This document shows positions 1-48,686 of a stretch of DNA of 48,686 bases, piece by piece. Within the stretch, counting starts at the first letter, position 1. Each line of letters starts with the position of its first letter. The notes beneath the pieces were generated by a model, which was not told the origin of the DNA, did not search any database, and saw nothing but the letters and a program-made list of their open reading frames with translations. The translations under genes and the position numbers were made by a program. Where the stretch lies: contig CANQBW010000001.1 of NCBI GenBank assembly GCA_947589565.1, positions 1 through 48,686 of the forward strand, given 5' to 3'. This stretch comes from an uncultured Clostridia bacterium. GTDB lineage: Bacteria; Bacillota; Clostridia; Christensenellales; Borkfalkiaceae.

Positions 1-250
1 GCCTCGCCACCAGCTCGGCTGTCGCGTTGCGCTCACAGCCCACCGGGCTGTTGAGCAGGAATGCAACGCTCCACTCACGGTCGTTTTCACGACAATGTGC
101 GTCCTGTGGGGCACCCTAGCCCATAAAAAACCGCCGCAATGACGCGACGGCATCTCGGAGCTTTGGGCGGACGCAAATCTTTTCAAGGAAAGCGCTCCGC
201 CATTCAAAGATACAGCAGATGCGATTTTCTGTATGTCAAAGCTCGATGGA
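1..250. repeat. Gene-free left edge with a remnant of the dispersed composite repeat
   Basis: No convincing gene was found here. Bases about 73-112 match the distal module of the dispersed composite repeat: a small cgtcg/cgacg-type hairpin followed by gacaatgtgcgtcctgtggg. The reverse complement of that string recurs near 6393-6414, and close variants recur near 16531-16552 and 44552-44573. Bases 36-50 form a small cagccc/gggctg hairpin. The core hairpin of the family is absent, so this is a truncated copy or one cut by the window edge. Confidence 0.55.
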
Positions 251-565
251 TCATATTTGTTCCAGAATTTTTTCCACAAAATAAATATCTTTTGGCTGCA
301 ATTTGCCGATTTTATGGACCAAGTAATCGGGTGAAATGCGAAAAATCTGCGAAAGTCGTATCGTTGACTGCTTTTTTAAGCCCGCTTTCCCCCAATCGAT
401 GATTTGATATTCTCCGAAAAAATTCGGTCTCGGGTCGTGCCCTGTGATTTTCGCCGACAAAAGTGTCGCGATCCCCGTTTCAAGTATCACAACGGGACGA
501 TATTTGAAATTCCCGGGATCATCTTCGAACACGACCTTCGCCAGCCAAATTTCCCACTTATTCAT
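251..565 (-). CDS. PemK/MazF-like endoribonuclease toxin of a Panacea toxin-antitoxin pair
   Basis: A 104-residue protein with the length and motif order of MazF/PemK toxins: an N-terminal strand (EIWLAKV), then KYRPVVIL at residues 21-28 with Arg23 at the usual catalytic position, AKITG with Thr41 where MazF has its conserved Thr, and a C-terminal S-x-IRLSQI...HKIGKL segment typical of the family. MazF-like proteins cleave RNA at specific sites. I chose the ATG at 565 rather than an upstream ATG because the conserved fold begins there and because ATGAATAA makes an 8-bp overlap with the end of the antitoxin gene, implying translational coupling. No good ribosome binding site precedes it. The family is fairly clear; the cleavage specificity is unknown. 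Confidence 0.75.
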   Translation of the reverse strand: MNKWEIWLAKVVFEDDPGNFKYRPVVILETGIATLLSAKITGHDPRPNFFGEYQIIDWGKAGLKKQSTIRLSQIFRISPDYLVHKIGKLQPKDIYFVEKILEQI

Positions 566-1115
566 AGTCATCGTCGTCCCAATCATCATGCGGGAGGATC
601 GTTGCACCGTTTTCTGCAAACCGTCCTATCGTTATAAGTTCCGAAATATCCTTCTTAGCAAAACTATCGAGAGGACGCATTTTGGAAAAATAATCCAAAA
701 TTTCATTTTTGCCGATAATCGCATTATGTTGCCCGGAATATGCGGTTTGCCAAGGAGAACCCTTCTCGTGCGTCATTTCCACAAGGGCAGATGCGGAATA
801 ACGCCCATATCTGCGATAGGTGTCAATAATCAGTTGAATTTCCTCATCGGACAAAATGCCTTTGCCCGTATTTTCGGAGACAGTGCAAATCGGGTCCGAG
901 CCGCATACACAAAAAGTGCGATAGACAGATTGCACGATGGGACCGAACTGCCATGCCAATATATCCTCTTCGAAGAGCGGACGGCCATTGCGCACCAAAG
1001 ACCACCCCTGCGCAAAATACAGGAGTTTATTGAGCTTAAGATTGGTAATGCTCCCTTCTTTTTCGCTATTTGCTATCTCTATAAAGACATTTGCAATCTG
1101 TATTGGATCAGCCAT
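558..1115 (-). CDS. Panacea-domain (DUF4065/SocA-like) antitoxin
   Basis: A 185-residue protein carrying the Panacea/DUF4065 signature: LKLNKLLYFAQG at residues 26-37 and AWQFGPIV at 54-61, the two most conserved blocks of this domain (also in SocA and GepA). Panacea domains are known as antitoxins that have been paired with many unrelated toxin folds. The tail is very acidic (DDWDDDDYE) and could contact a basic toxin surface; this is inference. The gene precedes and overlaps the toxin gene, the usual order for such pairs. Its ATG is preceded by TAGGAGG and a near-perfect promoter, so the pair forms its own transcription unit. Confidence 0.8.
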   Translation of the reverse strand: MADPIQIANVFIEIANSEKEGSITNLKLNKLLYFAQGWSLVRNGRPLFEEDILAWQFGPIVQSVYRTFCVCGSDPICTVSENTGKGILSDEEIQLIIDTYRRYGRYSASALVEMTHEKGSPWQTAYSGQHNAIIGKNEILDYFSKMRPLDSFAKKDISELITIGRFAENGATILPHDDWDDDDYE

Positions 1116-1133
1116 TCTTTTACCTCCTAAATT

Positions 1134-1162
1134 ATTATATCACATTTTTTCCTTTTTGTCAA
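1134..1162 (-). promoter_or_regulatory. Sigma-A promoter of the toxin-antitoxin operon with a flanking inverted repeat
   Basis: On the minus strand there is a TTGACA (1157-1162), a 17-bp spacer and a TATAAT (1134-1139), with TAGGAGG just before the antitoxin ATG. ATCACA at 1139-1144 and TGTGAT at 1167-1172 form an inverted repeat around the -35 box. This would suit autorepression, as in many toxin-antitoxin operons, but that role is inferred. Confidence 0.8.
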
Positions 1163-1200
1163 GCACTGTGATTTTTTGACGCTCGTTACATGACCGGGGG

Positions 1201-1308
1201 ATCCATTCACTGCGCGGCTTCGCCGCTCCGCTCAGGATGACATGTTACCTAAATTTAGGGGGATTCTTCGACTGCGCGGCTTCGCCACTTCGCTCAGAAT
1301 GACATGTC
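1201..1308. repeat. Two copies of the NATGACA hairpin repeat
   Basis: Bases 1201-1244 and 1261-1308 are two diverged copies in the same orientation. Each has a GC-rich hairpin (gcgcggcttcgccgc or a variant) followed by cgctcaggatgacatg or cgctcagaatgacatg. Related copies lie near 32622-32820, 39921-40108, 44425-44466 and 45255-45347. No coding potential was seen. Confidence 0.7.
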
Positions 1309-1317
1309 TAACACAAC

Positions 1318-1359
1318 TTTCCTCGTCGAATTTATTCCGCAGGAAGAAATTCGACAAAA
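1318..1359 (-). repeat. Stop-codon hairpin element, copy 1 (after the MBL-fold gene)
   Basis: Read on the minus strand, it starts immediately after the TAG of the 1360-2430 gene. It has an outer stem GTCGAATTT/AAATTCGAC, an inner stem TTCC/GGAA with a TGC loop, and the conserved 3' flank CGAGGAAA. This stem sequence differs completely from copies 3, 4 and 8 yet remains paired. Confidence 0.7.
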
Positions 1360-2430
1360 CTATCTTTTAAAAATTTCGGAAGAGTAACTCCCCTCAACGG
1401 AAAAATTCTCTCCGTCGGAGCGAACGATGATGTTGCCGTTGCAGGAGGCAAAGTCCCAGTCCTTGTTTTCAAGGTCGATATTCGTTGCCTTCGTCGTCAC
1501 ATAAATTTTGTCCGTATACTTTAAGAGGCGTTCAAGCGTCTGTTTGGTCGGAAAGGTCTTGTCGGGATTCGCCGTGTATTCGGGCGAGCCCGCGCAGCAG
1601 CAGACGCAGACGTATTCGGGACGGATGACGGAGAGAAGCGCCTCCGTGCTCGAAGTCTTGCTGCCGTGATGTCCCGCCTTGTAAAGTTTACAGTGCGGAA
1701 GAGAGTTGTTCTTGACAAGTTCCCGCTCCCCGTCCTCTTCGAGGTCGCCCGTAAAGAGGTAGTTGTTCTCCCCTTGACTTATGTACATACAGACAGAGTA
1801 GTTGTTTTCATCATCCGAAGGATTCTCGTAATAATAATTGTAGAGGAAGTTCATGGAGACCCCCTCCGAAAGCTCGTAGCTGCGCTTTGCGCCGTCCTCG
1901 CCCTTCCAGCACTGCAAAGCGGTATAGTGGACGGCTCCCGCCTCCACTTCCAAGTCGCGCTCTTTGACGTAATTTTGATAGGTTTGCGTCGTCTTGTTGG
2001 TCTTTGGAAAGTCGATGATGGTCCTGCATTCGAATCTTTGAAAGAGACCGGGGTACGTCTTGTTTCCCGCGAACGCCGCGATGTGGTCCTGATCGGCATG
2101 GGTCACAATGACGTACTCGAGGACGCCGTCCGTGCAATAGGGCTTTACGTAAGTTTCGATGGTATCCGCCGAGCTTGCGCGGGAGCCGCCGTCGATGAGA
2201 ATATCGCAATCGCCGATCTTGACGAAGATACAGTCCCCCGTGTACTTGTTCCCGAGTTCCAAAAAGTGAATGGACAGCTCCCCCGTCTTGACGGTTCCGC
2301 CCGTGGGCGAAACAGGTTTATTCCGAAGAAAAAAGTACCAATACCCGACGGCTGCGACGGCCAAAAGAACGACGAGCGCGACGAGAAATGCGGTACTTTT
2401 CCTGGAAATTTTTCTCTTTTTTCTTCTCAT
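1360..2430 (-). CDS. Membrane-anchored metallo-beta-lactamase-fold protein (ComEC-like hydrolase domain)
   Basis: 356 residues. A basic N terminus and a membrane segment at about residues 13-36 place the rest outside the cell. The globular part is a metallo-beta-lactamase fold like the C-terminal domain of ComEC/Rec2: IHFLELGNKYTGD near 54-66, ILIDGG at 78-82, the metal motif THADQDH with His111, Asp113, Asp115 and His116, then FTGDLE and AGHHGS further on. Free-standing proteins of this type are common in Firmicutes and their substrates are mostly unknown; nucleic acid or phosphoester hydrolysis is only a possibility. It is the last gene of the mscS operon, starting 3 bp after the UAP gene's stop codon. 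Its own stop is followed directly by a stop-codon hairpin. Confidence 0.8.
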   Translation of the reverse strand: MRRKKRKISRKSTAFLVALVVLLAVAAVGYWYFFLRNKPVSPTGGTVKTGELSIHFLELGNKYTGDCIFVKIGDCDILIDGGSRASSADTIETYVKPYCTDGVLEYVIVTHADQDHIAAFAGNKTYPGLFQRFECRTIIDFPKTNKTTQTYQNYVKERDLEVEAGAVHYTALQCWKGEDGAKRSYELSEGVSMNFLYNYYYENPSDDENNYSVCMYISQGENNYLFTGDLEEDGERELVKNNSLPHCKLYKAGHHGSKTSSTEALLSVIRPEYVCVCCCAGSPEYTANPDKTFPTKQTLERLLKYTDKIYVTTKATNIDLENKDWDFASCNGNIIVRSDGENFSVEGSYSSEIFKR

Positions 2431-2433
2431 GTG

Positions 2434-3627
2434 TTAAATTTCAATATGATTCTTTCTCAAAAGTTCGCGGGCGGTGTCCACGCTGTCCACTCCCGTCGCG
2501 TTTTTGACGGGCGCGAACTCCTCCTCGCGAAGCGTCTCAAAGGGAAGACAGCTCTTCATCTCCCGCACCATGTCCAAAATCAAGGTTTCGAACTTGTAGG
2601 CATTCTCCCGGTCGGGGGTGACGATCCTCTCCCCGTCGAAGTAGGACACCTTCTTTTTGACGACGTGGACGGGCAGCTTCTCTCCCGCGATCTCCCTCAT
2701 GCGCTTTGCGGAAAAGAGGTAGTCGAGGGTCACGCCGAAGCGGTAGAGAAGTTCGCCGTTTTCATCGAGGCGCGAAGCGTTCTCCTTCTCCATTTCATAG
2801 TATTCGATGACCGAGGGTCTGCCCCCCTTCAGAACGAGCAGTCCCACTTTCTCCTCGGGATACCCCTTCTTGACCCCCTTGACCCCGCAATCCATTCCGT
2901 TTTGAATAGTCGCGCCCACAAAGACGGGATCGGCGGGCTTGACGAGGACATTGTCCACGCCGAAGATATTGAACCATTCGACGGCGGGGAACTCCTTCAA
3001 TAAATTCGAGCGAATGAGCGACCCATACCATCCCCCGTTGCCGTCGGGAGAGAGGGCGAGCTTTGCCCTGTCTTCCAGGAGCAAATTCCCCTCGAAGTCG
3101 ACGCAGGGCGCCATGTTTTGCGGGAAAAACTTGATAAATTCGGGGGGGTATCCGAAGAAATCGTGTGCTTTGAAAAATTCCTTGGTCATATCATGGTTCT
3201 TTTCGCTCGTCATGATGAGGAAGGGAATGTATGCCCCGACCTCTTCCGAGAGGGAAAGCAGCCGCTTGGTATGAAGTTCGAATATGTAGAGATTGCGGGT
3301 GACGCCGATATTGAACATGCCCTTCGGAAGAGAACTTCCGAGCCGCGTCCCTTGTCCTCCCGCGAGCAGCACCGCGGCGACTTTTCCATTTTTCAGAGCT
3401 TCTCTTCCCGTCCGGGCGTATTCTTCGCTTTTTTTCAGAATTTCCTCGTGGGAGAGGTAGGGAATGGGAGCAATTTCCTCGCTGTCCGAGGCGATCGCGA
3501 TTTCGTCCAAAACGGAAAAGTCCACCCCATCCAGCTGTTTTTCGAGGAAGAGCCGCTCTTCCTCCTTCAAATTCTCCAAATATTTTATGAGCCGCTGCTG
3601 ATGATATTTTTCAAGAAGTTCTCTCAT
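2434..3627 (-). CDS. UDPGP/UAP-type UTP:sugar-1-phosphate uridylyltransferase
   Basis: 397 residues, close to the length of UAP-type pyrophosphorylases, which make UDP-N-acetylhexosamine or another UDP-sugar from UTP and the sugar 1-phosphate. The nucleotide loop LAGGQGTRLGSSLPKG lies at residues 88-103, followed by a DGNGGWYGSL segment equivalent to the UAP sugar/uridine loop, and later GVDNVLVKPADP. It belongs to this eukaryote-like family and not to the bacterial GalU or GlmU type. The start ATG follows GGAAGGGTGAT and overlaps the upstream GH36-like gene by 4 bp (ATGA). The sugar specificity cannot be read from the sequence. Confidence 0.85.
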   Translation of the reverse strand: MRELLEKYHQQRLIKYLENLKEEERLFLEKQLDGVDFSVLDEIAIASDSEEIAPIPYLSHEEILKKSEEYARTGREALKNGKVAAVLLAGGQGTRLGSSLPKGMFNIGVTRNLYIFELHTKRLLSLSEEVGAYIPFLIMTSEKNHDMTKEFFKAHDFFGYPPEFIKFFPQNMAPCVDFEGNLLLEDRAKLALSPDGNGGWYGSLIRSNLLKEFPAVEWFNIFGVDNVLVKPADPVFVGATIQNGMDCGVKGVKKGYPEEKVGLLVLKGGRPSVIEYYEMEKENASRLDENGELLYRFGVTLDYLFSAKRMREIAGEKLPVHVVKKKVSYFDGERIVTPDRENAYKFETLILDMVREMKSCLPFETLREEEFAPVKNATGVDSVDTARELLRKNHIEI

Positions 3628-5117
3628 ATATCACCCTTCCTTTCCAAGAGAAAAATTCCGGCTTGTCCCGCCTGTCCCGCAATGCGGAGGGTCTCCGCCC
3701 TCACGCCGAAGGAGGCGGTCGAAAACTCGTCCTTGAGTTCGTATCCCTCGAGCGGGAGCTTGAACGTCCCCTCTTCGCCGTAAAAATGCACGAAGAGAAG
3801 GCGGCTCCCCCCAAACTCCTTGCCGTAGATTTGCCTTCCGAGCGGTTCCGAGGAGACACAGCCCGTAAACTCGCACAAAAACACCTCGCCGCTTCTGACG
3901 ATCTCGAAAATGCGCTCGTAGAAGGAGAACGCCTCCTTCAAGAGAGAGATCTGCTCCTCGCCGAGCTTCAAAAGCTCTCCTTTGAGGCGGATCCGCCCCA
4001 TCGCCGCGGCGCAGAATTTGAACAAAGTCTCCTCTTTTGTCTCCCCGGGCAGGACTTCGAAGTCGATCATCGTCCTTCTTGCGGGATACACGCGGCTGAA
4101 ATTGGCTGCGGCGATCGCAGTCGCCCCCGCAACGCGCGGGAGGGAAAATACGCCCGAAAGTCCGCTCTCCATGCGCACGCCCTCCGCGATGAATTTTTGC
4201 AAGATCTTCTCGGTCTCCTCCTCCGTCCGCGGCTTTTTACCCTCTTCGAGAACGGCGGCGGGGATATTCAGATCGCGCAGCAGCGCGGAAAACTTCTTGA
4301 CGTTCCCGATCGAAATATTCTCCGCGGAGCAGACGACGGGCAGTTCCTCCTCCGAGGAGAGCTTCTTCGCCATGCGGCGATTGAGGGCTCGAAGAGCGTC
4401 CTCCAAACTCGGCTGGAGGACGATATGTACTTTGCAGGTCTCATGATACCCCCCGGGGGGAATCGTCTTGTTGCCGATGCGCTCTCCGCCGAAGAGCTCC
4501 AGCCGCTCTTTGGAGCGGCGGAGAATGATCTCGAACTGGTTGGCAGAATCGAGGCGCATCGCAAGAACCCCGTTCTCCGTTTGCACTGCCGCAAACGGGA
4601 GAAAGCGTCCGTCCCGTCCGAATGCAAGGGGCGGAGAATTTTCAAACCCGAGCCCCAGATCCTCGATGGTCTCGCCCAAAAAGGAGTAGGCGTAGGAACA
4701 GGCGGAGCCCATGCGATAGAGCTTCGTCCCTCTCTTTGGCGCAAAGCCGAAGGAGAAGGAGGACAGAAAGCGCAGCGTCCTCTCTTCCGTTGATTTATTT
4801 TCGCAGCGGATACTCACCGTAAAGACTCCCGTCTCGCGGTCGAAGACGAGCTTCTGGGTGTACTCCATTCCCCCTTCGTCTGCAAAATAGGAGTTCAGGC
4901 TCCCGCTCAAAAAGCGGACCTGGCGCAACACTTTGACGGGCACGGAGATCCCGTCCGTATATTCCGCATAGAAAAGAGGGGCGTCGCTCCCTTTCGGCTC
5001 GTAGGACGCCCCTTTCGGAAGGACTTTGAGTCCCACCGCGCTCTTTTTTGTGTTTTTTTGGGGGACCTGCGCAAAGAGCAGCGAGAAATCCCCGTAATCG
5101 AATTGTTGAGAGAACAC
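3624..5117 (-). CDS. GH36-like (alpha-galactosidase superfamily) protein with a reduced barrel, probably inactive
   Basis: 497 residues against about 700 or more for GH36 enzymes. Residues about 1-250 resemble the N-terminal beta-sandwich of GH36 (RFLPFAAVQTENGVL; IPPGGYHETCKVHIVL). The segment LPVVCSAENISIGNVKKF to about 295 aligns by pattern with the first barrel strand, and AAAMGRIRLKGELLKLGEEQ near 390-410 matches the last barrel segment. The middle of the barrel, where GH36 carries its nucleophile Asp and the acid/base region, is largely missing, and neither motif was found. I therefore infer a non-catalytic carbohydrate-binding or degenerate homologue. GTG start with AAGGGAAG upstream. 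It lies 21 bp after mscS and overlaps the UAP gene by 4 bp. Confidence 0.6.
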   Translation of the reverse strand: MFSQQFDYGDFSLLFAQVPQKNTKKSAVGLKVLPKGASYEPKGSDAPLFYAEYTDGISVPVKVLRQVRFLSGSLNSYFADEGGMEYTQKLVFDRETGVFTVSIRCENKSTEERTLRFLSSFSFGFAPKRGTKLYRMGSACSYAYSFLGETIEDLGLGFENSPPLAFGRDGRFLPFAAVQTENGVLAMRLDSANQFEIILRRSKERLELFGGERIGNKTIPPGGYHETCKVHIVLQPSLEDALRALNRRMAKKLSSEEELPVVCSAENISIGNVKKFSALLRDLNIPAAVLEEGKKPRTEEETEKILQKFIAEGVRMESGLSGVFSLPRVAGATAIAAANFSRVYPARRTMIDFEVLPGETKEETLFKFCAAAMGRIRLKGELLKLGEEQISLLKEAFSFYERIFEIVRSGEVFLCEFTGCVSSEPLGRQIYGKEFGGSRLLFVHFYGEEGTFKLPLEGYELKDEFSTASFGVRAETLRIAGQAGQAGIFLLERKGDI

Positions 5118-5138
5118 CTTCTTCCCTTTGTAAAAAAT

Positions 5139-6086
5139 TTATTTTTCGCTGTGGACGACGACCTGCGGGAAGGGAATTTCGATCCCGTTTTCGTCAAAGA
5201 ACTCCTTCAGAACACCGCGCATGTCGCGCTGGACCTGGAAGAAGTCGTCCTCCTTGCAGTACGCGCCGAAGGAGAGCGCAACGCCCGAGTCGCCCAAGTT
5301 GGAGACACCCATGAAGTCGGGACCCTCCTGCACAAGGGGAAGTTTCGCCTTGAGGGCTTCCTTATTCTCCTCGAAGAGCTTCTTGACCTTTTCGACGTCC
5401 TCTTTGTAGGCAATGGAGACCTCGACGGTCGGATAGGACTTGCGGCGGCTCTGGTTGATGAAGGTCGTCACCGTGCTGTTCGTGCAGACGCGGATATCGC
5501 CGCTGTAGTTGACGAGTTTGGTCGTGCGGATGCCGATCTCCTCCACCGTGCCGCGCCAGCCGTCGATCGTGACGATGTCGCCCACGGCGAGGGTGCCGTC
5601 GCAGACGAGGAAGATGCCCGCGACCACATCTGCGATGAGGTTCTGCATTCCGAGCCCGACGACGAGGGTGAGAACGCCTGCGCCTGCGATGAGGGCGCCG
5701 ACGTTGAGTCCCCAGACCGCGAGGATGGCGATCACGGCGATCACCCAGACGACGACGCGGAAGATGCTGTTGACGAGCCTTCCGACCGTCTTTCTTCTCG
5801 GCGTGCCGCGGAAAATTCTTTTAAAGATGAGTCCAACCACATAGAGAACGAGAAGGGTGATGAAGAGCGTCAAAACCGTGCCGACGAGCTTGGGTGCGAA
5901 CGCCAGAATTTGATTCAAAAATCCGATGCTTGTCGGATTGGACTGGCACCAGCCCGTCTCTGAAAAGATCTGATCGTAATACAGGAATCCGATCGCGGTG
6001 ATCCCTGCGAACAGAATGAGAAAGATCACCCCGATGAGCGTCCTCTTGCTGTTCTTCTTTGCCTTTTGCTTTTCTGCTTGATCCAT
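5139..6086 (-). CDS. mscS: Small-conductance mechanosensitive channel, MscS family
   Basis: 315 residues, near the 286 of E. coli MscS. A membrane helix at about 17-37 is followed by another at about 65-90 and the pore-lining region ALIAGAGVLTLVVGLGMQ, then NLIADVVAGIFLVCDGTLAVGD. This leads into the MscS beta domain (VTIDGWRGTVEEIGIRTTKL) and the C-terminal IPFPQVVVH, a family hallmark. The channel releases solutes during hypo-osmotic shock. The ATG at 6086 was chosen because AAAAGGAGAA precedes it, a consensus promoter sits just upstream, and the extra upstream residues are basic and unlike the family. It is the first gene of a four-gene unit. Confidence 0.93.
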   Translation of the reverse strand: MDQAEKQKAKKNSKRTLIGVIFLILFAGITAIGFLYYDQIFSETGWCQSNPTSIGFLNQILAFAPKLVGTVLTLFITLLVLYVVGLIFKRIFRGTPRRKTVGRLVNSIFRVVVWVIAVIAILAVWGLNVGALIAGAGVLTLVVGLGMQNLIADVVAGIFLVCDGTLAVGDIVTIDGWRGTVEEIGIRTTKLVNYSGDIRVCTNSTVTTFINQSRRKSYPTVEVSIAYKEDVEKVKKLFEENKEALKAKLPLVQEGPDFMGVSNLGDSGVALSFGAYCKEDDFFQVQRDMRGVLKEFFDENGIEIPFPQVVVHSEK

Positions 6087-6105
6087 GATTTTCTCCTTTT
6101 TCAGT

Positions 6106-6134
6106 ATTATAACAACTGCGGGAAATACTGTCAA
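6106..6134 (-). promoter_or_regulatory. Sigma-A promoter of the mscS operon
   Basis: TTGACA at 6129-6134, a 17-bp spacer and TATAAT at 6106-6111 on the minus strand. It lies about 20 bp upstream of the mscS start, with the ribosome binding site between them. Confidence 0.88.
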
Positions 6135-6235
6135 GCGTTTCGGCGGAAAAATTCGCCGGCAATTTGTCCTCTTCGCCGGACAGGCTCTTTTTAAGCGGAA
6201 TCGCTTAGGATTGTCTTTCACGCGAGACATGCATT

Positions 6236-6302
6236 GCTACTTTTTTACACATACAAAAAAGTAGCGCAAAAAAATGTTGGGATGCTTGCGATGCATCCCA
6301 AA
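6236..6302. repeat. Pair of hairpins related to the double-hairpin repeat
   Basis: A long A/T hairpin with arms GCTACTTTTTT and AAAAAAGTAGC (6236-6265) is followed by TGGGATGC/GCATCCCA (about 6277-6302). The A/T hairpin matches the second hairpin of the repeats at 8303 and 19943, with changes on both arms. The gap 6087-6501 holds this, the mscS promoter, the 14-bp dyad aagcggaatcgctt near 6193-6206 and the composite repeat below, and no gene. Confidence 0.6.
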
Positions 6303-6390
6303 CCCTTTAACGCTTTTCGTAATACAGCCCTTTGTTCCCAATGAAAGGCGCGTTGGGAAATCACAATTTTCCATAAGCGCACTCAATTGG

Positions 6391-6501
6391 CGCCCCACAG
6401 GACGCACATTGTCGTGAAAGCGACCGTGAGAGTTATTTAATCAAGGCAAACGAGTTCATTTCCTCGACAAAAATATTGCGCAGCAAGATTTTTGCCGAAA
6501 C
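6391..6501 (-). repeat. Stop-codon hairpin element, copy 2 (after spoIVA), with distal module
   Basis: The core at 6458-6501, read on the minus strand, begins directly after the spoIVA TAG. It has TTTCG, an outer stem GGCAAAAAT/ATTTTTGTC, an inner stem TTGC/GCAA with a TGC loop, and CGAGGAAATGA. The distal module at about 6391-6430 has ggtcgctttcacgac and the acaatgtgcgtcctgtgggg string. Confidence 0.75.
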
Positions 6502-7968
6502 CTAAATCAGAATGCAGATGACTCCGCCCTTGCCTTCATTGACGATGCGGGTCACCGTGCGGCGCATCTTGCGCTGGACGTTCTCCGCCATCGAAATATT
6601 CTTGTGGTAGAGCTCCTCGCCGAGCATCTCGCGGAGGGTCTTGCCGAACATGTTCGTGTTCCAGGCGCGTTCGGGCTCCGTGTTGATGCCCTCGGAGAGG
6701 GTCTTGACGAAGGCGCGGCTCTGCTCCTCGTTGCCGAGGGCGGGGCTGACTTCGCCGCTCAGGTCGACGCGGATAATGTGATAGCTCGGCGCGTCCGCAT
6801 GGAGGTTGACCCCCACCCGACCGCTCTTTTTGACGACCTTGGGCTCGAGGAGGCTCATCTCCTCGTTGTCGGGCGGAACGATGCCGTAGCCGCACTCCTG
6901 CGCCTGACGGAACGCCTGACCCACTCTGTCGTACAGTTTTTTCGCCTTGGCGAGCGAAGAGACAAAGCTCATGAGCGCAAAATCGCTGTCGATGTTCTCC
7001 CCGCACTGCTTTCCGAGGATCTGATAGAAGGTCCCCTCTTTTGCCTGCACCCTTACGCTTGCGCGTCCCTCTGCGGGGAAGAGCTGCAGATCGACGGGCG
7101 GCAGCAGCTGCTCGCTCGTGGAGAAGAGTCCGTCGAGCAGGGCGCAGTCGCTCATCTTGTAGATTTTGGGAGCCAGCGTCCGTACCGAGGAGAGCACCTC
7201 CGAAATGAGCTCGTTGTCGGGTTCAAGAACGCGCATCCAGTCGGGAAGGTCGATGTCGATGCTCATGACGGGGAACTCATAGAGCACCCGTTCCAAGAGT
7301 GCGCCGATCTCCTCCGCCGTGAGTTTTTCCGCATTCGCGCTGACGACGGGAGCCGCATACTTCTCTTCGAGCTTTGCGCACAGTTCCCCCGCACTCTGCG
7401 GGTCACGGCAATTGAGTAAGATCACGAAGGGCTTGCCGATCTCCTTGAGCTCGCTCGCCGCCCGCTCCTCCGCCTCTTCATAGGCTTCGCGCGGAAGTCC
7501 CGTCACCGAGCCGTCGGACGTCACTAAAACGCCGATCGTCGAATGGTCGCGGATGACCCGCCTCGTCCCCTCCTCTGCCGCCTGTTCGAAGGGAACGGGC
7601 TCCTCGCTCCAAGGGGTTTTGACGAGCCGCGGCTGCCCCTCCTCTTCGAAGCCCGCCGCTCCCGCCACGGGGAAGCCCACGCAGTCGATGAGCCGCACTT
7701 TGACGCTCGTCTGACGGAAGTTGATCTGCGCCGCTTCCTCGGGCACAAATTTCGGCTCCGTCGTCATAACCGTCCGACCCGAACCCGACTGCGGGAGTTC
7801 GTCCGTCATGCGCTGTTTTTTGGCGCCCTCTGCCTGCGGCAGGACGAGCTCCTCTAAAAACCGCTTGATAAAGGTCGACTTGCCCGTGCGAACGGGACCC
7901 ACGACCCCTACATAAATCTCGCCGCCCGTCCGTGCGGCTATGTCCTCGTAAACGCTGTTGTAATCCAT
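6502..7968 (-). CDS. spoIVA: Stage IV sporulation protein A, spore coat morphogenetic ATPase
   Basis: 488 residues, against 492 in B. subtilis, and full length. SpoIVA binds and hydrolyses ATP and polymerises on the outer forespore surface to form the basement layer of the coat. The P-loop GPVRTGKSTF is at residues 24-33. The family segments MTTEPKFVPEEAA and VRLIDCVGFPVAG follow, and the C-terminal region, which anchors the protein to the forespore in B. subtilis, is present. The ATG is preceded by GGAGGCG. A sigma-E-like promoter lies 35-64 bp upstream, matching the mother-cell control known for this gene. It is transcribed alone. Its presence is the best evidence that the organism forms endospores. 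Confidence 0.97.
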   Translation of the reverse strand: MDYNSVYEDIAARTGGEIYVGVVGPVRTGKSTFIKRFLEELVLPQAEGAKKQRMTDELPQSGSGRTVMTTEPKFVPEEAAQINFRQTSVKVRLIDCVGFPVAGAAGFEEEGQPRLVKTPWSEEPVPFEQAAEEGTRRVIRDHSTIGVLVTSDGSVTGLPREAYEEAEERAASELKEIGKPFVILLNCRDPQSAGELCAKLEEKYAAPVVSANAEKLTAEEIGALLERVLYEFPVMSIDIDLPDWMRVLEPDNELISEVLSSVRTLAPKIYKMSDCALLDGLFSTSEQLLPPVDLQLFPAEGRASVRVQAKEGTFYQILGKQCGENIDSDFALMSFVSSLAKAKKLYDRVGQAFRQAQECGYGIVPPDNEEMSLLEPKVVKKSGRVGVNLHADAPSYHIIRVDLSGEVSPALGNEEQSRAFVKTLSEGINTEPERAWNTNMFGKTLREMLGEELYHKNISMAENVQRKMRRTVTRIVNEGKGGVICILI

Positions 7969-8002
7969 AAAAAAACGCCTCCGCCGAAATTCCTTGCTTC
8001 TC

Positions 8003-8032
8003 TATCATATGGTGGAGGTCAATTTAATATGT
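8003..8032 (-). promoter_or_regulatory. Sigma-E-like sporulation promoter of spoIVA
   Basis: On the minus strand, ACATATT (8026-8032), a 14-bp spacer and CATATGATA (8003-8011) fit the sigma-E pattern of an ATATT-type -35 and a CATANNNT -10. No TTGACA/TATAAT pair was found before the gene. B. subtilis spoIVA is a sigma-E target, which supports the call. Confidence 0.75.
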
Positions 8033-8036
8033 TAGG

Positions 8037-8220
8037 TTTCGAAGAAAATCTTTCGAACGAAATCTTTCCTTCGGAAATATTTACGTTCGAGGAAATGAGC
8101 TTTTATGCCTTGAATTACATGATCCTCTCGGTCGCTTTCACGACAATAAGCCGAAAGGGTTCGGCAAATGGGGTGCCGCTTATGGAAAATGCAATTTCCC
8201 AACGCGCCTTTCATTAGAAC
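8037..8220 (+). repeat. Stop-codon hairpin element, copy 3, with distal module and duplicated 5' arm
   Basis: The core at 8037-8096 reads TTTCGAAGAAAATC, then a second start TTTCGAACGAAATC, the inner stem TTTCC/GGAAA and ATTTACGTTCGAGGAAAT. The distal module (ggtcgctttcacgac) follows to about 8180. This copy is not next to a stop codon; it sits just upstream of the spoIVA promoter on the opposite strand. Nothing here looks coding. Confidence 0.7.
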
Positions 8221-8302
8221 AAAGGACGAGATGTTTCGACTTCGCTCAACATGAAATCGGTTTTTAACAGCAACGCTTCTTATTGGAGAACAGAAAACAA
8301 AG

Positions 8303-8437
8303 CGTCGCGGGGTCCGGGACACACCGCAAGTGTCCCGGAATTTTTTTTGGTTACTTTTTTTGTATTCGTAAAAAAAGTAACAACGCTTGTCATGCGGAAA
8401 TGACAATCAAAAGCGATTGCGCTGTAAAAACCCGCCG
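8303..8437. repeat. Double-hairpin repeat, copy 1
   Basis: Hairpin 1 at 8314-8338 has arms CCGGGACAC/GTGTCCCGG and is followed by eight T residues, like an intrinsic terminator on the plus strand. Hairpin 2 at 8350-8381 has arms GTTACTTTTTTT/AAAAAAAGTAAC. A tail follows with gtcatgcgg and an aagcgattgcgct dyad. Almost the same 100 bp recurs at 19943-20046. Bases 8229-8262 also hold a fragment of the NATGACA repeat family. The gap 7969-8451 contains no gene. Confidence 0.8.
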
Positions 8438-8451
8438 CGGGAGCGAGAAAA

Positions 8452-9267
8452 TTACTTTTTATTTTCTTTTTCGGAGTCCTCTTTGATGCGCTGAAAGTCC
8501 TTATCCAAAGAGAAATCCCGCTTCTTTTCGTAGTGGCCCCCGAGGGCTTCGATGGCGCAGAGAAGTTCGCGGTAGGCGACAAAGCCGGTCTCCTCCCGGT
8601 CGATGAGTTCGAGAAGGGTCTCGAGCGCTCTCTCATCCCCATAGCGGGCGACATAGCCCGCGACGACGTCCGTTCTCTCCCCCGCGCTCCTCAGAGCGTC
8701 CATCAAAATGTCGAAAATGCGGTCATCTTTGACCTCTCCCGAGGAGAGGAGCTCCAAAAGATACTCCCCGCCCCTCTTCTCGCGGTAGCAGGCGATGGCT
8801 TTTTCCAGAAAGGGCTCCAGGGAGAGGGAGCGAAGCTTGTCCGCCGCCGCGTCCTTGACGGAAGGCGGAAATTCCCCCGTGAGAACAGAAAAGCACAGCT
8901 CGCCCGCCTTCAGGCTCTCCCCTGCCGCGTTCAAAACGGCAAGAGACAGCTCCTCGCTGTCCCCGTCCACGAGGGCGGAGAGTTCGTCGGGACACTCCCT
9001 CTTCTCGAGTTCGCGGACGAGGAAGTCGGAGACGGAAATCCCCTCCCTTACACAGGCGGAAAGATAGCTCGCGAGCTCTTCGTCGCTCATCTTTTCAAAG
9101 AAAGCGCGGGGCGTTGCGCCCGCCGCCTTGATCAAAGTATCCCCGAATCTTTGATAGAGCTTGGGGATCAGCTTTTCCCACTGCTCCTCGGTGTACTTTC
9201 CCGCATTCTCCCTCATGTACTGAGAGAGTTTGCTTTCGAACAGCGTTTCAAAATCAATGAGTTTCAT
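8452..9267 (-). CDS. Helical protein of unknown function, last gene of the hslO operon
   Basis: 271 residues, not recognised. The sequence is almost all predicted amphipathic helix, with pairs of helices around residues 80-230 that recall HEAT-type repeats (for example VVAGYVARYGDERALETLLELI). There is no signal peptide, membrane segment or catalytic motif. The C terminus is very charged (KEDSEKENKK). A GAGG lies a few bases before the ATG. It starts 6 bp after the TPR gene's stop codon and is surely co-transcribed with it. A scaffold role beside the TPR protein is possible, but it rests only on context. Confidence 0.6.
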   Translation of the reverse strand: MKLIDFETLFESKLSQYMRENAGKYTEEQWEKLIPKLYQRFGDTLIKAAGATPRAFFEKMSDEELASYLSACVREGISVSDFLVRELEKRECPDELSALVDGDSEELSLAVLNAAGESLKAGELCFSVLTGEFPPSVKDAAADKLRSLSLEPFLEKAIACYREKRGGEYLLELLSSGEVKDDRIFDILMDALRSAGERTDVVAGYVARYGDERALETLLELIDREETGFVAYRELLCAIEALGGHYEKKRDFSLDKDFQRIKEDSEKENKK

Positions 9268-9273
9268 ATTTCC

Positions 9274-10905
9274 TCACAGGATACAGTCGAGGATCTCCTT
9301 GACGATCCCGACGTTTGCTTCAAATTCCTCCGCGACCTCTTCGATGGGTCTTCTGAAGTCCTGCAGACGGGCTTCGCGGCAGATCGCGACGCAGAGCGCA
9401 TTCTTCTCTTCGAAGAGATAGGACTTCCCCGAGCGGGCGACGGCTTCGTAGACCTCTTCGCCGGCGTTCAGAAGTTTTTCCTCGAGGTCCTCGTTCATAA
9501 GATAAAATTTGGTATAGACCTCGGCAAAGGCTTCGAGAAACTGCTCCTTCCCCTCGCCGCCGTTGAGTTCCAGCTCATGGGTGAAAAATTCCCGATAGAT
9601 ACTGAAGAGGACGACGCCGAAGGAATTTTCCTCGTTGCGGGCGACCAAACCATTGAGAATGTACATCTTGACGTTCATGCCGACGGCGTAGTTGAGCAGC
9701 GTCTCCCGCACGATCTTGTCCGCATGGCTCTTGACGAGGGCGAGCATCGCTTCTCCATAGAGTTCCTCGTCGCGCGTCTCGAGACGGTCGAAGGCGAGAC
9801 GGAAGAAAGTCTCCGCCGAGGAGAGCTCCCCGAGCCGTCTTGCGTCCTCTTCATCCGCGTCGAGAATGCGGCGGAAGAAGGCGTGCACGAACTCCCGCTC
9901 CTCCTTCGGCAAGTCATAGGAGTAGTCGAGCGGGATCTCTGCCGCGGGGTCCTCCCGTTTCAGGCGCAGCCGCTCCAAATAGTACTTCGCGATCTCCTTT
10001 TTGGGATAGATCAGCGTCATCGTCTCGAGGGAACTTATCGCCTCCTCGAGCCTTCCCGTCCGATAACTTGCCACCGCATGATAATAGAGAATGCGGTCGC
10101 CGTAGGGAATTTGATCTTTGAGACGGGTATAGAGACGGTAACTTTCCTCGTCGCGCCCCGTCACATGCTGGGCGGCGGCGATGTAATAGAGTTCCTCGGG
10201 GGAATTTGTCTCGATCTCATACATCATCTGTGCGATCTTCTGTCCTTCCTCGCCGTCCCCGATCATCTCGAGAAAGGTACACAGGCTCTTGAGGACCTGG
10301 ACGTTGTGGGGAAAGCGGGAGACGAGAATTTCGCACTGCTGCGCCGCTTTGTCCTTGTCGTTTTCAAAGAGCAGGCAGCACGCACTGAGTCCCAGCGCGG
10401 CGGAATAGGACTCGGAATTTGCGTCCACATGCGAGAGCACTTCCCGCGCCCCCTCGAAGTCCGCCTTCCGCACTTTTTCGATCGCCTCGCGGTAGAGTTC
10501 CGTCCCGTTGTCGTCCGCCGAATACACGAGCCTGAGCCCCGGGGGTTCGGAGATACGAAAATCGACGGAGTCGTCCTCGAAGAGGCTCTGGACGAACGCG
10601 CCCGACTTCATGTCCTCTCCCATGCCCAAAATGGCGTTTGCAAGTCCCGCATAGCCCTCCTCGAAGTCCGCCTCGTTGCAGGTGTCGAGGAAGTGGAGCC
10701 AGGCGTCCGCCGAGAGTTGATAGAGTCCCAACGATTCATAGACGTCGGCATACAGCGCGTTGGAATCCGCACTCGGACCGTAGCGCTCTTCCCGCTCGTT
10801 GAGGACCTTGAGGGTCCCGAGAAAGTCCCCTTTGTCGAAGCGGTCCTCCGCGCGCTCCATATAAAATTCTTCGCTGAAATCCAATCGTCTTATCTTTTCA
10901 TCCAT
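9274..10905 (-). CDS. Tetratricopeptide-repeat protein
   Basis: 543 residues made of helix-turn-helix repeats with TPR spacing, for example GDFLGTLKVLNEREERYG near 27-44, AYSGEA-free helical pairs through the middle, and EESYRLYTRLKDQIPYGDRI then GRLEEAISSLETMTLIYPKK near 290-350. There is no signal peptide or enzyme motif. TPR proteins are docking surfaces, and the partner here is unknown. The ATG at 10905 was chosen because the upstream extension runs through the Hsp33 zinc domain in another frame; with this start the overlap with hslO is 8 bp. Its place between the redox chaperone gene and a second helical protein is the main clue to a role. Confidence 0.75.
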   Translation of the reverse strand: MDEKIRRLDFSEEFYMERAEDRFDKGDFLGTLKVLNEREERYGPSADSNALYADVYESLGLYQLSADAWLHFLDTCNEADFEEGYAGLANAILGMGEDMKSGAFVQSLFEDDSVDFRISEPPGLRLVYSADDNGTELYREAIEKVRKADFEGAREVLSHVDANSESYSAALGLSACCLLFENDKDKAAQQCEILVSRFPHNVQVLKSLCTFLEMIGDGEEGQKIAQMMYEIETNSPEELYYIAAAQHVTGRDEESYRLYTRLKDQIPYGDRILYYHAVASYRTGRLEEAISSLETMTLIYPKKEIAKYYLERLRLKREDPAAEIPLDYSYDLPKEEREFVHAFFRRILDADEEDARRLGELSSAETFFRLAFDRLETRDEELYGEAMLALVKSHADKIVRETLLNYAVGMNVKMYILNGLVARNEENSFGVVLFSIYREFFTHELELNGGEGKEQFLEAFAEVYTKFYLMNEDLEEKLLNAGEEVYEAVARSGKSYLFEEKNALCVAICREARLQDFRRPIEEVAEEFEANVGIVKEILDCIL

Positions 10906-11701
10906 TTTGTTTGAATAACTCCATGATCTGCTCTTGAGAGAAAGAATAGTTTCTCCCGCACTCGGGACAGCACACTTCGAGCGCTCCCCGCTCCCGCTGA
11001 AGAGCGAGCGCGTCCTCTTTTCCCAGAGAGATGACCGCAAGCGCAGCCTTTCTCCTGCTGCAGCGGCAGTGGAACCTGATCTCCCGCTCGAAGAGAATTT
11101 CTCCGCCGAAGAGTTCCCTTAGGGGGTCCTTTTCTTCGAAGAGCGCGCAAAGTTCCTCTTTGGAGGGAAGTTTTTCGGCAATTTTTCGAAAGACCTCCTC
11201 CTTCGCGCCCGGGAGCGCCTCGAGAAAGATCCCCCCCGCACAGAGAAAAGCCCCCCTTTGAAAGCGCTCGCCCAGCACGGCGCGGGCAAGCCGCTGTTCG
11301 CTCGCCTCAAAAAACTCGCAAAAGGCGGAACTGATCTCTCCGTCCGAAAGTTTCACCGCGCCCGTCTCGGGGAGACCGCAGTCGAACCGCGTGAGGGCAA
11401 AGACAGCGTCCTTGACCCTACCCTCTCTCTCGCATCTTCCGACAAGATTTCCCTTCCCGTCCGCCGTCGCCGAAAGAATGGTCTCTCCCCGCACGGAGAG
11501 GCTGACAAAGCTCTTCTCATCCTTGAGAAAGGAGGAGAAATAGGCACAGACCGTCATGACCTCGGCAAGAAGGGAAGCGGAATGTTCCGTTAAATTCTGT
11601 CTCTTTCTCGCCGTCTCGGCGGGAGCGTCCGTCCGAAGGAGGGTCGCCGCGATCGTCCCGTCCCCGAGCAGAGAGCGGGAGAGCTTTCCTATCCTCTGCA
11701 T
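10898..11701 (-). CDS. hslO: Redox-regulated molecular chaperone Hsp33
   Basis: 267 residues, slightly shorter than typical Hsp33 proteins (about 290). Hsp33 is a cytosolic holdase activated when its zinc is lost on oxidation. The C-terminal zinc site has the expected CxC plus CxxC pattern: FHCRCS near 214-219 and VCCPECGRNYSF near 243-254. The N-terminal part has the family segments LGDGTIAATLLRTD and KGNLVGRCE. The gene overlaps the methyltransferase gene by 13 bp upstream and the TPR gene by 8 bp downstream, so translation is probably coupled. The family assignment is firm. Confidence 0.93.
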   Translation of the reverse strand: MQRIGKLSRSLLGDGTIAATLLRTDAPAETARKRQNLTEHSASLLAEVMTVCAYFSSFLKDEKSFVSLSVRGETILSATADGKGNLVGRCEREGRVKDAVFALTRFDCGLPETGAVKLSDGEISSAFCEFFEASEQRLARAVLGERFQRGAFLCAGGIFLEALPGAKEEVFRKIAEKLPSKEELCALFEEKDPLRELFGGEILFEREIRFHCRCSRRKAALAVISLGKEDALALQRERGALEVCCPECGRNYSFSQEQIMELFKQNG

Positions 11702-12414
11702 ACAAACACGAGCCTGTCGCTCCCCTCCTTTTTTTCGCCGAGGTGTCCCTCGACGGACAGAATTTCAAATCCCGCAGCTTTCAAGGCGGCGGACACATTT
11801 TCCTCTTCGTGAATATACTGGAGATGTCTCTCGTCGAAGCGGTCGTACCTGCCGTCCCTTCCCCGCACAAAGAGGGTGACAGAGAGCTCCACGGATTCCC
11901 CCTTTTTCTCGGGAATACAGAGGTAGGTCACCTCCTCCCGATCGTCCGCGGAGACAGTATTTGCAACTTTCTCCCGCAATTTGTAAGGGGAACTTATGTC
12001 AAAACAGAAAATCCCTCCCTTTCCGAGACAGGAACGGATGTTCCGGAATGCCCCATGAAGGGCTGCGGGGGGAAGATAGTTGATGCAGTCGTTGGGAGAG
12101 AGGATAAAGTCGTACTTTTCGGGAGTCTTGAGGTGCGCGGCGTCCGCTTGAAAGAAGGAGATCCTGAGTTTCTCCCTGTCGCAAAGATAGCGTGCGCGGG
12201 TGAGCATGGGAAGGGAGATGTCCGCCCCGCTCATCAAATAGCCGCGCCGGGAAAGCTCCCTGCAGAATTTTCCGCTCCCGCAGCCGAGCTCGAGCCCCCT
12301 CTTCCCCGCGCCGAGGCTCTCAAGCTTCAAGAGAAGATATTCCGTCCATTCCCCGTAGCCGCAGTCGTCGTTTAAGAGTTCAAACCAATCGGCGAGGTGC
12401 TCGTAGGCGTTCAT
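11689..12414 (-). CDS. Class I SAM-dependent methyltransferase
   Basis: About 241 residues. Motif I is LELGCGSGKFCREL near residues 41-54, with the acidic SAM-ribose position in SGADIS and the motif II region DFILSPNDCINYL. The opening YEHLADWFELLNDDCGYGEW is typical of small-molecule methyltransferases of the UbiE/Tam kind, but the substrate cannot be told. The ATG at 12414 was chosen because it makes an ATGA overlap with the upstream membrane-protein gene and begins at the conserved YxxLA segment. Confidence 0.85.
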   Translation of the reverse strand: MNAYEHLADWFELLNDDCGYGEWTEYLLLKLESLGAGKRGLELGCGSGKFCRELSRRGYLMSGADISLPMLTRARYLCDREKLRISFFQADAAHLKTPEKYDFILSPNDCINYLPPAALHGAFRNIRSCLGKGGIFCFDISSPYKLREKVANTVSADDREEVTYLCIPEKKGESVELSVTLFVRGRDGRYDRFDERHLQYIHEEENVSAALKAAGFEILSVEGHLGEKKEGSDRLVFVCRG

Positions 12415-13658
12415 CGTTTGAGCATCTTGGGGCGCTTGGTCTGCTTTTTGCCCGTCTGAGGCAGCGCCTGCTCCCGCTCCTCCCACTTGCGGTTGAACTC
12501 CGCATAGCGGGACTCGGAGAGGTGCTCGCCCGCATAGCGGTCGGCTTCGGCGAGAAGGGAGACGCGGCTCTCGGCGATCTTCAGAATGTCCGCGCGGGAG
12601 TAAGCTTCGGGAATTTCATAGGGCTCCTTGCCCTCTTCGATGGGTTCGATGGGACGGGAGATGAGGACGCTCCTCTCATACGCCGTCGCAACGCGTATGA
12701 GCTCCTCTTTGGTGAGCGCACGCTCCTTGGGCTGCGCGTTTTTGGGAACTTTCTGCTCCTGCCGCTCGGGAATGAGGTACTTATCGAAGACCCATTGGCT
12801 GTAGCTCATCCAGAGAAGGACGCAGAAGGAGAACCCGATCAAGCTGAAAAAGACGATCGCGATCACAAAGAAGAATCCCTTTCCGAGAAGGAGCAGCAAA
12901 ACGGGCGCGCCGGCGAGGGCTGCAAAGAACACCGTCTGCGGGAAGGTCCCCACCGTGAGGACGACCGCATTTTTAAAGAGTTTCCAAAGGCCCAATTTAT
13001 AGCCGACGCCGAGGGAGATCATCCACAGCGCCACCATGAGGACGATCGAGAGCAGCAGATAAATGAAGACTTTCACGAGGATAGCGACCCATTGGGCGGT
13101 CCCCATCGTGACCTGCCAGTCGAGGACGGTGTGCGTCGTCCTGACGAAAAAGAGAAGGAAGGTAAAGAGCAGCACGCCCGAAAGAACGGGGAAAAAGTTC
13201 TGAGAAATTCCCCGCTTGAGATCGGAAAAGTGGTAGACTCCCTCCGTCTTGATGAGATTGCAGCAGAGGTATGCGGCGCCCGACAGCCCGACCGCAAAGA
13301 TGGCGGCGGCGGGAATGATCATGCCGAAGAAGAAGAGATCGCTGCGGAAGATATTGTATTCGAGGAGCCCGGGGATCTGCGGCAGAACGGGATAGCCCAC
13401 GCCGAGCCCCGCGCCGTAGGGTCCCGTCAGTTCGCTTGCATCGATCGCAAGGTAGCGATACATCAGAAGCAGAATGAGCGGAAGCGCACTCAAAAGCAGA
13501 ATGGAGTTGACGAGCATAAGCCTTCCGAAGCGCCCCTTTAAAATCGCGCCGAAGAGGGAAAACCTCCCCACCGCGTGCGCCTTGGAGAGCGGCTCTCCCT
13601 CCCGCTGTGTGTCTTTCAGCGTTTCGCTCAATTTGCCTTCTTGTCTCTTCATTTTCAT
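12411..13658 (-). CDS. Polytopic membrane protein, first gene of the hslO operon
   Basis: 415 residues. Membrane segments at about 45-67, 108-133, 155-175, 190-220, 235-265 and 270-300 are visible as long Leu/Ile/Val/Phe runs. A charged cytosolic tail of about 110 residues ends in basic KKQTKRPKMLKR. The start RFGRLMLVNSILLLSALPLI recalls the DUF624/YesL type of membrane protein, but this is weak. No transport or enzyme motif was seen. It has its own promoter, and four genes follow with overlaps or short gaps. Confidence 0.6.
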   Translation of the reverse strand: MKMKRQEGKLSETLKDTQREGEPLSKAHAVGRFSLFGAILKGRFGRLMLVNSILLLSALPLILLLMYRYLAIDASELTGPYGAGLGVGYPVLPQIPGLLEYNIFRSDLFFFGMIIPAAAIFAVGLSGAAYLCCNLIKTEGVYHFSDLKRGISQNFFPVLSGVLLFTFLLFFVRTTHTVLDWQVTMGTAQWVAILVKVFIYLLLSIVLMVALWMISLGVGYKLGLWKLFKNAVVLTVGTFPQTVFFAALAGAPVLLLLLGKGFFFVIAIVFFSLIGFSFCVLLWMSYSQWVFDKYLIPERQEQKVPKNAQPKERALTKEELIRVATAYERSVLISRPIEPIEEGKEPYEIPEAYSRADILKIAESRVSLLAEADRYAGEHLSESRYAEFNRKWEEREQALPQTGKKQTKRPKMLKR

Positions 13659-13681
13659 CTCCTGTCCGTTGCGTACTACCC

Positions 13682-13710
13682 ATTATAATACTTTTCCGAA
13701 AAAATATCAA
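13682..13710 (-). promoter_or_regulatory. Sigma-A promoter of the membrane protein-hslO operon
   Basis: Minus strand: TTGATA (13705-13710), 17-bp spacer, TATAAT (13682-13687). It faces away from asd. A TCCGAT/ATCGGA hairpin lies in the same intergenic region at about 13721-13739, ahead of asd. I could not place a convincing promoter for asd itself. Confidence 0.8.
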
Positions 13711-13761
13711 TGATTTGCGCTCCGATTTTTGGGATCGGAATAAAATTTTGAGAGGTTCTCC

Positions 13762-14832
13762 TTGAAAAAAACAAGTGTTGCCGTCGTCGGCGCGACCGGG
13801 ATCGTCGGTCAAAGGCTCGTAAGCCTTCTTTTCTCCCATCCTTTCTTCGAACTCACCGCCCTCTGCGCGGGACCTTCGTCCTGCGGCAAAGAATACGGCG
13901 AGGCGATCGGCTCCAAAAACTGTTTGGGACTTCTTCCCGAAGAACTCTCATCCATGAGAGTGCTTCCGCCCGACCCGAAGCTGCTTTCCGAAATGTGCGA
14001 ACTCGTCTTCTGCGCCGTCAAACTTCCCTTTGAACAGGTCCGCGCCCTCGAGGAAGCGTTCGCAAAAAGGGAGCTTGCCGTCTTCTCTTTAAACAGCGCA
14101 AACAGGCTCCTTGAAGATGTTCCCATGGTGATCCCCGAAATCAATCCCGAGCATCTGTCCGTCATTCCCGCGCAGAGAAAGCGGCTGAAAACTTCAAGGG
14201 GCTTCATCGTGACGAAGTGCAACTGCGCCACCTCTGCCTATGTCCCCCTTCTGACCCCTCTTCTTCCCCTCGGGCTCGAGGAGCTCTCCGTCACCACCCT
14301 GCAAGCCGCCTCGGGCGCGGGAAAAAAGCTCTCCGATTTTCCCAATCTCAAGGGGAATATTCTTCCCCACATCGAGGGAGAGGAGAAAAAGTGCGAAGCA
14401 GAGCCGCTCAAGCTGTGGGGAGAGGCGCGGGAAGGAAAAATCTTTCCCATTCGGAAGTCCGATCTTCCGATCCGTGCACAGTGCTTCCGCGTTCCCGTCG
14501 AGGACGGGCACTTCGCCTGCGTCTTTGCAAAGTTCAAAAAAAATCCCGAAAAAGAGGAAATTTTCGCCCGCTGGGAGAATTTCAACGAGAGCGCAAGGCT
14601 CCCCCTTCCCTCTGCGCCCGAAAAATTTCTGCGCTATTTTACGGAAGAGAGCCGTCCGCAGCCCCTCTTTGACCTGTACGCCGACCGCGGCATGTCGATC
14701 GAGGCGGGAAGAGTGGAAAGCTCGGGAAAGGGAGTCAAATTCGTGGGTCTTGTTCACAATACCCTGCGCGGAGCGGCGGGCGGCGCGGTGCTCCTTGCAG
14801 AACTTTTGAAAGCGCAAGGATATCTCATTTAG
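13762..14832 (+). CDS. asd: Aspartate-semialdehyde dehydrogenase, archaeal/fungal type
   Basis: 356 residues. It reduces aspartyl phosphate to aspartate semialdehyde with NADPH, the branch point to lysine, threonine and methionine. The dinucleotide loop VGATGIVGQRL is at residues 9-19. The catalytic Cys is probably Cys155 in KCNCATSAY, and the sequence pattern is that of the archaeal/fungal subfamily and not the common E. coli type. The start is a TTG with AGAGG seven bases upstream; no nearby ATG preserves the nucleotide-binding strand. dapA follows after 9 bp and dapB overlaps dapA, so the three make one lysine/diaminopimelate operon. hom, the other user of the product, is at 41.1-42.4 kb. 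Confidence 0.92.
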   Translation: MKKTSVAVVGATGIVGQRLVSLLFSHPFFELTALCAGPSSCGKEYGEAIGSKNCLGLLPEELSSMRVLPPDPKLLSEMCELVFCAVKLPFEQVRALEEAFAKRELAVFSLNSANRLLEDVPMVIPEINPEHLSVIPAQRKRLKTSRGFIVTKCNCATSAYVPLLTPLLPLGLEELSVTTLQAASGAGKKLSDFPNLKGNILPHIEGEEKKCEAEPLKLWGEAREGKIFPIRKSDLPIRAQCFRVPVEDGHFACVFAKFKKNPEKEEIFARWENFNESARLPLPSAPEKFLRYFTEESRPQPLFDLYADRGMSIEAGRVESSGKGVKFVGLVHNTLRGAAGGAVLLAELLKAQGYLI

Positions 14833-14841
14833 GAGGAAAAT

Positions 14842-15726
14842 ATGCTTGGATTTTTGAGAGGAACGGCGACTGCGCTCGTCACCCCGTTTACAAAGGAGGG
14901 CGTCTCCTACTATTCCCTCGAGAGAATGATCGACGCGCAGATAAGCGCGGGCGTCGACGCAATCGTCGTCCTGGGATCGACGGGAGAGCCCGAATCTCTC
15001 ACGAGAGAGGAGCGGGATACGATCGTCCGCTGTGCGGTCTCCCGTGCGGCGGGAAGAATCAAGGTCATCGTCGGAACGGGACACAGCAATCCCGAGACTG
15101 CCGTCGAGTACTCCCTCTCCGCACAGAATTTCGGCGCGGACGGACTTCTCGTCGTCACCCCCTACTATAATAAATGCAACCAGAGCGGACTTTTTGACTA
15201 CTTTAAGCGCATCTCTTCCGCCGTAGACCTTCCGGTCATCTGCTACAATGTCCCCTCCCGCACGGGAGTCAATCTTCTGCCCGAGACGATGAAAAAGATC
15301 GCCACCCTTCCCAACATCGCGGGGATCAAGGAGGCGAGCGGAAACATGGCGCAGATCATGGAGACGGCGCACCTCATCCGCCGAAAGTGCGAGCTGTATG
15401 CGGGGGACGACCTTCTCTCCATTCCCATTCTGGCGGCGGGCGGGACGGCTGTCATCTCGGTGGTCTCTAACCTCGCGCCCAAACAGACGGTCGCAATGGT
15501 CCGCGCCGCGCTCTGCGGAAATCTGACCCGCGCAAACAGACAGTTCGACAAGCTCTTCCCCCTCATGAAGGCGTGCTTTTCGGACAGCAACCCCATTCCC
15601 GTCAAGGAGGGCTTGAATCTTCTCGGCTTCGAGGCGGGTCTCCCCCGTCCGCCCCTTCCCCCGCTTTCTCCCGCAGGCAGAAGAAAGCTCCTTCGCGCCC
15701 TCGCGATCTCGGAGGAATTGCTATGA
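14842..15726 (+). CDS. dapA: 4-hydroxy-tetrahydrodipicolinate synthase
   Basis: 294 residues, the normal length. It condenses pyruvate with aspartate semialdehyde, the first committed step to diaminopimelate and, in spore formers, dipicolinate. The Schiff-base lysine is Lys163 in AGIKEASGN. Tyr135 and Arg140 are in CYNVPSRTG, and the GSTGE loop at 45-49 replaces the common GTTGE. AGGAGGA precedes the ATG. Its last four bases (ATGA) overlap the dapB start. Confidence 0.96.
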   Translation: MLGFLRGTATALVTPFTKEGVSYYSLERMIDAQISAGVDAIVVLGSTGEPESLTREERDTIVRCAVSRAAGRIKVIVGTGHSNPETAVEYSLSAQNFGADGLLVVTPYYNKCNQSGLFDYFKRISSAVDLPVICYNVPSRTGVNLLPETMKKIATLPNIAGIKEASGNMAQIMETAHLIRRKCELYAGDDLLSIPILAAGGTAVISVVSNLAPKQTVAMVRAALCGNLTRANRQFDKLFPLMKACFSDSNPIPVKEGLNLLGFEAGLPRPPLPPLSPAGRRKLLRALAISEELL

Positions 15727-16409
15727 AACTCATTCTCTGCGGCTGCGCGGGAAGGATGGGCGCGGAAGTCATCGACGCCGCCGAACAATTTCCCGCCGAA
15801 ATTGTCTGCGGCGTCGATCTAAGTCCCAAAGAGCTCCCCTTTCCCGTCTATGAGAACGTCAATTCGATCACGGAAGAAGCGGACGTCTTTCTCGACTTTT
15901 CCTCCCCACAGGGACTCGAGGAGAGAATCCGTTTTTGTGTCAAAAGAGAGCTCCCCCTCCTCTTTGCCGCCACGGGGACAAACGAAAAAGAGGAAGAACT
16001 TTTGAAAGAGGCTGCCGAAAAGATTCCCGTGATGATCGCCCCAAACCTCTCGCCTGCGGTCTGCCTTTTGAATGCCCTCGCAAAGCGCGCGGCGGAGGCG
16101 CTCCCCGAAAAGGACGTTGCGATCATAGAAGCGCACGGAAAGAAAAAGCGCGACTCCCCCTCGGGAACCGCGCGAATGCTGAAAGAGACGATCGAAGAAG
16201 TGAGAAAAAGCGGCGTCCCCGTCGAATCCCTCCGAATGGGGAACTTAGCGGGAGAACACAGCGTGATCTTTGCGGACGAAAACGAGGTCCTCACCCTCTC
16301 CCACTCCGCAAGAAATAAGAAGGTCTTCGCCCTCGGCGCCCTCCGCGCCGCCCGATGGCTGATTGACCAGCCCGCCGGCATTTACAGTGCAAAAGACGCA
16401 TTTTTTTGA
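15723..16409 (+). CDS. dapB: 4-hydroxy-tetrahydrodipicolinate reductase (short form)
   Basis: 228 residues, shorter than the roughly 250-270 usual. It has the N-terminal CGCAGRMG nucleotide loop (residues 6-13) and the C-terminal catalytic block EAHGKKKRDSPSGTA (136-150). The family has a His-His pair in this block; here the first His (His138), the catalytic one, is kept but the second is Gly139. Lys142 and the PSGTA loop are kept. It is probably active, since it sits in an intact asd-dapA-dapB operon. The start was fixed by the ATGA overlap with dapA; longer starts would read through dapA in another frame. Confidence 0.93.
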   Translation: MKLILCGCAGRMGAEVIDAAEQFPAEIVCGVDLSPKELPFPVYENVNSITEEADVFLDFSSPQGLEERIRFCVKRELPLLFAATGTNEKEEELLKEAAEKIPVMIAPNLSPAVCLLNALAKRAAEALPEKDVAIIEAHGKKKRDSPSGTARMLKETIEEVRKSGVPVESLRMGNLAGEHSVIFADENEVLTLSHSARNKKVFALGALRAARWLIDQPAGIYSAKDAFF

Positions 16410-16420
16410 ATAAAACCACA

Positions 16421-16449
16421 TATTATGTCTGACATAGTACTATGCAAAA
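16421..16449. repeat. 29-bp palindromic block, copy 1
   Basis: It contains TATGTC-T-GACATA and then CATAGTACTATG, a perfect 12-bp palindrome, followed by CAAAA. The identical 29 bp recurs at 39869-39897. This copy begins 12 bp after the dapB stop codon. Confidence 0.75.
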
Positions 16450-16528
16450 TGAGAAAAAACGCGAAATCACTTGTTCTAAATAAACTGCGCGGAGCAGAAT
16501 CGCCATTCTGCGGTAGCGCCCCCTGTTT

Positions 16529-16644
16529 GCGCCCTACAGGACGCACATTGTCGTTTGAAACGAACGAGAGGACAAGTTTTGGGAACTCGAGAGTTCATTT
16601 CCTCGAACGTAAATATTTCCGAAGGAAAGATTTCGTTCGAAACC
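16529..16644 (-). repeat. Stop-codon hairpin element, copy 4 (after the cupin gene), with distal module
   Basis: The core at 16597-16644 begins four bases after the cupin TAA on the minus strand. It has TTTCG, an outer GAACGAAAT/ATTTACGTTC stem with one bulged A, an inner TTTCC/GGAAA stem with a TTC loop, and CGAGGAAATGA. A gggaactcgagagttc patch and the distal module with CGTTTCAAACG and the acaatgtgcgtcctg-type string lie beyond. Confidence 0.78.
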
Positions 16645-16646
16645 TT

Positions 16647-16967
16647 TTATGCGACTACGGCTATCATAATTAAAGGTTCGTCATAAATATTTTTGACGGT
16701 ATGCTGACTTCCCTTGGGGCAGTAGTGGCAGCAGCCGGGCCCCACTTCTTCCTCTCTTCCGTCGAGCATAAAATTCGCTCTTCCCGAGAGCACATAGAGT
16801 GCCTCGCAGTTATTTTCGTGGCGGTGGAGCCCGATGGAGCAGCCCTTTTCGAGGGTGAGGCGCATGAGCTTGACATCTCCGTCCGAAAAGCGGCGCGCCT
16901 TCACGACGCCCTCCCCGCCGCGCATGTTGGGAATGAGTTCTTCTTCGAGTGCGTTAAAATCAATCAT
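16647..16967 (-). CDS. Small single-domain cupin protein
   Basis: 106 residues forming one cupin barrel: GLHRHENNCEALYVLSGR contains the metal-binding His-x-His and Glu of cupin motif 1 near residues 46-63, and GPGCCHYCPKGSQHTVKN near 77-94 carries the motif 2 His. Such proteins bind a metal ion and act as isomerases, dioxygenases or ligand sensors; none of these can be chosen here. Its ATG overlaps the end of clpB by 8 bp (ATGATTGA), so it is made with clpB. That link to a heat-shock chaperone gene is unusual. A stop-codon hairpin follows its TAA. Confidence 0.85.
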   Translation of the reverse strand: MIDFNALEEELIPNMRGGEGVVKARRFSDGDVKLMRLTLEKGCSIGLHRHENNCEALYVLSGRANFMLDGREEEVGPGCCHYCPKGSQHTVKNIYDEPLIMIAVVA

Positions 16968-19542
16968 TTTGATCTCCTTTTTCTTCCCGAAGCACGAGTC
17001 CCTGTTCTCCTCTGTCGAGCAGAATGGTCGTCCCCGCTTCGGGATCGTTTTTCAGAATATATTTCGCGATGGGCGTCTCCGCATGGGTCTGTAAAAACCG
17101 CTTTAAGGGACGTGCGCCGAACACGCTGTCGTAGCCGAAGTCCGCGATGTACTCGGCTGCCGCGTTCGTCACTTCGAGCTTTAAATTGTTTGCCGCAAGC
17201 CGCTCTTCGAGCTTTTTGAGCAAAATTCGGACAACTCCGCCGATCTCCTCCCGCGTGAGGGGTTTGAACATGATGATCTCGTCGAGACGGTTCAAAAACT
17301 CGGGGCGGAATGACTTTTTGAGAAGTTCGTTCACTTCCTCCCGTGCCTCTTCGGAAATTTCTCCGTCCCTGATGCCCTCCATGATCTCCGCAGAGCCCAA
17401 ATTCGAGGTCAGAATGATGACGGTGTTCTTGAAATCGACTGTTCTTCCCTGCGAATCGGTGATCCTGCCGTCGTCCAAAATCTGAAGGAGAATGTTGAAG
17501 ACGTCGGGGTGCGCCTTTTCGATCTCGTCGAAGAGCACGATGGAATAGGGACGGCGGCGAATTGCCTCGGTGAGGGTGCCGCCCTCCTCATAGCCGACGT
17601 ATCCCGGAGGAGCGCCGACGAGCCGCGAGACGGAGAATTTCTCCATATACTCGCTCATGTCGATGCGCACGAGGTTCTTTTCGTCGTCGAAGAGGCTCTC
17701 TGCAAGCGCCTTGGAAAGCTCCGTCTTGCCGACGCCCGTGGGCCCGAGAAATAAGAAGGAGCCGATCGGACGGTTGGGGTCGGAAATGCCCGCGCGGGCG
17801 CGCATGATGGCTTCGGAGACCTTGGAAACTGCCTCTTCCTGCCCGACGACCCTGAGGTGGAGCTCCTCGGGAAGGCGCAGAAGTTTCTCCTTCTCCCCCT
17901 CCTTGAGCCGCGTCACGGGAATGCCCGTCCAGCGGGAGATGATCTCATGGATCTGCTCTTCGGTGACTTCATCCTCGAGAAGGGAGGCTCCCTCCTTCTT
18001 CTCCGTAAGCTGCTTTTCGAGGGCGGGAATTTCGCCGTACTCGAGGCGGCTCGCCGTCTCGTAGTCGCCGTGCGCCTTTGCGCTCTCGAGCTCTCCGCGG
18101 AGGGTGTCGAGCTTCGCCTTGCGCTCCTTCTCGGCGCGGATGACCCCTTTCTCCTCCTCCAATTTTGCGCTCATCTGCGCGAAGTTCTCCTTGAGCTCGA
18201 AGAGCTCCTTCTTCAAGCTCTCGAGCCGCTCTTTGGAGAGGTTGTCCTTCTCCTTGGAGAGGGCATTCTCCTCGACCTCGAGCTGCACGATCCTGCGGTG
18301 CAGGGCGTCCATCTCGGCGGGCATGGAGTCGATCTCCGTGCGGATCATGGCAGCCGCCTCGTCGACAAGGTCGATCGCCTTGTCCGGCAAGAAGCGGTCG
18401 GTGATATAGCGATTCGAAAGGGTCGCCGCGGCGATGAGCGCGTTGTCGTGAATGCGCACGCCGTGGAAAATTTCAAACCGCTCCTTGAGCCCCCTCAGAA
18501 TGGAAATTGTGTCCTCGACAGAGGGCTCTCCGACCATGACGGGCTGGAATCTCCGCTCGAGGGCGGCGTCTTTTTCGATATATTTGCGGTATTCATCGAG
18601 GGTCGTCGCGCCGATACAGTGCAATTCCCCGCGCGCGAGAAGGGGCTTTAAGAGATTCCCCGCGTCCATCGCGCCCTCGCTCTTGCCCGCGCCGACGACG
18701 GTATGGAGTTCATCGATGAAGAGCAGAATGTTCCCTTCCGACTTTGTAACTTCCTGTAGGACGGCCTTAAGTCGCTCCTCGAACTCGCCGCGGTACTTTG
18801 CGCCCGCAATGAGCGCGCCCATGTCGAGGGAGAAGAGGGTCTTGTTTTTGAGTCCCTCGGGCACATCTCCCTTGACGATCCGCTGGGCGAGCCCCTCCGC
18901 GATCGCCGTCTTTCCGACGCCCGGCTCCCCAATGAGAACAGGGTTGTTCTTGGTCTTGCGCGAGAGAATGCGGATGACGTTCCGGATCTCCTCATCCCTG
19001 CCGATGACGGGCTCCAATTTGTGCTCCCGCGCCCGCTTCGTGAGGTCCGCGCCGTACTTTTCGAGCGCCTCGTAGGAATCCTCGGGATTGTCGCTCTTTA
19101 CGTTCTGATTGCCGCGGACTTCCTTCATGCCGCGAAGGAACTTTTCCTTGGTCAAGCCGAACTTTTGAAAGAGCTCCTTTAAATTCCCCTCGGTGTTGTC
19201 GAAGAGACACAAAAAGAGGTGCTCGACGGAGACAAAGTCATCCTTCATGTTCTTCGAAAGCCGCTCTGCCTCGGTGAGGGCACGCTGAAGCGCCGCGGAG
19301 GGATAGGTCTGTCCCCCGCCCGAAACGCGCGGAATGCGCTCGATCTCCTCTTTGACCGCACGGCGGAGTCCCTCTGCGTCAACTCCCGCACGCGCTAAAA
19401 TGCGGGCGTTCAGCCCGTCCTTTTCAAGAAGCGCATAGCAGAGGTGCAGACAATTGAGCTCCGCATTTCCATACTCGAGAGCAAGATTCTGCGCATTTTC
19501 CACAGCCGCCAACGATTTTTGCGTAAACCGATTCGCATCCAT
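16960..19542 (-). CDS. clpB: ATP-dependent disaggregase ClpB
   Basis: 860 residues, the normal length. ClpB pulls aggregated proteins apart together with DnaK. In order: Clp N domain (1-145), first AAA+ module with GEPGVGKTA and FIDELH, a coiled-coil middle domain at about 400-530 (Leu/Glu/Lys heptads, which separates ClpB from ClpA or ClpX), and a second AAA+ module with GPTGVGKTE and [13 protein letters not shown]. The ATG at 19542 follows GGAGAGGAGG and starts the conserved [13 protein letters not shown]. No CIRCE or CtsR-like heptad pair was noticed. Instead the predicted leader is filled by a 284-bp inverted-repeat element. Confidence 0.97.
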
Positions 19543-19560
19543 AGTGTTTTCCTCCTCTCC

Positions 19561-19844
19561 AAGGTGAAGAGTGTCGAATCCCACGCCGCTCCCGCGAGCC
19601 CTTTTCGGTGCTTTTCGCCTGCGTCGTCGTCGATTTACGTCCGGTAAACCTTCCTCCTCCTCGGCACAAATCCCTCGAAAATGGCACCGCGGGAAGTAGC
19701 TTAGCAGTTTTGGACGAGCGGATTTTTCGTTTGGGCAAGGAGACGACCGCAGGGAATACAGTGACGTATTTCCAAGGGAGTCGACGCAGCATAGGCGGAA
19801 ATCAGCCGTCCAAAACCGACGCGGGATTCGACACTCTTCACCTT
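19561..19844. mobile_element. 284-bp element with 22-bp terminal inverted repeats in the clpB leader
   Basis: The ends 19561-19582 and 19823-19844 are perfect 22-bp inverted copies beginning AAGGTGAAGAGTGTCGAA. Similarity continues loosely inward. Internal complementary pieces include cagttttggacg and cgtccaaaac. There is no transposase gene and no clear target duplication. A 60-bp end recurs at 27188-27247 in the same position relative to another gene. It resembles a MITE but may act as a structured 5' leader. TTCGA beside a short stem recalls a tRNA T-arm, but no tRNA fold was found. Confidence 0.7.
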
Positions 19845-19845
19845 A

Positions 19846-19872
19846 ATTATAAAGCAAAAGAGGAAAAATCAA
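19846..19872 (-). promoter_or_regulatory. Probable clpB promoter upstream of the inverted-repeat element
   Basis: Minus strand: TATAAT at 19846-19851, with TTGATT at 19867-19872 and a 15-bp spacer (16 bp if TTTGAT is used). Transcription would begin inside the outer end of the element, giving a leader of about 295 nt. The -35 neighbourhood (TTGATTTTTC) is the same as in the histidine kinase promoter at 27266-27294. Confidence 0.55.
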
Positions 19873-19942
19873 ACGGAATACTGAACTTTTTATTCGTTCC
19901 GCTCAACATGAGATGGAGAACACAGACAAGTATATATACCGA

Positions 19943-20080
19943 GCGTTGCGGGGTCCGGGACACATACGCAAGTGTCCCGGAATTTTTTTTGGTTACTTTT
20001 TTTGTATTCGTAAAAAAAGTAACAACGCCTGTCATGCGTCCATGACAAGGGTTAAGCGATTCCGCTTTTAAAAACCGCCC
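19943..20080. repeat. Double-hairpin repeat, copy 2
   Basis: Hairpin 1 at about 19955-19980 (CCGGGACAC/GTGTCCCGG, then T8) and hairpin 2 at 19992-20023 are nearly identical to 8303-8404. The tail has gtcatgcgtccatgac and an AAGCGATTCCGCTT dyad, which appears again at about 20103-20117. Bases 19896-19917 hold a fragment of the NATGACA repeat. The gap 19543-20139 has no gene. Confidence 0.8.
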
Positions 20081-20139
20081 GTCCGGCAGAGAGGAAATGG
20101 TAAAGCGATTCCGCTTGTAAACAGAGCGTTTGAAACCTC

Positions 20140-21090
20140 TTAATATTTCCCCAAAATGGTAATTTTGATATCATACTCCCCATAGGAAAAGGAGAACTCG
20201 GCGAGGGTCACCTTGTCGCCCATGCGCTTCATGTGGATATTGACGGTGGAAATGTCCCCTTCGATCCCGAAGATGCGCTTTGCGATGTTCTTACTGAAGG
20301 ATGCCGTCAGCTCATCCTGCATGAAACTGATGATCGGCATATCGCGGAAATCCTTCAGGGAAAAGTCGAGCGCCTTTGCATAGCTGCCCGCAGTCGTTGA
20401 GGTCGAAGTGTTCTCCGTCTCCGTGTACGGGGTGTCCGAATCCAAACCGTTGAGCCGCTTTTCTTTCTGTTTACAGGTGTACTCCCCTTCCCCCTTGGTA
20501 TAGGTCTCCTCGAGGGTATAGACGACAAGGTTGCCGCTCGTGATCGAGATCGTCTTTTGGACTTCGCCCGCGTCCGAAAGCTTTGCCATGCCCTTTGCAA
20601 AGTCATTCACCGCGGCGCCGTACATCATGTTGAGCATCATCTCAAGATCGGGACCTAAACACAGGTTGTCGTCCGCGGAAGTGTCCTCGCTCGGTTTTTG
20701 ATCGTCGGGCTTTTGCTCTTGATCATCGGGTTTCGGTTGTTCCTGATCATCGGGCTTGGGCTGTTCCTGATCGTCGGGCTTAGGATCTTCCCGGTCGTTC
20801 GGCTTTTGCTCGTCGTCGGGATCTTCATCATCGGGATCAGGATTTTCCTCATCGGGCTTTGGATTTTCCTGCGGCTTTTGCTCGTCGTCGGGATTTTCAT
20901 CACCCGGATCGGGATTTTCATCATCGGGCTTTGGATTTTCCTGCGGCTTCTGCTCGTCGTTGGGCTTCTCTTGTTCGACGCCGGGTTCTGGGTTGTCGGG
21001 CTGTTTGCCCTCTTCCTTTCCGCAGGCGGCAAAGCAGAACAGGCTGAAGATCATGAGAAGCGATAAGAAAAGATTTGCAAATTTTTTCAT
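20140..21090 (-). CDS. Lipoprotein with a long acidic Pro/Glu/Asp/Gln/Lys repeat linker
   Basis: 316 residues. Signal peptide 1-21 with lipobox FAAC, lipid on Cys22. Residues about 28-140 are a low-complexity spacer of repeats such as NPDDEQKPQENPKPD and PKPDDQEQ (three in tandem), probably crossing the cell wall. Residues about 145-316 form an alpha/beta domain that I do not recognise, with many Thr/Ser strands (TISITSGNLVVYTLEETY, KVTLAEFSFSYGEYDIKI). AAAGGAC precedes the ATG. It starts 14 bp after the protease gene, so the two are co-transcribed, and the lipoprotein could be a surface partner, inhibitor or substrate of the protease. Confidence 0.8.
   Translation of the reverse strand: MKKFANLFLSLLMIFSLFCFAACGKEEGKQPDNPEPGVEQEKPNDEQKPQENPKPDDENPDPGDENPDDEQKPQENPKPDEENPDPDDEDPDDEQKPNDREDPKPDDQEQPKPDDQEQPKPDDQEQKPDDQKPSEDTSADDNLCLGPDLEMMLNMMYGAAVNDFAKGMAKLSDAGEVQKTISITSGNLVVYTLEETYTKGEGEYTCKQKEKRLNGLDSDTPYTETENTSTSTTAGSYAKALDFSLKDFRDMPIISFMQDELTASFSKNIAKRIFGIEGDISTVNIHMKRMGDKVTLAEFSFSYGEYDIKITILGKY
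20690..21000. repeat. Tandem coding repeats for the lipoprotein linker
   Basis: In-frame direct repeats encode PKPDDQEQ units and NPD-DEQKPQENPKP units. The copies are similar enough at DNA level for slippage to change the linker length. Confidence 0.75.
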
Positions 21091-21104
21091 GTCCTTTCCC
21101 CCCC

Positions 21105-22697
21105 TTACATCATTCCTTTGCCGATTTGAATCGCGCCGTCGAGCCCCTCGATGAGCCTCTCCCAGCGGTCAATGTCATTCTGGCAGCGGTCGACTCTCAG
21201 AGAGTCGGTCAGCCAGAGGGCTTTTCGGTCTGCCTCGGTGAGCGAATCGAGCGCCTCTTTCGCCTCGCGAAGATTTTCAAAGTTTTCGGCGACCATGCCC
21301 TTCCCCGCCATCTTCTTGAAAGCCGAGTCAAAGGCGGAAATCTTTTGGAAAAGGTCTTCGGAGTAGTCTTGCGCTCTGTCTTCGGGGACGACGTGCGTGA
21401 TGGGATGCACGACGGGGAGCTGCCCTTCGTTCAGGGTGATCTTTCCCCAACTGCTGCCGTTTTCGGTGTAGCACTCGGCGTTTCCCGTGTTGCCGTTGAA
21501 ATCGACCAAGAAACCGCCTTTCTCCACGGTGACGACCACGCAGAACTTCTTGCCCGGAATCAAATTTACGGGGTTTTCGAGCTTGAAAGTGCAGACGGAC
21601 TGATTGAGAGAGTGCGTCTCGAACTTCTCCTTGGTGTCGGGCTGCGATTTGGAAGTATCCGAATAGACCTCGACGGTCAAAGTTACGTCCTTTCCCTCCA
21701 CGCCGACCATGACGGAGTCGAGGGTCTCGCTCGGTCCCCCCTTCGGGTCGAAGGTGTAGGCGATCTTCGTCTGCGGGCGGGCAGTCGTGCTTCTCCAATA
21801 CCAGCGGGAGGTCTCGTTGCCCGCATAGTTGTAGAGGAGCTTATCGTCCTCTCTTTGGGCGAAGTCAAAGGCGGTGACGTTTTGGATTTCCGACTCATAG
21901 GAGAGCCAGAGGTAGCCCGCATTGTTCCGCTCGACCCCCCAGCTGTTTTTGACGAGCCAAGCGCCGTCCCCGTTCACGAGCACATTTCCGTTCACATCTT
22001 TGAAATTTTCTTTCGCGATCCCGTCGTTCCAGCCGACGATCTCGCTGACGTGCCCGACGGGTCCCCTTGCGACGTGATAGTCGGTATAGCCCTCCTGATA
22101 CTCGAAGGCGACGCCGCCGTATTGGGCGACGAGGGATTTGATTTCCGCGACATCGTTGTTGCATTTTACAGCGTTTTCGAGGACAAAGTCGGAATATTGC
22201 CGCTGCGGGGTCTTTTGGACGCTGCCCGAGGGCATGACTCCCTGCCAATGGGTGCCGAGGCGGGAGATGAAGTCGACATATCCGCCCTTATCCCAGGAAG
22301 TTTTCGAGGGAGACGAGTCGTTGCCGTCTGCAAGAGAGAGCGGGTCGAGGAATTTTCCGCACGCAGCCTTCGCAGCTTCCTCCTCGTCGAGGTCAAGAGC
22401 GTCCTTCGTGCCGATGCCCTCGCGAAGAAGGGAGGTCTCGATCGCGGCGAGCGCCGCATACGACCAGCAGAGGGAAGTCGGCGATTGGTTCTTGACCGAG
22501 GTGACGATGCCGTACTTTCCGCTGTCGTACTCCGACCACTTCGCGATCTCCTCGGCGGGGACTTTGCGGAGCTTTTCCAAAGTATCGGTCTCTTGATAAG
22601 AAAAATTCTCCGCGGACGTCCCGATTTTGACGGGCGCAGACAGAAACAAAAATCCCGCGGAGAGTAGACAGGACAAAACCATCATTCCCCTTTTCAT
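21105..22697 (-). CDS. Secreted papain-like (C1A) cysteine protease
   Basis: 530 residues. A signal peptide (about 1-29, ending SAPVKIGTSAE) is followed directly by the papain fold: Gln71 and Cys77 in KNQSPTSLCWSY, His216 in GPVGHVSEIVGWND and Asn251 in WLVKNSWG, a complete catalytic set. Residues about 290-430 form a beta domain (TLTVEVYSDTSK; PVNLIPGKKFCVVVTVEKGG) typical of the carbohydrate-binding-like domains appended to bacterial C1A proteases. The last 80 residues are helical. The ATG at 22697 follows GAGGAGGTC. The protein is exported and probably cell associated. The repeat lipoprotein follows. Confidence 0.9.
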   Translation of the reverse strand: MKRGMMVLSCLLSAGFLFLSAPVKIGTSAENFSYQETDTLEKLRKVPAEEIAKWSEYDSGKYGIVTSVKNQSPTSLCWSYAALAAIETSLLREGIGTKDALDLDEEEAAKAACGKFLDPLSLADGNDSSPSKTSWDKGGYVDFISRLGTHWQGVMPSGSVQKTPQRQYSDFVLENAVKCNNDVAEIKSLVAQYGGVAFEYQEGYTDYHVARGPVGHVSEIVGWNDGIAKENFKDVNGNVLVNGDGAWLVKNSWGVERNNAGYLWLSYESEIQNVTAFDFAQREDDKLLYNYAGNETSRWYWRSTTARPQTKIAYTFDPKGGPSETLDSVMVGVEGKDVTLTVEVYSDTSKSQPDTKEKFETHSLNQSVCTFKLENPVNLIPGKKFCVVVTVEKGGFLVDFNGNTGNAECYTENGSSWGKITLNEGQLPVVHPITHVVPEDRAQDYSEDLFQKISAFDSAFKKMAGKGMVAENFENLREAKEALDSLTEADRKALWLTDSLRVDRCQNDIDRWERLIEGLDGAIQIGKGMM

Positions 22698-22733
22698 GAC
22701 AGACCTCCTCACGCACACCGTGCGTTTTTCTGT

Positions 22734-22762
22734 ATTATACTACATAGATTCCGATTTGTCAA
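22734..22762 (-). promoter_or_regulatory. Sigma-A promoter of the protease-lipoprotein operon
   Basis: Minus strand: TTGACA (22757-22762), 17-bp spacer, TATAAT (22734-22739). The leader has a small ACGCAC/GTGCGT hairpin at about 22711-22725 next to the ribosome binding site. Confidence 0.88.
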
Positions 22763-22800
22763 GCCTCATATAACATTCTTCGCTCGGAATGACAGAAAGT

Positions 22801-22964
22801 GCGCCGTCCGATAAGCGGACGGCGCATTGCCCTTTGTTCTAAAATTACTGCGCGAGGCAAGGTTCCCTTGCCGGAGAGAAACGACTTTGACGACGGGGCT
22901 TTGAGAACTCGAGAGCTCATTTCCTCGACGAGAAAGATCGCGTAGCGAGCTTTTCGACGAAACC
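22801..22964 (-). repeat. GC-rich hairpin with shared tail, then stop-codon hairpin copy 5 (after the solute-binding protein gene)
   Basis: 22801-22825 is a perfect GCGCCGTCCG/CGGACGGCGC hairpin. The following 50 bp (ccctttgttctaaaa ... gcgaggcaaggttccc) recur at 27355-27405 behind the same hairpin. The core at 22919-22964 begins six bases after the TAA of the 22969-24237 gene on the minus strand. It has TTTCG, the inner stem TCGC/GCGA with a TAC loop, and CGAGGAAAT. Confidence 0.75.
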
Positions 22965-22968
22965 TAAT

Positions 22969-24237
22969 TTATTTTTGAAAATACTTCTCAATTTCAGCGT
23001 GGCGGAGGGAATCCATCTCGTCGATGAGTTCCTTGACGCTCTTCTTCTTTTGGAAGAGTTCGGAAAAGGCAGAGGCCATGTCGTCCGCGCTGTAGCCGAC
23101 GACGCGGGTTGCAGCCGTGGAGACGCGCTCCTTTTTCGCGATGGACGCCCGCGCGTCCTTTACCATTTGGGACTCGATATTCGTCGTCATTCCCTTGAAA
23201 CAGCTCAAAGTTGCGATCCCCTCGAAGCACTCGTTGTAGACCTTCGGGTCGGCGCAGAACGCGAGAAAATCGAGGGCATCCTCACATTTTGCGCTGTTTT
23301 TGTTCACCATCATCATGTTGAGGTTGCCCCCTTCGAAGGTGCCCCCCTCCACCGTGTTCACGAAGATCGGCATGACGCCGAAGTCCTCGACGCCGTACTT
23401 TCCCGCCTTGAAATCGGTATAGAACCAGGTATCCCAGATGAAGGTCATTGCCGCCTCGCCGCTGCTCATTTTTCCGCCGATCTCATCCCAGCCGACGTCG
23501 AGAAAATCCTCCCCGAACCAGCCCTTTTCGGCAGATTCCTTGACCCATGTCACCATTTTTTCAAATTCGGGAATGTCCTTGTAGTCGATTTCCCCCGCGT
23601 TGAGCTTCTCGAGCGTCTCGGGATGATCGGCAAAGACGGGGTCGAGCCCGAACTGATACATCCAGGAACATCCCTTTGCGGGCCAGCAGATGGGCGTATA
23701 GCCGAGCTCCTTCAAACTCTCGCAGAGGGTGTCGAACTCCGCCTGCGTCGCCGCGGGCTTGAAGCCGAGGCTCTCGAGCAGCGTCTTGTTGTAATAACAG
23801 CCCGAGACGGAGCTCTCCCAGAAGGGAAGACCGAGCAGATTTCCCGACCCATCCGTGCAATATGCCCTCGCACTGTCCGTGAGGTCGTCCGCCCAGCTCT
23901 CGCCGTTCAGAAAACGGAAGTTCTCTTGAATGTCGAACCGATTGAGGTCCGCGTTGTGGAAATGCAGGAAGATGTCGGGCACATAGCCCTTCGAAAAGTA
24001 GTCGGTCGCGATCGTCTCGAAGAGGGAGTCCTCCACCTTGACGAGGTCGAGGGTGTTCCCCGTCTCCTCCTCGTAGAGGTCGAAGAGCTTGACCATGTAG
24101 CTCTTCTCCATGTCGCTCTTCTTGCCGAGGACAGAGAGCGTCTTATTCTTGTCAAAGGGGCTCTCCCCTCCCCCGCAGGAGGTGAGCAAAATCGCGGCAA
24201 GAAAGATACTCATCACGATACAGGTAAGCTTTTTCAT
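22969..24237 (-). CDS. Extracellular solute-binding lipoprotein (family 1 sugar-binding type) coupled to a histidine kinase
   Basis: 422 residues. Signal peptide with lipobox LLTSC, lipid on Cys21. The body matches family 1 ABC binding proteins: DIFLHFHNADLNRF, YYNKTLLESLGFKPAATQAEFDTLCESLKELGYTPI-type hinge segments, GEAAMTFIWDTW and a C-terminal helical lobe. Such proteins bind oligosaccharides outside the membrane. There is no permease or ATPase gene nearby. Its start overlaps the end of the hybrid histidine kinase gene by 4 bp, which suggests that it senses a ligand for the kinase. An orphan binding protein serving a distant permease is the alternative. Confidence 0.88.
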   Translation of the reverse strand: MKKLTCIVMSIFLAAILLTSCGGGESPFDKNKTLSVLGKKSDMEKSYMVKLFDLYEEETGNTLDLVKVEDSLFETIATDYFSKGYVPDIFLHFHNADLNRFDIQENFRFLNGESWADDLTDSARAYCTDGSGNLLGLPFWESSVSGCYYNKTLLESLGFKPAATQAEFDTLCESLKELGYTPICWPAKGCSWMYQFGLDPVFADHPETLEKLNAGEIDYKDIPEFEKMVTWVKESAEKGWFGEDFLDVGWDEIGGKMSSGEAAMTFIWDTWFYTDFKAGKYGVEDFGVMPIFVNTVEGGTFEGGNLNMMMVNKNSAKCEDALDFLAFCADPKVYNECFEGIATLSCFKGMTTNIESQMVKDARASIAKKERVSTAATRVVGYSADDMASAFSELFQKKKSVKELIDEMDSLRHAEIEKYFQK

Positions 24238-27170
24238 TGCTTTCTCTCCGTTTTTCCGTTCAAGAGGCGGGCGACGGTCTCCCGAACTGCCGCCATGTCG
24301 ATGGGTTTTGCGAGGTGTCCGTCCATTCCCGAATCGAGGGCATTCTTGACGTCCTCCGCGAAGGTATTCGCCGTCATTGCGACGATGGGAATGCTCTTCG
24401 CTCTCGGATGGGCGGAGGCGCGGATCGCCCGCGTCGCCTCGTAGCCGTTCATCTCGGGCATCTGAACGTCCATGAGGATCATGTCGTAGCGGTCGGGGTC
24501 CGCCTTTTCGAACATCTCCACCGCCTCTTTACCGTTGACGGCGACCTCGCACTCCGCGCCGTCCATGTGCAGCATCTCCGTGAGAATTTCGGCGTTGAGT
24601 TCGTTGTCCTCGGCGACGAGGAAGAGCTTGTCTTTGAGAGAGCTGTCCGCTTCGGGCAGGGCAAGCTCCTTTTCGACCTCCTCGAAGAAGGGCTTGATCG
24701 TCGAAAAGAAGGTGGAGGTGAAGAAGGGCTTGGGCATGAAGGCGTTGATGCCCGCCTCGCGCGCCTCCGTCTCGATCTCGCTCCAATCGTAGGAGGTGAG
24801 GACGAGAATGGGGACATGTTCGCCGATTTTGCGGCGAATTTCCCGCGCCGTCTCCACGCCGTCCATTCCGGGCATCTTCCAGTCGAGGAGGATGACGTCA
24901 AAGTCCTCTCTGTTCTGATGTGCATGGAAGGCGGCCTCCACCGCCGCTTCGCCGCTGCCGACGCAAGAGACGTCCACGCCCGTATCCCGCATCATCTCGC
25001 GGACATTGAGGCAGATGTCCTCCTCGTCGTCGGCGACGAGCATATGCGTGATCTTGTGGCGATACCAGCTCTCCTCTTCCTCGGGTTCGGGGAGCGCGAA
25101 GGACATCTCCACCGTGAAGGTGCTCCCCTTTCCGGGGGCGCTCTCCACACCGATGATGCCGCCCATCAGATCGACTAAATTCTTGGTGATCGCCATGCCG
25201 AGCCCCGTGCCCTGGATCTTGTTGGTGACGGAGTTGATCTCGCGGCTGAAGGGCGCGAAGATGATCTTTTGGTATTCCTCGCTCATGCCGATGCCGTTGT
25301 CCTTGACGACAAAGCGCAGCTTGACGAAGTTGGGGGCGCTTTGGGGGATCTCCTCGACGGAGAACTCGATCTTTCCCTCATTCGGCGTGTATTTGACGGC
25401 GTTGGAGAGAAGATTGATGAGAATCTGGTTGAGGCGCAGCTTGTCGCCGAGCATCATTTCGGGCGGCGAACCGTGCACATGGATGGTGAAATCCTGCGTC
25501 TTCGCCTTCGCCTGCGGCATGATGATAAAGCTGAGCTCCTCTAAAAGTTCGGGAAGAGAGAAGCGGTCGACGTTTAAAGAGGTCTTTCCGCTCTCGATCT
25601 TGCTCATGTCGAGCACGTCGTTGATGAGGCTGAGAAGATGATGCCCGGACGCCATGATCTTTCTCGTGTATTCGCGGACCTTCTCCTCCTTGTCCGCGTC
25701 CTTTTCGAGCAGGACGGAGAATCCGACGATCGCGTTCATCGGGGTGCGAATGTCGTGCGACATGTTCGAGAGGAAGTTGCTCTTCGCCTCGTTCGCGCTC
25801 TTGGCGGCGTCGAGGGCCTCCTTGAGCTGTTTGTTCATCTGCTGCTCGACGGTTCGATCCGACATGACGATGATGTATTTGTCCACGCCGCGAATGCACA
25901 TGTGATAGATCGTGACCCTGTACCAGCGCCGCTCGCCCGTGCTCTGGTGCATGTATTCGCACTCCCAATACCGATTCCCGTTGAGGGGGATCGCGCCGAG
26001 TTCCTCCTTGGGAACGACGATGTTGTAGTTGACGGCGCACTTTGCAAGCTCGCGGATGCTGCTGCGGGCGAGCTCGTTCGGAATGCCGAGGAGCCGCTCC
26101 ACATTGGGGCTGATGTAGTCGACCTTCTGATTGAGAGCGTCGAGCATGATGAAGATGTCGTCGACGGTGCCCGAGAGCACGTCGAACATGAGTTCACGGT
26201 ACTGAAGCTCCGCCCTGTCCTTTTTGGAGCGCTTGTAGCTTTGAATGATGACGATGGTGACGACGGCGACGCCGATCAGAAGAAAGATCGTAATAAAGAC
26301 GTACATCGTCGTCTTCTGGACGGTCAAAAATCCCGCGCTGACCGCGCTCTGCGGCACCGAGCTGATGAGAAAGTAGTCCTGATAGCCGACGGGAAGATAT
26401 AAAATACAGTGGGTGACCTTGTCGACGCCGATCTTGCACTGCAAAAGTCCCGAACGGTTGTTCTGAAGGTCCTCTATGAGATCGTTGAGGTCGGAATCCC
26501 TGTAATCGGTCGCCGCATTCCGAAGATAGGTCAGATAGTTTGCAAAGGCGCTTCCCCCCTCCCGCGTGGAGAAGAGGACGGTGCCGTCGCTGTGGATGAC
26601 GAAGCATTTCGCCTCTCCCGAATAGGCGTCGGCGTTCAGCGTTTTCGCAAGGTCGGCGTTCGTGTAGCTGATGGCGATCCCGTCATAGGAAAAGCCCGAG
26701 AAGGTCCTGTTTTCCACGGGAGCCGCAAAGACGGTGATCTCCTGCCCCGTCTCGAGGGTCTCGCCCGCCATGACCTTTTCGCCCTGGAGGAGGCTGTCCC
26801 ATCTCCCGTCGAGCAGAAACTCTCTCGGCTCCCCCGCTACGGTGATGGCACTCTTGTCTTTTGAGAGAAAGTAAAACTCCGAAAAGCCCCAGTCCTGCTT
26901 CTTTTCGGCAACGAAGGAATTGACGGTATCTTCGTTGTCCCCTTCGAGGGAGAGGAAGTCCGACCAGTCGTCGAGAATGTTCCAATTGCGCTCGATGTAG
27001 TTTGCGAAACTGCGGTTGACTTGTCCGTAGATTTCCCTGAGGTGGTTGGTGCTGTCCTCATAGATCCGCTGAGAAATGAAGTTGTAGTAAAAAATGCCGA
27101 TCACAAACGCCGCGACGAACAGGGCGCAGAGTAGAAAAATCGGCAAAATTTTCACAAAATACTTTTTCAC
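24234..27170 (-). CDS. Hybrid sensor histidine kinase with extracellular sensor and two receiver domains
   Basis: 978 residues. In order: membrane helix at about 7-30; extracellular sensor of about 250 residues, Cache-like by pattern (EFYFLSKDKSAITVAGEPREF; AKCFVIHSDGTVLFST); second helix at about 285-310; a PAS domain; HisKA with phospho-His in NMSHDIRTPMN; ATPase with KYTPNEGKIEF, VKDNGIGM and GTGLGMAIT; then two receivers with phospho-Asp in LLDWKMPGMDG and LMDVQMPEMNG. No Hpt or DNA-binding domain is attached. I chose the GTG at 27170 because GGGAG lies 8 bp before it; the TTG at 27185 is weaker. The binding-protein gene overlaps its end by 4 bp. Confidence 0.93.
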   Translation of the reverse strand: MKKYFVKILPIFLLCALFVAAFVIGIFYYNFISQRIYEDSTNHLREIYGQVNRSFANYIERNWNILDDWSDFLSLEGDNEDTVNSFVAEKKQDWGFSEFYFLSKDKSAITVAGEPREFLLDGRWDSLLQGEKVMAGETLETGQEITVFAAPVENRTFSGFSYDGIAISYTNADLAKTLNADAYSGEAKCFVIHSDGTVLFSTREGGSAFANYLTYLRNAATDYRDSDLNDLIEDLQNNRSGLLQCKIGVDKVTHCILYLPVGYQDYFLISSVPQSAVSAGFLTVQKTTMYVFITIFLLIGVAVVTIVIIQSYKRSKKDRAELQYRELMFDVLSGTVDDIFIMLDALNQKVDYISPNVERLLGIPNELARSSIRELAKCAVNYNIVVPKEELGAIPLNGNRYWECEYMHQSTGERRWYRVTIYHMCIRGVDKYIIVMSDRTVEQQMNKQLKEALDAAKSANEAKSNFLSNMSHDIRTPMNAIVGFSVLLEKDADKEEKVREYTRKIMASGHHLLSLINDVLDMSKIESGKTSLNVDRFSLPELLEELSFIIMPQAKAKTQDFTIHVHGSPPEMMLGDKLRLNQILINLLSNAVKYTPNEGKIEFSVEEIPQSAPNFVKLRFVVKDNGIGMSEEYQKIIFAPFSREINSVTNKIQGTGLGMAITKNLVDLMGGIIGVESAPGKGSTFTVEMSFALPEPEEEESWYRHKITHMLVADDEEDICLNVREMMRDTGVDVSCVGSGEAAVEAAFHAHQNREDFDVILLDWKMPGMDGVETAREIRRKIGEHVPILVLTSYDWSEIETEAREAGINAFMPKPFFTSTFFSTIKPFFEEVEKELALPEADSSLKDKLFLVAEDNELNAEILTEMLHMDGAECEVAVNGKEAVEMFEKADPDRYDMILMDVQMPEMNGYEATRAIRASAHPRAKSIPIVAMTANTFAEDVKNALDSGMDGHLAKPIDMAAVRETVARLLNGKTERKQ

Positions 27171-27187
27171 GGAAGTTTCTCCCAAAA

Positions 27188-27247
27188 AAGGTGAAGGAAG
27201 TCGAACCCACGCCGCTCCCGCAGGCTCTTTTCGGGTCTTTTCGCCTT
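27188..27247. mobile_element. 60-bp end of the inverted-repeat element in the histidine kinase leader
   Basis: It matches the end 19561-19620 with a few changes: AAGGTGAAG, GTCGAA(T)CCCACGCCGCT, CCCGC, CTTTTCGG, CTTTTCGCC. The other terminal repeat is not found, so this is a solo end. As at clpB, it lies between promoter and ribosome binding site with the same orientation to the gene. Confidence 0.7.
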
Positions 27248-27265
27248 AAAACACCATTCAAAATC

Positions 27266-27294
27266 ATTTTAACACAGCGGAAAAGAAAAATCAA
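27266..27294 (-). promoter_or_regulatory. Sigma-A promoter of the histidine kinase-binding protein operon
   Basis: Minus strand: TTGATT (27289-27294), 17-bp spacer, TAAAAT (27266-27271). The predicted leader of about 85 nt is mostly the element end at 27188-27247. Confidence 0.75.
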
Positions 27295-27329
27295 GTGAAT
27301 TAAACACCTGAAAAGCAAAAAACATGAAT

Positions 27330-27534
27330 GCGCCGTCCGCTTATCGGACGGCGCAATGCCCTTTGTTCTAAAAATACTTGCGCGAGGCAAGGTTCCCTTG
27401 CCGGAGCGGCACCCCATTTGCCGAACCCCTTCGGCTTATTGTCGTGAAAGCGACCGTGAGAGTTATTTAATCAAGGCAGAAAAGCCTATTTCCTCGAACG
27501 TAAATATTCCCGAAGGGAAGATTTCGTTCGAAAC
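27330..27534 (-). repeat. GC-rich hairpin with shared tail, distal module and stop-codon hairpin copy 6 (after the LRR lipoprotein gene)
   Basis: 27330-27354 is the GCGCCGTCCG hairpin, with the same tail as 22826-22875. The distal module (ggtcgctttcacgac type) lies at about 27420-27465. The core at 27488-27534 begins four bases after the TGA of the 27539-29350 gene. It has the outer stem of copy 4, but the inner stem is TTCCC/GGGAA in place of TTTCC/GGAAA, a paired change. Confidence 0.75.
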
Positions 27535-27538
27535 CTTC

Positions 27539-29350
27539 TCAGTCTCTTCTCTCCCACTCGCTGTCGGCGTAGAGGTAGCTGTCGGTGAGGAAGTCTGCGG
27601 CGCGGGAGGAATCGGAGACGTCGATGTTTGTCGCCGAGGAATGCCTGTTTGCGGTCACGCTCCAGCGCTTGTTCTGGAAGACGGCGTACTCGAGTCCGCT
27701 TCCCAAAAACGCCTTTTTCCCGATAAAACTTAAGGTAGCGGGAAAGCTGACGTTTTTGAGGGCGGTACAGTCGAGGAATGCCTGCTCGCGGATGACGGCG
27801 ACGCTTGCGCCGAAGGACACTTTTTCGAGCTTTTTACAGCGGGAGAAGGCAAACATGCCGATCTCGCGGAGGCTGTTCCCGATCCCAACGTAGAGCAGCT
27901 CCTCGCAGTCGTGGAAGGCGCTCTTGCCGAGCTCGGTCAAACTGTCGGGGAGAGTGACCTCGGTGAGTCCGTTGCAGCCGCCGAATGCGGAATCTCCGAT
28001 ATAGGCGACGCTCTCGGGAAAGATGACCTTGGTGAGCGACATGCACACGAGCATGGCGCCGCCTGCGATCAGCTCCGTCCCCGGTCTGATCTCCAGCTCC
28101 CCTTCGAAGGTGGGCCTTACCTTGAGAAGATATTTCCCGTTGTAGAGGACGTTTGCGTCCCAATTGTCCTGATTGTCGTAGTAGGCGGTGTTGTGAAAGG
28201 CGTTTTCGCCGATCTGAGTGAGAGTTTCGGGCAGGACGACCTGAGAAATTTTCGTACAGCCCTCAAACGCCTGCCTTCCGATCTCTTTGAGTTCGGGAGG
28301 AAGGGCGATCTCTTCGATGGCGCAGCCGAGGAAGGCGTAGTCGCCGATGCGGGTCACAGTCTCGGGGATCGCCGCCCTTTGCAGGCTCTTGCAGCCGTTA
28401 AAGACGGAATTTTCGATGGCGGAGAGAGAGGAAATGCAGACCTCTTGAATCTTTTCGCAGCCCGAGAAGGCGGACGCGCCGAGGGAAGTAAGTTTTTCCG
28501 TCGTTCGAAGGTCTTCGAGAAGGACGCAATTTTCAAAGGCGGACGCGCCGATGGAATGAAGGTTCTCCCCCACCTTCAAGGCGGGAAGACTGTGGCAGTT
28601 GTAAAATGCTTTCTCTCCCACGGAGAGAATGTCCGACTGCAGGACGACTTCCCCGAGGTTGACGCACTCCGAGAATGCGCCGTCCGAAAATGCGCTCATG
28701 TTGAGCCCGAAGGTCGCCTTTTTGAGGCTGTCCCAGTGTTCGAACGCCCGCTCGCCCACCGTTGTGACAGGCTTTTCCTGATAATAGGAAGGAACAAAGA
28801 GCTCCTCGACGTTGCGGTCGAGCCCCCCCTTGACAATATACTCCTGCGTCTCGGGATCAATATCGAAGATGAGCCCCTCCGTCGCCTTGGTGACGATGCC
28901 GCATTCGCAGACTTCGCCGTGGTCGGCGATCGCAAAGACTTCCTTGCACTCGTCGCAGATCTTCCAGTGCGAAGTGAGGTCTCTCAGCCAGACGTCGGAG
29001 GAATGCACATGCTTCTCCGGCTCCTTCTGTCCGCAGACGCAGAAGCCGTCAAGGTAGGAATGCTCTCCCTGCGCATAGGTCTTTTTACAGACCTTGCAGA
29101 GCTTCCAATGGGATTCTTCGTCTGCCTCCCATCGGTTCGAAGTATGCTCCTCTTTGTCGAACTCTTCCGAACAGAGCACGCAGATCTTCCAGTGGCTCGT
29201 GTTGTCGATCAGATAATTTTCGGAATAGTGGGCGTGCAGAAAGGGCTCCTTCTTCCCCTCGTCGTCTTCCTCGGGTTTGCAGGCAACTGCTCCCGCGAGA
29301 CATCCGATCAGAAGGACAAACAGAAGGCTTAAAAGGACTGTTTTTTTCAT
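27539..29350 (-). CDS. Lipoprotein with Cys/His-rich N-terminal repeats and LRR_5 (BspA-like) repeats
   Basis: 603 residues. Signal peptide with lipobox GAVAC, lipid on Cys24. Residues about 38-150 hold three repeats built on SHWKxCxxC (HWKICVLC, HWKLCKVC, HWKICDEC), each with further Cys/His (DGFCVCG, EVCECG), likely metal sites or disulfides. From about 190 on, at least ten LRR_5 repeats of the BspA kind occur (IGDYAFLGC, IGDSAFGGC, IGKKAFLGSG), giving a surface-exposed solenoid used by gut and oral bacteria for binding or adhesion. The ATG at 29350 follows AGGAGG by 8 bp. It lies just downstream of thrS with no clear promoter of its own. Confidence 0.88.
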   Translation of the reverse strand: MKKTVLLSLLFVLLIGCLAGAVACKPEEDDEGKKEPFLHAHYSENYLIDNTSHWKICVLCSEEFDKEEHTSNRWEADEESHWKLCKVCKKTYAQGEHSYLDGFCVCGQKEPEKHVHSSDVWLRDLTSHWKICDECKEVFAIADHGEVCECGIVTKATEGLIFDIDPETQEYIVKGGLDRNVEELFVPSYYQEKPVTTVGERAFEHWDSLKKATFGLNMSAFSDGAFSECVNLGEVVLQSDILSVGEKAFYNCHSLPALKVGENLHSIGASAFENCVLLEDLRTTEKLTSLGASAFSGCEKIQEVCISSLSAIENSVFNGCKSLQRAAIPETVTRIGDYAFLGCAIEEIALPPELKEIGRQAFEGCTKISQVVLPETLTQIGENAFHNTAYYDNQDNWDANVLYNGKYLLKVRPTFEGELEIRPGTELIAGGAMLVCMSLTKVIFPESVAYIGDSAFGGCNGLTEVTLPDSLTELGKSAFHDCEELLYVGIGNSLREIGMFAFSRCKKLEKVSFGASVAVIREQAFLDCTALKNVSFPATLSFIGKKAFLGSGLEYAVFQNKRWSVTANRHSSATNIDVSDSSRAADFLTDSYLYADSEWERRD

Positions 29351-29388
29351 CGATCGCACCTCCTCATTTTTTTCGGCGGAATGCCGGG

Positions 29389-31296
29389 TCAGAATATTTT
29401 TTTGCTGTCGTTGTCGCTCTTGACGAGCTCGAAGAACTTCTCCTTTTGCATGACGCCGATGTCCCCCTCGCCGCGGCGGCGGACGGAGACGGCGTTCTCT
29501 TCCATCTCTTTATCCCCTATGATGAGCTTATAGGGCACCTTTTCATTCTCTGCGTCGAGAATTTTTCTGCCGATCTTCTCCTTGCGAAGGTCCGCCTCGG
29601 CGCGAAGGCCCATGGCGTTCATCTCGGAGACGAGCTGCTGCGCATACCCCGCCGCGCGGTCGGTGATGGGCAGCACCTTGACCTGCACGGGGGCGAGCCA
29701 GACGGGGAATTTCCCCGCAAAATGCTCGATGAGAATGCCGATGAACCGCTCGATGGAGCCGAACGCGACGCGGTGGATCATGATGGGACGGTGCTTCTGC
29801 CCGTCCTCGCCGACATATTCAAGGTCGAAGCGCTGGGGCATCTGGAAGTCGAGCTGAATGGTCCCGCACTGCCAGGTCCTGCCGATGGAATCGCGCAGAT
29901 GGAAGTCGATCTTGGGTCCGTAGAAGGCGCCGTCTCCCTCGTTGATGATATAGGGAAGTTTCATCTCTTCGAGCGCTTCCTTGAGGGCGGAGGTCGCCGC
30001 CTCCCACTCCTCGTCGGTGCCCATGCTGTTTTCGGGCTTGGTGGAAAGTTCCACATGATATTGGAATCCGAAGAGAGAGTACACCTCGTCGATGAGGCGG
30101 ACGACTCCCTTGATCTCGCTCGTGACCTGCTCGGGGAGCATGAAGATGTGCGCGTCGTCCTGTGTGAAGCAGCGAACGCGCATGAGTCCGTGCAATTGTC
30201 CGCTCTTTTCGTGGCGGTGGACGATGCCGAGCTCTCCCATGCGGATGGGAAGGTCCTTATAGCTCTTGGGCCAGAGCTTGTACACGAGCATACTGCCGGG
30301 ACAGTTCATGGGCTTGACGGCGTAGTCCTCCCCGTCGATCTTGGTCGTGTACATGTTGTCCTTGTAGTGATCCCAATGCCCCGAATTTTCCCAGAGAATG
30401 CGGTTCATGATGATGGGCGTCTGCACTTCGACATAGCCCTCCCGTCTGTGGAGCTGCCGCCAGTACTCGGTGAGTTGGTTCTTGATGACCATGCCGTTCG
30501 GAAGGAAGAAGGGAAATCCCTTGCCCTCTCCGAGCAGGGCAAAAAGCTTGAGGTCCTTGCCGAGCTTTAAGTGATCCCGCTTCTTTGCCTCCTCGAGCAT
30601 CGTAAAATAGGCGTCCATCTCCTCCTTCTTCTCAAAGGCGGTCGCATAGATGCGGGTGAGCATCTTCCGCTTTTCGTCGCCCCGCCAGTATGCGCCCGCG
30701 AGGGAGACGATCTTGAACGCCTTGATCTTTCCCGTCGAGGGAAGGTGCGGGCCTCTGCAAAGATCGGTAAAATTCCCCTGTTTATAGAAGGAGAGCACCG
30801 TGTCCTCGGGAAGGTCGCGGATGAGTTCCACCTTGTAGGTCTCGCCGTACTCCTTCATGAGGGCGATCGCCTCGTCGCGGGGAAGGGTAAAGCGCTGAAT
30901 GGGCAAATTGCTCTTGATGATCCGCTTCATCTCCGTCTCGATCTTCTCGAAGTCCTCGGGAGTGATGGGCGTCTTGAAATCGACGTCGTAGTAGAATCCG
31001 TTTTCAATGACGGGACCGATCGCGAGTTTGCAGGTCGGGAAGATGCTCTTGATCGCCTGCGCGAGAATGTGTGCGCAGGTATGGCGGTAGACGTTGAGTC
31101 CCTCTCTGTCCTTGAGAGTGACGATCTCGAGATCGTCCCCCTCCGAGAGTTGATGAGAGAGGTCGACGAGGGTGCCGTTGACTTTCGCTGCGACTGCCGC
31201 GCGGGCAAGTCCCTCGGAGATCGCCTTCGCCGCCGTCATGCAGCTTGCGCCCTCTTCCACATTCAGCTCGTCCCCGTTTTTGAGTCGAATTTTCAT
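29389..31296 (-). CDS. thrS: Threonyl-tRNA synthetase
   Basis: 635 residues, the usual length. In order: TGS domain (1-60, MKIRLKNGDELNVEEG), editing domain with the HTCAHILAQAI zinc/editing motif, class II catalytic core with VQTPIIMNRILWENSGHW (motif 1 region), RMGELGIVHRHEKSGQLHGLMRVRCF (split by motif 2) and HRVAFGSIERFIGILIEH (motif 3), then the anticodon-binding domain. The ATG at 31296 has AAAAGGAGA upstream. A T-box leader and strong promoter precede it, so expression should rise when tRNA-Thr is uncharged. Confidence 0.97.
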   Translation of the reverse strand: MKIRLKNGDELNVEEGASCMTAAKAISEGLARAAVAAKVNGTLVDLSHQLSEGDDLEIVTLKDREGLNVYRHTCAHILAQAIKSIFPTCKLAIGPVIENGFYYDVDFKTPITPEDFEKIETEMKRIIKSNLPIQRFTLPRDEAIALMKEYGETYKVELIRDLPEDTVLSFYKQGNFTDLCRGPHLPSTGKIKAFKIVSLAGAYWRGDEKRKMLTRIYATAFEKKEEMDAYFTMLEEAKKRDHLKLGKDLKLFALLGEGKGFPFFLPNGMVIKNQLTEYWRQLHRREGYVEVQTPIIMNRILWENSGHWDHYKDNMYTTKIDGEDYAVKPMNCPGSMLVYKLWPKSYKDLPIRMGELGIVHRHEKSGQLHGLMRVRCFTQDDAHIFMLPEQVTSEIKGVVRLIDEVYSLFGFQYHVELSTKPENSMGTDEEWEAATSALKEALEEMKLPYIINEGDGAFYGPKIDFHLRDSIGRTWQCGTIQLDFQMPQRFDLEYVGEDGQKHRPIMIHRVAFGSIERFIGILIEHFAGKFPVWLAPVQVKVLPITDRAAGYAQQLVSEMNAMGLRAEADLRKEKIGRKILDAENEKVPYKLIIGDKEMEENAVSVRRRGEGDIGVMQKEKFFELVKSDNDSKKIF

Positions 31297-31341
31297 AGTT
31301 TCTGTCTCCTTTTGCATTTCTTACAAAAATAAAAAATCCCC

Positions 31342-31363
31342 AAAAAATCCTTCCGAAGAAGGA
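31342..31363 (-). terminator. Intrinsic terminator of the thrS T-box
   Basis: Perfect 6-bp stem TCCTTC/GAAGGA with a UUCG tetraloop, followed by six U residues, placed between the T-box sequence and the thrS ribosome binding site. Confidence 0.85.
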
Positions 31364-31541
31364 GATTTTAAGGACGCAAATTTCTGCGCGGTTCCACCTT
31401 AATTGCCGAAGGATACCCTCGGCCGCTCGTTTGAAAGATTAAATTGAAACAAAAAGCGGTTTCGTCTTCCCCGCGATCATGCGGACCTTTCAGCCTGAGG
31501 GTCCGCTCTCTGAAAAGATCATCGGGGAGCTACTTGTCTTT
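31342..31541 (-). ncRNA. T-box riboswitch of thrS with intrinsic terminator
   Basis: On the minus strand, the leader holds a stem I with AGAGAG and GGCTGAAAGGTCC segments and CCCCG/CGGGG closing pairs. It then has the T-box sequence AAGGTGGAACCGCGC (31387-31401). It ends with the terminator TCCTTC-TTCG-GAAGGA (31348-31363) and a U run. Uncharged tRNA-Thr should stabilise the antiterminator. I could not assign the specifier codon by eye; the thrS context implies Thr. Confidence 0.88.
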
Positions 31542-31547
31542 TGGGTC

Positions 31548-31576
31548 ATTATAGCCGATTCAAACCGGTTTGTCAA
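31548..31576 (-). promoter_or_regulatory. Sigma-A promoter of thrS
   Basis: Minus strand: TTGACA (31571-31576), 17-bp spacer, TATAAT (31548-31553), just upstream of the T-box leader. Confidence 0.9.
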
Positions 31577-31584
31577 GCTATTTT

Positions 31585-31800
31585 AAAAAAATTATTGGGT
31601 CTCTTTTTATAAGCGGCGCATCTCATTACAGGAGGCAAGTCGCCTCTTTTTATAAGCAAGCAGGTCGAGGAGCGCGAGGAAAACTCGAGGGATTTCAGAA
31701 AATGCAAGTCGCCTCTTTCTATGAACGAGCAAGACAAGGAGAACGCGTAAGCGACGAAGGGAGCGTACAAAGACGTACGTGACCAAGGAGCGCGCAAGTT
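31585..31800. repeat. Degenerate tandem repeat between the ytxC-like gene and thrS
   Basis: The unit gcaagtcgcctctttttata (31635-31654) with following agcaagcaggtcgaggagcgcgagg recurs about 77 bp later as gcaagtcgcctctttctatg plus gagcaagacaaggagaacgcg. A partial third unit (ctctttttataagc) lies near 31602. It could be an old duplication. No terminator or gene was seen in it. Confidence 0.5.
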
Positions 31801-31836
31801 CGACACAGTATTGCGACGTTCAGAGGAAGAGGCCCG

Positions 31837-32616
31837 TCAAGAAAAGACGGCACGCTCGGCATAGTATTTTTGTAGGAAGTCCTCTAAGGGCTGTTCTACC
31901 TTGCCGAGGCAGTAGACAAAGCCCGCGTCGGAGAGCATGATCTCCGTCTCCGTGTCCTCCTCCCCCGTCAGTCTGCTCCTTCTCAAGGGCATGAAGTTCT
32001 CGCCGAAGACATACTTCCCCTTGACGTAAATTTTCCTCCGGCTCTCGCCGACGAGGAACTCGCAGAACCGCTTGAGGTCGGTTGTCGAAAAACTCTCGGG
32101 AATGTAGTTGATGATCTTCGCCCACTTCTCCCTCAGTCCCCCCAAGCGGAAGTGGTAGAATCCGTCGAGGGTGTACTCCTTCGCACCCTGTAGCCTTCGC
32201 TTGATGAACACCTTATCCGACTCGAAGTCGGCGGCGATCAATGCGGAGGAGAGGTGCTTTTTCTCCCTTCTCGGAAGACAGACAGAGAGTTTTTTCTGAA
32301 GGAAGGCGAATTTGTAGCCGATCCCGAGGACCTCTGCGACGAGCTCCCTTGTGAGCTCCGTGATCTCCTCCTTCTCCTTGGATAGGACGATCCTGAGGAC
32401 CGCCCGCTCCTCGGACAGAAGCAGTTCTCCCCTTCCGCCCGTCTTTAGAAGCGGCTCCGAGAGCGAATTATAAATATAGGTAATGAAGCCGCTCCTTCCG
32501 AGCCGTTCCGACACGATGATCTCGTTCACAAACTTATTGTATGCGAACATCTGCGATTTATTTACCCGTGCAAAAATTCCCAAGCATTCCATCGACTCGG
32601 GGGTTTTTGAACACAT
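31837..32616 (-). CDS. ytxC: YtxC-like putative sporulation protein
   Basis: 259 residues. The segment YTLDGFYHFRLGGLREKW near 147-164 matches the GF-x-x-FRL signature of the YtxC family, whose B. subtilis member is assigned to sporulation on weak grounds. The family's usual C-terminal block is poorly conserved here and the last 60 residues are unlike it. The position directly upstream of thrS is the same as in B. subtilis and raises my confidence. No strong ribosome binding site was found; starts at 32616 or 32592 are both possible. The biochemical role is unknown. Confidence 0.6.
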   Translation of the reverse strand: MCSKTPESMECLGIFARVNKSQMFAYNKFVNEIIVSERLGRSGFITYIYNSLSEPLLKTGGRGELLLSEERAVLRIVLSKEKEEITELTRELVAEVLGIGYKFAFLQKKLSVCLPRREKKHLSSALIAADFESDKVFIKRRLQGAKEYTLDGFYHFRLGGLREKWAKIINYIPESFSTTDLKRFCEFLVGESRRKIYVKGKYVFGENFMPLRRSRLTGEEDTETEIMLSDAGFVYCLGKVEQPLEDFLQKYYAERAVFS

Positions 32617-32621
32617 GTCTT

Positions 32622-32820
32622 TTCTGTCACCCTGAGCGCAGTCGACGACGCGCCATTCTATTGTTTTTCTAAGCGCGGCGCACGAGCCGAAGGCGAAGTA
32701 AGGATCTCCTTGAGTTATCGCCGGGACATATACATCTGTCTATCGACCAAGGGGATGTTTCGACGACGCCGCGCCGCCTGCATTTCGCAGGCGGCGCGGC
32801 TGCTCAACATGACATCGGTA
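32622..32820. repeat. NATGACA hairpin repeats, including a 15-bp perfect stem
   Basis: The first copy, at about 32622-32660, is partial (gtcaccctgagcgcagtcgac). The second, at about 32753-32818, reads gtttcgacgac, then the stem GCCGCGCCGCCTGC/GCAGGCGGCGCGGC, then tgctcaacatgacatcgg. The flanks match 40050-40108, but the stem there is entirely different. The gap 32617-32947 has no gene apart from the promoter below. Confidence 0.7.
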
Positions 32821-32883
32821 AAGCGCGACGGGACGTTCCCAAAATCGCAATACCGTTTTTCAAGAAAATTTTTTTTGAAAATC

Positions 32884-32912
32884 TTGACAGAATTTATTTT
32901 TCGGTGTATAAT
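32884..32912 (+). promoter_or_regulatory. Sigma-A promoter of the zinc transport operon
   Basis: TTGACA (32884-32889), 17-bp spacer, TATAAT (32907-32912), about 35 bp before the ATG at 32948, with GAGGAGG between. Confidence 0.9.
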
Positions 32913-32947
32913 GATTCCGTTTAAAATAATGTTGAGGAGGAATTTCG

Positions 32948-33247
32948 ATGCAAAAACGAATTTTTTCGGTTTCCCTTGCGCTCTTCCTTCTCTTCATGCT
33001 CATTTGTTCGGTGACCTTCCTCGGCACGCAGGCAGAGCACGAGCACATCGGCGAGACCGACTGTGCGATCTGCCGTCAGATGCAGGACTGCTCGGAACGC
33101 CTCACGACGCCCGCCGCCTGCCCCTCTGCCGAAAGGAACACGCGTATCTTTGCGCCTGTTCAAAAAGTCACCCGCTCAAGACGCTCCGAAAATATTCGCT
33201 TCGGGGCACATTCCCCTGTTTCCTTAAAAGATAAACTGACAAGTTAA
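32948..33247 (+). CDS. Small exported His/Cys protein, first gene of the zinc operon
   Basis: 99 residues. A signal or anchor helix (about 5-26) is followed by EHEHIGETDCAICRQMQDC (30-48), with two His and three Cys that could hold a metal ion. The rest is basic and ends SPVSLKDKLTS. As I recall, short proteins with a similar His-rich, C-x-x-C segment and a SLKxxL end occur beside zinc ABC transporters in other gut Clostridia; this should be checked by search. Zinc binding at the surface is inferred from motif and context. GAGGAGG lies 7 bp before the ATG. Confidence 0.7.
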   Translation: MQKRIFSVSLALFLLFMLICSVTFLGTQAEHEHIGETDCAICRQMQDCSERLTTPAACPSAERNTRIFAPVQKVTRSRRSENIRFGAHSPVSLKDKLTS

Positions 33248-33325
33248 TTTGCCTCCCGCGGGGATATTTTCGCGCCTTTCGCTCCGAAAGGTTCTTTTTG
33301 CGTGGATTCCCCGCCTCTTTTCTAA

Positions 33326-33346
33326 TCATTAAATTAAATATAATGA
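33326..33346. promoter_or_regulatory. Dyad overlapping a TATAAT, possible metalloregulator operator
   Basis: TCATTA (33326-33331) and TAATGA (33341-33346) are inverted arms around an A/T centre that includes TATAAT (33339-33344). No good -35 lies at 17 bp. A Fur/Zur-family operator or internal promoter is possible, inferred only from the zinc genes downstream. The preceding cctttcgctccgaaagg hairpin (about 33272-33288) could separate this part from the first gene. Confidence 0.35.
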
Positions 33347-33361
33347 ATGGAGGCATACATT

Positions 33362-33889
33362 ATGAAACGCTTTTGGGGATATTTTATCCCGACTTTGGCA
33401 ATGATTTTTGTGCTTCTTCCCCTCTCGGGCTGCGGCGCGGAGAACTACGACCTCAACGAGGCGACCTTCTTCCGCGTGATGAGCAACATGCTCTACTATC
33501 CCGAGCAGTATTTGGGGAAGTCCATTTCGCTCGACTGCTTTGTGTATGAGATCGACGACGTTCAAACGGGCGAGCACTTCACCTGCGGGGTGAGAAAGTG
33601 CTCCTCGGGCTACGGCTGCACCTGCGGGAACGACACGATCATCGGCTTCATTCTCGACTACGACGGCAATATCCCCGCCGCAAAGAACCAGAGCGAGGAC
33701 ACCTCGGACAAGGCCTGGATCCACATCTCGGGCGGGCTCGTCGACGCCGAAAAGAGCTATGTGAACGTCTATTCCTATCAGAACGGCGAAAAGACGGACA
33801 AGATCGAACAAATCTACTTCTACCGCTTTGCGGTCTCCTCCCTCGAGGAGATCGACGGGAGCAGCCTCAACTATTACGTCACCAAATAA
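33362..33889 (+). CDS. Small lipoprotein of the zinc operon
   Basis: 175 residues. Signal peptide with lipobox LPLSGC, lipid on Cys24. The mature part is a beta-rich domain: YLGKSISLDCFVYEID, then FTCGVRKCSSGYGCTCG with four Cys, then GFILDYDG and KAWIHISGGLVD. The order Gly-Lys-x-Ile strand, Cys cluster and 'wvhvsG' strand is reminiscent of the C-terminal domain of YcgQ/TIGR03943 proteins, which are also linked to zinc, but the similarity is by eye only. ATG at 33362 with GGAGG 9 bp upstream. It could capture zinc or hand it to ZnuA. Confidence 0.7.
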   Translation: MKRFWGYFIPTLAMIFVLLPLSGCGAENYDLNEATFFRVMSNMLYYPEQYLGKSISLDCFVYEIDDVQTGEHFTCGVRKCSSGYGCTCGNDTIIGFILDYDGNIPAAKNQSEDTSDKAWIHISGGLVDAEKSYVNVYSYQNGEKTDKIEQIYFYRFAVSSLEEIDGSSLNYYVTK

Positions 33890-33901
33890 GGAGAAAACGA
33901 A

Positions 33902-34585
33902 ATGAAAAACGATACGAACAATAATTCCGCGGAAGTTCTCCGCGACAAAAAGGCGAGAGAGGAGAAGATGCGCGCCTATTTACAGGAGAAAAAGGGACTT
34001 TTGAAGCTCTTTCTGATCCTCTTCGGCGCGATCGCGCTGCTTTCCCTCATTACACTTCTTTTGACCCTTCTTACGGACGTCGTCTATGTGCACAACACGG
34101 CGATGACCGAGGACGGCGGCAGAGAGGTCTCCGTGGGCGGGATCGCCTTTTTGCAGGCCCTCTTTACGGGGAACTTCACTTCGGCAAGCTACGATGATAT
34201 CGCAGTCCCCTTCTACATGTATGCGAAGGATTACTGCTCTCCCGCGGCGATCATGACCCTGTTTTCGGTGATCCTTCTTGGCTTGACTCTGATTTTGTCT
34301 TTGCTTGGCATTCTCTTTGCGGTCAAGAAGCAGAACTATTCCTTCTCCCTCCTTTCGACGGTCTTTGCAGCGCTCTCTTTTATTCTGAACATCGTGCTTC
34401 TGTCGATTGCGCTCTCCATGAAGAACGGGAACATTCTCTCGACCTACTGCGGCGGCAATCCCGCGTGCTCTATAAGATCCGACATGGTCTGGTGTCTCAT
34501 TCTCTCCCTTCTCATGCTCGGTTGCGGGGTGTATGCGACGGTGCGCTTCCTTCAATTAAAGAAGAAGAGGAGGCAGATCTCATGA
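33902..34585 (+). CDS. Four-helix membrane protein of the zinc operon
   Basis: 227 residues. A charged cytosolic N terminus (about 1-33) and helices at about 34-58, 116-140, 147-170 and 198-217 are visible. The loop between helices 1 and 2 is about 55 residues and faces outside. YCGGNPAC in the second outer loop carries two Cys. I do not recognise the family. AAGGAG overlaps the preceding stop codon, and its own TGA overlaps the znuA ATG (ATGA). That puts it firmly inside the zinc transport operon. Confidence 0.7.
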   Translation: MKNDTNNNSAEVLRDKKAREEKMRAYLQEKKGLLKLFLILFGAIALLSLITLLLTLLTDVVYVHNTAMTEDGGREVSVGGIAFLQALFTGNFTSASYDDIAVPFYMYAKDYCSPAAIMTLFSVILLGLTLILSLLGILFAVKKQNYSFSLLSTVFAALSFILNIVLLSIALSMKNGNILSTYCGGNPACSIRSDMVWCLILSLLMLGCGVYATVRFLQLKKKRRQIS

Positions 34586-35544
34586 GAAAACTTATTTCGG
34601 TCGGGCTGTTAGTCTCTGCGCTCCTTGTCCCCATCGCCTTTTCGGGCTGCGGAGAGACGGGCGACGACGGGACGCTCGACATCGTCTGCACGATCTTCCC
34701 CCAATACGACTGGACGAAGAATCTGACGGCGGGAAACGATGCTGTCAACATCGAACTTTTGCAGGATTCGGGGGTCGACCTTCACAACTATCAGGCGACC
34801 GCCTCGGACAAGGTCAAGATCATGGGCGCGGACCTTCTCATCTATGTGGGCGGAGAGTCCGACCGCTGGGTGGAGGATATTCTATCGGATTCCGACAATC
34901 CGAACCGAAAGATCGTCAAACTTCTCGACGAGGTCGACTCCCTCGACGAGGAGGATGTTCCGGGCGCAGAGGAGGACCACGACCATGAGGAGGAAGAGGG
35001 AACGGACGAGCACGTCTGGCTCTCCTTAAAGCGGGCGGACAAGCTTGTCCGCGCCATCGCAAAGGCGCTTCAGACGGTCGATCCCGCCAACGACGTGCTC
35101 TATGAGAACAACATGCACGCCTACACGGAGAAAATTTCCTCCCTCGAGACGGAGTACTCTGCCGCAATTCAAAATGCTGAACGGAAAGTCCTCGTGTTCG
35201 GGGACAGGTTCCCCTTCCGCTATCTCGTCGAGGACTATGACCTTGACTACTTTGCCGCCTTCAGCGGCTGCTCTGCGGAGACGGAGGCGAGCTTTGCGAC
35301 CATCATCAACCTCGCAAAGGCGATCGACGAGCACAGCGTGCCTTACGTCTTAGTCCTTGAAAATTCCGACAAGAAGATCGCAAATCAGATCGTCAATCAG
35401 ACGGAACAGAAAAATCAACAGATCCTCGAGATCAATTCCATTCAATCGGTCACGAGAAAGCAGATCGACGAGGGAGTCGACTATATTTCCCTCATGCAAG
35501 AAAACCTCGAGACCTTGAAGACCGCTCTCGGTCAAAGGAATTAA
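34582..35544 (+). CDS. znuA: Zinc ABC transporter substrate-binding lipoprotein
   Basis: 320 residues. Signal peptide with lipobox AFSGC, lipid on Cys23. A cluster A-1 metal-binding protein: His68 in GVDLHNY and His144 in TDEHVWLS are two of the usual metal ligands. The stretch EEDHDHEEEEGTDEH is the acidic, His-rich loop typical of zinc-specific members. The third family His (H-x-A-F-x-Y) is replaced by GDRFPFRYL with Asp, a substitution I believe is common in Clostridia. AETEAS supplies the acidic ligand region. The ATG at 34582 has GAGGAGG 9 bp upstream. Zinc is the likely ion; manganese is less likely because of the loop. Confidence 0.92.
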   Translation: MRKLISVGLLVSALLVPIAFSGCGETGDDGTLDIVCTIFPQYDWTKNLTAGNDAVNIELLQDSGVDLHNYQATASDKVKIMGADLLIYVGGESDRWVEDILSDSDNPNRKIVKLLDEVDSLDEEDVPGAEEDHDHEEEEGTDEHVWLSLKRADKLVRAIAKALQTVDPANDVLYENNMHAYTEKISSLETEYSAAIQNAERKVLVFGDRFPFRYLVEDYDLDYFAAFSGCSAETEASFATIINLAKAIDEHSVPYVLVLENSDKKIANQIVNQTEQKNQQILEINSIQSVTRKQIDEGVDYISLMQENLETLKTALGQRN

Positions 35545-35554
35545 AGGAGTTAAA

Positions 35555-36256
35555 ATGGAACTCATCACTTGCCGCGACCTCTCCCTCGGCTATGAGGGAC
35601 ATCCCGTCGCGGAACACATTTCATTTACGGTGAACGAGGGAGACTATCTCTGCATCGTCGGCGAAAACGGCAGCGGAAAGTCCACCCTCGTCAAGACGCT
35701 GCTCGGCCTGCAGTCTCCCCTCTCGGGGGAACTTGTCAAGGGAAAGAACGCGACCGGCATCGGCTATCTTCCCCAGCAGACTCCCGTCCAGAGGGACTTC
35801 CCCGCGACGGTCGAGGAGATCGTCCTCTCGGGCTTTCTTGCAAAGATGGGAATGCGCCCCTTCTACTCGAAGAGCGAAAAGAAACTCGCGGCGGAGAAGA
35901 TGGAGCGGCTCGGCGTCTTACAGTTTGCAAAGAGGTGCTATCGGGAGCTTTCGGGCGGACAGCAGCAGAGAGTGCTCTTGACCCGCGCGATCTGTGCGAC
36001 GGAAAATCTGCTCCTTCTCGATGAGCCCGTCGCGGGACTCGACCCCAAGGTGACCGCCGAGATGTACGAACTCATCAAGGAGCTCAATCAAGAGGACAAG
36101 ATCACGATCCTCATGGTCTCGCACGACATTCACGCCGTCTTGAGCTACGCGACGCACATTCTGCATGTGCTGCACGGGAGCGCCTTCTTCGGCACGACGG
36201 AGGAATACCTTCAAAGCGAGACGGGAGCACAGTTTACGGGAGGTGCAGCATGTTAG
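35555..36256 (+). CDS. znuC: Zinc ABC transporter ATP-binding protein
   Basis: 233 residues. All ABC ATPase motifs are present: Walker A GENGSGKST (about 36-44), Q-loop PQQT, signature LSGGQQQR, Walker B LLLLDEP and the switch His in MVSHDIHAV. It powers zinc import with ZnuB. AAAGGAG precedes the ATG, 10 bp after the znuA stop. The last 7 bp overlap znuB. Confidence 0.95.
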   Translation: MELITCRDLSLGYEGHPVAEHISFTVNEGDYLCIVGENGSGKSTLVKTLLGLQSPLSGELVKGKNATGIGYLPQQTPVQRDFPATVEEIVLSGFLAKMGMRPFYSKSEKKLAAEKMERLGVLQFAKRCYRELSGGQQQRVLLTRAICATENLLLLDEPVAGLDPKVTAEMYELIKELNQEDKITILMVSHDIHAVLSYATHILHVLHGSAFFGTTEEYLQSETGAQFTGGAAC

Positions 36257-37137
36257 CCGTCATGAGTTTTTCGGATTTTGCTTCCTTCTTTCAGCATGAC
36301 TTTATATGGTTCGCGCTGATCGTCGGCGTGCTCATCGCGCTCTGCTCCTCCCTTCTCGGCGTGACGCTCGTTTTAAAGCGGTTCTCCTTCATCGGGGACG
36401 GGCTCTCCCACGTCGCCTTCGGCGCGATGGCGGTCGCCACCGTCGCGGGGCTCACGAACGAGATGTATATCGTCCTTCCCGTGACGATCGTCGCCGCGAT
36501 CCTGCTCCTGCACACGGGCAGACGCAGCAAAAAGCTCAACGGAGACGCCTCTCTTGCGCTTATTTCCGTCTCCGCGCTCGCGCTCGGCTATCTCATCTAC
36601 AATTTCTCGGGCTCGAGCAACCTGACGGGCGACGTCTGCGCGACCCTCTTCGGCTCCACGGCGATCTTGAGCCTCACGCAGGCCGACCTGTGGCTGTGTA
36701 TCGGGCTCTCCGTGCTTGTCATCGCCCTCTTTCTCGTCTTCTACAACAAGATTTTCGCGATCACCTTCGACGAGACCTTCTCCAAGGCGACGGGCGTGAA
36801 GACGGAGCTTTATAGTCTATTGATCGCGGTCGTCATCGCCCTCGTCATCGTGCTGGCGATGAACCTCGTGGGGTCCCTGCTCATCTCCGCGCTCGTCATC
36901 TTCCCCGCGCTCTGCGCCATGCGGCTCTTCCGCTCCTTCAAGAGCGTCATCCTCTGTTCCGCGATCGTCTCCGTCTGCTGCGCGGTCTCGGGGATTCTGC
37001 TCTCCATCTGGCTGGCGACTCCCGTCGGCTCGACGGTCGTTGCGGTCGATCTTGTCGCCTTCATCGGGTTCACGCTCGCGGGATTTCTCAAAAATAAGCG
37101 TAATTTTGCGAAAAAGCAGCATACTGTGAATGTCTGA
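36250..37137 (+). CDS. znuB: Zinc ABC transporter permease
   Basis: 295 residues with about eight to nine membrane helices, of the ABC-3 permease family. FIGDGLSHVAFGAMA near 48-62 and LVGSLLISALVIFPALCAMRL near 207-227 are the family signatures, the latter forming the coupling helix that meets ZnuC. GGGAGG lies 5 bp before the ATG. A clear terminator follows at 37196, closing the operon. Confidence 0.95.
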   Translation: MLAVMSFSDFASFFQHDFIWFALIVGVLIALCSSLLGVTLVLKRFSFIGDGLSHVAFGAMAVATVAGLTNEMYIVLPVTIVAAILLLHTGRRSKKLNGDASLALISVSALALGYLIYNFSGSSNLTGDVCATLFGSTAILSLTQADLWLCIGLSVLVIALFLVFYNKIFAITFDETFSKATGVKTELYSLLIAVVIALVIVLAMNLVGSLLISALVIFPALCAMRLFRSFKSVILCSAIVSVCCAVSGILLSIWLATPVGSTVVAVDLVAFIGFTLAGFLKNKRNFAKKQHTVNV

Positions 37138-37195
37138 TACCGCCGAATCTATCAATCAACCGGGGCGGATGCGGCAAAAAAGCCGCAAAAGGACA

Positions 37196-37228
37196 GCGGA
37201 AGCAAGTTAGCTTCCGCTTTTCTTTTTG
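37196..37228 (+). terminator. Intrinsic terminator of the zinc operon
   Basis: 8-bp stem GCGGAAGC/GCTTCCGC with a 6-nt loop, followed by TTTTCTTTTTG. Confidence 0.88.
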
Positions 37229-37253
37229 CTTTTCGAAATTTGGATACATTTGC

Positions 37254-37282
37254 TTGACTTAAAAGAGCAAAGAGAGTAAAAT
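37254..37282 (+). promoter_or_regulatory. Sigma-A promoter of leuS
   Basis: TTGACT (37254-37259), 17-bp spacer, TAAAAT (37277-37282). The leader to the ATG at 37320 is only about 30 nt, so there is no room for a T-box, unlike thrS. Confidence 0.8.
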
Positions 37283-37319
37283 AGTGGTATTATCCCTTAG
37301 ATATGAGCGAGGAAAAAGC

Positions 37320-39743
37320 ATGGACAGAAAGGCCGTCGAAAAAAAGTGGCAGCTGAAATGGGAAAAGGCGAAATTTCATAATTTCAATCCGAAGAGCGAC
37401 AAGCCGAAGGAGTACGTCCTCGAGATGTTCTCCTATCCTTCGGGCGCAAAGCTTCATGTGGGGCACTGGTACAACTACGGCCCCGCCGATTCCTATGCCC
37501 GTTTCAAGCGGATGAAGGGCTACAACGTCTTTCAGCCCATGGGCTTTGACGCTTTCGGACTCCCCGCCGAGAACTATGCCATCAAGACGGGCGTCCATCC
37601 CAAGGATTCCACAAAGACGAACATCGAGACGATGGAAAAACAGCTCCGCGCGATGGGCGCCATGTTTGATTGGAACGCCGAAGTCAAGACCTGCGAGGAA
37701 AAGTACTACAAGTGGACGCAGTGGCTCTTTTTACAGCTCTACAAGAAGGGTCTCGCCTACCGAAAGGAGGCTCCCGTCAACTGGTGCCCCTCCTGCAACA
37801 CCGTGCTTGCCAACGAACAGGTCGTCGAGGGCGCCTGCGAACGCTGCGGAACAACGGTTGTCCGCAAAAACTTGACGCAGTGGTTCTTCAAGATCACCGA
37901 GTACGCCGAAGAGCTCTTGAGCGGGCTCGACGGGCTCGATTGGCCCGAAAAGACGAAGACCATGCAGAAGAACTGGATCGGAAAGTCCACGGGCTGCGAG
38001 ATCGAGTTCGAGTGCGACACGGGGGATAAAATTCGCGTCTACACCACCCGCTGCGACACCGTGTTCGGGGTGACCTATGTGGTGCTCGCGCCCGAACATC
38101 CCCTCGCGCAGAAGATCACGACGGACGAGCAGCGGGACGCCGTCAACGCCTACATCGCGGAGACCTCCAAGGCGAACGAGATCGACCGCCTCTCGACGAC
38201 CCGCGAGAAGACGGGCGTGTTTACGGGCGCCTATTGCACGAATCCCTTGAGCGGGAAGAAAATTCCCATCTATCTTGCCGACTACGTCCTCTATTCCTAC
38301 GGCACGGGCGCGGTGATGGCAGTTCCCGCGCACGACGAGAGAGACTTTGAGTTTGCGACAAAGTATGATCTTCCCATCGTGCAGGTCATCGAGAGCAGGA
38401 GCGGGCCCACAAAGCTTCCCTTCTGCGAGGACGGGATCATGGTCGGCTCCCTCGGATTCGACGGGCTCTACGGCGAAGAGGCGCGGGAGAAGGTCGCAAA
38501 TGAGATCGCGAAGCTCGGCAAGGGCGGCAAAAAGGTCAACTACCGTCTGCGCGACTGGCTCGTCTCCCGTCAGCGCTATTGGGGGGCGCCCATTCCCGTC
38601 GTCCATTGCCCCAATTGCGGCATCGTCCCCGTTCCCGAAAAAAATCTTCCCGTCGCCCTCCCCTATGAGGTCGAGTTCCGTCCCGACGGAAAGTCCCCCC
38701 TCGAAAAATGCGAGGAGTTCATGAACACGACCTGCCCGCAGTGCGGCGGCGAAGCGCGGCGGGATCCCGACACGTTGGACACCTTTGTCTGCTCGAGCTG
38801 GTATTTCCTGCGCTATGCGGACCCCGACAACGACAAGGAGCCCTTCGACGTCGAAAAAGTCAAGAAACTTCTCCCCGTCGACACCTATGTGGGCGGCGCG
38901 GAGCACGCCTGTATGCACCTTTTATACGCCCGCTTCATCACAAAGGCGCTCAGGGATATGGGCTATCTCAACTTCGGCGAGCCCTTCAAGCGGCTCATTC
39001 ATCAGGGCGTCATCATGGGCCCCGACGGGAACAGAATGTCCAAATCACATGGAAATATCGTCTCCCCCGATGAGTACATCGAGGAGTACGGCTCCGACGC
39101 CTTCCGCCTCTATCTCATGTTCGGCTTCTCCTACACGGAGGGCGGCCCCTGGAACGACGACGGGATCAAGGCGATCTCCAAATTCCTGGATAAAATCGAG
39201 AAGACCATCCTCAAGATCATGACCTATTCGGAGAAGAATGCCCCCTACTCGACGGAGGAAAAGGCGCTCGACTATGCGCGGAACTTCGCCATTCAAAAGA
39301 TCACGCGGGACATGCAGAACTTCTCCTTCAACACCGCCGTCGCGCGAATGATGGAACTTCTGAACGCCATCACAAAGTATGACGCGCTCGACGTCAAGAA
39401 CACGACGCTCTTAAAGGCGACCGTCAAGGACTTTTTGCTACTTCTCGCCCCCTGCGCTCCCCACTTCTGCGAGGAACTCTGGGAGCAAATCGGCGAAAAG
39501 GGCTTCATCTTCGAGAGAAGCTACCCCGTGGAAAATCCCGAAAAACTCGTCCTCGACGAGACGGAGTACGCCCTTCAGATCAACAGCAAGATCATCTCCC
39601 GCGTCATGATCCCCTCCTCTTTCAAGCAGGAAGAGATTCAAGACTTTGTCTTGGGACTTGACTCGGTAAAGGAAAAACTCGACGGAAAGGAAGTCAAAAA
39701 GTGCATCGTCGTCCAAGGACGGCTTGTAAACCTGATTGTTTAA
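37320..39743 (+). CDS. leuS: Leucyl-tRNA synthetase
   Basis: 807 residues, the bacterial length. [16 protein letters not shown] near 45-60 is the HIGH-motif region, and NRMSKSHGN near 574 is the KMSKS loop. The CP1 editing domain (about 220-410) and paired zinc-type Cys motifs ([25 protein letters not shown]) are present. The ATG at 37320 follows GAGGAAAAA, and the start matches the conserved N terminus. It charges tRNA-Leu and is monocistronic, with its own promoter. A stop-codon hairpin abuts its TAA and an intrinsic terminator follows 65 bp later. Confidence 0.97.
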
Positions 39744-39788
39744 TTTCGACGAAAATCTTGCTGCGCAATATTTATCGTCGAGGAAATG
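39744..39788 (+). repeat. Stop-codon hairpin element, copy 7 (after leuS)
   Basis: Begins immediately after the leuS TAA: TTTCGACGAAAATC, inner stem TTGC/GCAA with a TGC loop, ATTTATCGTCGAGGAAATG. The outer stem is GACGAAAAT/ATTTATCGTC. This is a plus-strand copy; five of the seven other stop-adjacent copies shown here differ from it in stem sequence. Confidence 0.78.
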
Positions 39789-39808
39789 GGCTCGTGCCTT
39801 CAACGCAA

Positions 39809-39843
39809 AGCGAATCGGAAAAACTTCTCCGATTCGCTTTTTG
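39809..39843 (+). terminator. Intrinsic terminator of leuS
   Basis: 11-bp stem AGCGAATCGGA/TCCGATTCGCT (39809-39819 and 39828-39838) followed by TTTTG. Confidence 0.85.
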
Positions 39844-39868
39844 TTGTATTCTTTTGAACAAAAACCTA

Positions 39869-39897
39869 TATTATGTCTGACATAGTACTATGCAAAA
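39869..39897. repeat. 29-bp palindromic block, copy 2
   Basis: Identical to 16421-16449, including the CATAGTACTATG palindrome. It lies 26 bp after the leuS terminator. The gap 39744-40284 holds only repeats and this terminator. Confidence 0.75.
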
Positions 39898-39920
39898 AGC
39901 CATTTTTTGCATATTCGACT

Positions 39921-40108
39921 CCTCTATCGACCGAGGGGATCCCTCGATTCCGCTTCGCTCCACTCGGAATGACATGGGGTACCTGTCATCCTGAGCGGAG
40001 TGGCGTGTAGCCACGGAGTCGAATGGATCCCCCTAAGATAAAGGACGAGATTCTTCGACGACGGCACCCCGCGGCGATAGCCGCGGGGTGCCTGCTCAGA
40101 ATGACAGA
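39921..40108. repeat. NATGACA hairpin repeats, three copies
   Basis: Copies at about 39925-39975 and 39980-40032 face each other (cggaatgacatg / ctgtcatcctgagcgg). A third at about 40050-40108 has ttcgacgac, then the perfect stem GGCACCCCGCGGC/GCCGCGGGGTGCC, then tgctcagaatgacag. Confidence 0.7.
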
Positions 40109-40169
40109 GGAAAAACTAAAATAATGTGTGCGAGCAAAACCACGCTTTTGCGCTGCACGACCCTGTTTG

Positions 40170-40284
40170 CGAGCCACCGCACGCTTGTTGTCGTTTGAAA
40201 CGAACGAGAGGACCAAGTTATGGGAACTCGAAAGTAAATTTCCTCGAACGCAAATATTTCCGAAGGAAAGATTTCGTTCGAAAT
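40170..40284 (-). repeat. Stop-codon hairpin element, copy 8 (after the ATP-grasp gene), with distal module
   Basis: The core at 40238-40284 begins one base after the TAA of the 40285-41121 gene on the minus strand. The stems are those of copy 4 except for one A-to-G change. The distal module with CGTTTCAAACG lies near 40188-40215. Confidence 0.75.
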
Positions 40285-41121
40285 TTAATACATCTCTTTA
40301 TAAATGTGTCTCGCATATTCTCCTGCGACATCGGTCTTTGTGACTTCTTCGAACTTTTGGAAGAATGCGTTCGAATTGACTTCGCAGAGGAGCATTCCCT
40401 CTCTTCCCCAAAGAAGGTCGATCCCGCAGTAGTCGAGCTTGAGATGTTCAGCCGTCTTTTCGCACAGTTTCCGCTCCTCTTCCCCCAAGGGGTAGGCTCT
40501 ACAGACGCCGCCGAGTTCTGCGTTCGAGCGGAAATCGCTCTTCGAGGAGCGCTCCATCGCGGCGATCGCCTTGCCGCCCACGACGATGACGCGGAGGTCC
40601 CTTCCCGCACTTTCCCGAATAAATTCCTGATACAGGTGGGGCTTTAGACGAAGTTCTCTCGAGAGAGAGACAAGCTCCCCTTCGTCCTTTGCAAGATAGA
40701 CCTGCCTTCCGAGCGAGCCGAAACTCTCCTTGACGACGACGGGAAATCCGAGCTTTTTGACGCTATCCAAAAGTTCCTCGGAGAGCGGGCTGTCGGGCGT
40801 ATAACAGAGGAGCGACGGAACAGTCTTCGGCATGGGGACGACCCCCTCGAGGGAAAGATAGGTCAAATATTTGTCGTCGCACACCTCGATCGCCTCGGCG
40901 CGGTCAAAAAGGCGCATCTTTTTCTCGAGCGTTTGTGCCGCATAGCGGTCCTTGTCGAGGAAAATGCAGAAGTCCCCCTCGATTTCCCGAAGGTTCGGTC
41001 CGTTCGGAATGACAGTTATCGTGACGCCGAGCGGCAAAAAAGCCTCTTTCAAGCGTTTCACCCGGTGCATTTCGCCCGGGTGATTGCTGTAGGCATTGAT
41101 CAGAATGACGCCTTGTTTCAT
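40285..41121 (-). CDS. RimK-type ATP-grasp ligase
   Basis: 278 residues. The fold order is that of RimK/LysX-like alpha-L-glutamate ligases: an N-terminal Rossmann-like part, LGFPVVVKESFGSLGRQVYLAKDE near 130-153 (the ATP-grasp loop and Lys), QEFIRESAGRDLRVIVVGGKAIAAMER near 175-201 and CGIDLLWGREGMLLCEVNSN near 240-259 (metal-binding Asp, Glu and Asn). Such enzymes add amino acids to a carboxylate on a protein, cofactor or small molecule. The substrate is unknown. The ATG at 41121 lies 4 bp after the hom stop codon with no strong ribosome binding site, so it is likely translated by coupling. Confidence 0.85.
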   Translation of the reverse strand: MKQGVILINAYSNHPGEMHRVKRLKEAFLPLGVTITVIPNGPNLREIEGDFCIFLDKDRYAAQTLEKKMRLFDRAEAIEVCDDKYLTYLSLEGVVPMPKTVPSLLCYTPDSPLSEELLDSVKKLGFPVVVKESFGSLGRQVYLAKDEGELVSLSRELRLKPHLYQEFIRESAGRDLRVIVVGGKAIAAMERSSKSDFRSNAELGGVCRAYPLGEEERKLCEKTAEHLKLDYCGIDLLWGREGMLLCEVNSNAFFQKFEEVTKTDVAGEYARHIYKEMY

Positions 41122-41125
41122 AAGT

Positions 41126-42382
41126 TTAAATGACGCGGAGCAAACTCTCCGTCTTGGCAAGCTGCCGTTCCTCGATTTTGGCGATGACAGACTTGATCAC
41201 AGACTCCTTCGTCTCGTGCGTGATGACAAGAAGTTCTCCCTCGCTCTCGCGATGAATGAATTTTTGGATGGCAACTCCCTTCTGCGTGAAGAGGGACAAA
41301 ACCTTCGAGGTCGTTCCTTCGATTTGAAAGCGCAGGAAGTACTTGCTCGAAAAATCCGTAATGACTTTGACGTTCTTGTTTGCGATCTCGGGGTGTTTGA
41401 ACGCCGTGGAGATATCCTCGTAATGGTTGGCGGCGAACAGCACGTCCGAGACGATGGCGCTCCCCGAAGGCAGCGCCCCCGCGCCCCTTCCGCTCAAGAG
41501 AACGTCTCCCACCGAGTCGCCCGTCAAAAACATCGCATTATAGCTCCCGTTGACGCCCGCGAGCGGGTGTTCCTTGGGAACGAGCGCGGGATGCACGCGG
41601 ACTTCCACGCTGTCCTCACGACGTTTTCCGATCGCGAGCAGTTTAATGCAGTAGCCGAGGTCCTTTGCGCAGCGGAAGTCCTCCTCCGTGATGCGCGTAA
41701 TGCCCTCGCGGTAGATCTTTTCGACGGGAATTTTGGTCTGGAAGGAGAGCGAGGCGAGAATGGAGAGCTTATAGACGGCGTCATAGCCCTCGAGGTCGTA
41801 CTCCTCGTCCGCCTCGGCAATGCCGATCTTGTGGACTTTTTCGAGAATTTCCTCAAAGGTCCCCCGCTGTTCGCTGAGTTCCGAGAGAATGTAGTTCGTC
41901 GTGCCGTTGACGATGCCGACGAAGGACGTGATGACGTTCGCCTGAAGCCCGCTCATGAGCGTCCGCACGACGGGAACGCCGCCCATGCAGCTCGCCTCGA
42001 GGTGGAGCCCCGCGTTGTAACGCTTTGCGACGCGCTCGAGCTCTTCGGAATGCTTTGCATAGAGCAATTTATTGGAAGTGACGACCGTCTTTCCCGCACG
42101 GAGCGCGGCAAGCACATACTCCCGCGCCGCCTCCGTGCCGCCGATACACTCCACGACGATGTTGACGTCGGGATTCATGACGACTTCGGCGATGTTGGAA
42201 GCGACCTTCTCCTCTTCCACGCCGAGCGCCTTGATCTTCTCCTCGTCGCACTCGAGGACGCTCTCGACCACAAGATCGAGGTTCTGCGTCTTCTGATAAA
42301 ATTCTCTGTGTTCGGTGATGGTCTTGTAGGTGCCTCCGCCTACGACGCCCAGCCCGAGCAAAGCAACTCCGACCTTCCTCAT
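41126..42382 (-). CDS. hom: Homoserine dehydrogenase with C-terminal ACT domain
   Basis: 418 residues, a monofunctional bacterial enzyme. It reduces aspartate semialdehyde to homoserine for threonine and methionine. The nucleotide loop LGLGVVGGGTY is at 9-19, NGTTNYIL near 170 and EADEEYDLEGYDAVYKLSILA near 197-217 are family signatures, and an ACT domain at about 345-418 (FLRFQIEGTTSKVLSLFTQKG-type start) should give feedback control by an amino acid, probably threonine. It overlaps coaX by 4 bp, an unusual partner; asd, its substrate source, lies 27 kb away. Confidence 0.95.
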   Translation of the reverse strand: MRKVGVALLGLGVVGGGTYKTITEHREFYQKTQNLDLVVESVLECDEEKIKALGVEEEKVASNIAEVVMNPDVNIVVECIGGTEAAREYVLAALRAGKTVVTSNKLLYAKHSEELERVAKRYNAGLHLEASCMGGVPVVRTLMSGLQANVITSFVGIVNGTTNYILSELSEQRGTFEEILEKVHKIGIAEADEEYDLEGYDAVYKLSILASLSFQTKIPVEKIYREGITRITEEDFRCAKDLGYCIKLLAIGKRREDSVEVRVHPALVPKEHPLAGVNGSYNAMFLTGDSVGDVLLSGRGAGALPSGSAIVSDVLFAANHYEDISTAFKHPEIANKNVKVITDFSSKYFLRFQIEGTTSKVLSLFTQKGVAIQKFIHRESEGELLVITHETKESVIKSVIAKIEERQLAKTESLLRVI

Positions 42383-43167
42383 TTTACACTCACCTCCGTA
42401 TTCAGATCATATAGAATTTTGAGACCGTTCAAGGTCAACATTTTATCGATGACGTCAATGCACTTCGTCTCCCGCGCCATGACTTCGGAAAAGCCGCCCG
42501 TTGCGATCGTGACGACTTCTTCGGTCCCAAGCTCGCGCTTGATCTTTTTGACGATGTATTCGACGAGCCCCGCAAACCCGAAGACGATCCCCGCTTGAAT
42601 GTTCGTGACCGTGCTCGTCGCGATGACGCTCTTGGGCGCCTCGATCTCGACGCGCGGGAGCTTCGCCGCGGCGCTCACCAAGCTGTCGAGAGAGCCCTTG
42701 ATCCCCGGCGCGATGACCCCGCCGATGAACTCCCCCTCTCTGTTGAGGATATTGAAAGTCGTCGCCGTGCCGAAGTCGACGATAATTAAATGTTTTCCGC
42801 AGCCGTACTTCTTGAAGGCGGAGACGTTGTTGACGATCCTGTCCGCGCCGACTTCCTTCGCGTTCTCCGCGCGCATTTTGAGGCCCGTCTTGAGCCCCGG
42901 CGCGATCTGCAACGGCTTGATCCCGAGATAGGAATCGAGCATATGTTCCACCGTGAAATCGAGGGACGGGACGACGGAGGAGAAGATTCCCCCCCTGATA
43001 TCCGTGACGGAGATCCCCTTGACGGAGAGCATCGCAAGCAACTGCGTGCCGTACTCGTCGGAGGTCCGCTTTAAGTCCGTCGCCACGCGGAAGGAGAGAC
43101 GGAGGGTATCCCCGTCGAAAATTCCGTACTTGATATTAGTATTGCCGACATCGATGCAAATGATCAT
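42379..43167 (-). CDS. coaX: Type III pantothenate kinase
   Basis: 262 residues. It phosphorylates pantothenate, the first step of coenzyme A synthesis. The ATP loop CIDVGNTNIKYGIF is at 4-17, GADRIVNN near 108-115 carries the pantothenate-site Asp and Arg, and VDFGTATTFN near 130-139 is the second phosphate-binding motif, all as in the CoaX family. The ECF transporter gene starts upstream with a 3-bp gap, which suits a uptake-then-phosphorylation pair. hom overlaps its end by 4 bp. Confidence 0.95.
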   Translation of the reverse strand: MIICIDVGNTNIKYGIFDGDTLRLSFRVATDLKRTSDEYGTQLLAMLSVKGISVTDIRGGIFSSVVPSLDFTVEHMLDSYLGIKPLQIAPGLKTGLKMRAENAKEVGADRIVNNVSAFKKYGCGKHLIIVDFGTATTFNILNREGEFIGGVIAPGIKGSLDSLVSAAAKLPRVEIEAPKSVIATSTVTNIQAGIVFGFAGLVEYIVKKIKRELGTEEVVTIATGGFSEVMARETKCIDVIDKMLTLNGLKILYDLNTEVSVK

Positions 43168-43170
43168 ACT

Positions 43171-43860
43171 TTATGTCTCCGAGGGTTTTTCCTCTGTATT
43201 TCCCTCTATAAGCCCCGCATTTTCCGCGGGAGTATTGTGCTTTTTCCCCATGATCTGCTTCTCCACGACGATGACAACGCGATGGATGGCGGGCGAGAGC
43301 ACGAGGTTGATGGCAAACTCGATAAAGAAGTTAAAGGAGACGAGCCCGACGAGGATAAAGACCAGAATGTTCATCCCCTCCGCGCCCGAAGAGACGGCAA
43401 AGTCGGCGATCGTTCCCGTCATGCACAGGCACCCCAAGATGAACAGTCCCGTATTGACGATGGGCACGATGGCGGACGCGACGAAGACGGCGACGAGCTT
43501 CTGTTTCTTCTGAATGATCTGATACAGGAGACCGGAGACGAATCCCGCGGCGGTCGTCTTCAAGATACAGGTGAAGACGGTGACAACGGGGCTGTACGTC
43601 CAGATCGCAAGGTAGAAGGGATTTCCCGACAGGACGATGACCTGGATGAGGACGACGACCCCGCAGGTAAAGCCCAATACAAGGCCCCCCCAAGGTCCCA
43701 AGAGGATCGCGCCGAGGACGATGGGAACGAGCGAGAAGTTCAACGTCGCTCCCCCGCCCACGGGGATCGCGGATGCGAACACTTGCAGGACGATGACGAG
43801 CGCAAGCAGTACGCCGAGGTAGGCAAGATTCTTTGCCGTAAAGAAGCCCTTGAGTTTCAT
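43171..43860 (-). CDS. ECF transporter S component, probably for pantothenate
   Basis: 229 residues with about six helices. The pattern ASAIPVGGGATLNFSLVPIVLGAILLG-type loop (kept here in parts: GGGATLNFSLVP, LGAILLGPWGGLVLGF) is typical of ECF S components of the FolT/PanT kind, which bind a vitamin and work with a shared EcfAAT module encoded elsewhere. Pantothenate is inferred from the next gene, coaX, 3 bp away. The ATG at 43860 follows GGAGGTGTC. The C-terminal tail is hydrophilic and of no known motif. Confidence 0.82.
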   Translation of the reverse strand: MKLKGFFTAKNLAYLGVLLALVIVLQVFASAIPVGGGATLNFSLVPIVLGAILLGPWGGLVLGFTCGVVVLIQVIVLSGNPFYLAIWTYSPVVTVFTCILKTTAAGFVSGLLYQIIQKKQKLVAVFVASAIVPIVNTGLFILGCLCMTGTIADFAVSSGAEGMNILVFILVGLVSFNFFIEFAINLVLSPAIHRVVIVVEKQIMGKKHNTPAENAGLIEGNTEEKPSET

Positions 43861-44045
43861 AAGACACCTCCATCGGATTTCCGTTTCGGAATATCCGTGA
43901 ACAAAAATAGATTTGCCGTTCCATGGGGCGAATAAAATCAAATGTATTTTTTCAGCCGACGAACGACAGTTTCATTATAGCAAAAGAAAATTTTTTTGGC
44001 AAGGAAATGAACGGATTTTGCGGGAACTTTTTTCGGGCGGAAATA

Positions 44046-44054
44046 CATAGGATA
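44046..44054 (+). promoter_or_regulatory. Possible sporulation-type -10 box before the mini-protein gene
   Basis: CATAGGATA fits the CATANNNTA -10 of sigma-E and sigma-K promoters, 65 bp before the ATG at 44119. No TTGACA/TATAAT pair was found in 43861-44118. A -35 match is weak (an AC about 18 bp upstream), so this is only a suggestion. That gap also holds the start region of the ECF gene and nothing else that I can identify. Confidence 0.35.
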
Positions 44055-44118
44055 AATTAGAATCGGCGGCGGAGAAAAAATTCTACATACCCGCAGCCGA
44101 TGAAAAAAGGAGGAAATT

Positions 44119-44322
44119 ATGAATAGCTTTTTACAGGGCAATGGTCTTTGGATCCTGATCATCCTGCTTCTTCTCGGTTCGAATGGGAATGTATTCAATT
44201 CAAGCGTGTTTACGGGCTGTGCCGTGCCCTTTTTGATCGCGTTGGGATATTGTATGCTCAAGAACGGTTCTCTCTGCAGCATTCTCGGCAACGGCTGCGG
44301 CTGCGGCTGCAACAACAACTAA
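44119..44322 (+). CDS. 67-residue membrane mini-protein with a Cys-Gly tail
   Basis: 67 residues. One helix at about 10-20 (WILIILLLLG) and a second hydrophobic stretch at about 31-47 are followed by SILGNGCGCGCNNN, with Cys60, Cys62 and Cys64. AGGAGG lies 5-10 bp before the ATG and a strong terminator follows, so it is a real monocistronic gene. Short proteins with a hydrophobic core and Gly/Cys/Asn tails are frequent in spore formers (YjcZ-like), but I do not claim homology. The tail may bind metal or be thiol-modified. Confidence 0.75.
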   Translation: MNSFLQGNGLWILIILLLLGSNGNVFNSSVFTGCAVPFLIALGYCMLKNGSLCSILGNGCGCGCNNN

Positions 44323-44350
44323 CGCCCTTCCCGCCGTTTGAGGAAAAGAT

Positions 44351-44376
44351 GCGCCGCGCTACTTTTAGCGCGGCGC
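44351..44376. terminator. Hairpin terminator of the mini-protein gene
   Basis: Perfect 11-bp stem GCGCCGCGCTA/TAGCGCGGCGC with a CTTT loop, followed by AATTTGTT. The T run is weak, but the position just after the gene suits a terminator. Confidence 0.7.
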
Positions 44377-44387
44377 AATTTGTTAAG

Positions 44388-44430
44388 TTTCGGCAAAAAT
44401 CTTCCTGCGAAATCTTTCGTTCGAGGAAGG
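44388..44430 (+). repeat. Stop-codon hairpin element, copy 9 (behind the mini-protein terminator)
   Basis: TTTCGGCAAAAATCTTCC, loop, then AAATC, TTTCGTTCGAGGAAG. It looks like a recombinant: the 5' arm is of the copy 2 type and the 3' arm of the copy 4 type, so the outer stem no longer pairs well. A NATGACA repeat follows at 44425-44466. Confidence 0.6.
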
Positions 44431-44544
44431 CCGAGGGGATTCCTCGACTACGCTCGGAATGACACGTTAAATAAAATGCGATATCGACGGGACGTTCCTT
44501 AAATCCCAAGGTGCGAGCAGGGTTTCCCTGCGCTGCACGACTCA

Positions 44545-44676
44545 ATTTGCGCCCCACGGGACGCACATTGTTGTTTGAAACGAACGAGACGACCAAGCGG
44601 TGGGAACTCGAGAGCCTATTTCCTCGACGATAAATATTCCGAAGGAAGATTTTCGTCGAAAGATTTCGTTCGAAAC
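44545..44676 (-). repeat. Stop-codon hairpin element, copy 10 (after the thioesterase gene), with distal module
   Basis: The core at 44618-44676 begins one base after the thioesterase TAA. As in copy 3, the 5' arm is doubled (TTTCGAACGAAATC, then TTTCGACGAAAATC). The inner stem is TTCC/GGAA and the 3' arm ATCGTCGAGGAAAT pairs with the second 5' arm. The distal module is at about 44548-44595. The gap 44323-44676 contains only repeats and the terminator. Confidence 0.75.
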
Positions 44677-45066
44677 TTACAGGTTTTTTCTCTTTTCCTC
44701 AAGTTTCGAAAGAAATTTTTGGTTGTCGATGACAAAGCGCTCGTGGGTGCCCTCGCCGAGAAGCTCCTTTTCGTCGTAGACTTTGACGGTGAAGACGAGC
44801 CGTCTTCTGTCAACTTCGACAAGTTCGCTCTCGCAGGTCACCTTGCAGCCGACAAAGGTCGAGGCGAGATGGCGGATGTTGACGGCAGTCCCCACCGTGC
44901 TCTCCCCCTCTTTGAGATAGGGCTCGACGGAGCGGCGGGAGGTCTCCTCCATGAATTGGATCAAGCAGGGCGTTGCGAAGACGGGCAGCAGCCCGCTCGA
45001 GAGATGTTCCGCCGTCATTTCCTCCGTGACGATCCGTTCGAGTTTTCCTTTGATTCCGATTTGCAT
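44677..45066 (-). CDS. Hotdog-fold acyl-CoA thioesterase, fluoroacetyl-CoA thioesterase-like
   Basis: 129 residues, a single hotdog domain. LLPVFATPCLIQFMEETSRR near 26-45 and GESTVGTAVNIRHLAST near 53-69 match the FlK-like thioesterase group (conserved Thr, Glu and His in these segments). Members hydrolyse short acyl-CoA thioesters; fluoroacetyl-CoA is the substrate only in specialised producers, so a housekeeping role is more likely here. GGAGAAAT precedes the ATG. It is a single-gene unit flanked by stop-codon hairpins on both sides. Confidence 0.88.
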   Translation of the reverse strand: MQIGIKGKLERIVTEEMTAEHLSSGLLPVFATPCLIQFMEETSRRSVEPYLKEGESTVGTAVNIRHLASTFVGCKVTCESELVEVDRRRLVFTVKVYDEKELLGEGTHERFVIDNQKFLSKLEEKRKNL

Positions 45067-45084
45067 ATATTTCTCCTAATATTA

Positions 45085-45131
45085 TTTCGTCGAAAAGCTC
45101 GCTTTGCGATCTTTCTCGACGAGGAATTTTC
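45085..45131 (+). repeat. Stop-codon hairpin element, copy 11 (upstream of the thioesterase gene)
   Basis: TTTCGTCGAAAAGC, inner stem TCGC/GCGA with a TTT loop, then CTTTCTCGACGAGGAA. The outer TCGTCGA/TCGACGA stem pairs here, whereas the otherwise similar copy 5 has a mismatch. This copy is not next to a plus-strand stop codon. Confidence 0.65.
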
Positions 45132-45254
45132 TTGTTTGCCTTGAATGTTGGGCTCGGCGATAGCGCAGAATGGCGATTCTGCTCCGCGCAGTTTATTTAG
45201 AACAAAGGACGAGACCCTTACTCGCCTAAAGGCTCGTGAGGCGCGTATGGATTC

Positions 45255-45347
45255 TCAATAGAACTACGCGCCTTCGACTACGCTCAGGGTGACATCGGTT
45301 CTTACAACTGTCATGTTGAGCGGAACGAAGTGGAGTCGAAACATCCC
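45255..45347. repeat. NATGACA hairpin repeats between nagA and the thioesterase gene
   Basis: Two copies (ttcgactacgctcagggtgacatcgg and, reversed, ctgtcatgttgagcgg ... gtcgaaacatcccc). The second, read on the minus strand, begins directly after the nagA TAG as GGGATGTTTCGAC. The rest of 45132-45254 holds an imperfect gcagaatggcgattctgc dyad and no gene. Confidence 0.65.
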
Positions 45348-46436
45348 CTAAACAAGCGACAAAACGCCCTCTATATACACTTCTTTTAAAGAAAAGTCTT
45401 CATTTAAGAGCACAAGGTCGGCGGGGTTGCCGACTTTCAGCTCCCCGGCGTCGAGGCCTACCGAAAGGGCGGGGGCTTTGGTCGCGGCAAAGACCGCTTT
45501 CTCCTTGGAAATTCCGAATTTGATCGCCCGCTGCATTCCCTCGAGAAGAGAGATACAAGAGCCCGCAAGGGTGCCGTCCTTCAAAGTTATCTTGCCCTCC
45601 TTGAGAAGGACGGGGCTTCCCCCGAGGGTATACTCCCCCTCTTTGAGCCCACTGCAACGAATGGAATCCGAGATGAGATTGATTCTTTCCCCGAACATCG
45701 AAAAAGCGCCCTTGACTGCCGCGGGGTGCACATGAAAGCCGTCGCAGATGAGCTCGACGGAGACGCCCGCCTCGATCGCCGCGCCGATGAGCCCGGGGGC
45801 GCGGTGCAGAAAGGGCGGCATTGCATTGAAGAGGTGCGTCACATGGCTCGCCCCCCATTCGAAGGCGGAAAGACAGGTTGTAAAGTCCGCCGCCGTGTGT
45901 CCGAGAGAGACAACGCAATTTTTCGAGACTTCTCGGACAAACTGTTCCGCCCCCCCTTTCTCGGGAGCGACGGTGACGATCTTGATCTTTCCCCCGCTCT
46001 CCTCCTGCAAATCATCAAAAAGTGCAAGATCGGGGTCGCATAAGTACTCTTCGCGGTGCGCCCCCCTCTTTTCGGCAGAGAGAAAGGGCCCCTCGAGATG
46101 GATCCCGCAGCATTTTGCGCCGCCTTTCCTTTGAAAATTCCGTGCGGAGCGCATGGCACCGAAAAGATTTTCCTTCGGCAGAGACATGGTGGTAGCTAAA
46201 AAGCTCGTCACCCCGCACGCAGCATAGGCGCGGGAGAGGGTTTCGAGGGTCTCTTCCGTCCCGTCCGAAAAATCGGCGCCCATGCGGCCGTGGGTGTGAA
46301 TGTCGACAAGGCCGGGAATGAGATAATGCTTTCCCTTCCCCTCTCTTCTCGTGATCTTGGTGATTTTCTCTCCGAACTCGAGATCGCCGCAGACAAATTT
46401 CCCCTCGAGAAAGAGATTGGCGTTCTCAATCTTCAT
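45348..46436 (-). CDS. nagA: N-acetylglucosamine-6-phosphate deacetylase
   Basis: 362 residues, near the usual 380. It removes acetate from GlcNAc-6-phosphate, before NagB. The amidohydrolase motifs are in order: PGLVDIHTHGRMGAD near 41-55, HLEGPFLS near 114-121 (metal Glu), SLGHT and HLFNAMPPFLHR (metal and substrate His), and the catalytic Asp in LISDSIRCSG. Unusually, the region after it is IRCSG in place of the common MxxAG. The ATG overlaps the nagB stop (ATGA), so the two are coupled. A NATGACA repeat abuts its TAG. Confidence 0.95.
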   Translation of the reverse strand: MKIENANLFLEGKFVCGDLEFGEKITKITRREGKGKHYLIPGLVDIHTHGRMGADFSDGTEETLETLSRAYAACGVTSFLATTMSLPKENLFGAMRSARNFQRKGGAKCCGIHLEGPFLSAEKRGAHREEYLCDPDLALFDDLQEESGGKIKIVTVAPEKGGAEQFVREVSKNCVVSLGHTAADFTTCLSAFEWGASHVTHLFNAMPPFLHRAPGLIGAAIEAGVSVELICDGFHVHPAAVKGAFSMFGERINLISDSIRCSGLKEGEYTLGGSPVLLKEGKITLKDGTLAGSCISLLEGMQRAIKFGISKEKAVFAATKAPALSVGLDAGELKVGNPADLVLLNEDFSLKEVYIEGVLSLV

Positions 46437-47152
46437 ATCTTGCACAGGCGGAACGCTTCTTCGTCCGCAAAGAGGGTGACGTCGGGGTGCAGCTGCAAGA
46501 TAGAGGCGGGGACAAAGGGCGTGATGGGTCCGAAGAACGCCTCTTTTAGGATCTTCGCCTTGCCCTCTCCGCTTGCGAGCAGAAAAATTTTCTTCGCCGT
46601 CATGATGGGATATAACCCCATGGTGATCGCCTGCCGCGGCACTTCACCCAAAGAGGAGAAGAAGCGGGCGTTCGCCTCGATCGTGCTCTGCTTTAAATCG
46701 ACGACATGTGTATTTTTCTCAAAATGATCCTGCGGTTCGTTGAATCCGATGTGCCCGTTGTGCCCGATCCCCAAGATCTGCAGATCGATGTGCCCGAGCT
46801 TCTTCAACAGTTCGTCGTAGCGCAGGCATTCCTCTTTGAGGTCCTTCGCCGTGCCGCAGGGAATGTGCGTCCTCTTTTGGTCGATGTTGACTAGGTCAAA
46901 GAGCTTGTCCCGCATAAAATAGGCGTAGCTCTGCGAATGCGTCGCGGGCAGAGAGACATATTCGTCGAGATTGACGGTCTCCGCCCTTGAAAAGTCAACT
47001 TTGCGCTTTGCAAGTTCCCGATACATTCCCTCGGGCGAAGAGCCTGTCGCAAGTCCCAGGAGGCTGTCGGGTTTTTGGCGCAGCTGCTTTGAAAATTGCT
47101 CTGCGGCGGCTTCGCTCAATTTTTGATAGTCCGAAAAAACCAAAAATTTCAT
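46433..47152 (-). CDS. nagB: Glucosamine-6-phosphate deaminase
   Basis: 239 residues, the length of the short Firmicutes form. It converts glucosamine-6-phosphate to fructose-6-phosphate and ammonia. GLATGSSPEGMYREL near 33-47 is the phosphate loop, VNLDEYVSL near 61-69 holds the catalytic Asp pair region, and GIGHNGHIGFNEP near 127-139 carries the ring-opening His. The ATG is fixed by the ATGA overlap with the upstream gene; longer starts read through that gene. With nagA it returns GlcNAc, for example from cell wall or mucin, to glycolysis. Confidence 0.95.
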   Translation of the reverse strand: MKFLVFSDYQKLSEAAAEQFSKQLRQKPDSLLGLATGSSPEGMYRELAKRKVDFSRAETVNLDEYVSLPATHSQSYAYFMRDKLFDLVNIDQKRTHIPCGTAKDLKEECLRYDELLKKLGHIDLQILGIGHNGHIGFNEPQDHFEKNTHVVDLKQSTIEANARFFSSLGEVPRQAITMGLYPIMTAKKIFLLASGEGKAKILKEAFFGPITPFVPASILQLHPDVTLFADEEAFRLCKI

Positions 47153-48686
47153 GTATTTTCTCCTCTGTTCTTTTCGAGATCCTCTTGAAAGAGTAGCTTT
47201 CCGATCTTTTGTACGAGCGAGACGCAGCCCACCCGATAGCCCGCGGAGACGAAGCGTGCCCGCCCCCCCTTGATGATAAAGACGAGCGGAAACTTGCCCG
47301 GTTCGACATACGTTCTTCTCGCCATACGCTCCGCCCATTCCTCCTCAAAGGTCCCGATTTGAAATCGGTTTTTGATCGCCGCGGACGGTTCTCTTCCCTT
47401 TTGCAGCAAAATGATGGGCTTAAGGTCCAGAGAAACTTCTTCCGACTCCGCAAAAAAGTGCTCCGTCGGCTCCTCGCCCGGGCTTAAGAGTACATACACG
47501 CCGTCCTCTTTGGAAAGTTCCCCCAAGGGGATATCCACCGTGTAATCGGCAAGCGTCGCGGGGTATCCCTCGAGTTTCAAACGCTTTTTCTCCCCCTCGG
47601 AGAGGGGAAACCGCCTCGAGACGGCGCGGATATTTCCGCTCGGAAGACGGTTCTGCGTCAAAAGACGGTATTCTCCCGCGGGAAGCGTGAGCGTGATTTT
47701 GTCTTTCTCCCGTATTTCGGAAATGGGAAAAACTTCCCTCTCCCCTTCGGGGAAAATTTCGGAGAGGGTGAACGCCTCCCCGTCCGACTCCAAAAGAAGG
47801 GTCGCGTTCGGTCTTTCGAACAGATCGACAAAGTCTCCGTCCCGAAATATTTGAACTCTGTCCCCCATGAGGCGCGAAGGAACGCCGATCGCCCGAAAAA
47901 TCTGCACGCAGAGAATATTTCTCGAGCGAACATCGGCTGCTTGTCCCCTTAAAATCGCAAGCGGCGAGGGAAAGGTCCGCGTGAGAGTTGCAGGTGAAAT
48001 TTCTCCCTCAAACGCCCTCTTTAAGACCTTTTGGGGATCTTTCCGAAATGCCTCGCGCTCGGTTTCCGGAAAGAACTCGTAAATTTTTTTGCGGTCGGGA
48101 AGAAGCGGCTCGTTTTCAACGCGGGGATTTAAAAGAGCGGAAAAATAGATTTCCCGCGGGAAGTTGTTTTGATATTCCCTTCCCATTTTAAGCGCCTCGC
48201 GCAGGACTTCGGGGTGAATATCCTGTAAGTCCTTTTGGGAAATCACGCTAAGAAGCTCTTGAAGCTCCCCTTCATTTTCAAATTGCCGACGAACGTCGGG
48301 CAAAACTTTTTCTCGGCGCAGCTGTTCGGCGCGAAGTTTTTTCTCATTTGCGATCTTTCTCTGCTCCGCGGTCGGAATTTTCCCGCAGCTCCCCCCTTCG
48401 GGCGCGAGGAAGAGGAACTTTCCCTCTGCGTCCTGCTCTTTTGCGGAGAGATCGACATCGACAACATTCCTTTCGGCGGTATCGATCAAAAGTCTTTGGG
48501 AACGATCCCCCTTGCTCACACACAGGTGCAAACTTCCAATGCCGCAGAAGAGGGAGACTTCCCCCCGCTCGTCCGTCTTACAGTTTGCGACGGGCAGAAA
48601 TCTGCCGTAGTTCAAAATTTCAAACCGCACGTTGGCATTTTCGACGGGCTTTTCCCCCTCTCGCACGGAAACGGTAAATTTTTTGA
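47149..48686 (-). CDS. Transglutaminase-like domain protein, N terminus beyond the window
   Basis: About 511 C-terminal residues are visible; the frame stays open at the window edge (KKFTVSVREGEKPVENAN continues a beta domain), so the start lies outside. An Ig-like or carboxypeptidase-regulatory domain (ending GEVSLFCGIGSLHL) is followed by a helical part and a transglutaminase-like core with DVRSRNILCVQIFRAIGVPSRLMGDR-type order (RAIGVPSR is the family mark). A standard catalytic Cys-His-Asp set is not certain. The end is a beta-rich region with a GKFPLVFIIKGG strand. It overlaps nagB by 4 bp, placing it at the head of the nag operon, perhaps acting on amino-sugar or peptide material outside the core pathway. 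Confidence 0.7.
   Translation of the reverse strand, partial: KKFTVSVREGEKPVENANVRFEILNYGRFLPVANCKTDERGEVSLFCGIGSLHLCVSKGDRSQRLLIDTAERNVVDVDLSAKEQDAEGKFLFLAPEGGSCGKIPTAEQRKIANEKKLRAEQLRREKVLPDVRRQFENEGELQELLSVISQKDLQDIHPEVLREALKMGREYQNNFPREIYFSALLNPRVENEPLLPDRKKIYEFFPETEREAFRKDPQKVLKRAFEGEISPATLTRTFPSPLAILRGQAADVRSRNILCVQIFRAIGVPSRLMGDRVQIFRDGDFVDLFERPNATLLLESDGEAFTLSEIFPEGEREVFPISEIREKDKITLTLPAGEYRLLTQNRLPSGNIRAVSRRFPLSEGEKKRLKLEGYPATLADYTVDIPLGELSKEDGVYVLLSPGEEPTEHFFAESEEVSLDLKPIILLQKGREPSAAIKNRFQIGTFEEEWAERMARRTYVEPGKFPLVFIIKGGRARFVSAGYRVGCVSLVQKIGKLLFQEDLEKNRGENT

What the first reader, a model, noticed from the sequence alone, without database searches (positions are those of the whole stretch)
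1318..45131. Hairpin family that starts at stop codons and keeps its stems by paired changes
Seen directly: eleven copies share TTTCG at the 5' side and CGAGGAAA at the 3' side but differ in the stems between. Inner stems are TTCC/GGAA (copies 1, 10), TTGC/GCAA (2, 7), TTTCC/GGAAA (3, 4, 8), TTCCC/GGGAA (6) and TCGC/GCGA (5, 11). Outer stems change likewise (GAACG/CGTTC, GACG/CGTC, GTCGAA/TTCGAC). Eight copies (1, 2, 4, 5, 6, 7, 8, 10) begin 0-6 nt after a stop codon, six or more unrelated genes being involved, on either strand. That position and the covariation suggest an RNA-level role (3'-end protection, termination without a U run, or ribosome release) or an element that targets stop codons. 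I know no named family that fits.
Basis: partly seen in the sequence, partly recalled or inferred. Interest (0 to 1): 0.9.

Follow-up and report, generated by a model that had tools for sequence, protein, structure and literature searches.

The report
Stop-codon-hugging folded repeat in gut Clostridia
A bacterium of an uncultured Clostridia genus carries about a hundred or more copies of a folded repeat, more than half of which begin within seven letters of the end of a gene and which keep their hairpins by paired changes, much like the REP and BOX repeats of other bacteria.

Summary
The 42-45 nt hairpin (P1) has 11 copies in the window and at least 97 in the genome, and is only the first module of a modular element of about 170 nt. 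A whole-element model finds it in 65 of 73 genomes of the genus and, weakly, in 1 of 48 others of the order. P1 and P3 covary strongly (97.4% of cells paired). 55 of 97 P1 copies start 0-7 nt after a stop codon, against 35 of 3534 random non-coding positions and 0 of 63 copies of another repeat. Of 54 testable copies none has its tail within 20 nt of a stop, so orientation is fixed. At spoIVA, 24 of 28 relatives have an intrinsic terminator in that slot; element-bearing ends here have one in 2 of 55, but element-free ends of this genome also only in 3 of 11. Which molecule is folded is not shown, and no mobilising enzyme was found. Best reading: a REP/BOX-like, non-autonomous 3'-UTR element with an RNA-level consequence; a new variant of a known kind. 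Stop proximity itself is known for REPs.

The parts
1272..1359 (-). copy 1, truncated; P1 1318-1359, starts 0 nt after the stop of gene 1360-2430(-)
6346..6500 (-). copy 2, near-complete element; P1 6459-6500, 1 nt after the stop of spoIVA 6502-7968(-)
8051..8209 (+). copy 3, near-complete element; P1 8051-8095, preceded by a partial P1 5' arm; not behind a same-strand stop
16485..16642 (-). copy 4, near-complete element; P1 16598-16642, 4 nt after the stop of a cupin gene 16647-16967(-)
22848..22962 (-). copy 5, shortened element (lacks the usual P3 part); P1 22920-22962, 6 nt after the stop of gene 22969-24237(-)
27378..27533 (-). copy 6, near-complete element; P1 27489-27533, 5 nt after the stop of gene 27539-29359(-)
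39744..39839 (+). copy 7, P1 plus a different downstream part; P1 39744-39786, 0 nt after the stop of leucyl-tRNA synthetase 37284-39743(+)
40126..40283 (-). copy 8, near-complete element; P1 40239-40283, 1 nt after the stop of gene 40285-41160(-); convergent with copy 7, so each of the two genes has its own element
44388..44509 (+). copy 9, degenerate hybrid P1 44388-44429 with unpaired outer arms
44509..44661 (-). copy 10, near-complete element; complete P1 44619-44661 starts 15 nt after the stop of gene 44677-45066(-), the gap being a second P1 5' arm of another subtype
45085..45191 (+). copy 11, truncated; P1 45085-45127 lies upstream of the start of the divergent gene 44677-45066(-)

Best explanation
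A genus-specific, non-autonomous interspersed repeat of the REP/BOX sort that lives as the beginning of the 3'-untranslated region of the gene upstream. Shown: about 170 nt, modular; P1 and P3 held by compensatory changes and P4 foldable; P1 the end that faces the gene; in 55 of 97 copies 0-7 nt behind the stop; at the one gene compared closely (spoIVA) it sits where relatives have an intrinsic terminator; many copies per genome, mostly at non-orthologous genes. Inferred: the copies are transcribed with the upstream gene, so a row of hairpins starts inside or just behind the footprint of the terminating ribosome, blocks 3'-to-5' decay and sets or delays the transcript's 3' end; sense copies at gene ends are kept (or made) because the element works, or is tolerated, only in that direction; copies spread and are homogenised within a genome by an unidentified recombination or transposition route.
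For: Covariation: P1 in this genome 99.1% of cells paired, 9 of 18 pairs with double changes, score 0.383 against 0.111 shuffled and at most 0.073 slid; P1+P3 in 56 elements, 33 of them from relatives, 97.4%, 11 of 18, 0.566 against 0.135 shuffled and at most 0.105 slid. Position: 55 of 97 at 0-7 nt; relatives 22 of 53; controls 0 of 63 and 35 of 3534. Orientation: 0 of 54 tails within 20 nt of a stop. Terminator slot: 24 of 28 relatives of spoIVA have a stem within 120 nt of the stop, against 2 of 55 element-bearing stops here; 18 of 55 have one at 140-290 nt. Genus-wide: 65 of 73 genomes. Movement: 29 of 29 relatives shown lack it behind spoIVA; only 3 of 30 relatives' element-bearing genes match a G000 element-bearing gene at over 60% identity; tandem units 168-174 nt apart.
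Against: No clear strand asymmetry: 17 G-T against 10 A-C mismatches, antisense folds as well as sense, so RNA is not proven. 38 of 97 copies are not at a stop by my test (8 at a divergent gene's start, 7 behind another element, 23 other), so stops are preferred, not obligatory; 31 of 97 have no called stop within 300 nt. Terminators look scarce at element-free ends of this genome too: 3 of 11, so displacement of terminators is not cleanly shown. P2 is not supported. No expression data exist here.
Confidence: 0.47

Rival explanations
1. Purely selfish mobile DNA (REP/MITE-like). It lands anywhere and survives mainly in the few untranslated bases between stop codon and terminator stem, where it harms least; hairpins are kept because the unknown mobilising machinery recognises folded single-stranded DNA.
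For: At spoIVA, terminator stems begin 6-46 nt after the stop in 22 of the 24 relatives that have one, so the tolerated gap is short; no evident motif in the gap; nested and tandem copies; both strands fold about equally.
Against: Tolerance predicts both orientations, yet 0 of 54 testable tails are near a stop. Insertions beyond terminators should be common, but by eye only two of the copies printed follow one. No Y1 transposase, reverse transcriptase or TnpB domain was found in this genome.
Confidence: 0.3
2. A mobile terminator: the element replaces the gene's intrinsic terminator and ends transcription itself, without a U tract, perhaps with Rho acting on the pyrimidine-rich linker.
For: At least 35 of 55 element-bearing ends had no recognised terminator in the two stretches scanned, 0-120 nt from the stop and 140-290 nt from P1. 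The convergent genes of window copies 7 and 8 each own a copy. Linker 65% pyrimidine; 55 of 56 have more YC steps on the sense strand than on the other.
Against: No U tract behind P1; YC count of the linker (8.7) is near the random mean of 7.7; the Rho targets described for B. subtilis include stretches over 150 nt with excess C (PMC13323073, passages seen); presence of rho was not tested; some copies are followed by a terminator-like hairpin; only 3 of 11 element-free ends here have a terminator within 120 nt.
Confidence: 0.15
3. Recombination site of a gene-cassette system (attC-like), which would also sit right behind stop codons.
For: Position behind stops; folded structure; three tyrosine-recombinase domains in the genome.
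Against: Copies lie on both strands behind unrelated chromosomal genes, not in one array of cassettes; core-site motifs (recalled) were not seen by eye, no scan was run; the recombinases were not identified further.
Confidence: 0.03

Closest known systems
REP elements / BIMEs (GTAG- and CGTC-tagged palindromes)
   Same: High-copy extragenic palindromes; subfamilies with alternative complementary stem bases; mostly behind genes, in two species shown often under 20 bp from the 3' end; CGTC families also lack a dedicated transposase (PMC3733652: passages and section 15 seen).
   Different: P1 is 42-45 nt in the window with no GTAG/CGTC tag and is part of a 170-nt multi-hairpin element with one fixed orientation; the lineage is Clostridia, and the word 'Firmicutes' does not occur in that paper's main text; no Y1 transposase found in this genome.
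BOX elements of Streptococcus pneumoniae
   Same: Modular interspersed repeats in a Firmicute, foldable as RNA, transcribed as 5' or 3' extensions of operons (PMC3049150: passages seen).
   Different: No sequence comparison was run; BOX has terminal inverted repeats that resemble an IS and a variable number of boxB units; here the order of modules is constant and P1 abuts stop codons.
E. coli REPs within 15 nt of a stop codon
   Same: Reported to stall ribosomes and trigger mRNA decay by trans-translation (Liang et al. 2015, not held; known here from a citing sentence in PMC5082802).
   Different: Function untested here; this element is longer, and no sequence comparison was run.
Stop-proximal intrinsic terminators of Firmicutes
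   Same: Same slot, a few nt behind the stop (PMC7858274, one passage seen).
   Different: A repeated family without a U tract behind P1.

Membership tests
REP (GTAG/CGTC superfamilies) | 20-40 bp palindrome with an unpaired GTAG or CGTC tag at one end | tested here: not met
   P1 sequences: TTTCG...CGAGGAAA ends, no such unpaired tag (read by eye)
REP | High copy number, extragenic, near 3' ends of genes | tested here: met
REP | Subfamilies with alternative complementary stems | tested here: met
REP | Linked RAYT (Y1) transposase | tested here: not met
   PF01797: none in G000, 15 of 61 in the genus; of 16 Y1 loci looked at, one (G002) has an element nearby
BOX element | Ordered, swappable modules and foldable sequence | tested here: met
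   (alternative modules in fixed order)
BOX element | boxA/B/C sequences, terminal inverted repeats | not tested
   no sequence comparison with BOX was run
Intrinsic terminator | GC-rich stem followed by a U tract | tested here: not met
   2 of 55 element-bearing stops have such a site within 120 nt
Any Rfam family | Covariance-model match | tested here: not met
   0 matches in the window; in 4 loci one match far below its cut-off
Group II intron / retroelement product | Reverse transcriptase in the host | tested here: not met
   PF00078: none in G000, 6 of 37 genus genomes
TnpB/omega-RNA element | TnpB-type protein in the host | tested here: not met
   PF07282: none in G000; IscB was not searched
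Structured RNA | Strand-specific G-U tolerance | tested here: inconclusive
   17 G-T against 10 A-C in 73 P1 forms; folding z about equal on both strands
Integron attC site | Core sites cut by an integron integrase, in a cassette array | not tested
   no motif scan or integrase typing; only tyrosine-recombinase domains were counted

The most novel reading that the evidence does not exclude
A mobile 3'-end module: a repeat that moves through a genome by taking the terminator slot of gene after gene, always in the sense direction, and then sets termination or stability of those mRNAs, spread by machinery (or by the transcript itself) that is none of Y1 transposase, reverse transcriptase or TnpB.
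Probability: 0.18. Interest if true: 0.85.

Novelty: new variant of a known kind. Interest (0 to 1): 0.6.

Why it matters
It is a REP/BOX-like system in an uncultured Clostridia genus with dozens of species, many of them with 20 or more copies (where 24 candidates per genome were scored), so the old question whether such repeats are kept for an RNA function or are only tolerated parasites becomes testable. The handles are unusually clean: fixed orientation, 0-7 nt spacing from the stop, and, at least at one gene, the place of the intrinsic terminator. If functional, it would be a repeat that rewires the 3' ends of a large set of genes at once.

Tried and rejected
Rfam: nothing over its cut-off. 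Strict P1+M2 pattern: only in this genome, 0 of 100 relatives; too narrow, since the structure model finds the genus. Y1_Tnp, RT and TnpB as mobilisers: not found in this genome; of 16 Y1 loci in relatives one has an element nearby. Target motif in the stop-to-P1 gap: none evident. The element supplying the stop codon: rejected, SpoIVA ends at the same residue in relatives without it. G-T against A-C asymmetry and sense/antisense folding as proof of RNA: inconclusive. P2 hairpin: not supported. Rho site in the linker: weak (its 'relatives' rows hold 24 of the 33 relatives because of a label filter of mine). First terminator scan (16 of 59 element ends, 5 of 39 control ends) used doubtful control ends and was replaced. 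First spoIVA parse read 12 of 30 loci; one search reads all 30. Viral contigs: 0.

Weak points. Gene ends were called with a codon score trained on 24 window ORFs, not a gene finder, and the same score was used for relatives. The genome searches scored at most 97 (R1) or 24 (R2) candidates per genome, so copy numbers are floors. A1 used 45 of the 52 copies found; the 7 dropped (window copies 1, 9, 11 and four others) are the degenerate or oddly flanked ones, and A1 members were picked by their ends. A3 used 33 of 51 pattern matches from relatives (36 passed my trimming) and 23 of 41 units of this genome. The random positions come from the window only. Two small palindrome patterns did give one hit each at 0-7 nt (CATAGTACTATG 1 of 11, GTACTATGY 1 of 12); the other patterns gave 0 of 63, 25, 12, 47 and 26 (the last is the element's own tail).
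Full report
OBSERVATION. The eleven hairpins exist at the stated places. Seven complete hairpins begin 0-6 nt after a stop codon (ORF table); the eighth claimed (copy 10) does so through a duplicated 5' arm. Pfam names eight unrelated upstream genes.

WHAT IT REALLY IS. The hairpin (P1) is followed in fixed order by a TGAGCT-like box, a pyrimidine-rich linker with two main alternatives, hairpin P3 with several alternative stems, hairpin P4 with at least four alternatives, and a tail near TTTAGAACAAAGGGC, about 165-180 nt from P1 in most single units. Alternatives are mixed between copies, so the element is a mosaic. P1 itself comes in discrete subtypes; the commonest six (outer arm, inner hairpin) account for 58 of 97 genome hits. 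In five of 97 copies a 5' arm of one subtype runs directly into a whole P1 of another.

NUMBER AND RANGE. The P1 model R1 gave 97 hits in this 1.594-Mb genome, with all 97 scored candidates matching, so the true number is higher. R1 hit 23 of 37 genomes of the genus, own included, and 0 of 24 genomes of other genera. The whole-element model R2 hit 65 of 73 genomes of the genus, own included, and 1 of 48 others of the order, with 3 weak hits.

STRUCTURE. For 45 of the 52 P1 copies then in hand (39 distinct rows) 99.1% of cells pair and 9 of 18 pairs show double changes; covariation 0.383 against 0.111 in shuffles and at most 0.073 in slid controls. For 56 elements, 33 from relatives, P1 and P3 together give 97.4%, 11 of 18 and 0.566 against 0.135 and at most 0.105; there the number of pairs with a double change and the number of pair types are not beyond shuffles (115 and 238 of 500 reach them). 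P4 folds in the examples printed, but only 21 of 56 fall below z -2. P2 is not supported. The rows are related, so the counts overstate independent events. Whether RNA or DNA is the folded molecule is open: G-T mismatches do not clearly outnumber A-C (17 to 10, 6 other, in 73 forms), and both strands fold alike (z -3.2 and -3.6; sense energy lower in 36 of 56).

POSITION. 55 of 97 P1 copies start 0-7 nt behind a stop of a coding frame; four more start at 15-16 nt with a partial P1-like arm in the gap; seven lie at 50-279 nt; 31 have no called stop within 300 nt. Stops among the 59 nearest copies are TAA 40, TAG 11, TGA 8, and the gap has no evident motif. Of the other 38 of 97, 8 lie 11-40 nt from the start codon of a divergent gene, 7 follow another element and 23 are other; by eye two of these 23 also lie at a divergent start and two behind a terminator. 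Controls: 35 of 3534 random non-coding window positions; TGTCATYCYGAGCG repeats 0 of 63, TGTCATKTTGAGCG 0 of 25, GC-rich hairpins 0 of 12 and 0 of 47, CATAGTACTATG palindromes 1 of 11 (GTACTATGY 1 of 12). In relatives 22 of 53 lie at 0-7 nt, and in a looser set 30 of 63 within -3 to 20 nt. The other end behaves differently: of 54 copies with a recognised tail and enough sequence beyond, none has an opposite-strand stop within 20 nt. That argues strongly against simple tolerance of insertions in either direction. In the 59 stop copies the next gene was co-directional in 18, convergent in 7 and not within the stretch held in 34.

TERMINATOR SLOT. Behind spoIVA, 29 of 29 relatives shown lack the element by eye; R2 gives one weak match there (L131, 15.5 bits), which looks like that gene's terminator. 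A scan finds a terminator stem within 120 nt of the stop in 24 of 28 of them, against 2 of 55 element-bearing stops here; 18 of 55 have one at 140-290 nt from P1. Against this: of 11 confident stops of this genome without P1, only 3 have a terminator within 120 nt, though by eye some of those 11 may not be true gene ends. So the element takes the slot where relatives keep a terminator, a few nt behind the stop as described for B. subtilis (PMC7858274, one passage seen), but that it displaced one at most genes is not shown.

TURNOVER. Behind an mgtE-type gene (Pfam) 32 of 33 loci could be read past the stop. R2 places an element directly at the stop in five (G105 the query, G111, G024, G007 and this genome; one search read against the coordinates); four more (G006, G112, G050, G101) show P1-like remnants by eye; 23 show none. 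The five carry different P1 stems, so either the site was filled more than once or copies are homogenised within each genome. Among 30 relatives' genes with an element close behind the stop, three match a G000 gene that has one, at 67-79% identity; about one would be expected by chance if some 1500 genes are assumed (and my estimate), so positions are at most weakly conserved. Tandem units stand 168-174 nt apart.

MECHANISM. Shown: the structure of P1 and P3, the fixed orientation, the stop-proximal place, the genus-wide spread and the low positional conservation. Inferred: co-transcription with the upstream gene, protection or setting of the mRNA 3' end, and selection for the sense direction. 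Unknown: what moves it. Y1 transposase, reverse transcriptase and TnpB domains were not found in this 93%-complete genome; three tyrosine-recombinase domains are present. A Rho site in the linker is at best a weak lead.

COMPARISON AND NOVELTY. REPs are known to lie close behind genes, to have subfamilies with complementary stem changes, and in the CGTC families to lack a transposase (PMC3733652: passages and section 15 seen). BOX elements are modular and transcribed (PMC3049150: passages seen). E. coli REPs within 15 nt of a stop are reported to stall ribosomes (citing sentence in PMC5082802 seen; the original is not held). This element works like, but is not a tested member of, those families: no GTAG/CGTC tag, no Y1 gene in this genome, a longer ordered architecture, and a lineage not named in that REP paper's main text. 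Searches listed no description of it (titles and abstract starts seen); most subscription papers are not held, so it may still be in print. I file it as a new variant of a known kind.

Noticed in passing
window 8325-8406 and 19967-20048: A second repeat family, 95% identical over 82 nt, with long T and A runs around a palindrome; a variant with a different stem follows copy 2.
   Followed up: no
window 22800-22828, 27327-27355 and many G000 loci after the element tail: A GC-rich hairpin of the type GCAATGCGCCG...CGGCGCATT often follows the tail at nearly constant spacing; it may be a fifth module or a terminator.
   Followed up: partly
window about 1221-1245, 39981-40005 and elsewhere: A TGTCATYCYGAGCG... 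repeat family is abundant between genes; it served as a control and was not seen 0-7 nt behind a stop (0 of 63).
   Followed up: partly
L047 1501-1584, L048 1501-1578, L068 92-166: In three relatives' copies the P1 loop holds an extra GC-rich hairpin, so the P1 arms stay paired around an insert.
   Followed up: no
L209 (G002:C20), Y1 part 986-1216, element P1 about 1812-1857: A partial Y1 transposase match lies about 600 nt from an element copy, the only one of 16 Y1 loci looked at where this is so.
   Followed up: partly
G100 (same order, other genus): Three weak whole-element matches, best E 1.7e-5, the only hits outside the genus; not inspected.
   Followed up: no
window 20694-20939: Direct repeats of about 24 and 72 nt inside ORF 20140-21090(-).
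   Followed up: no
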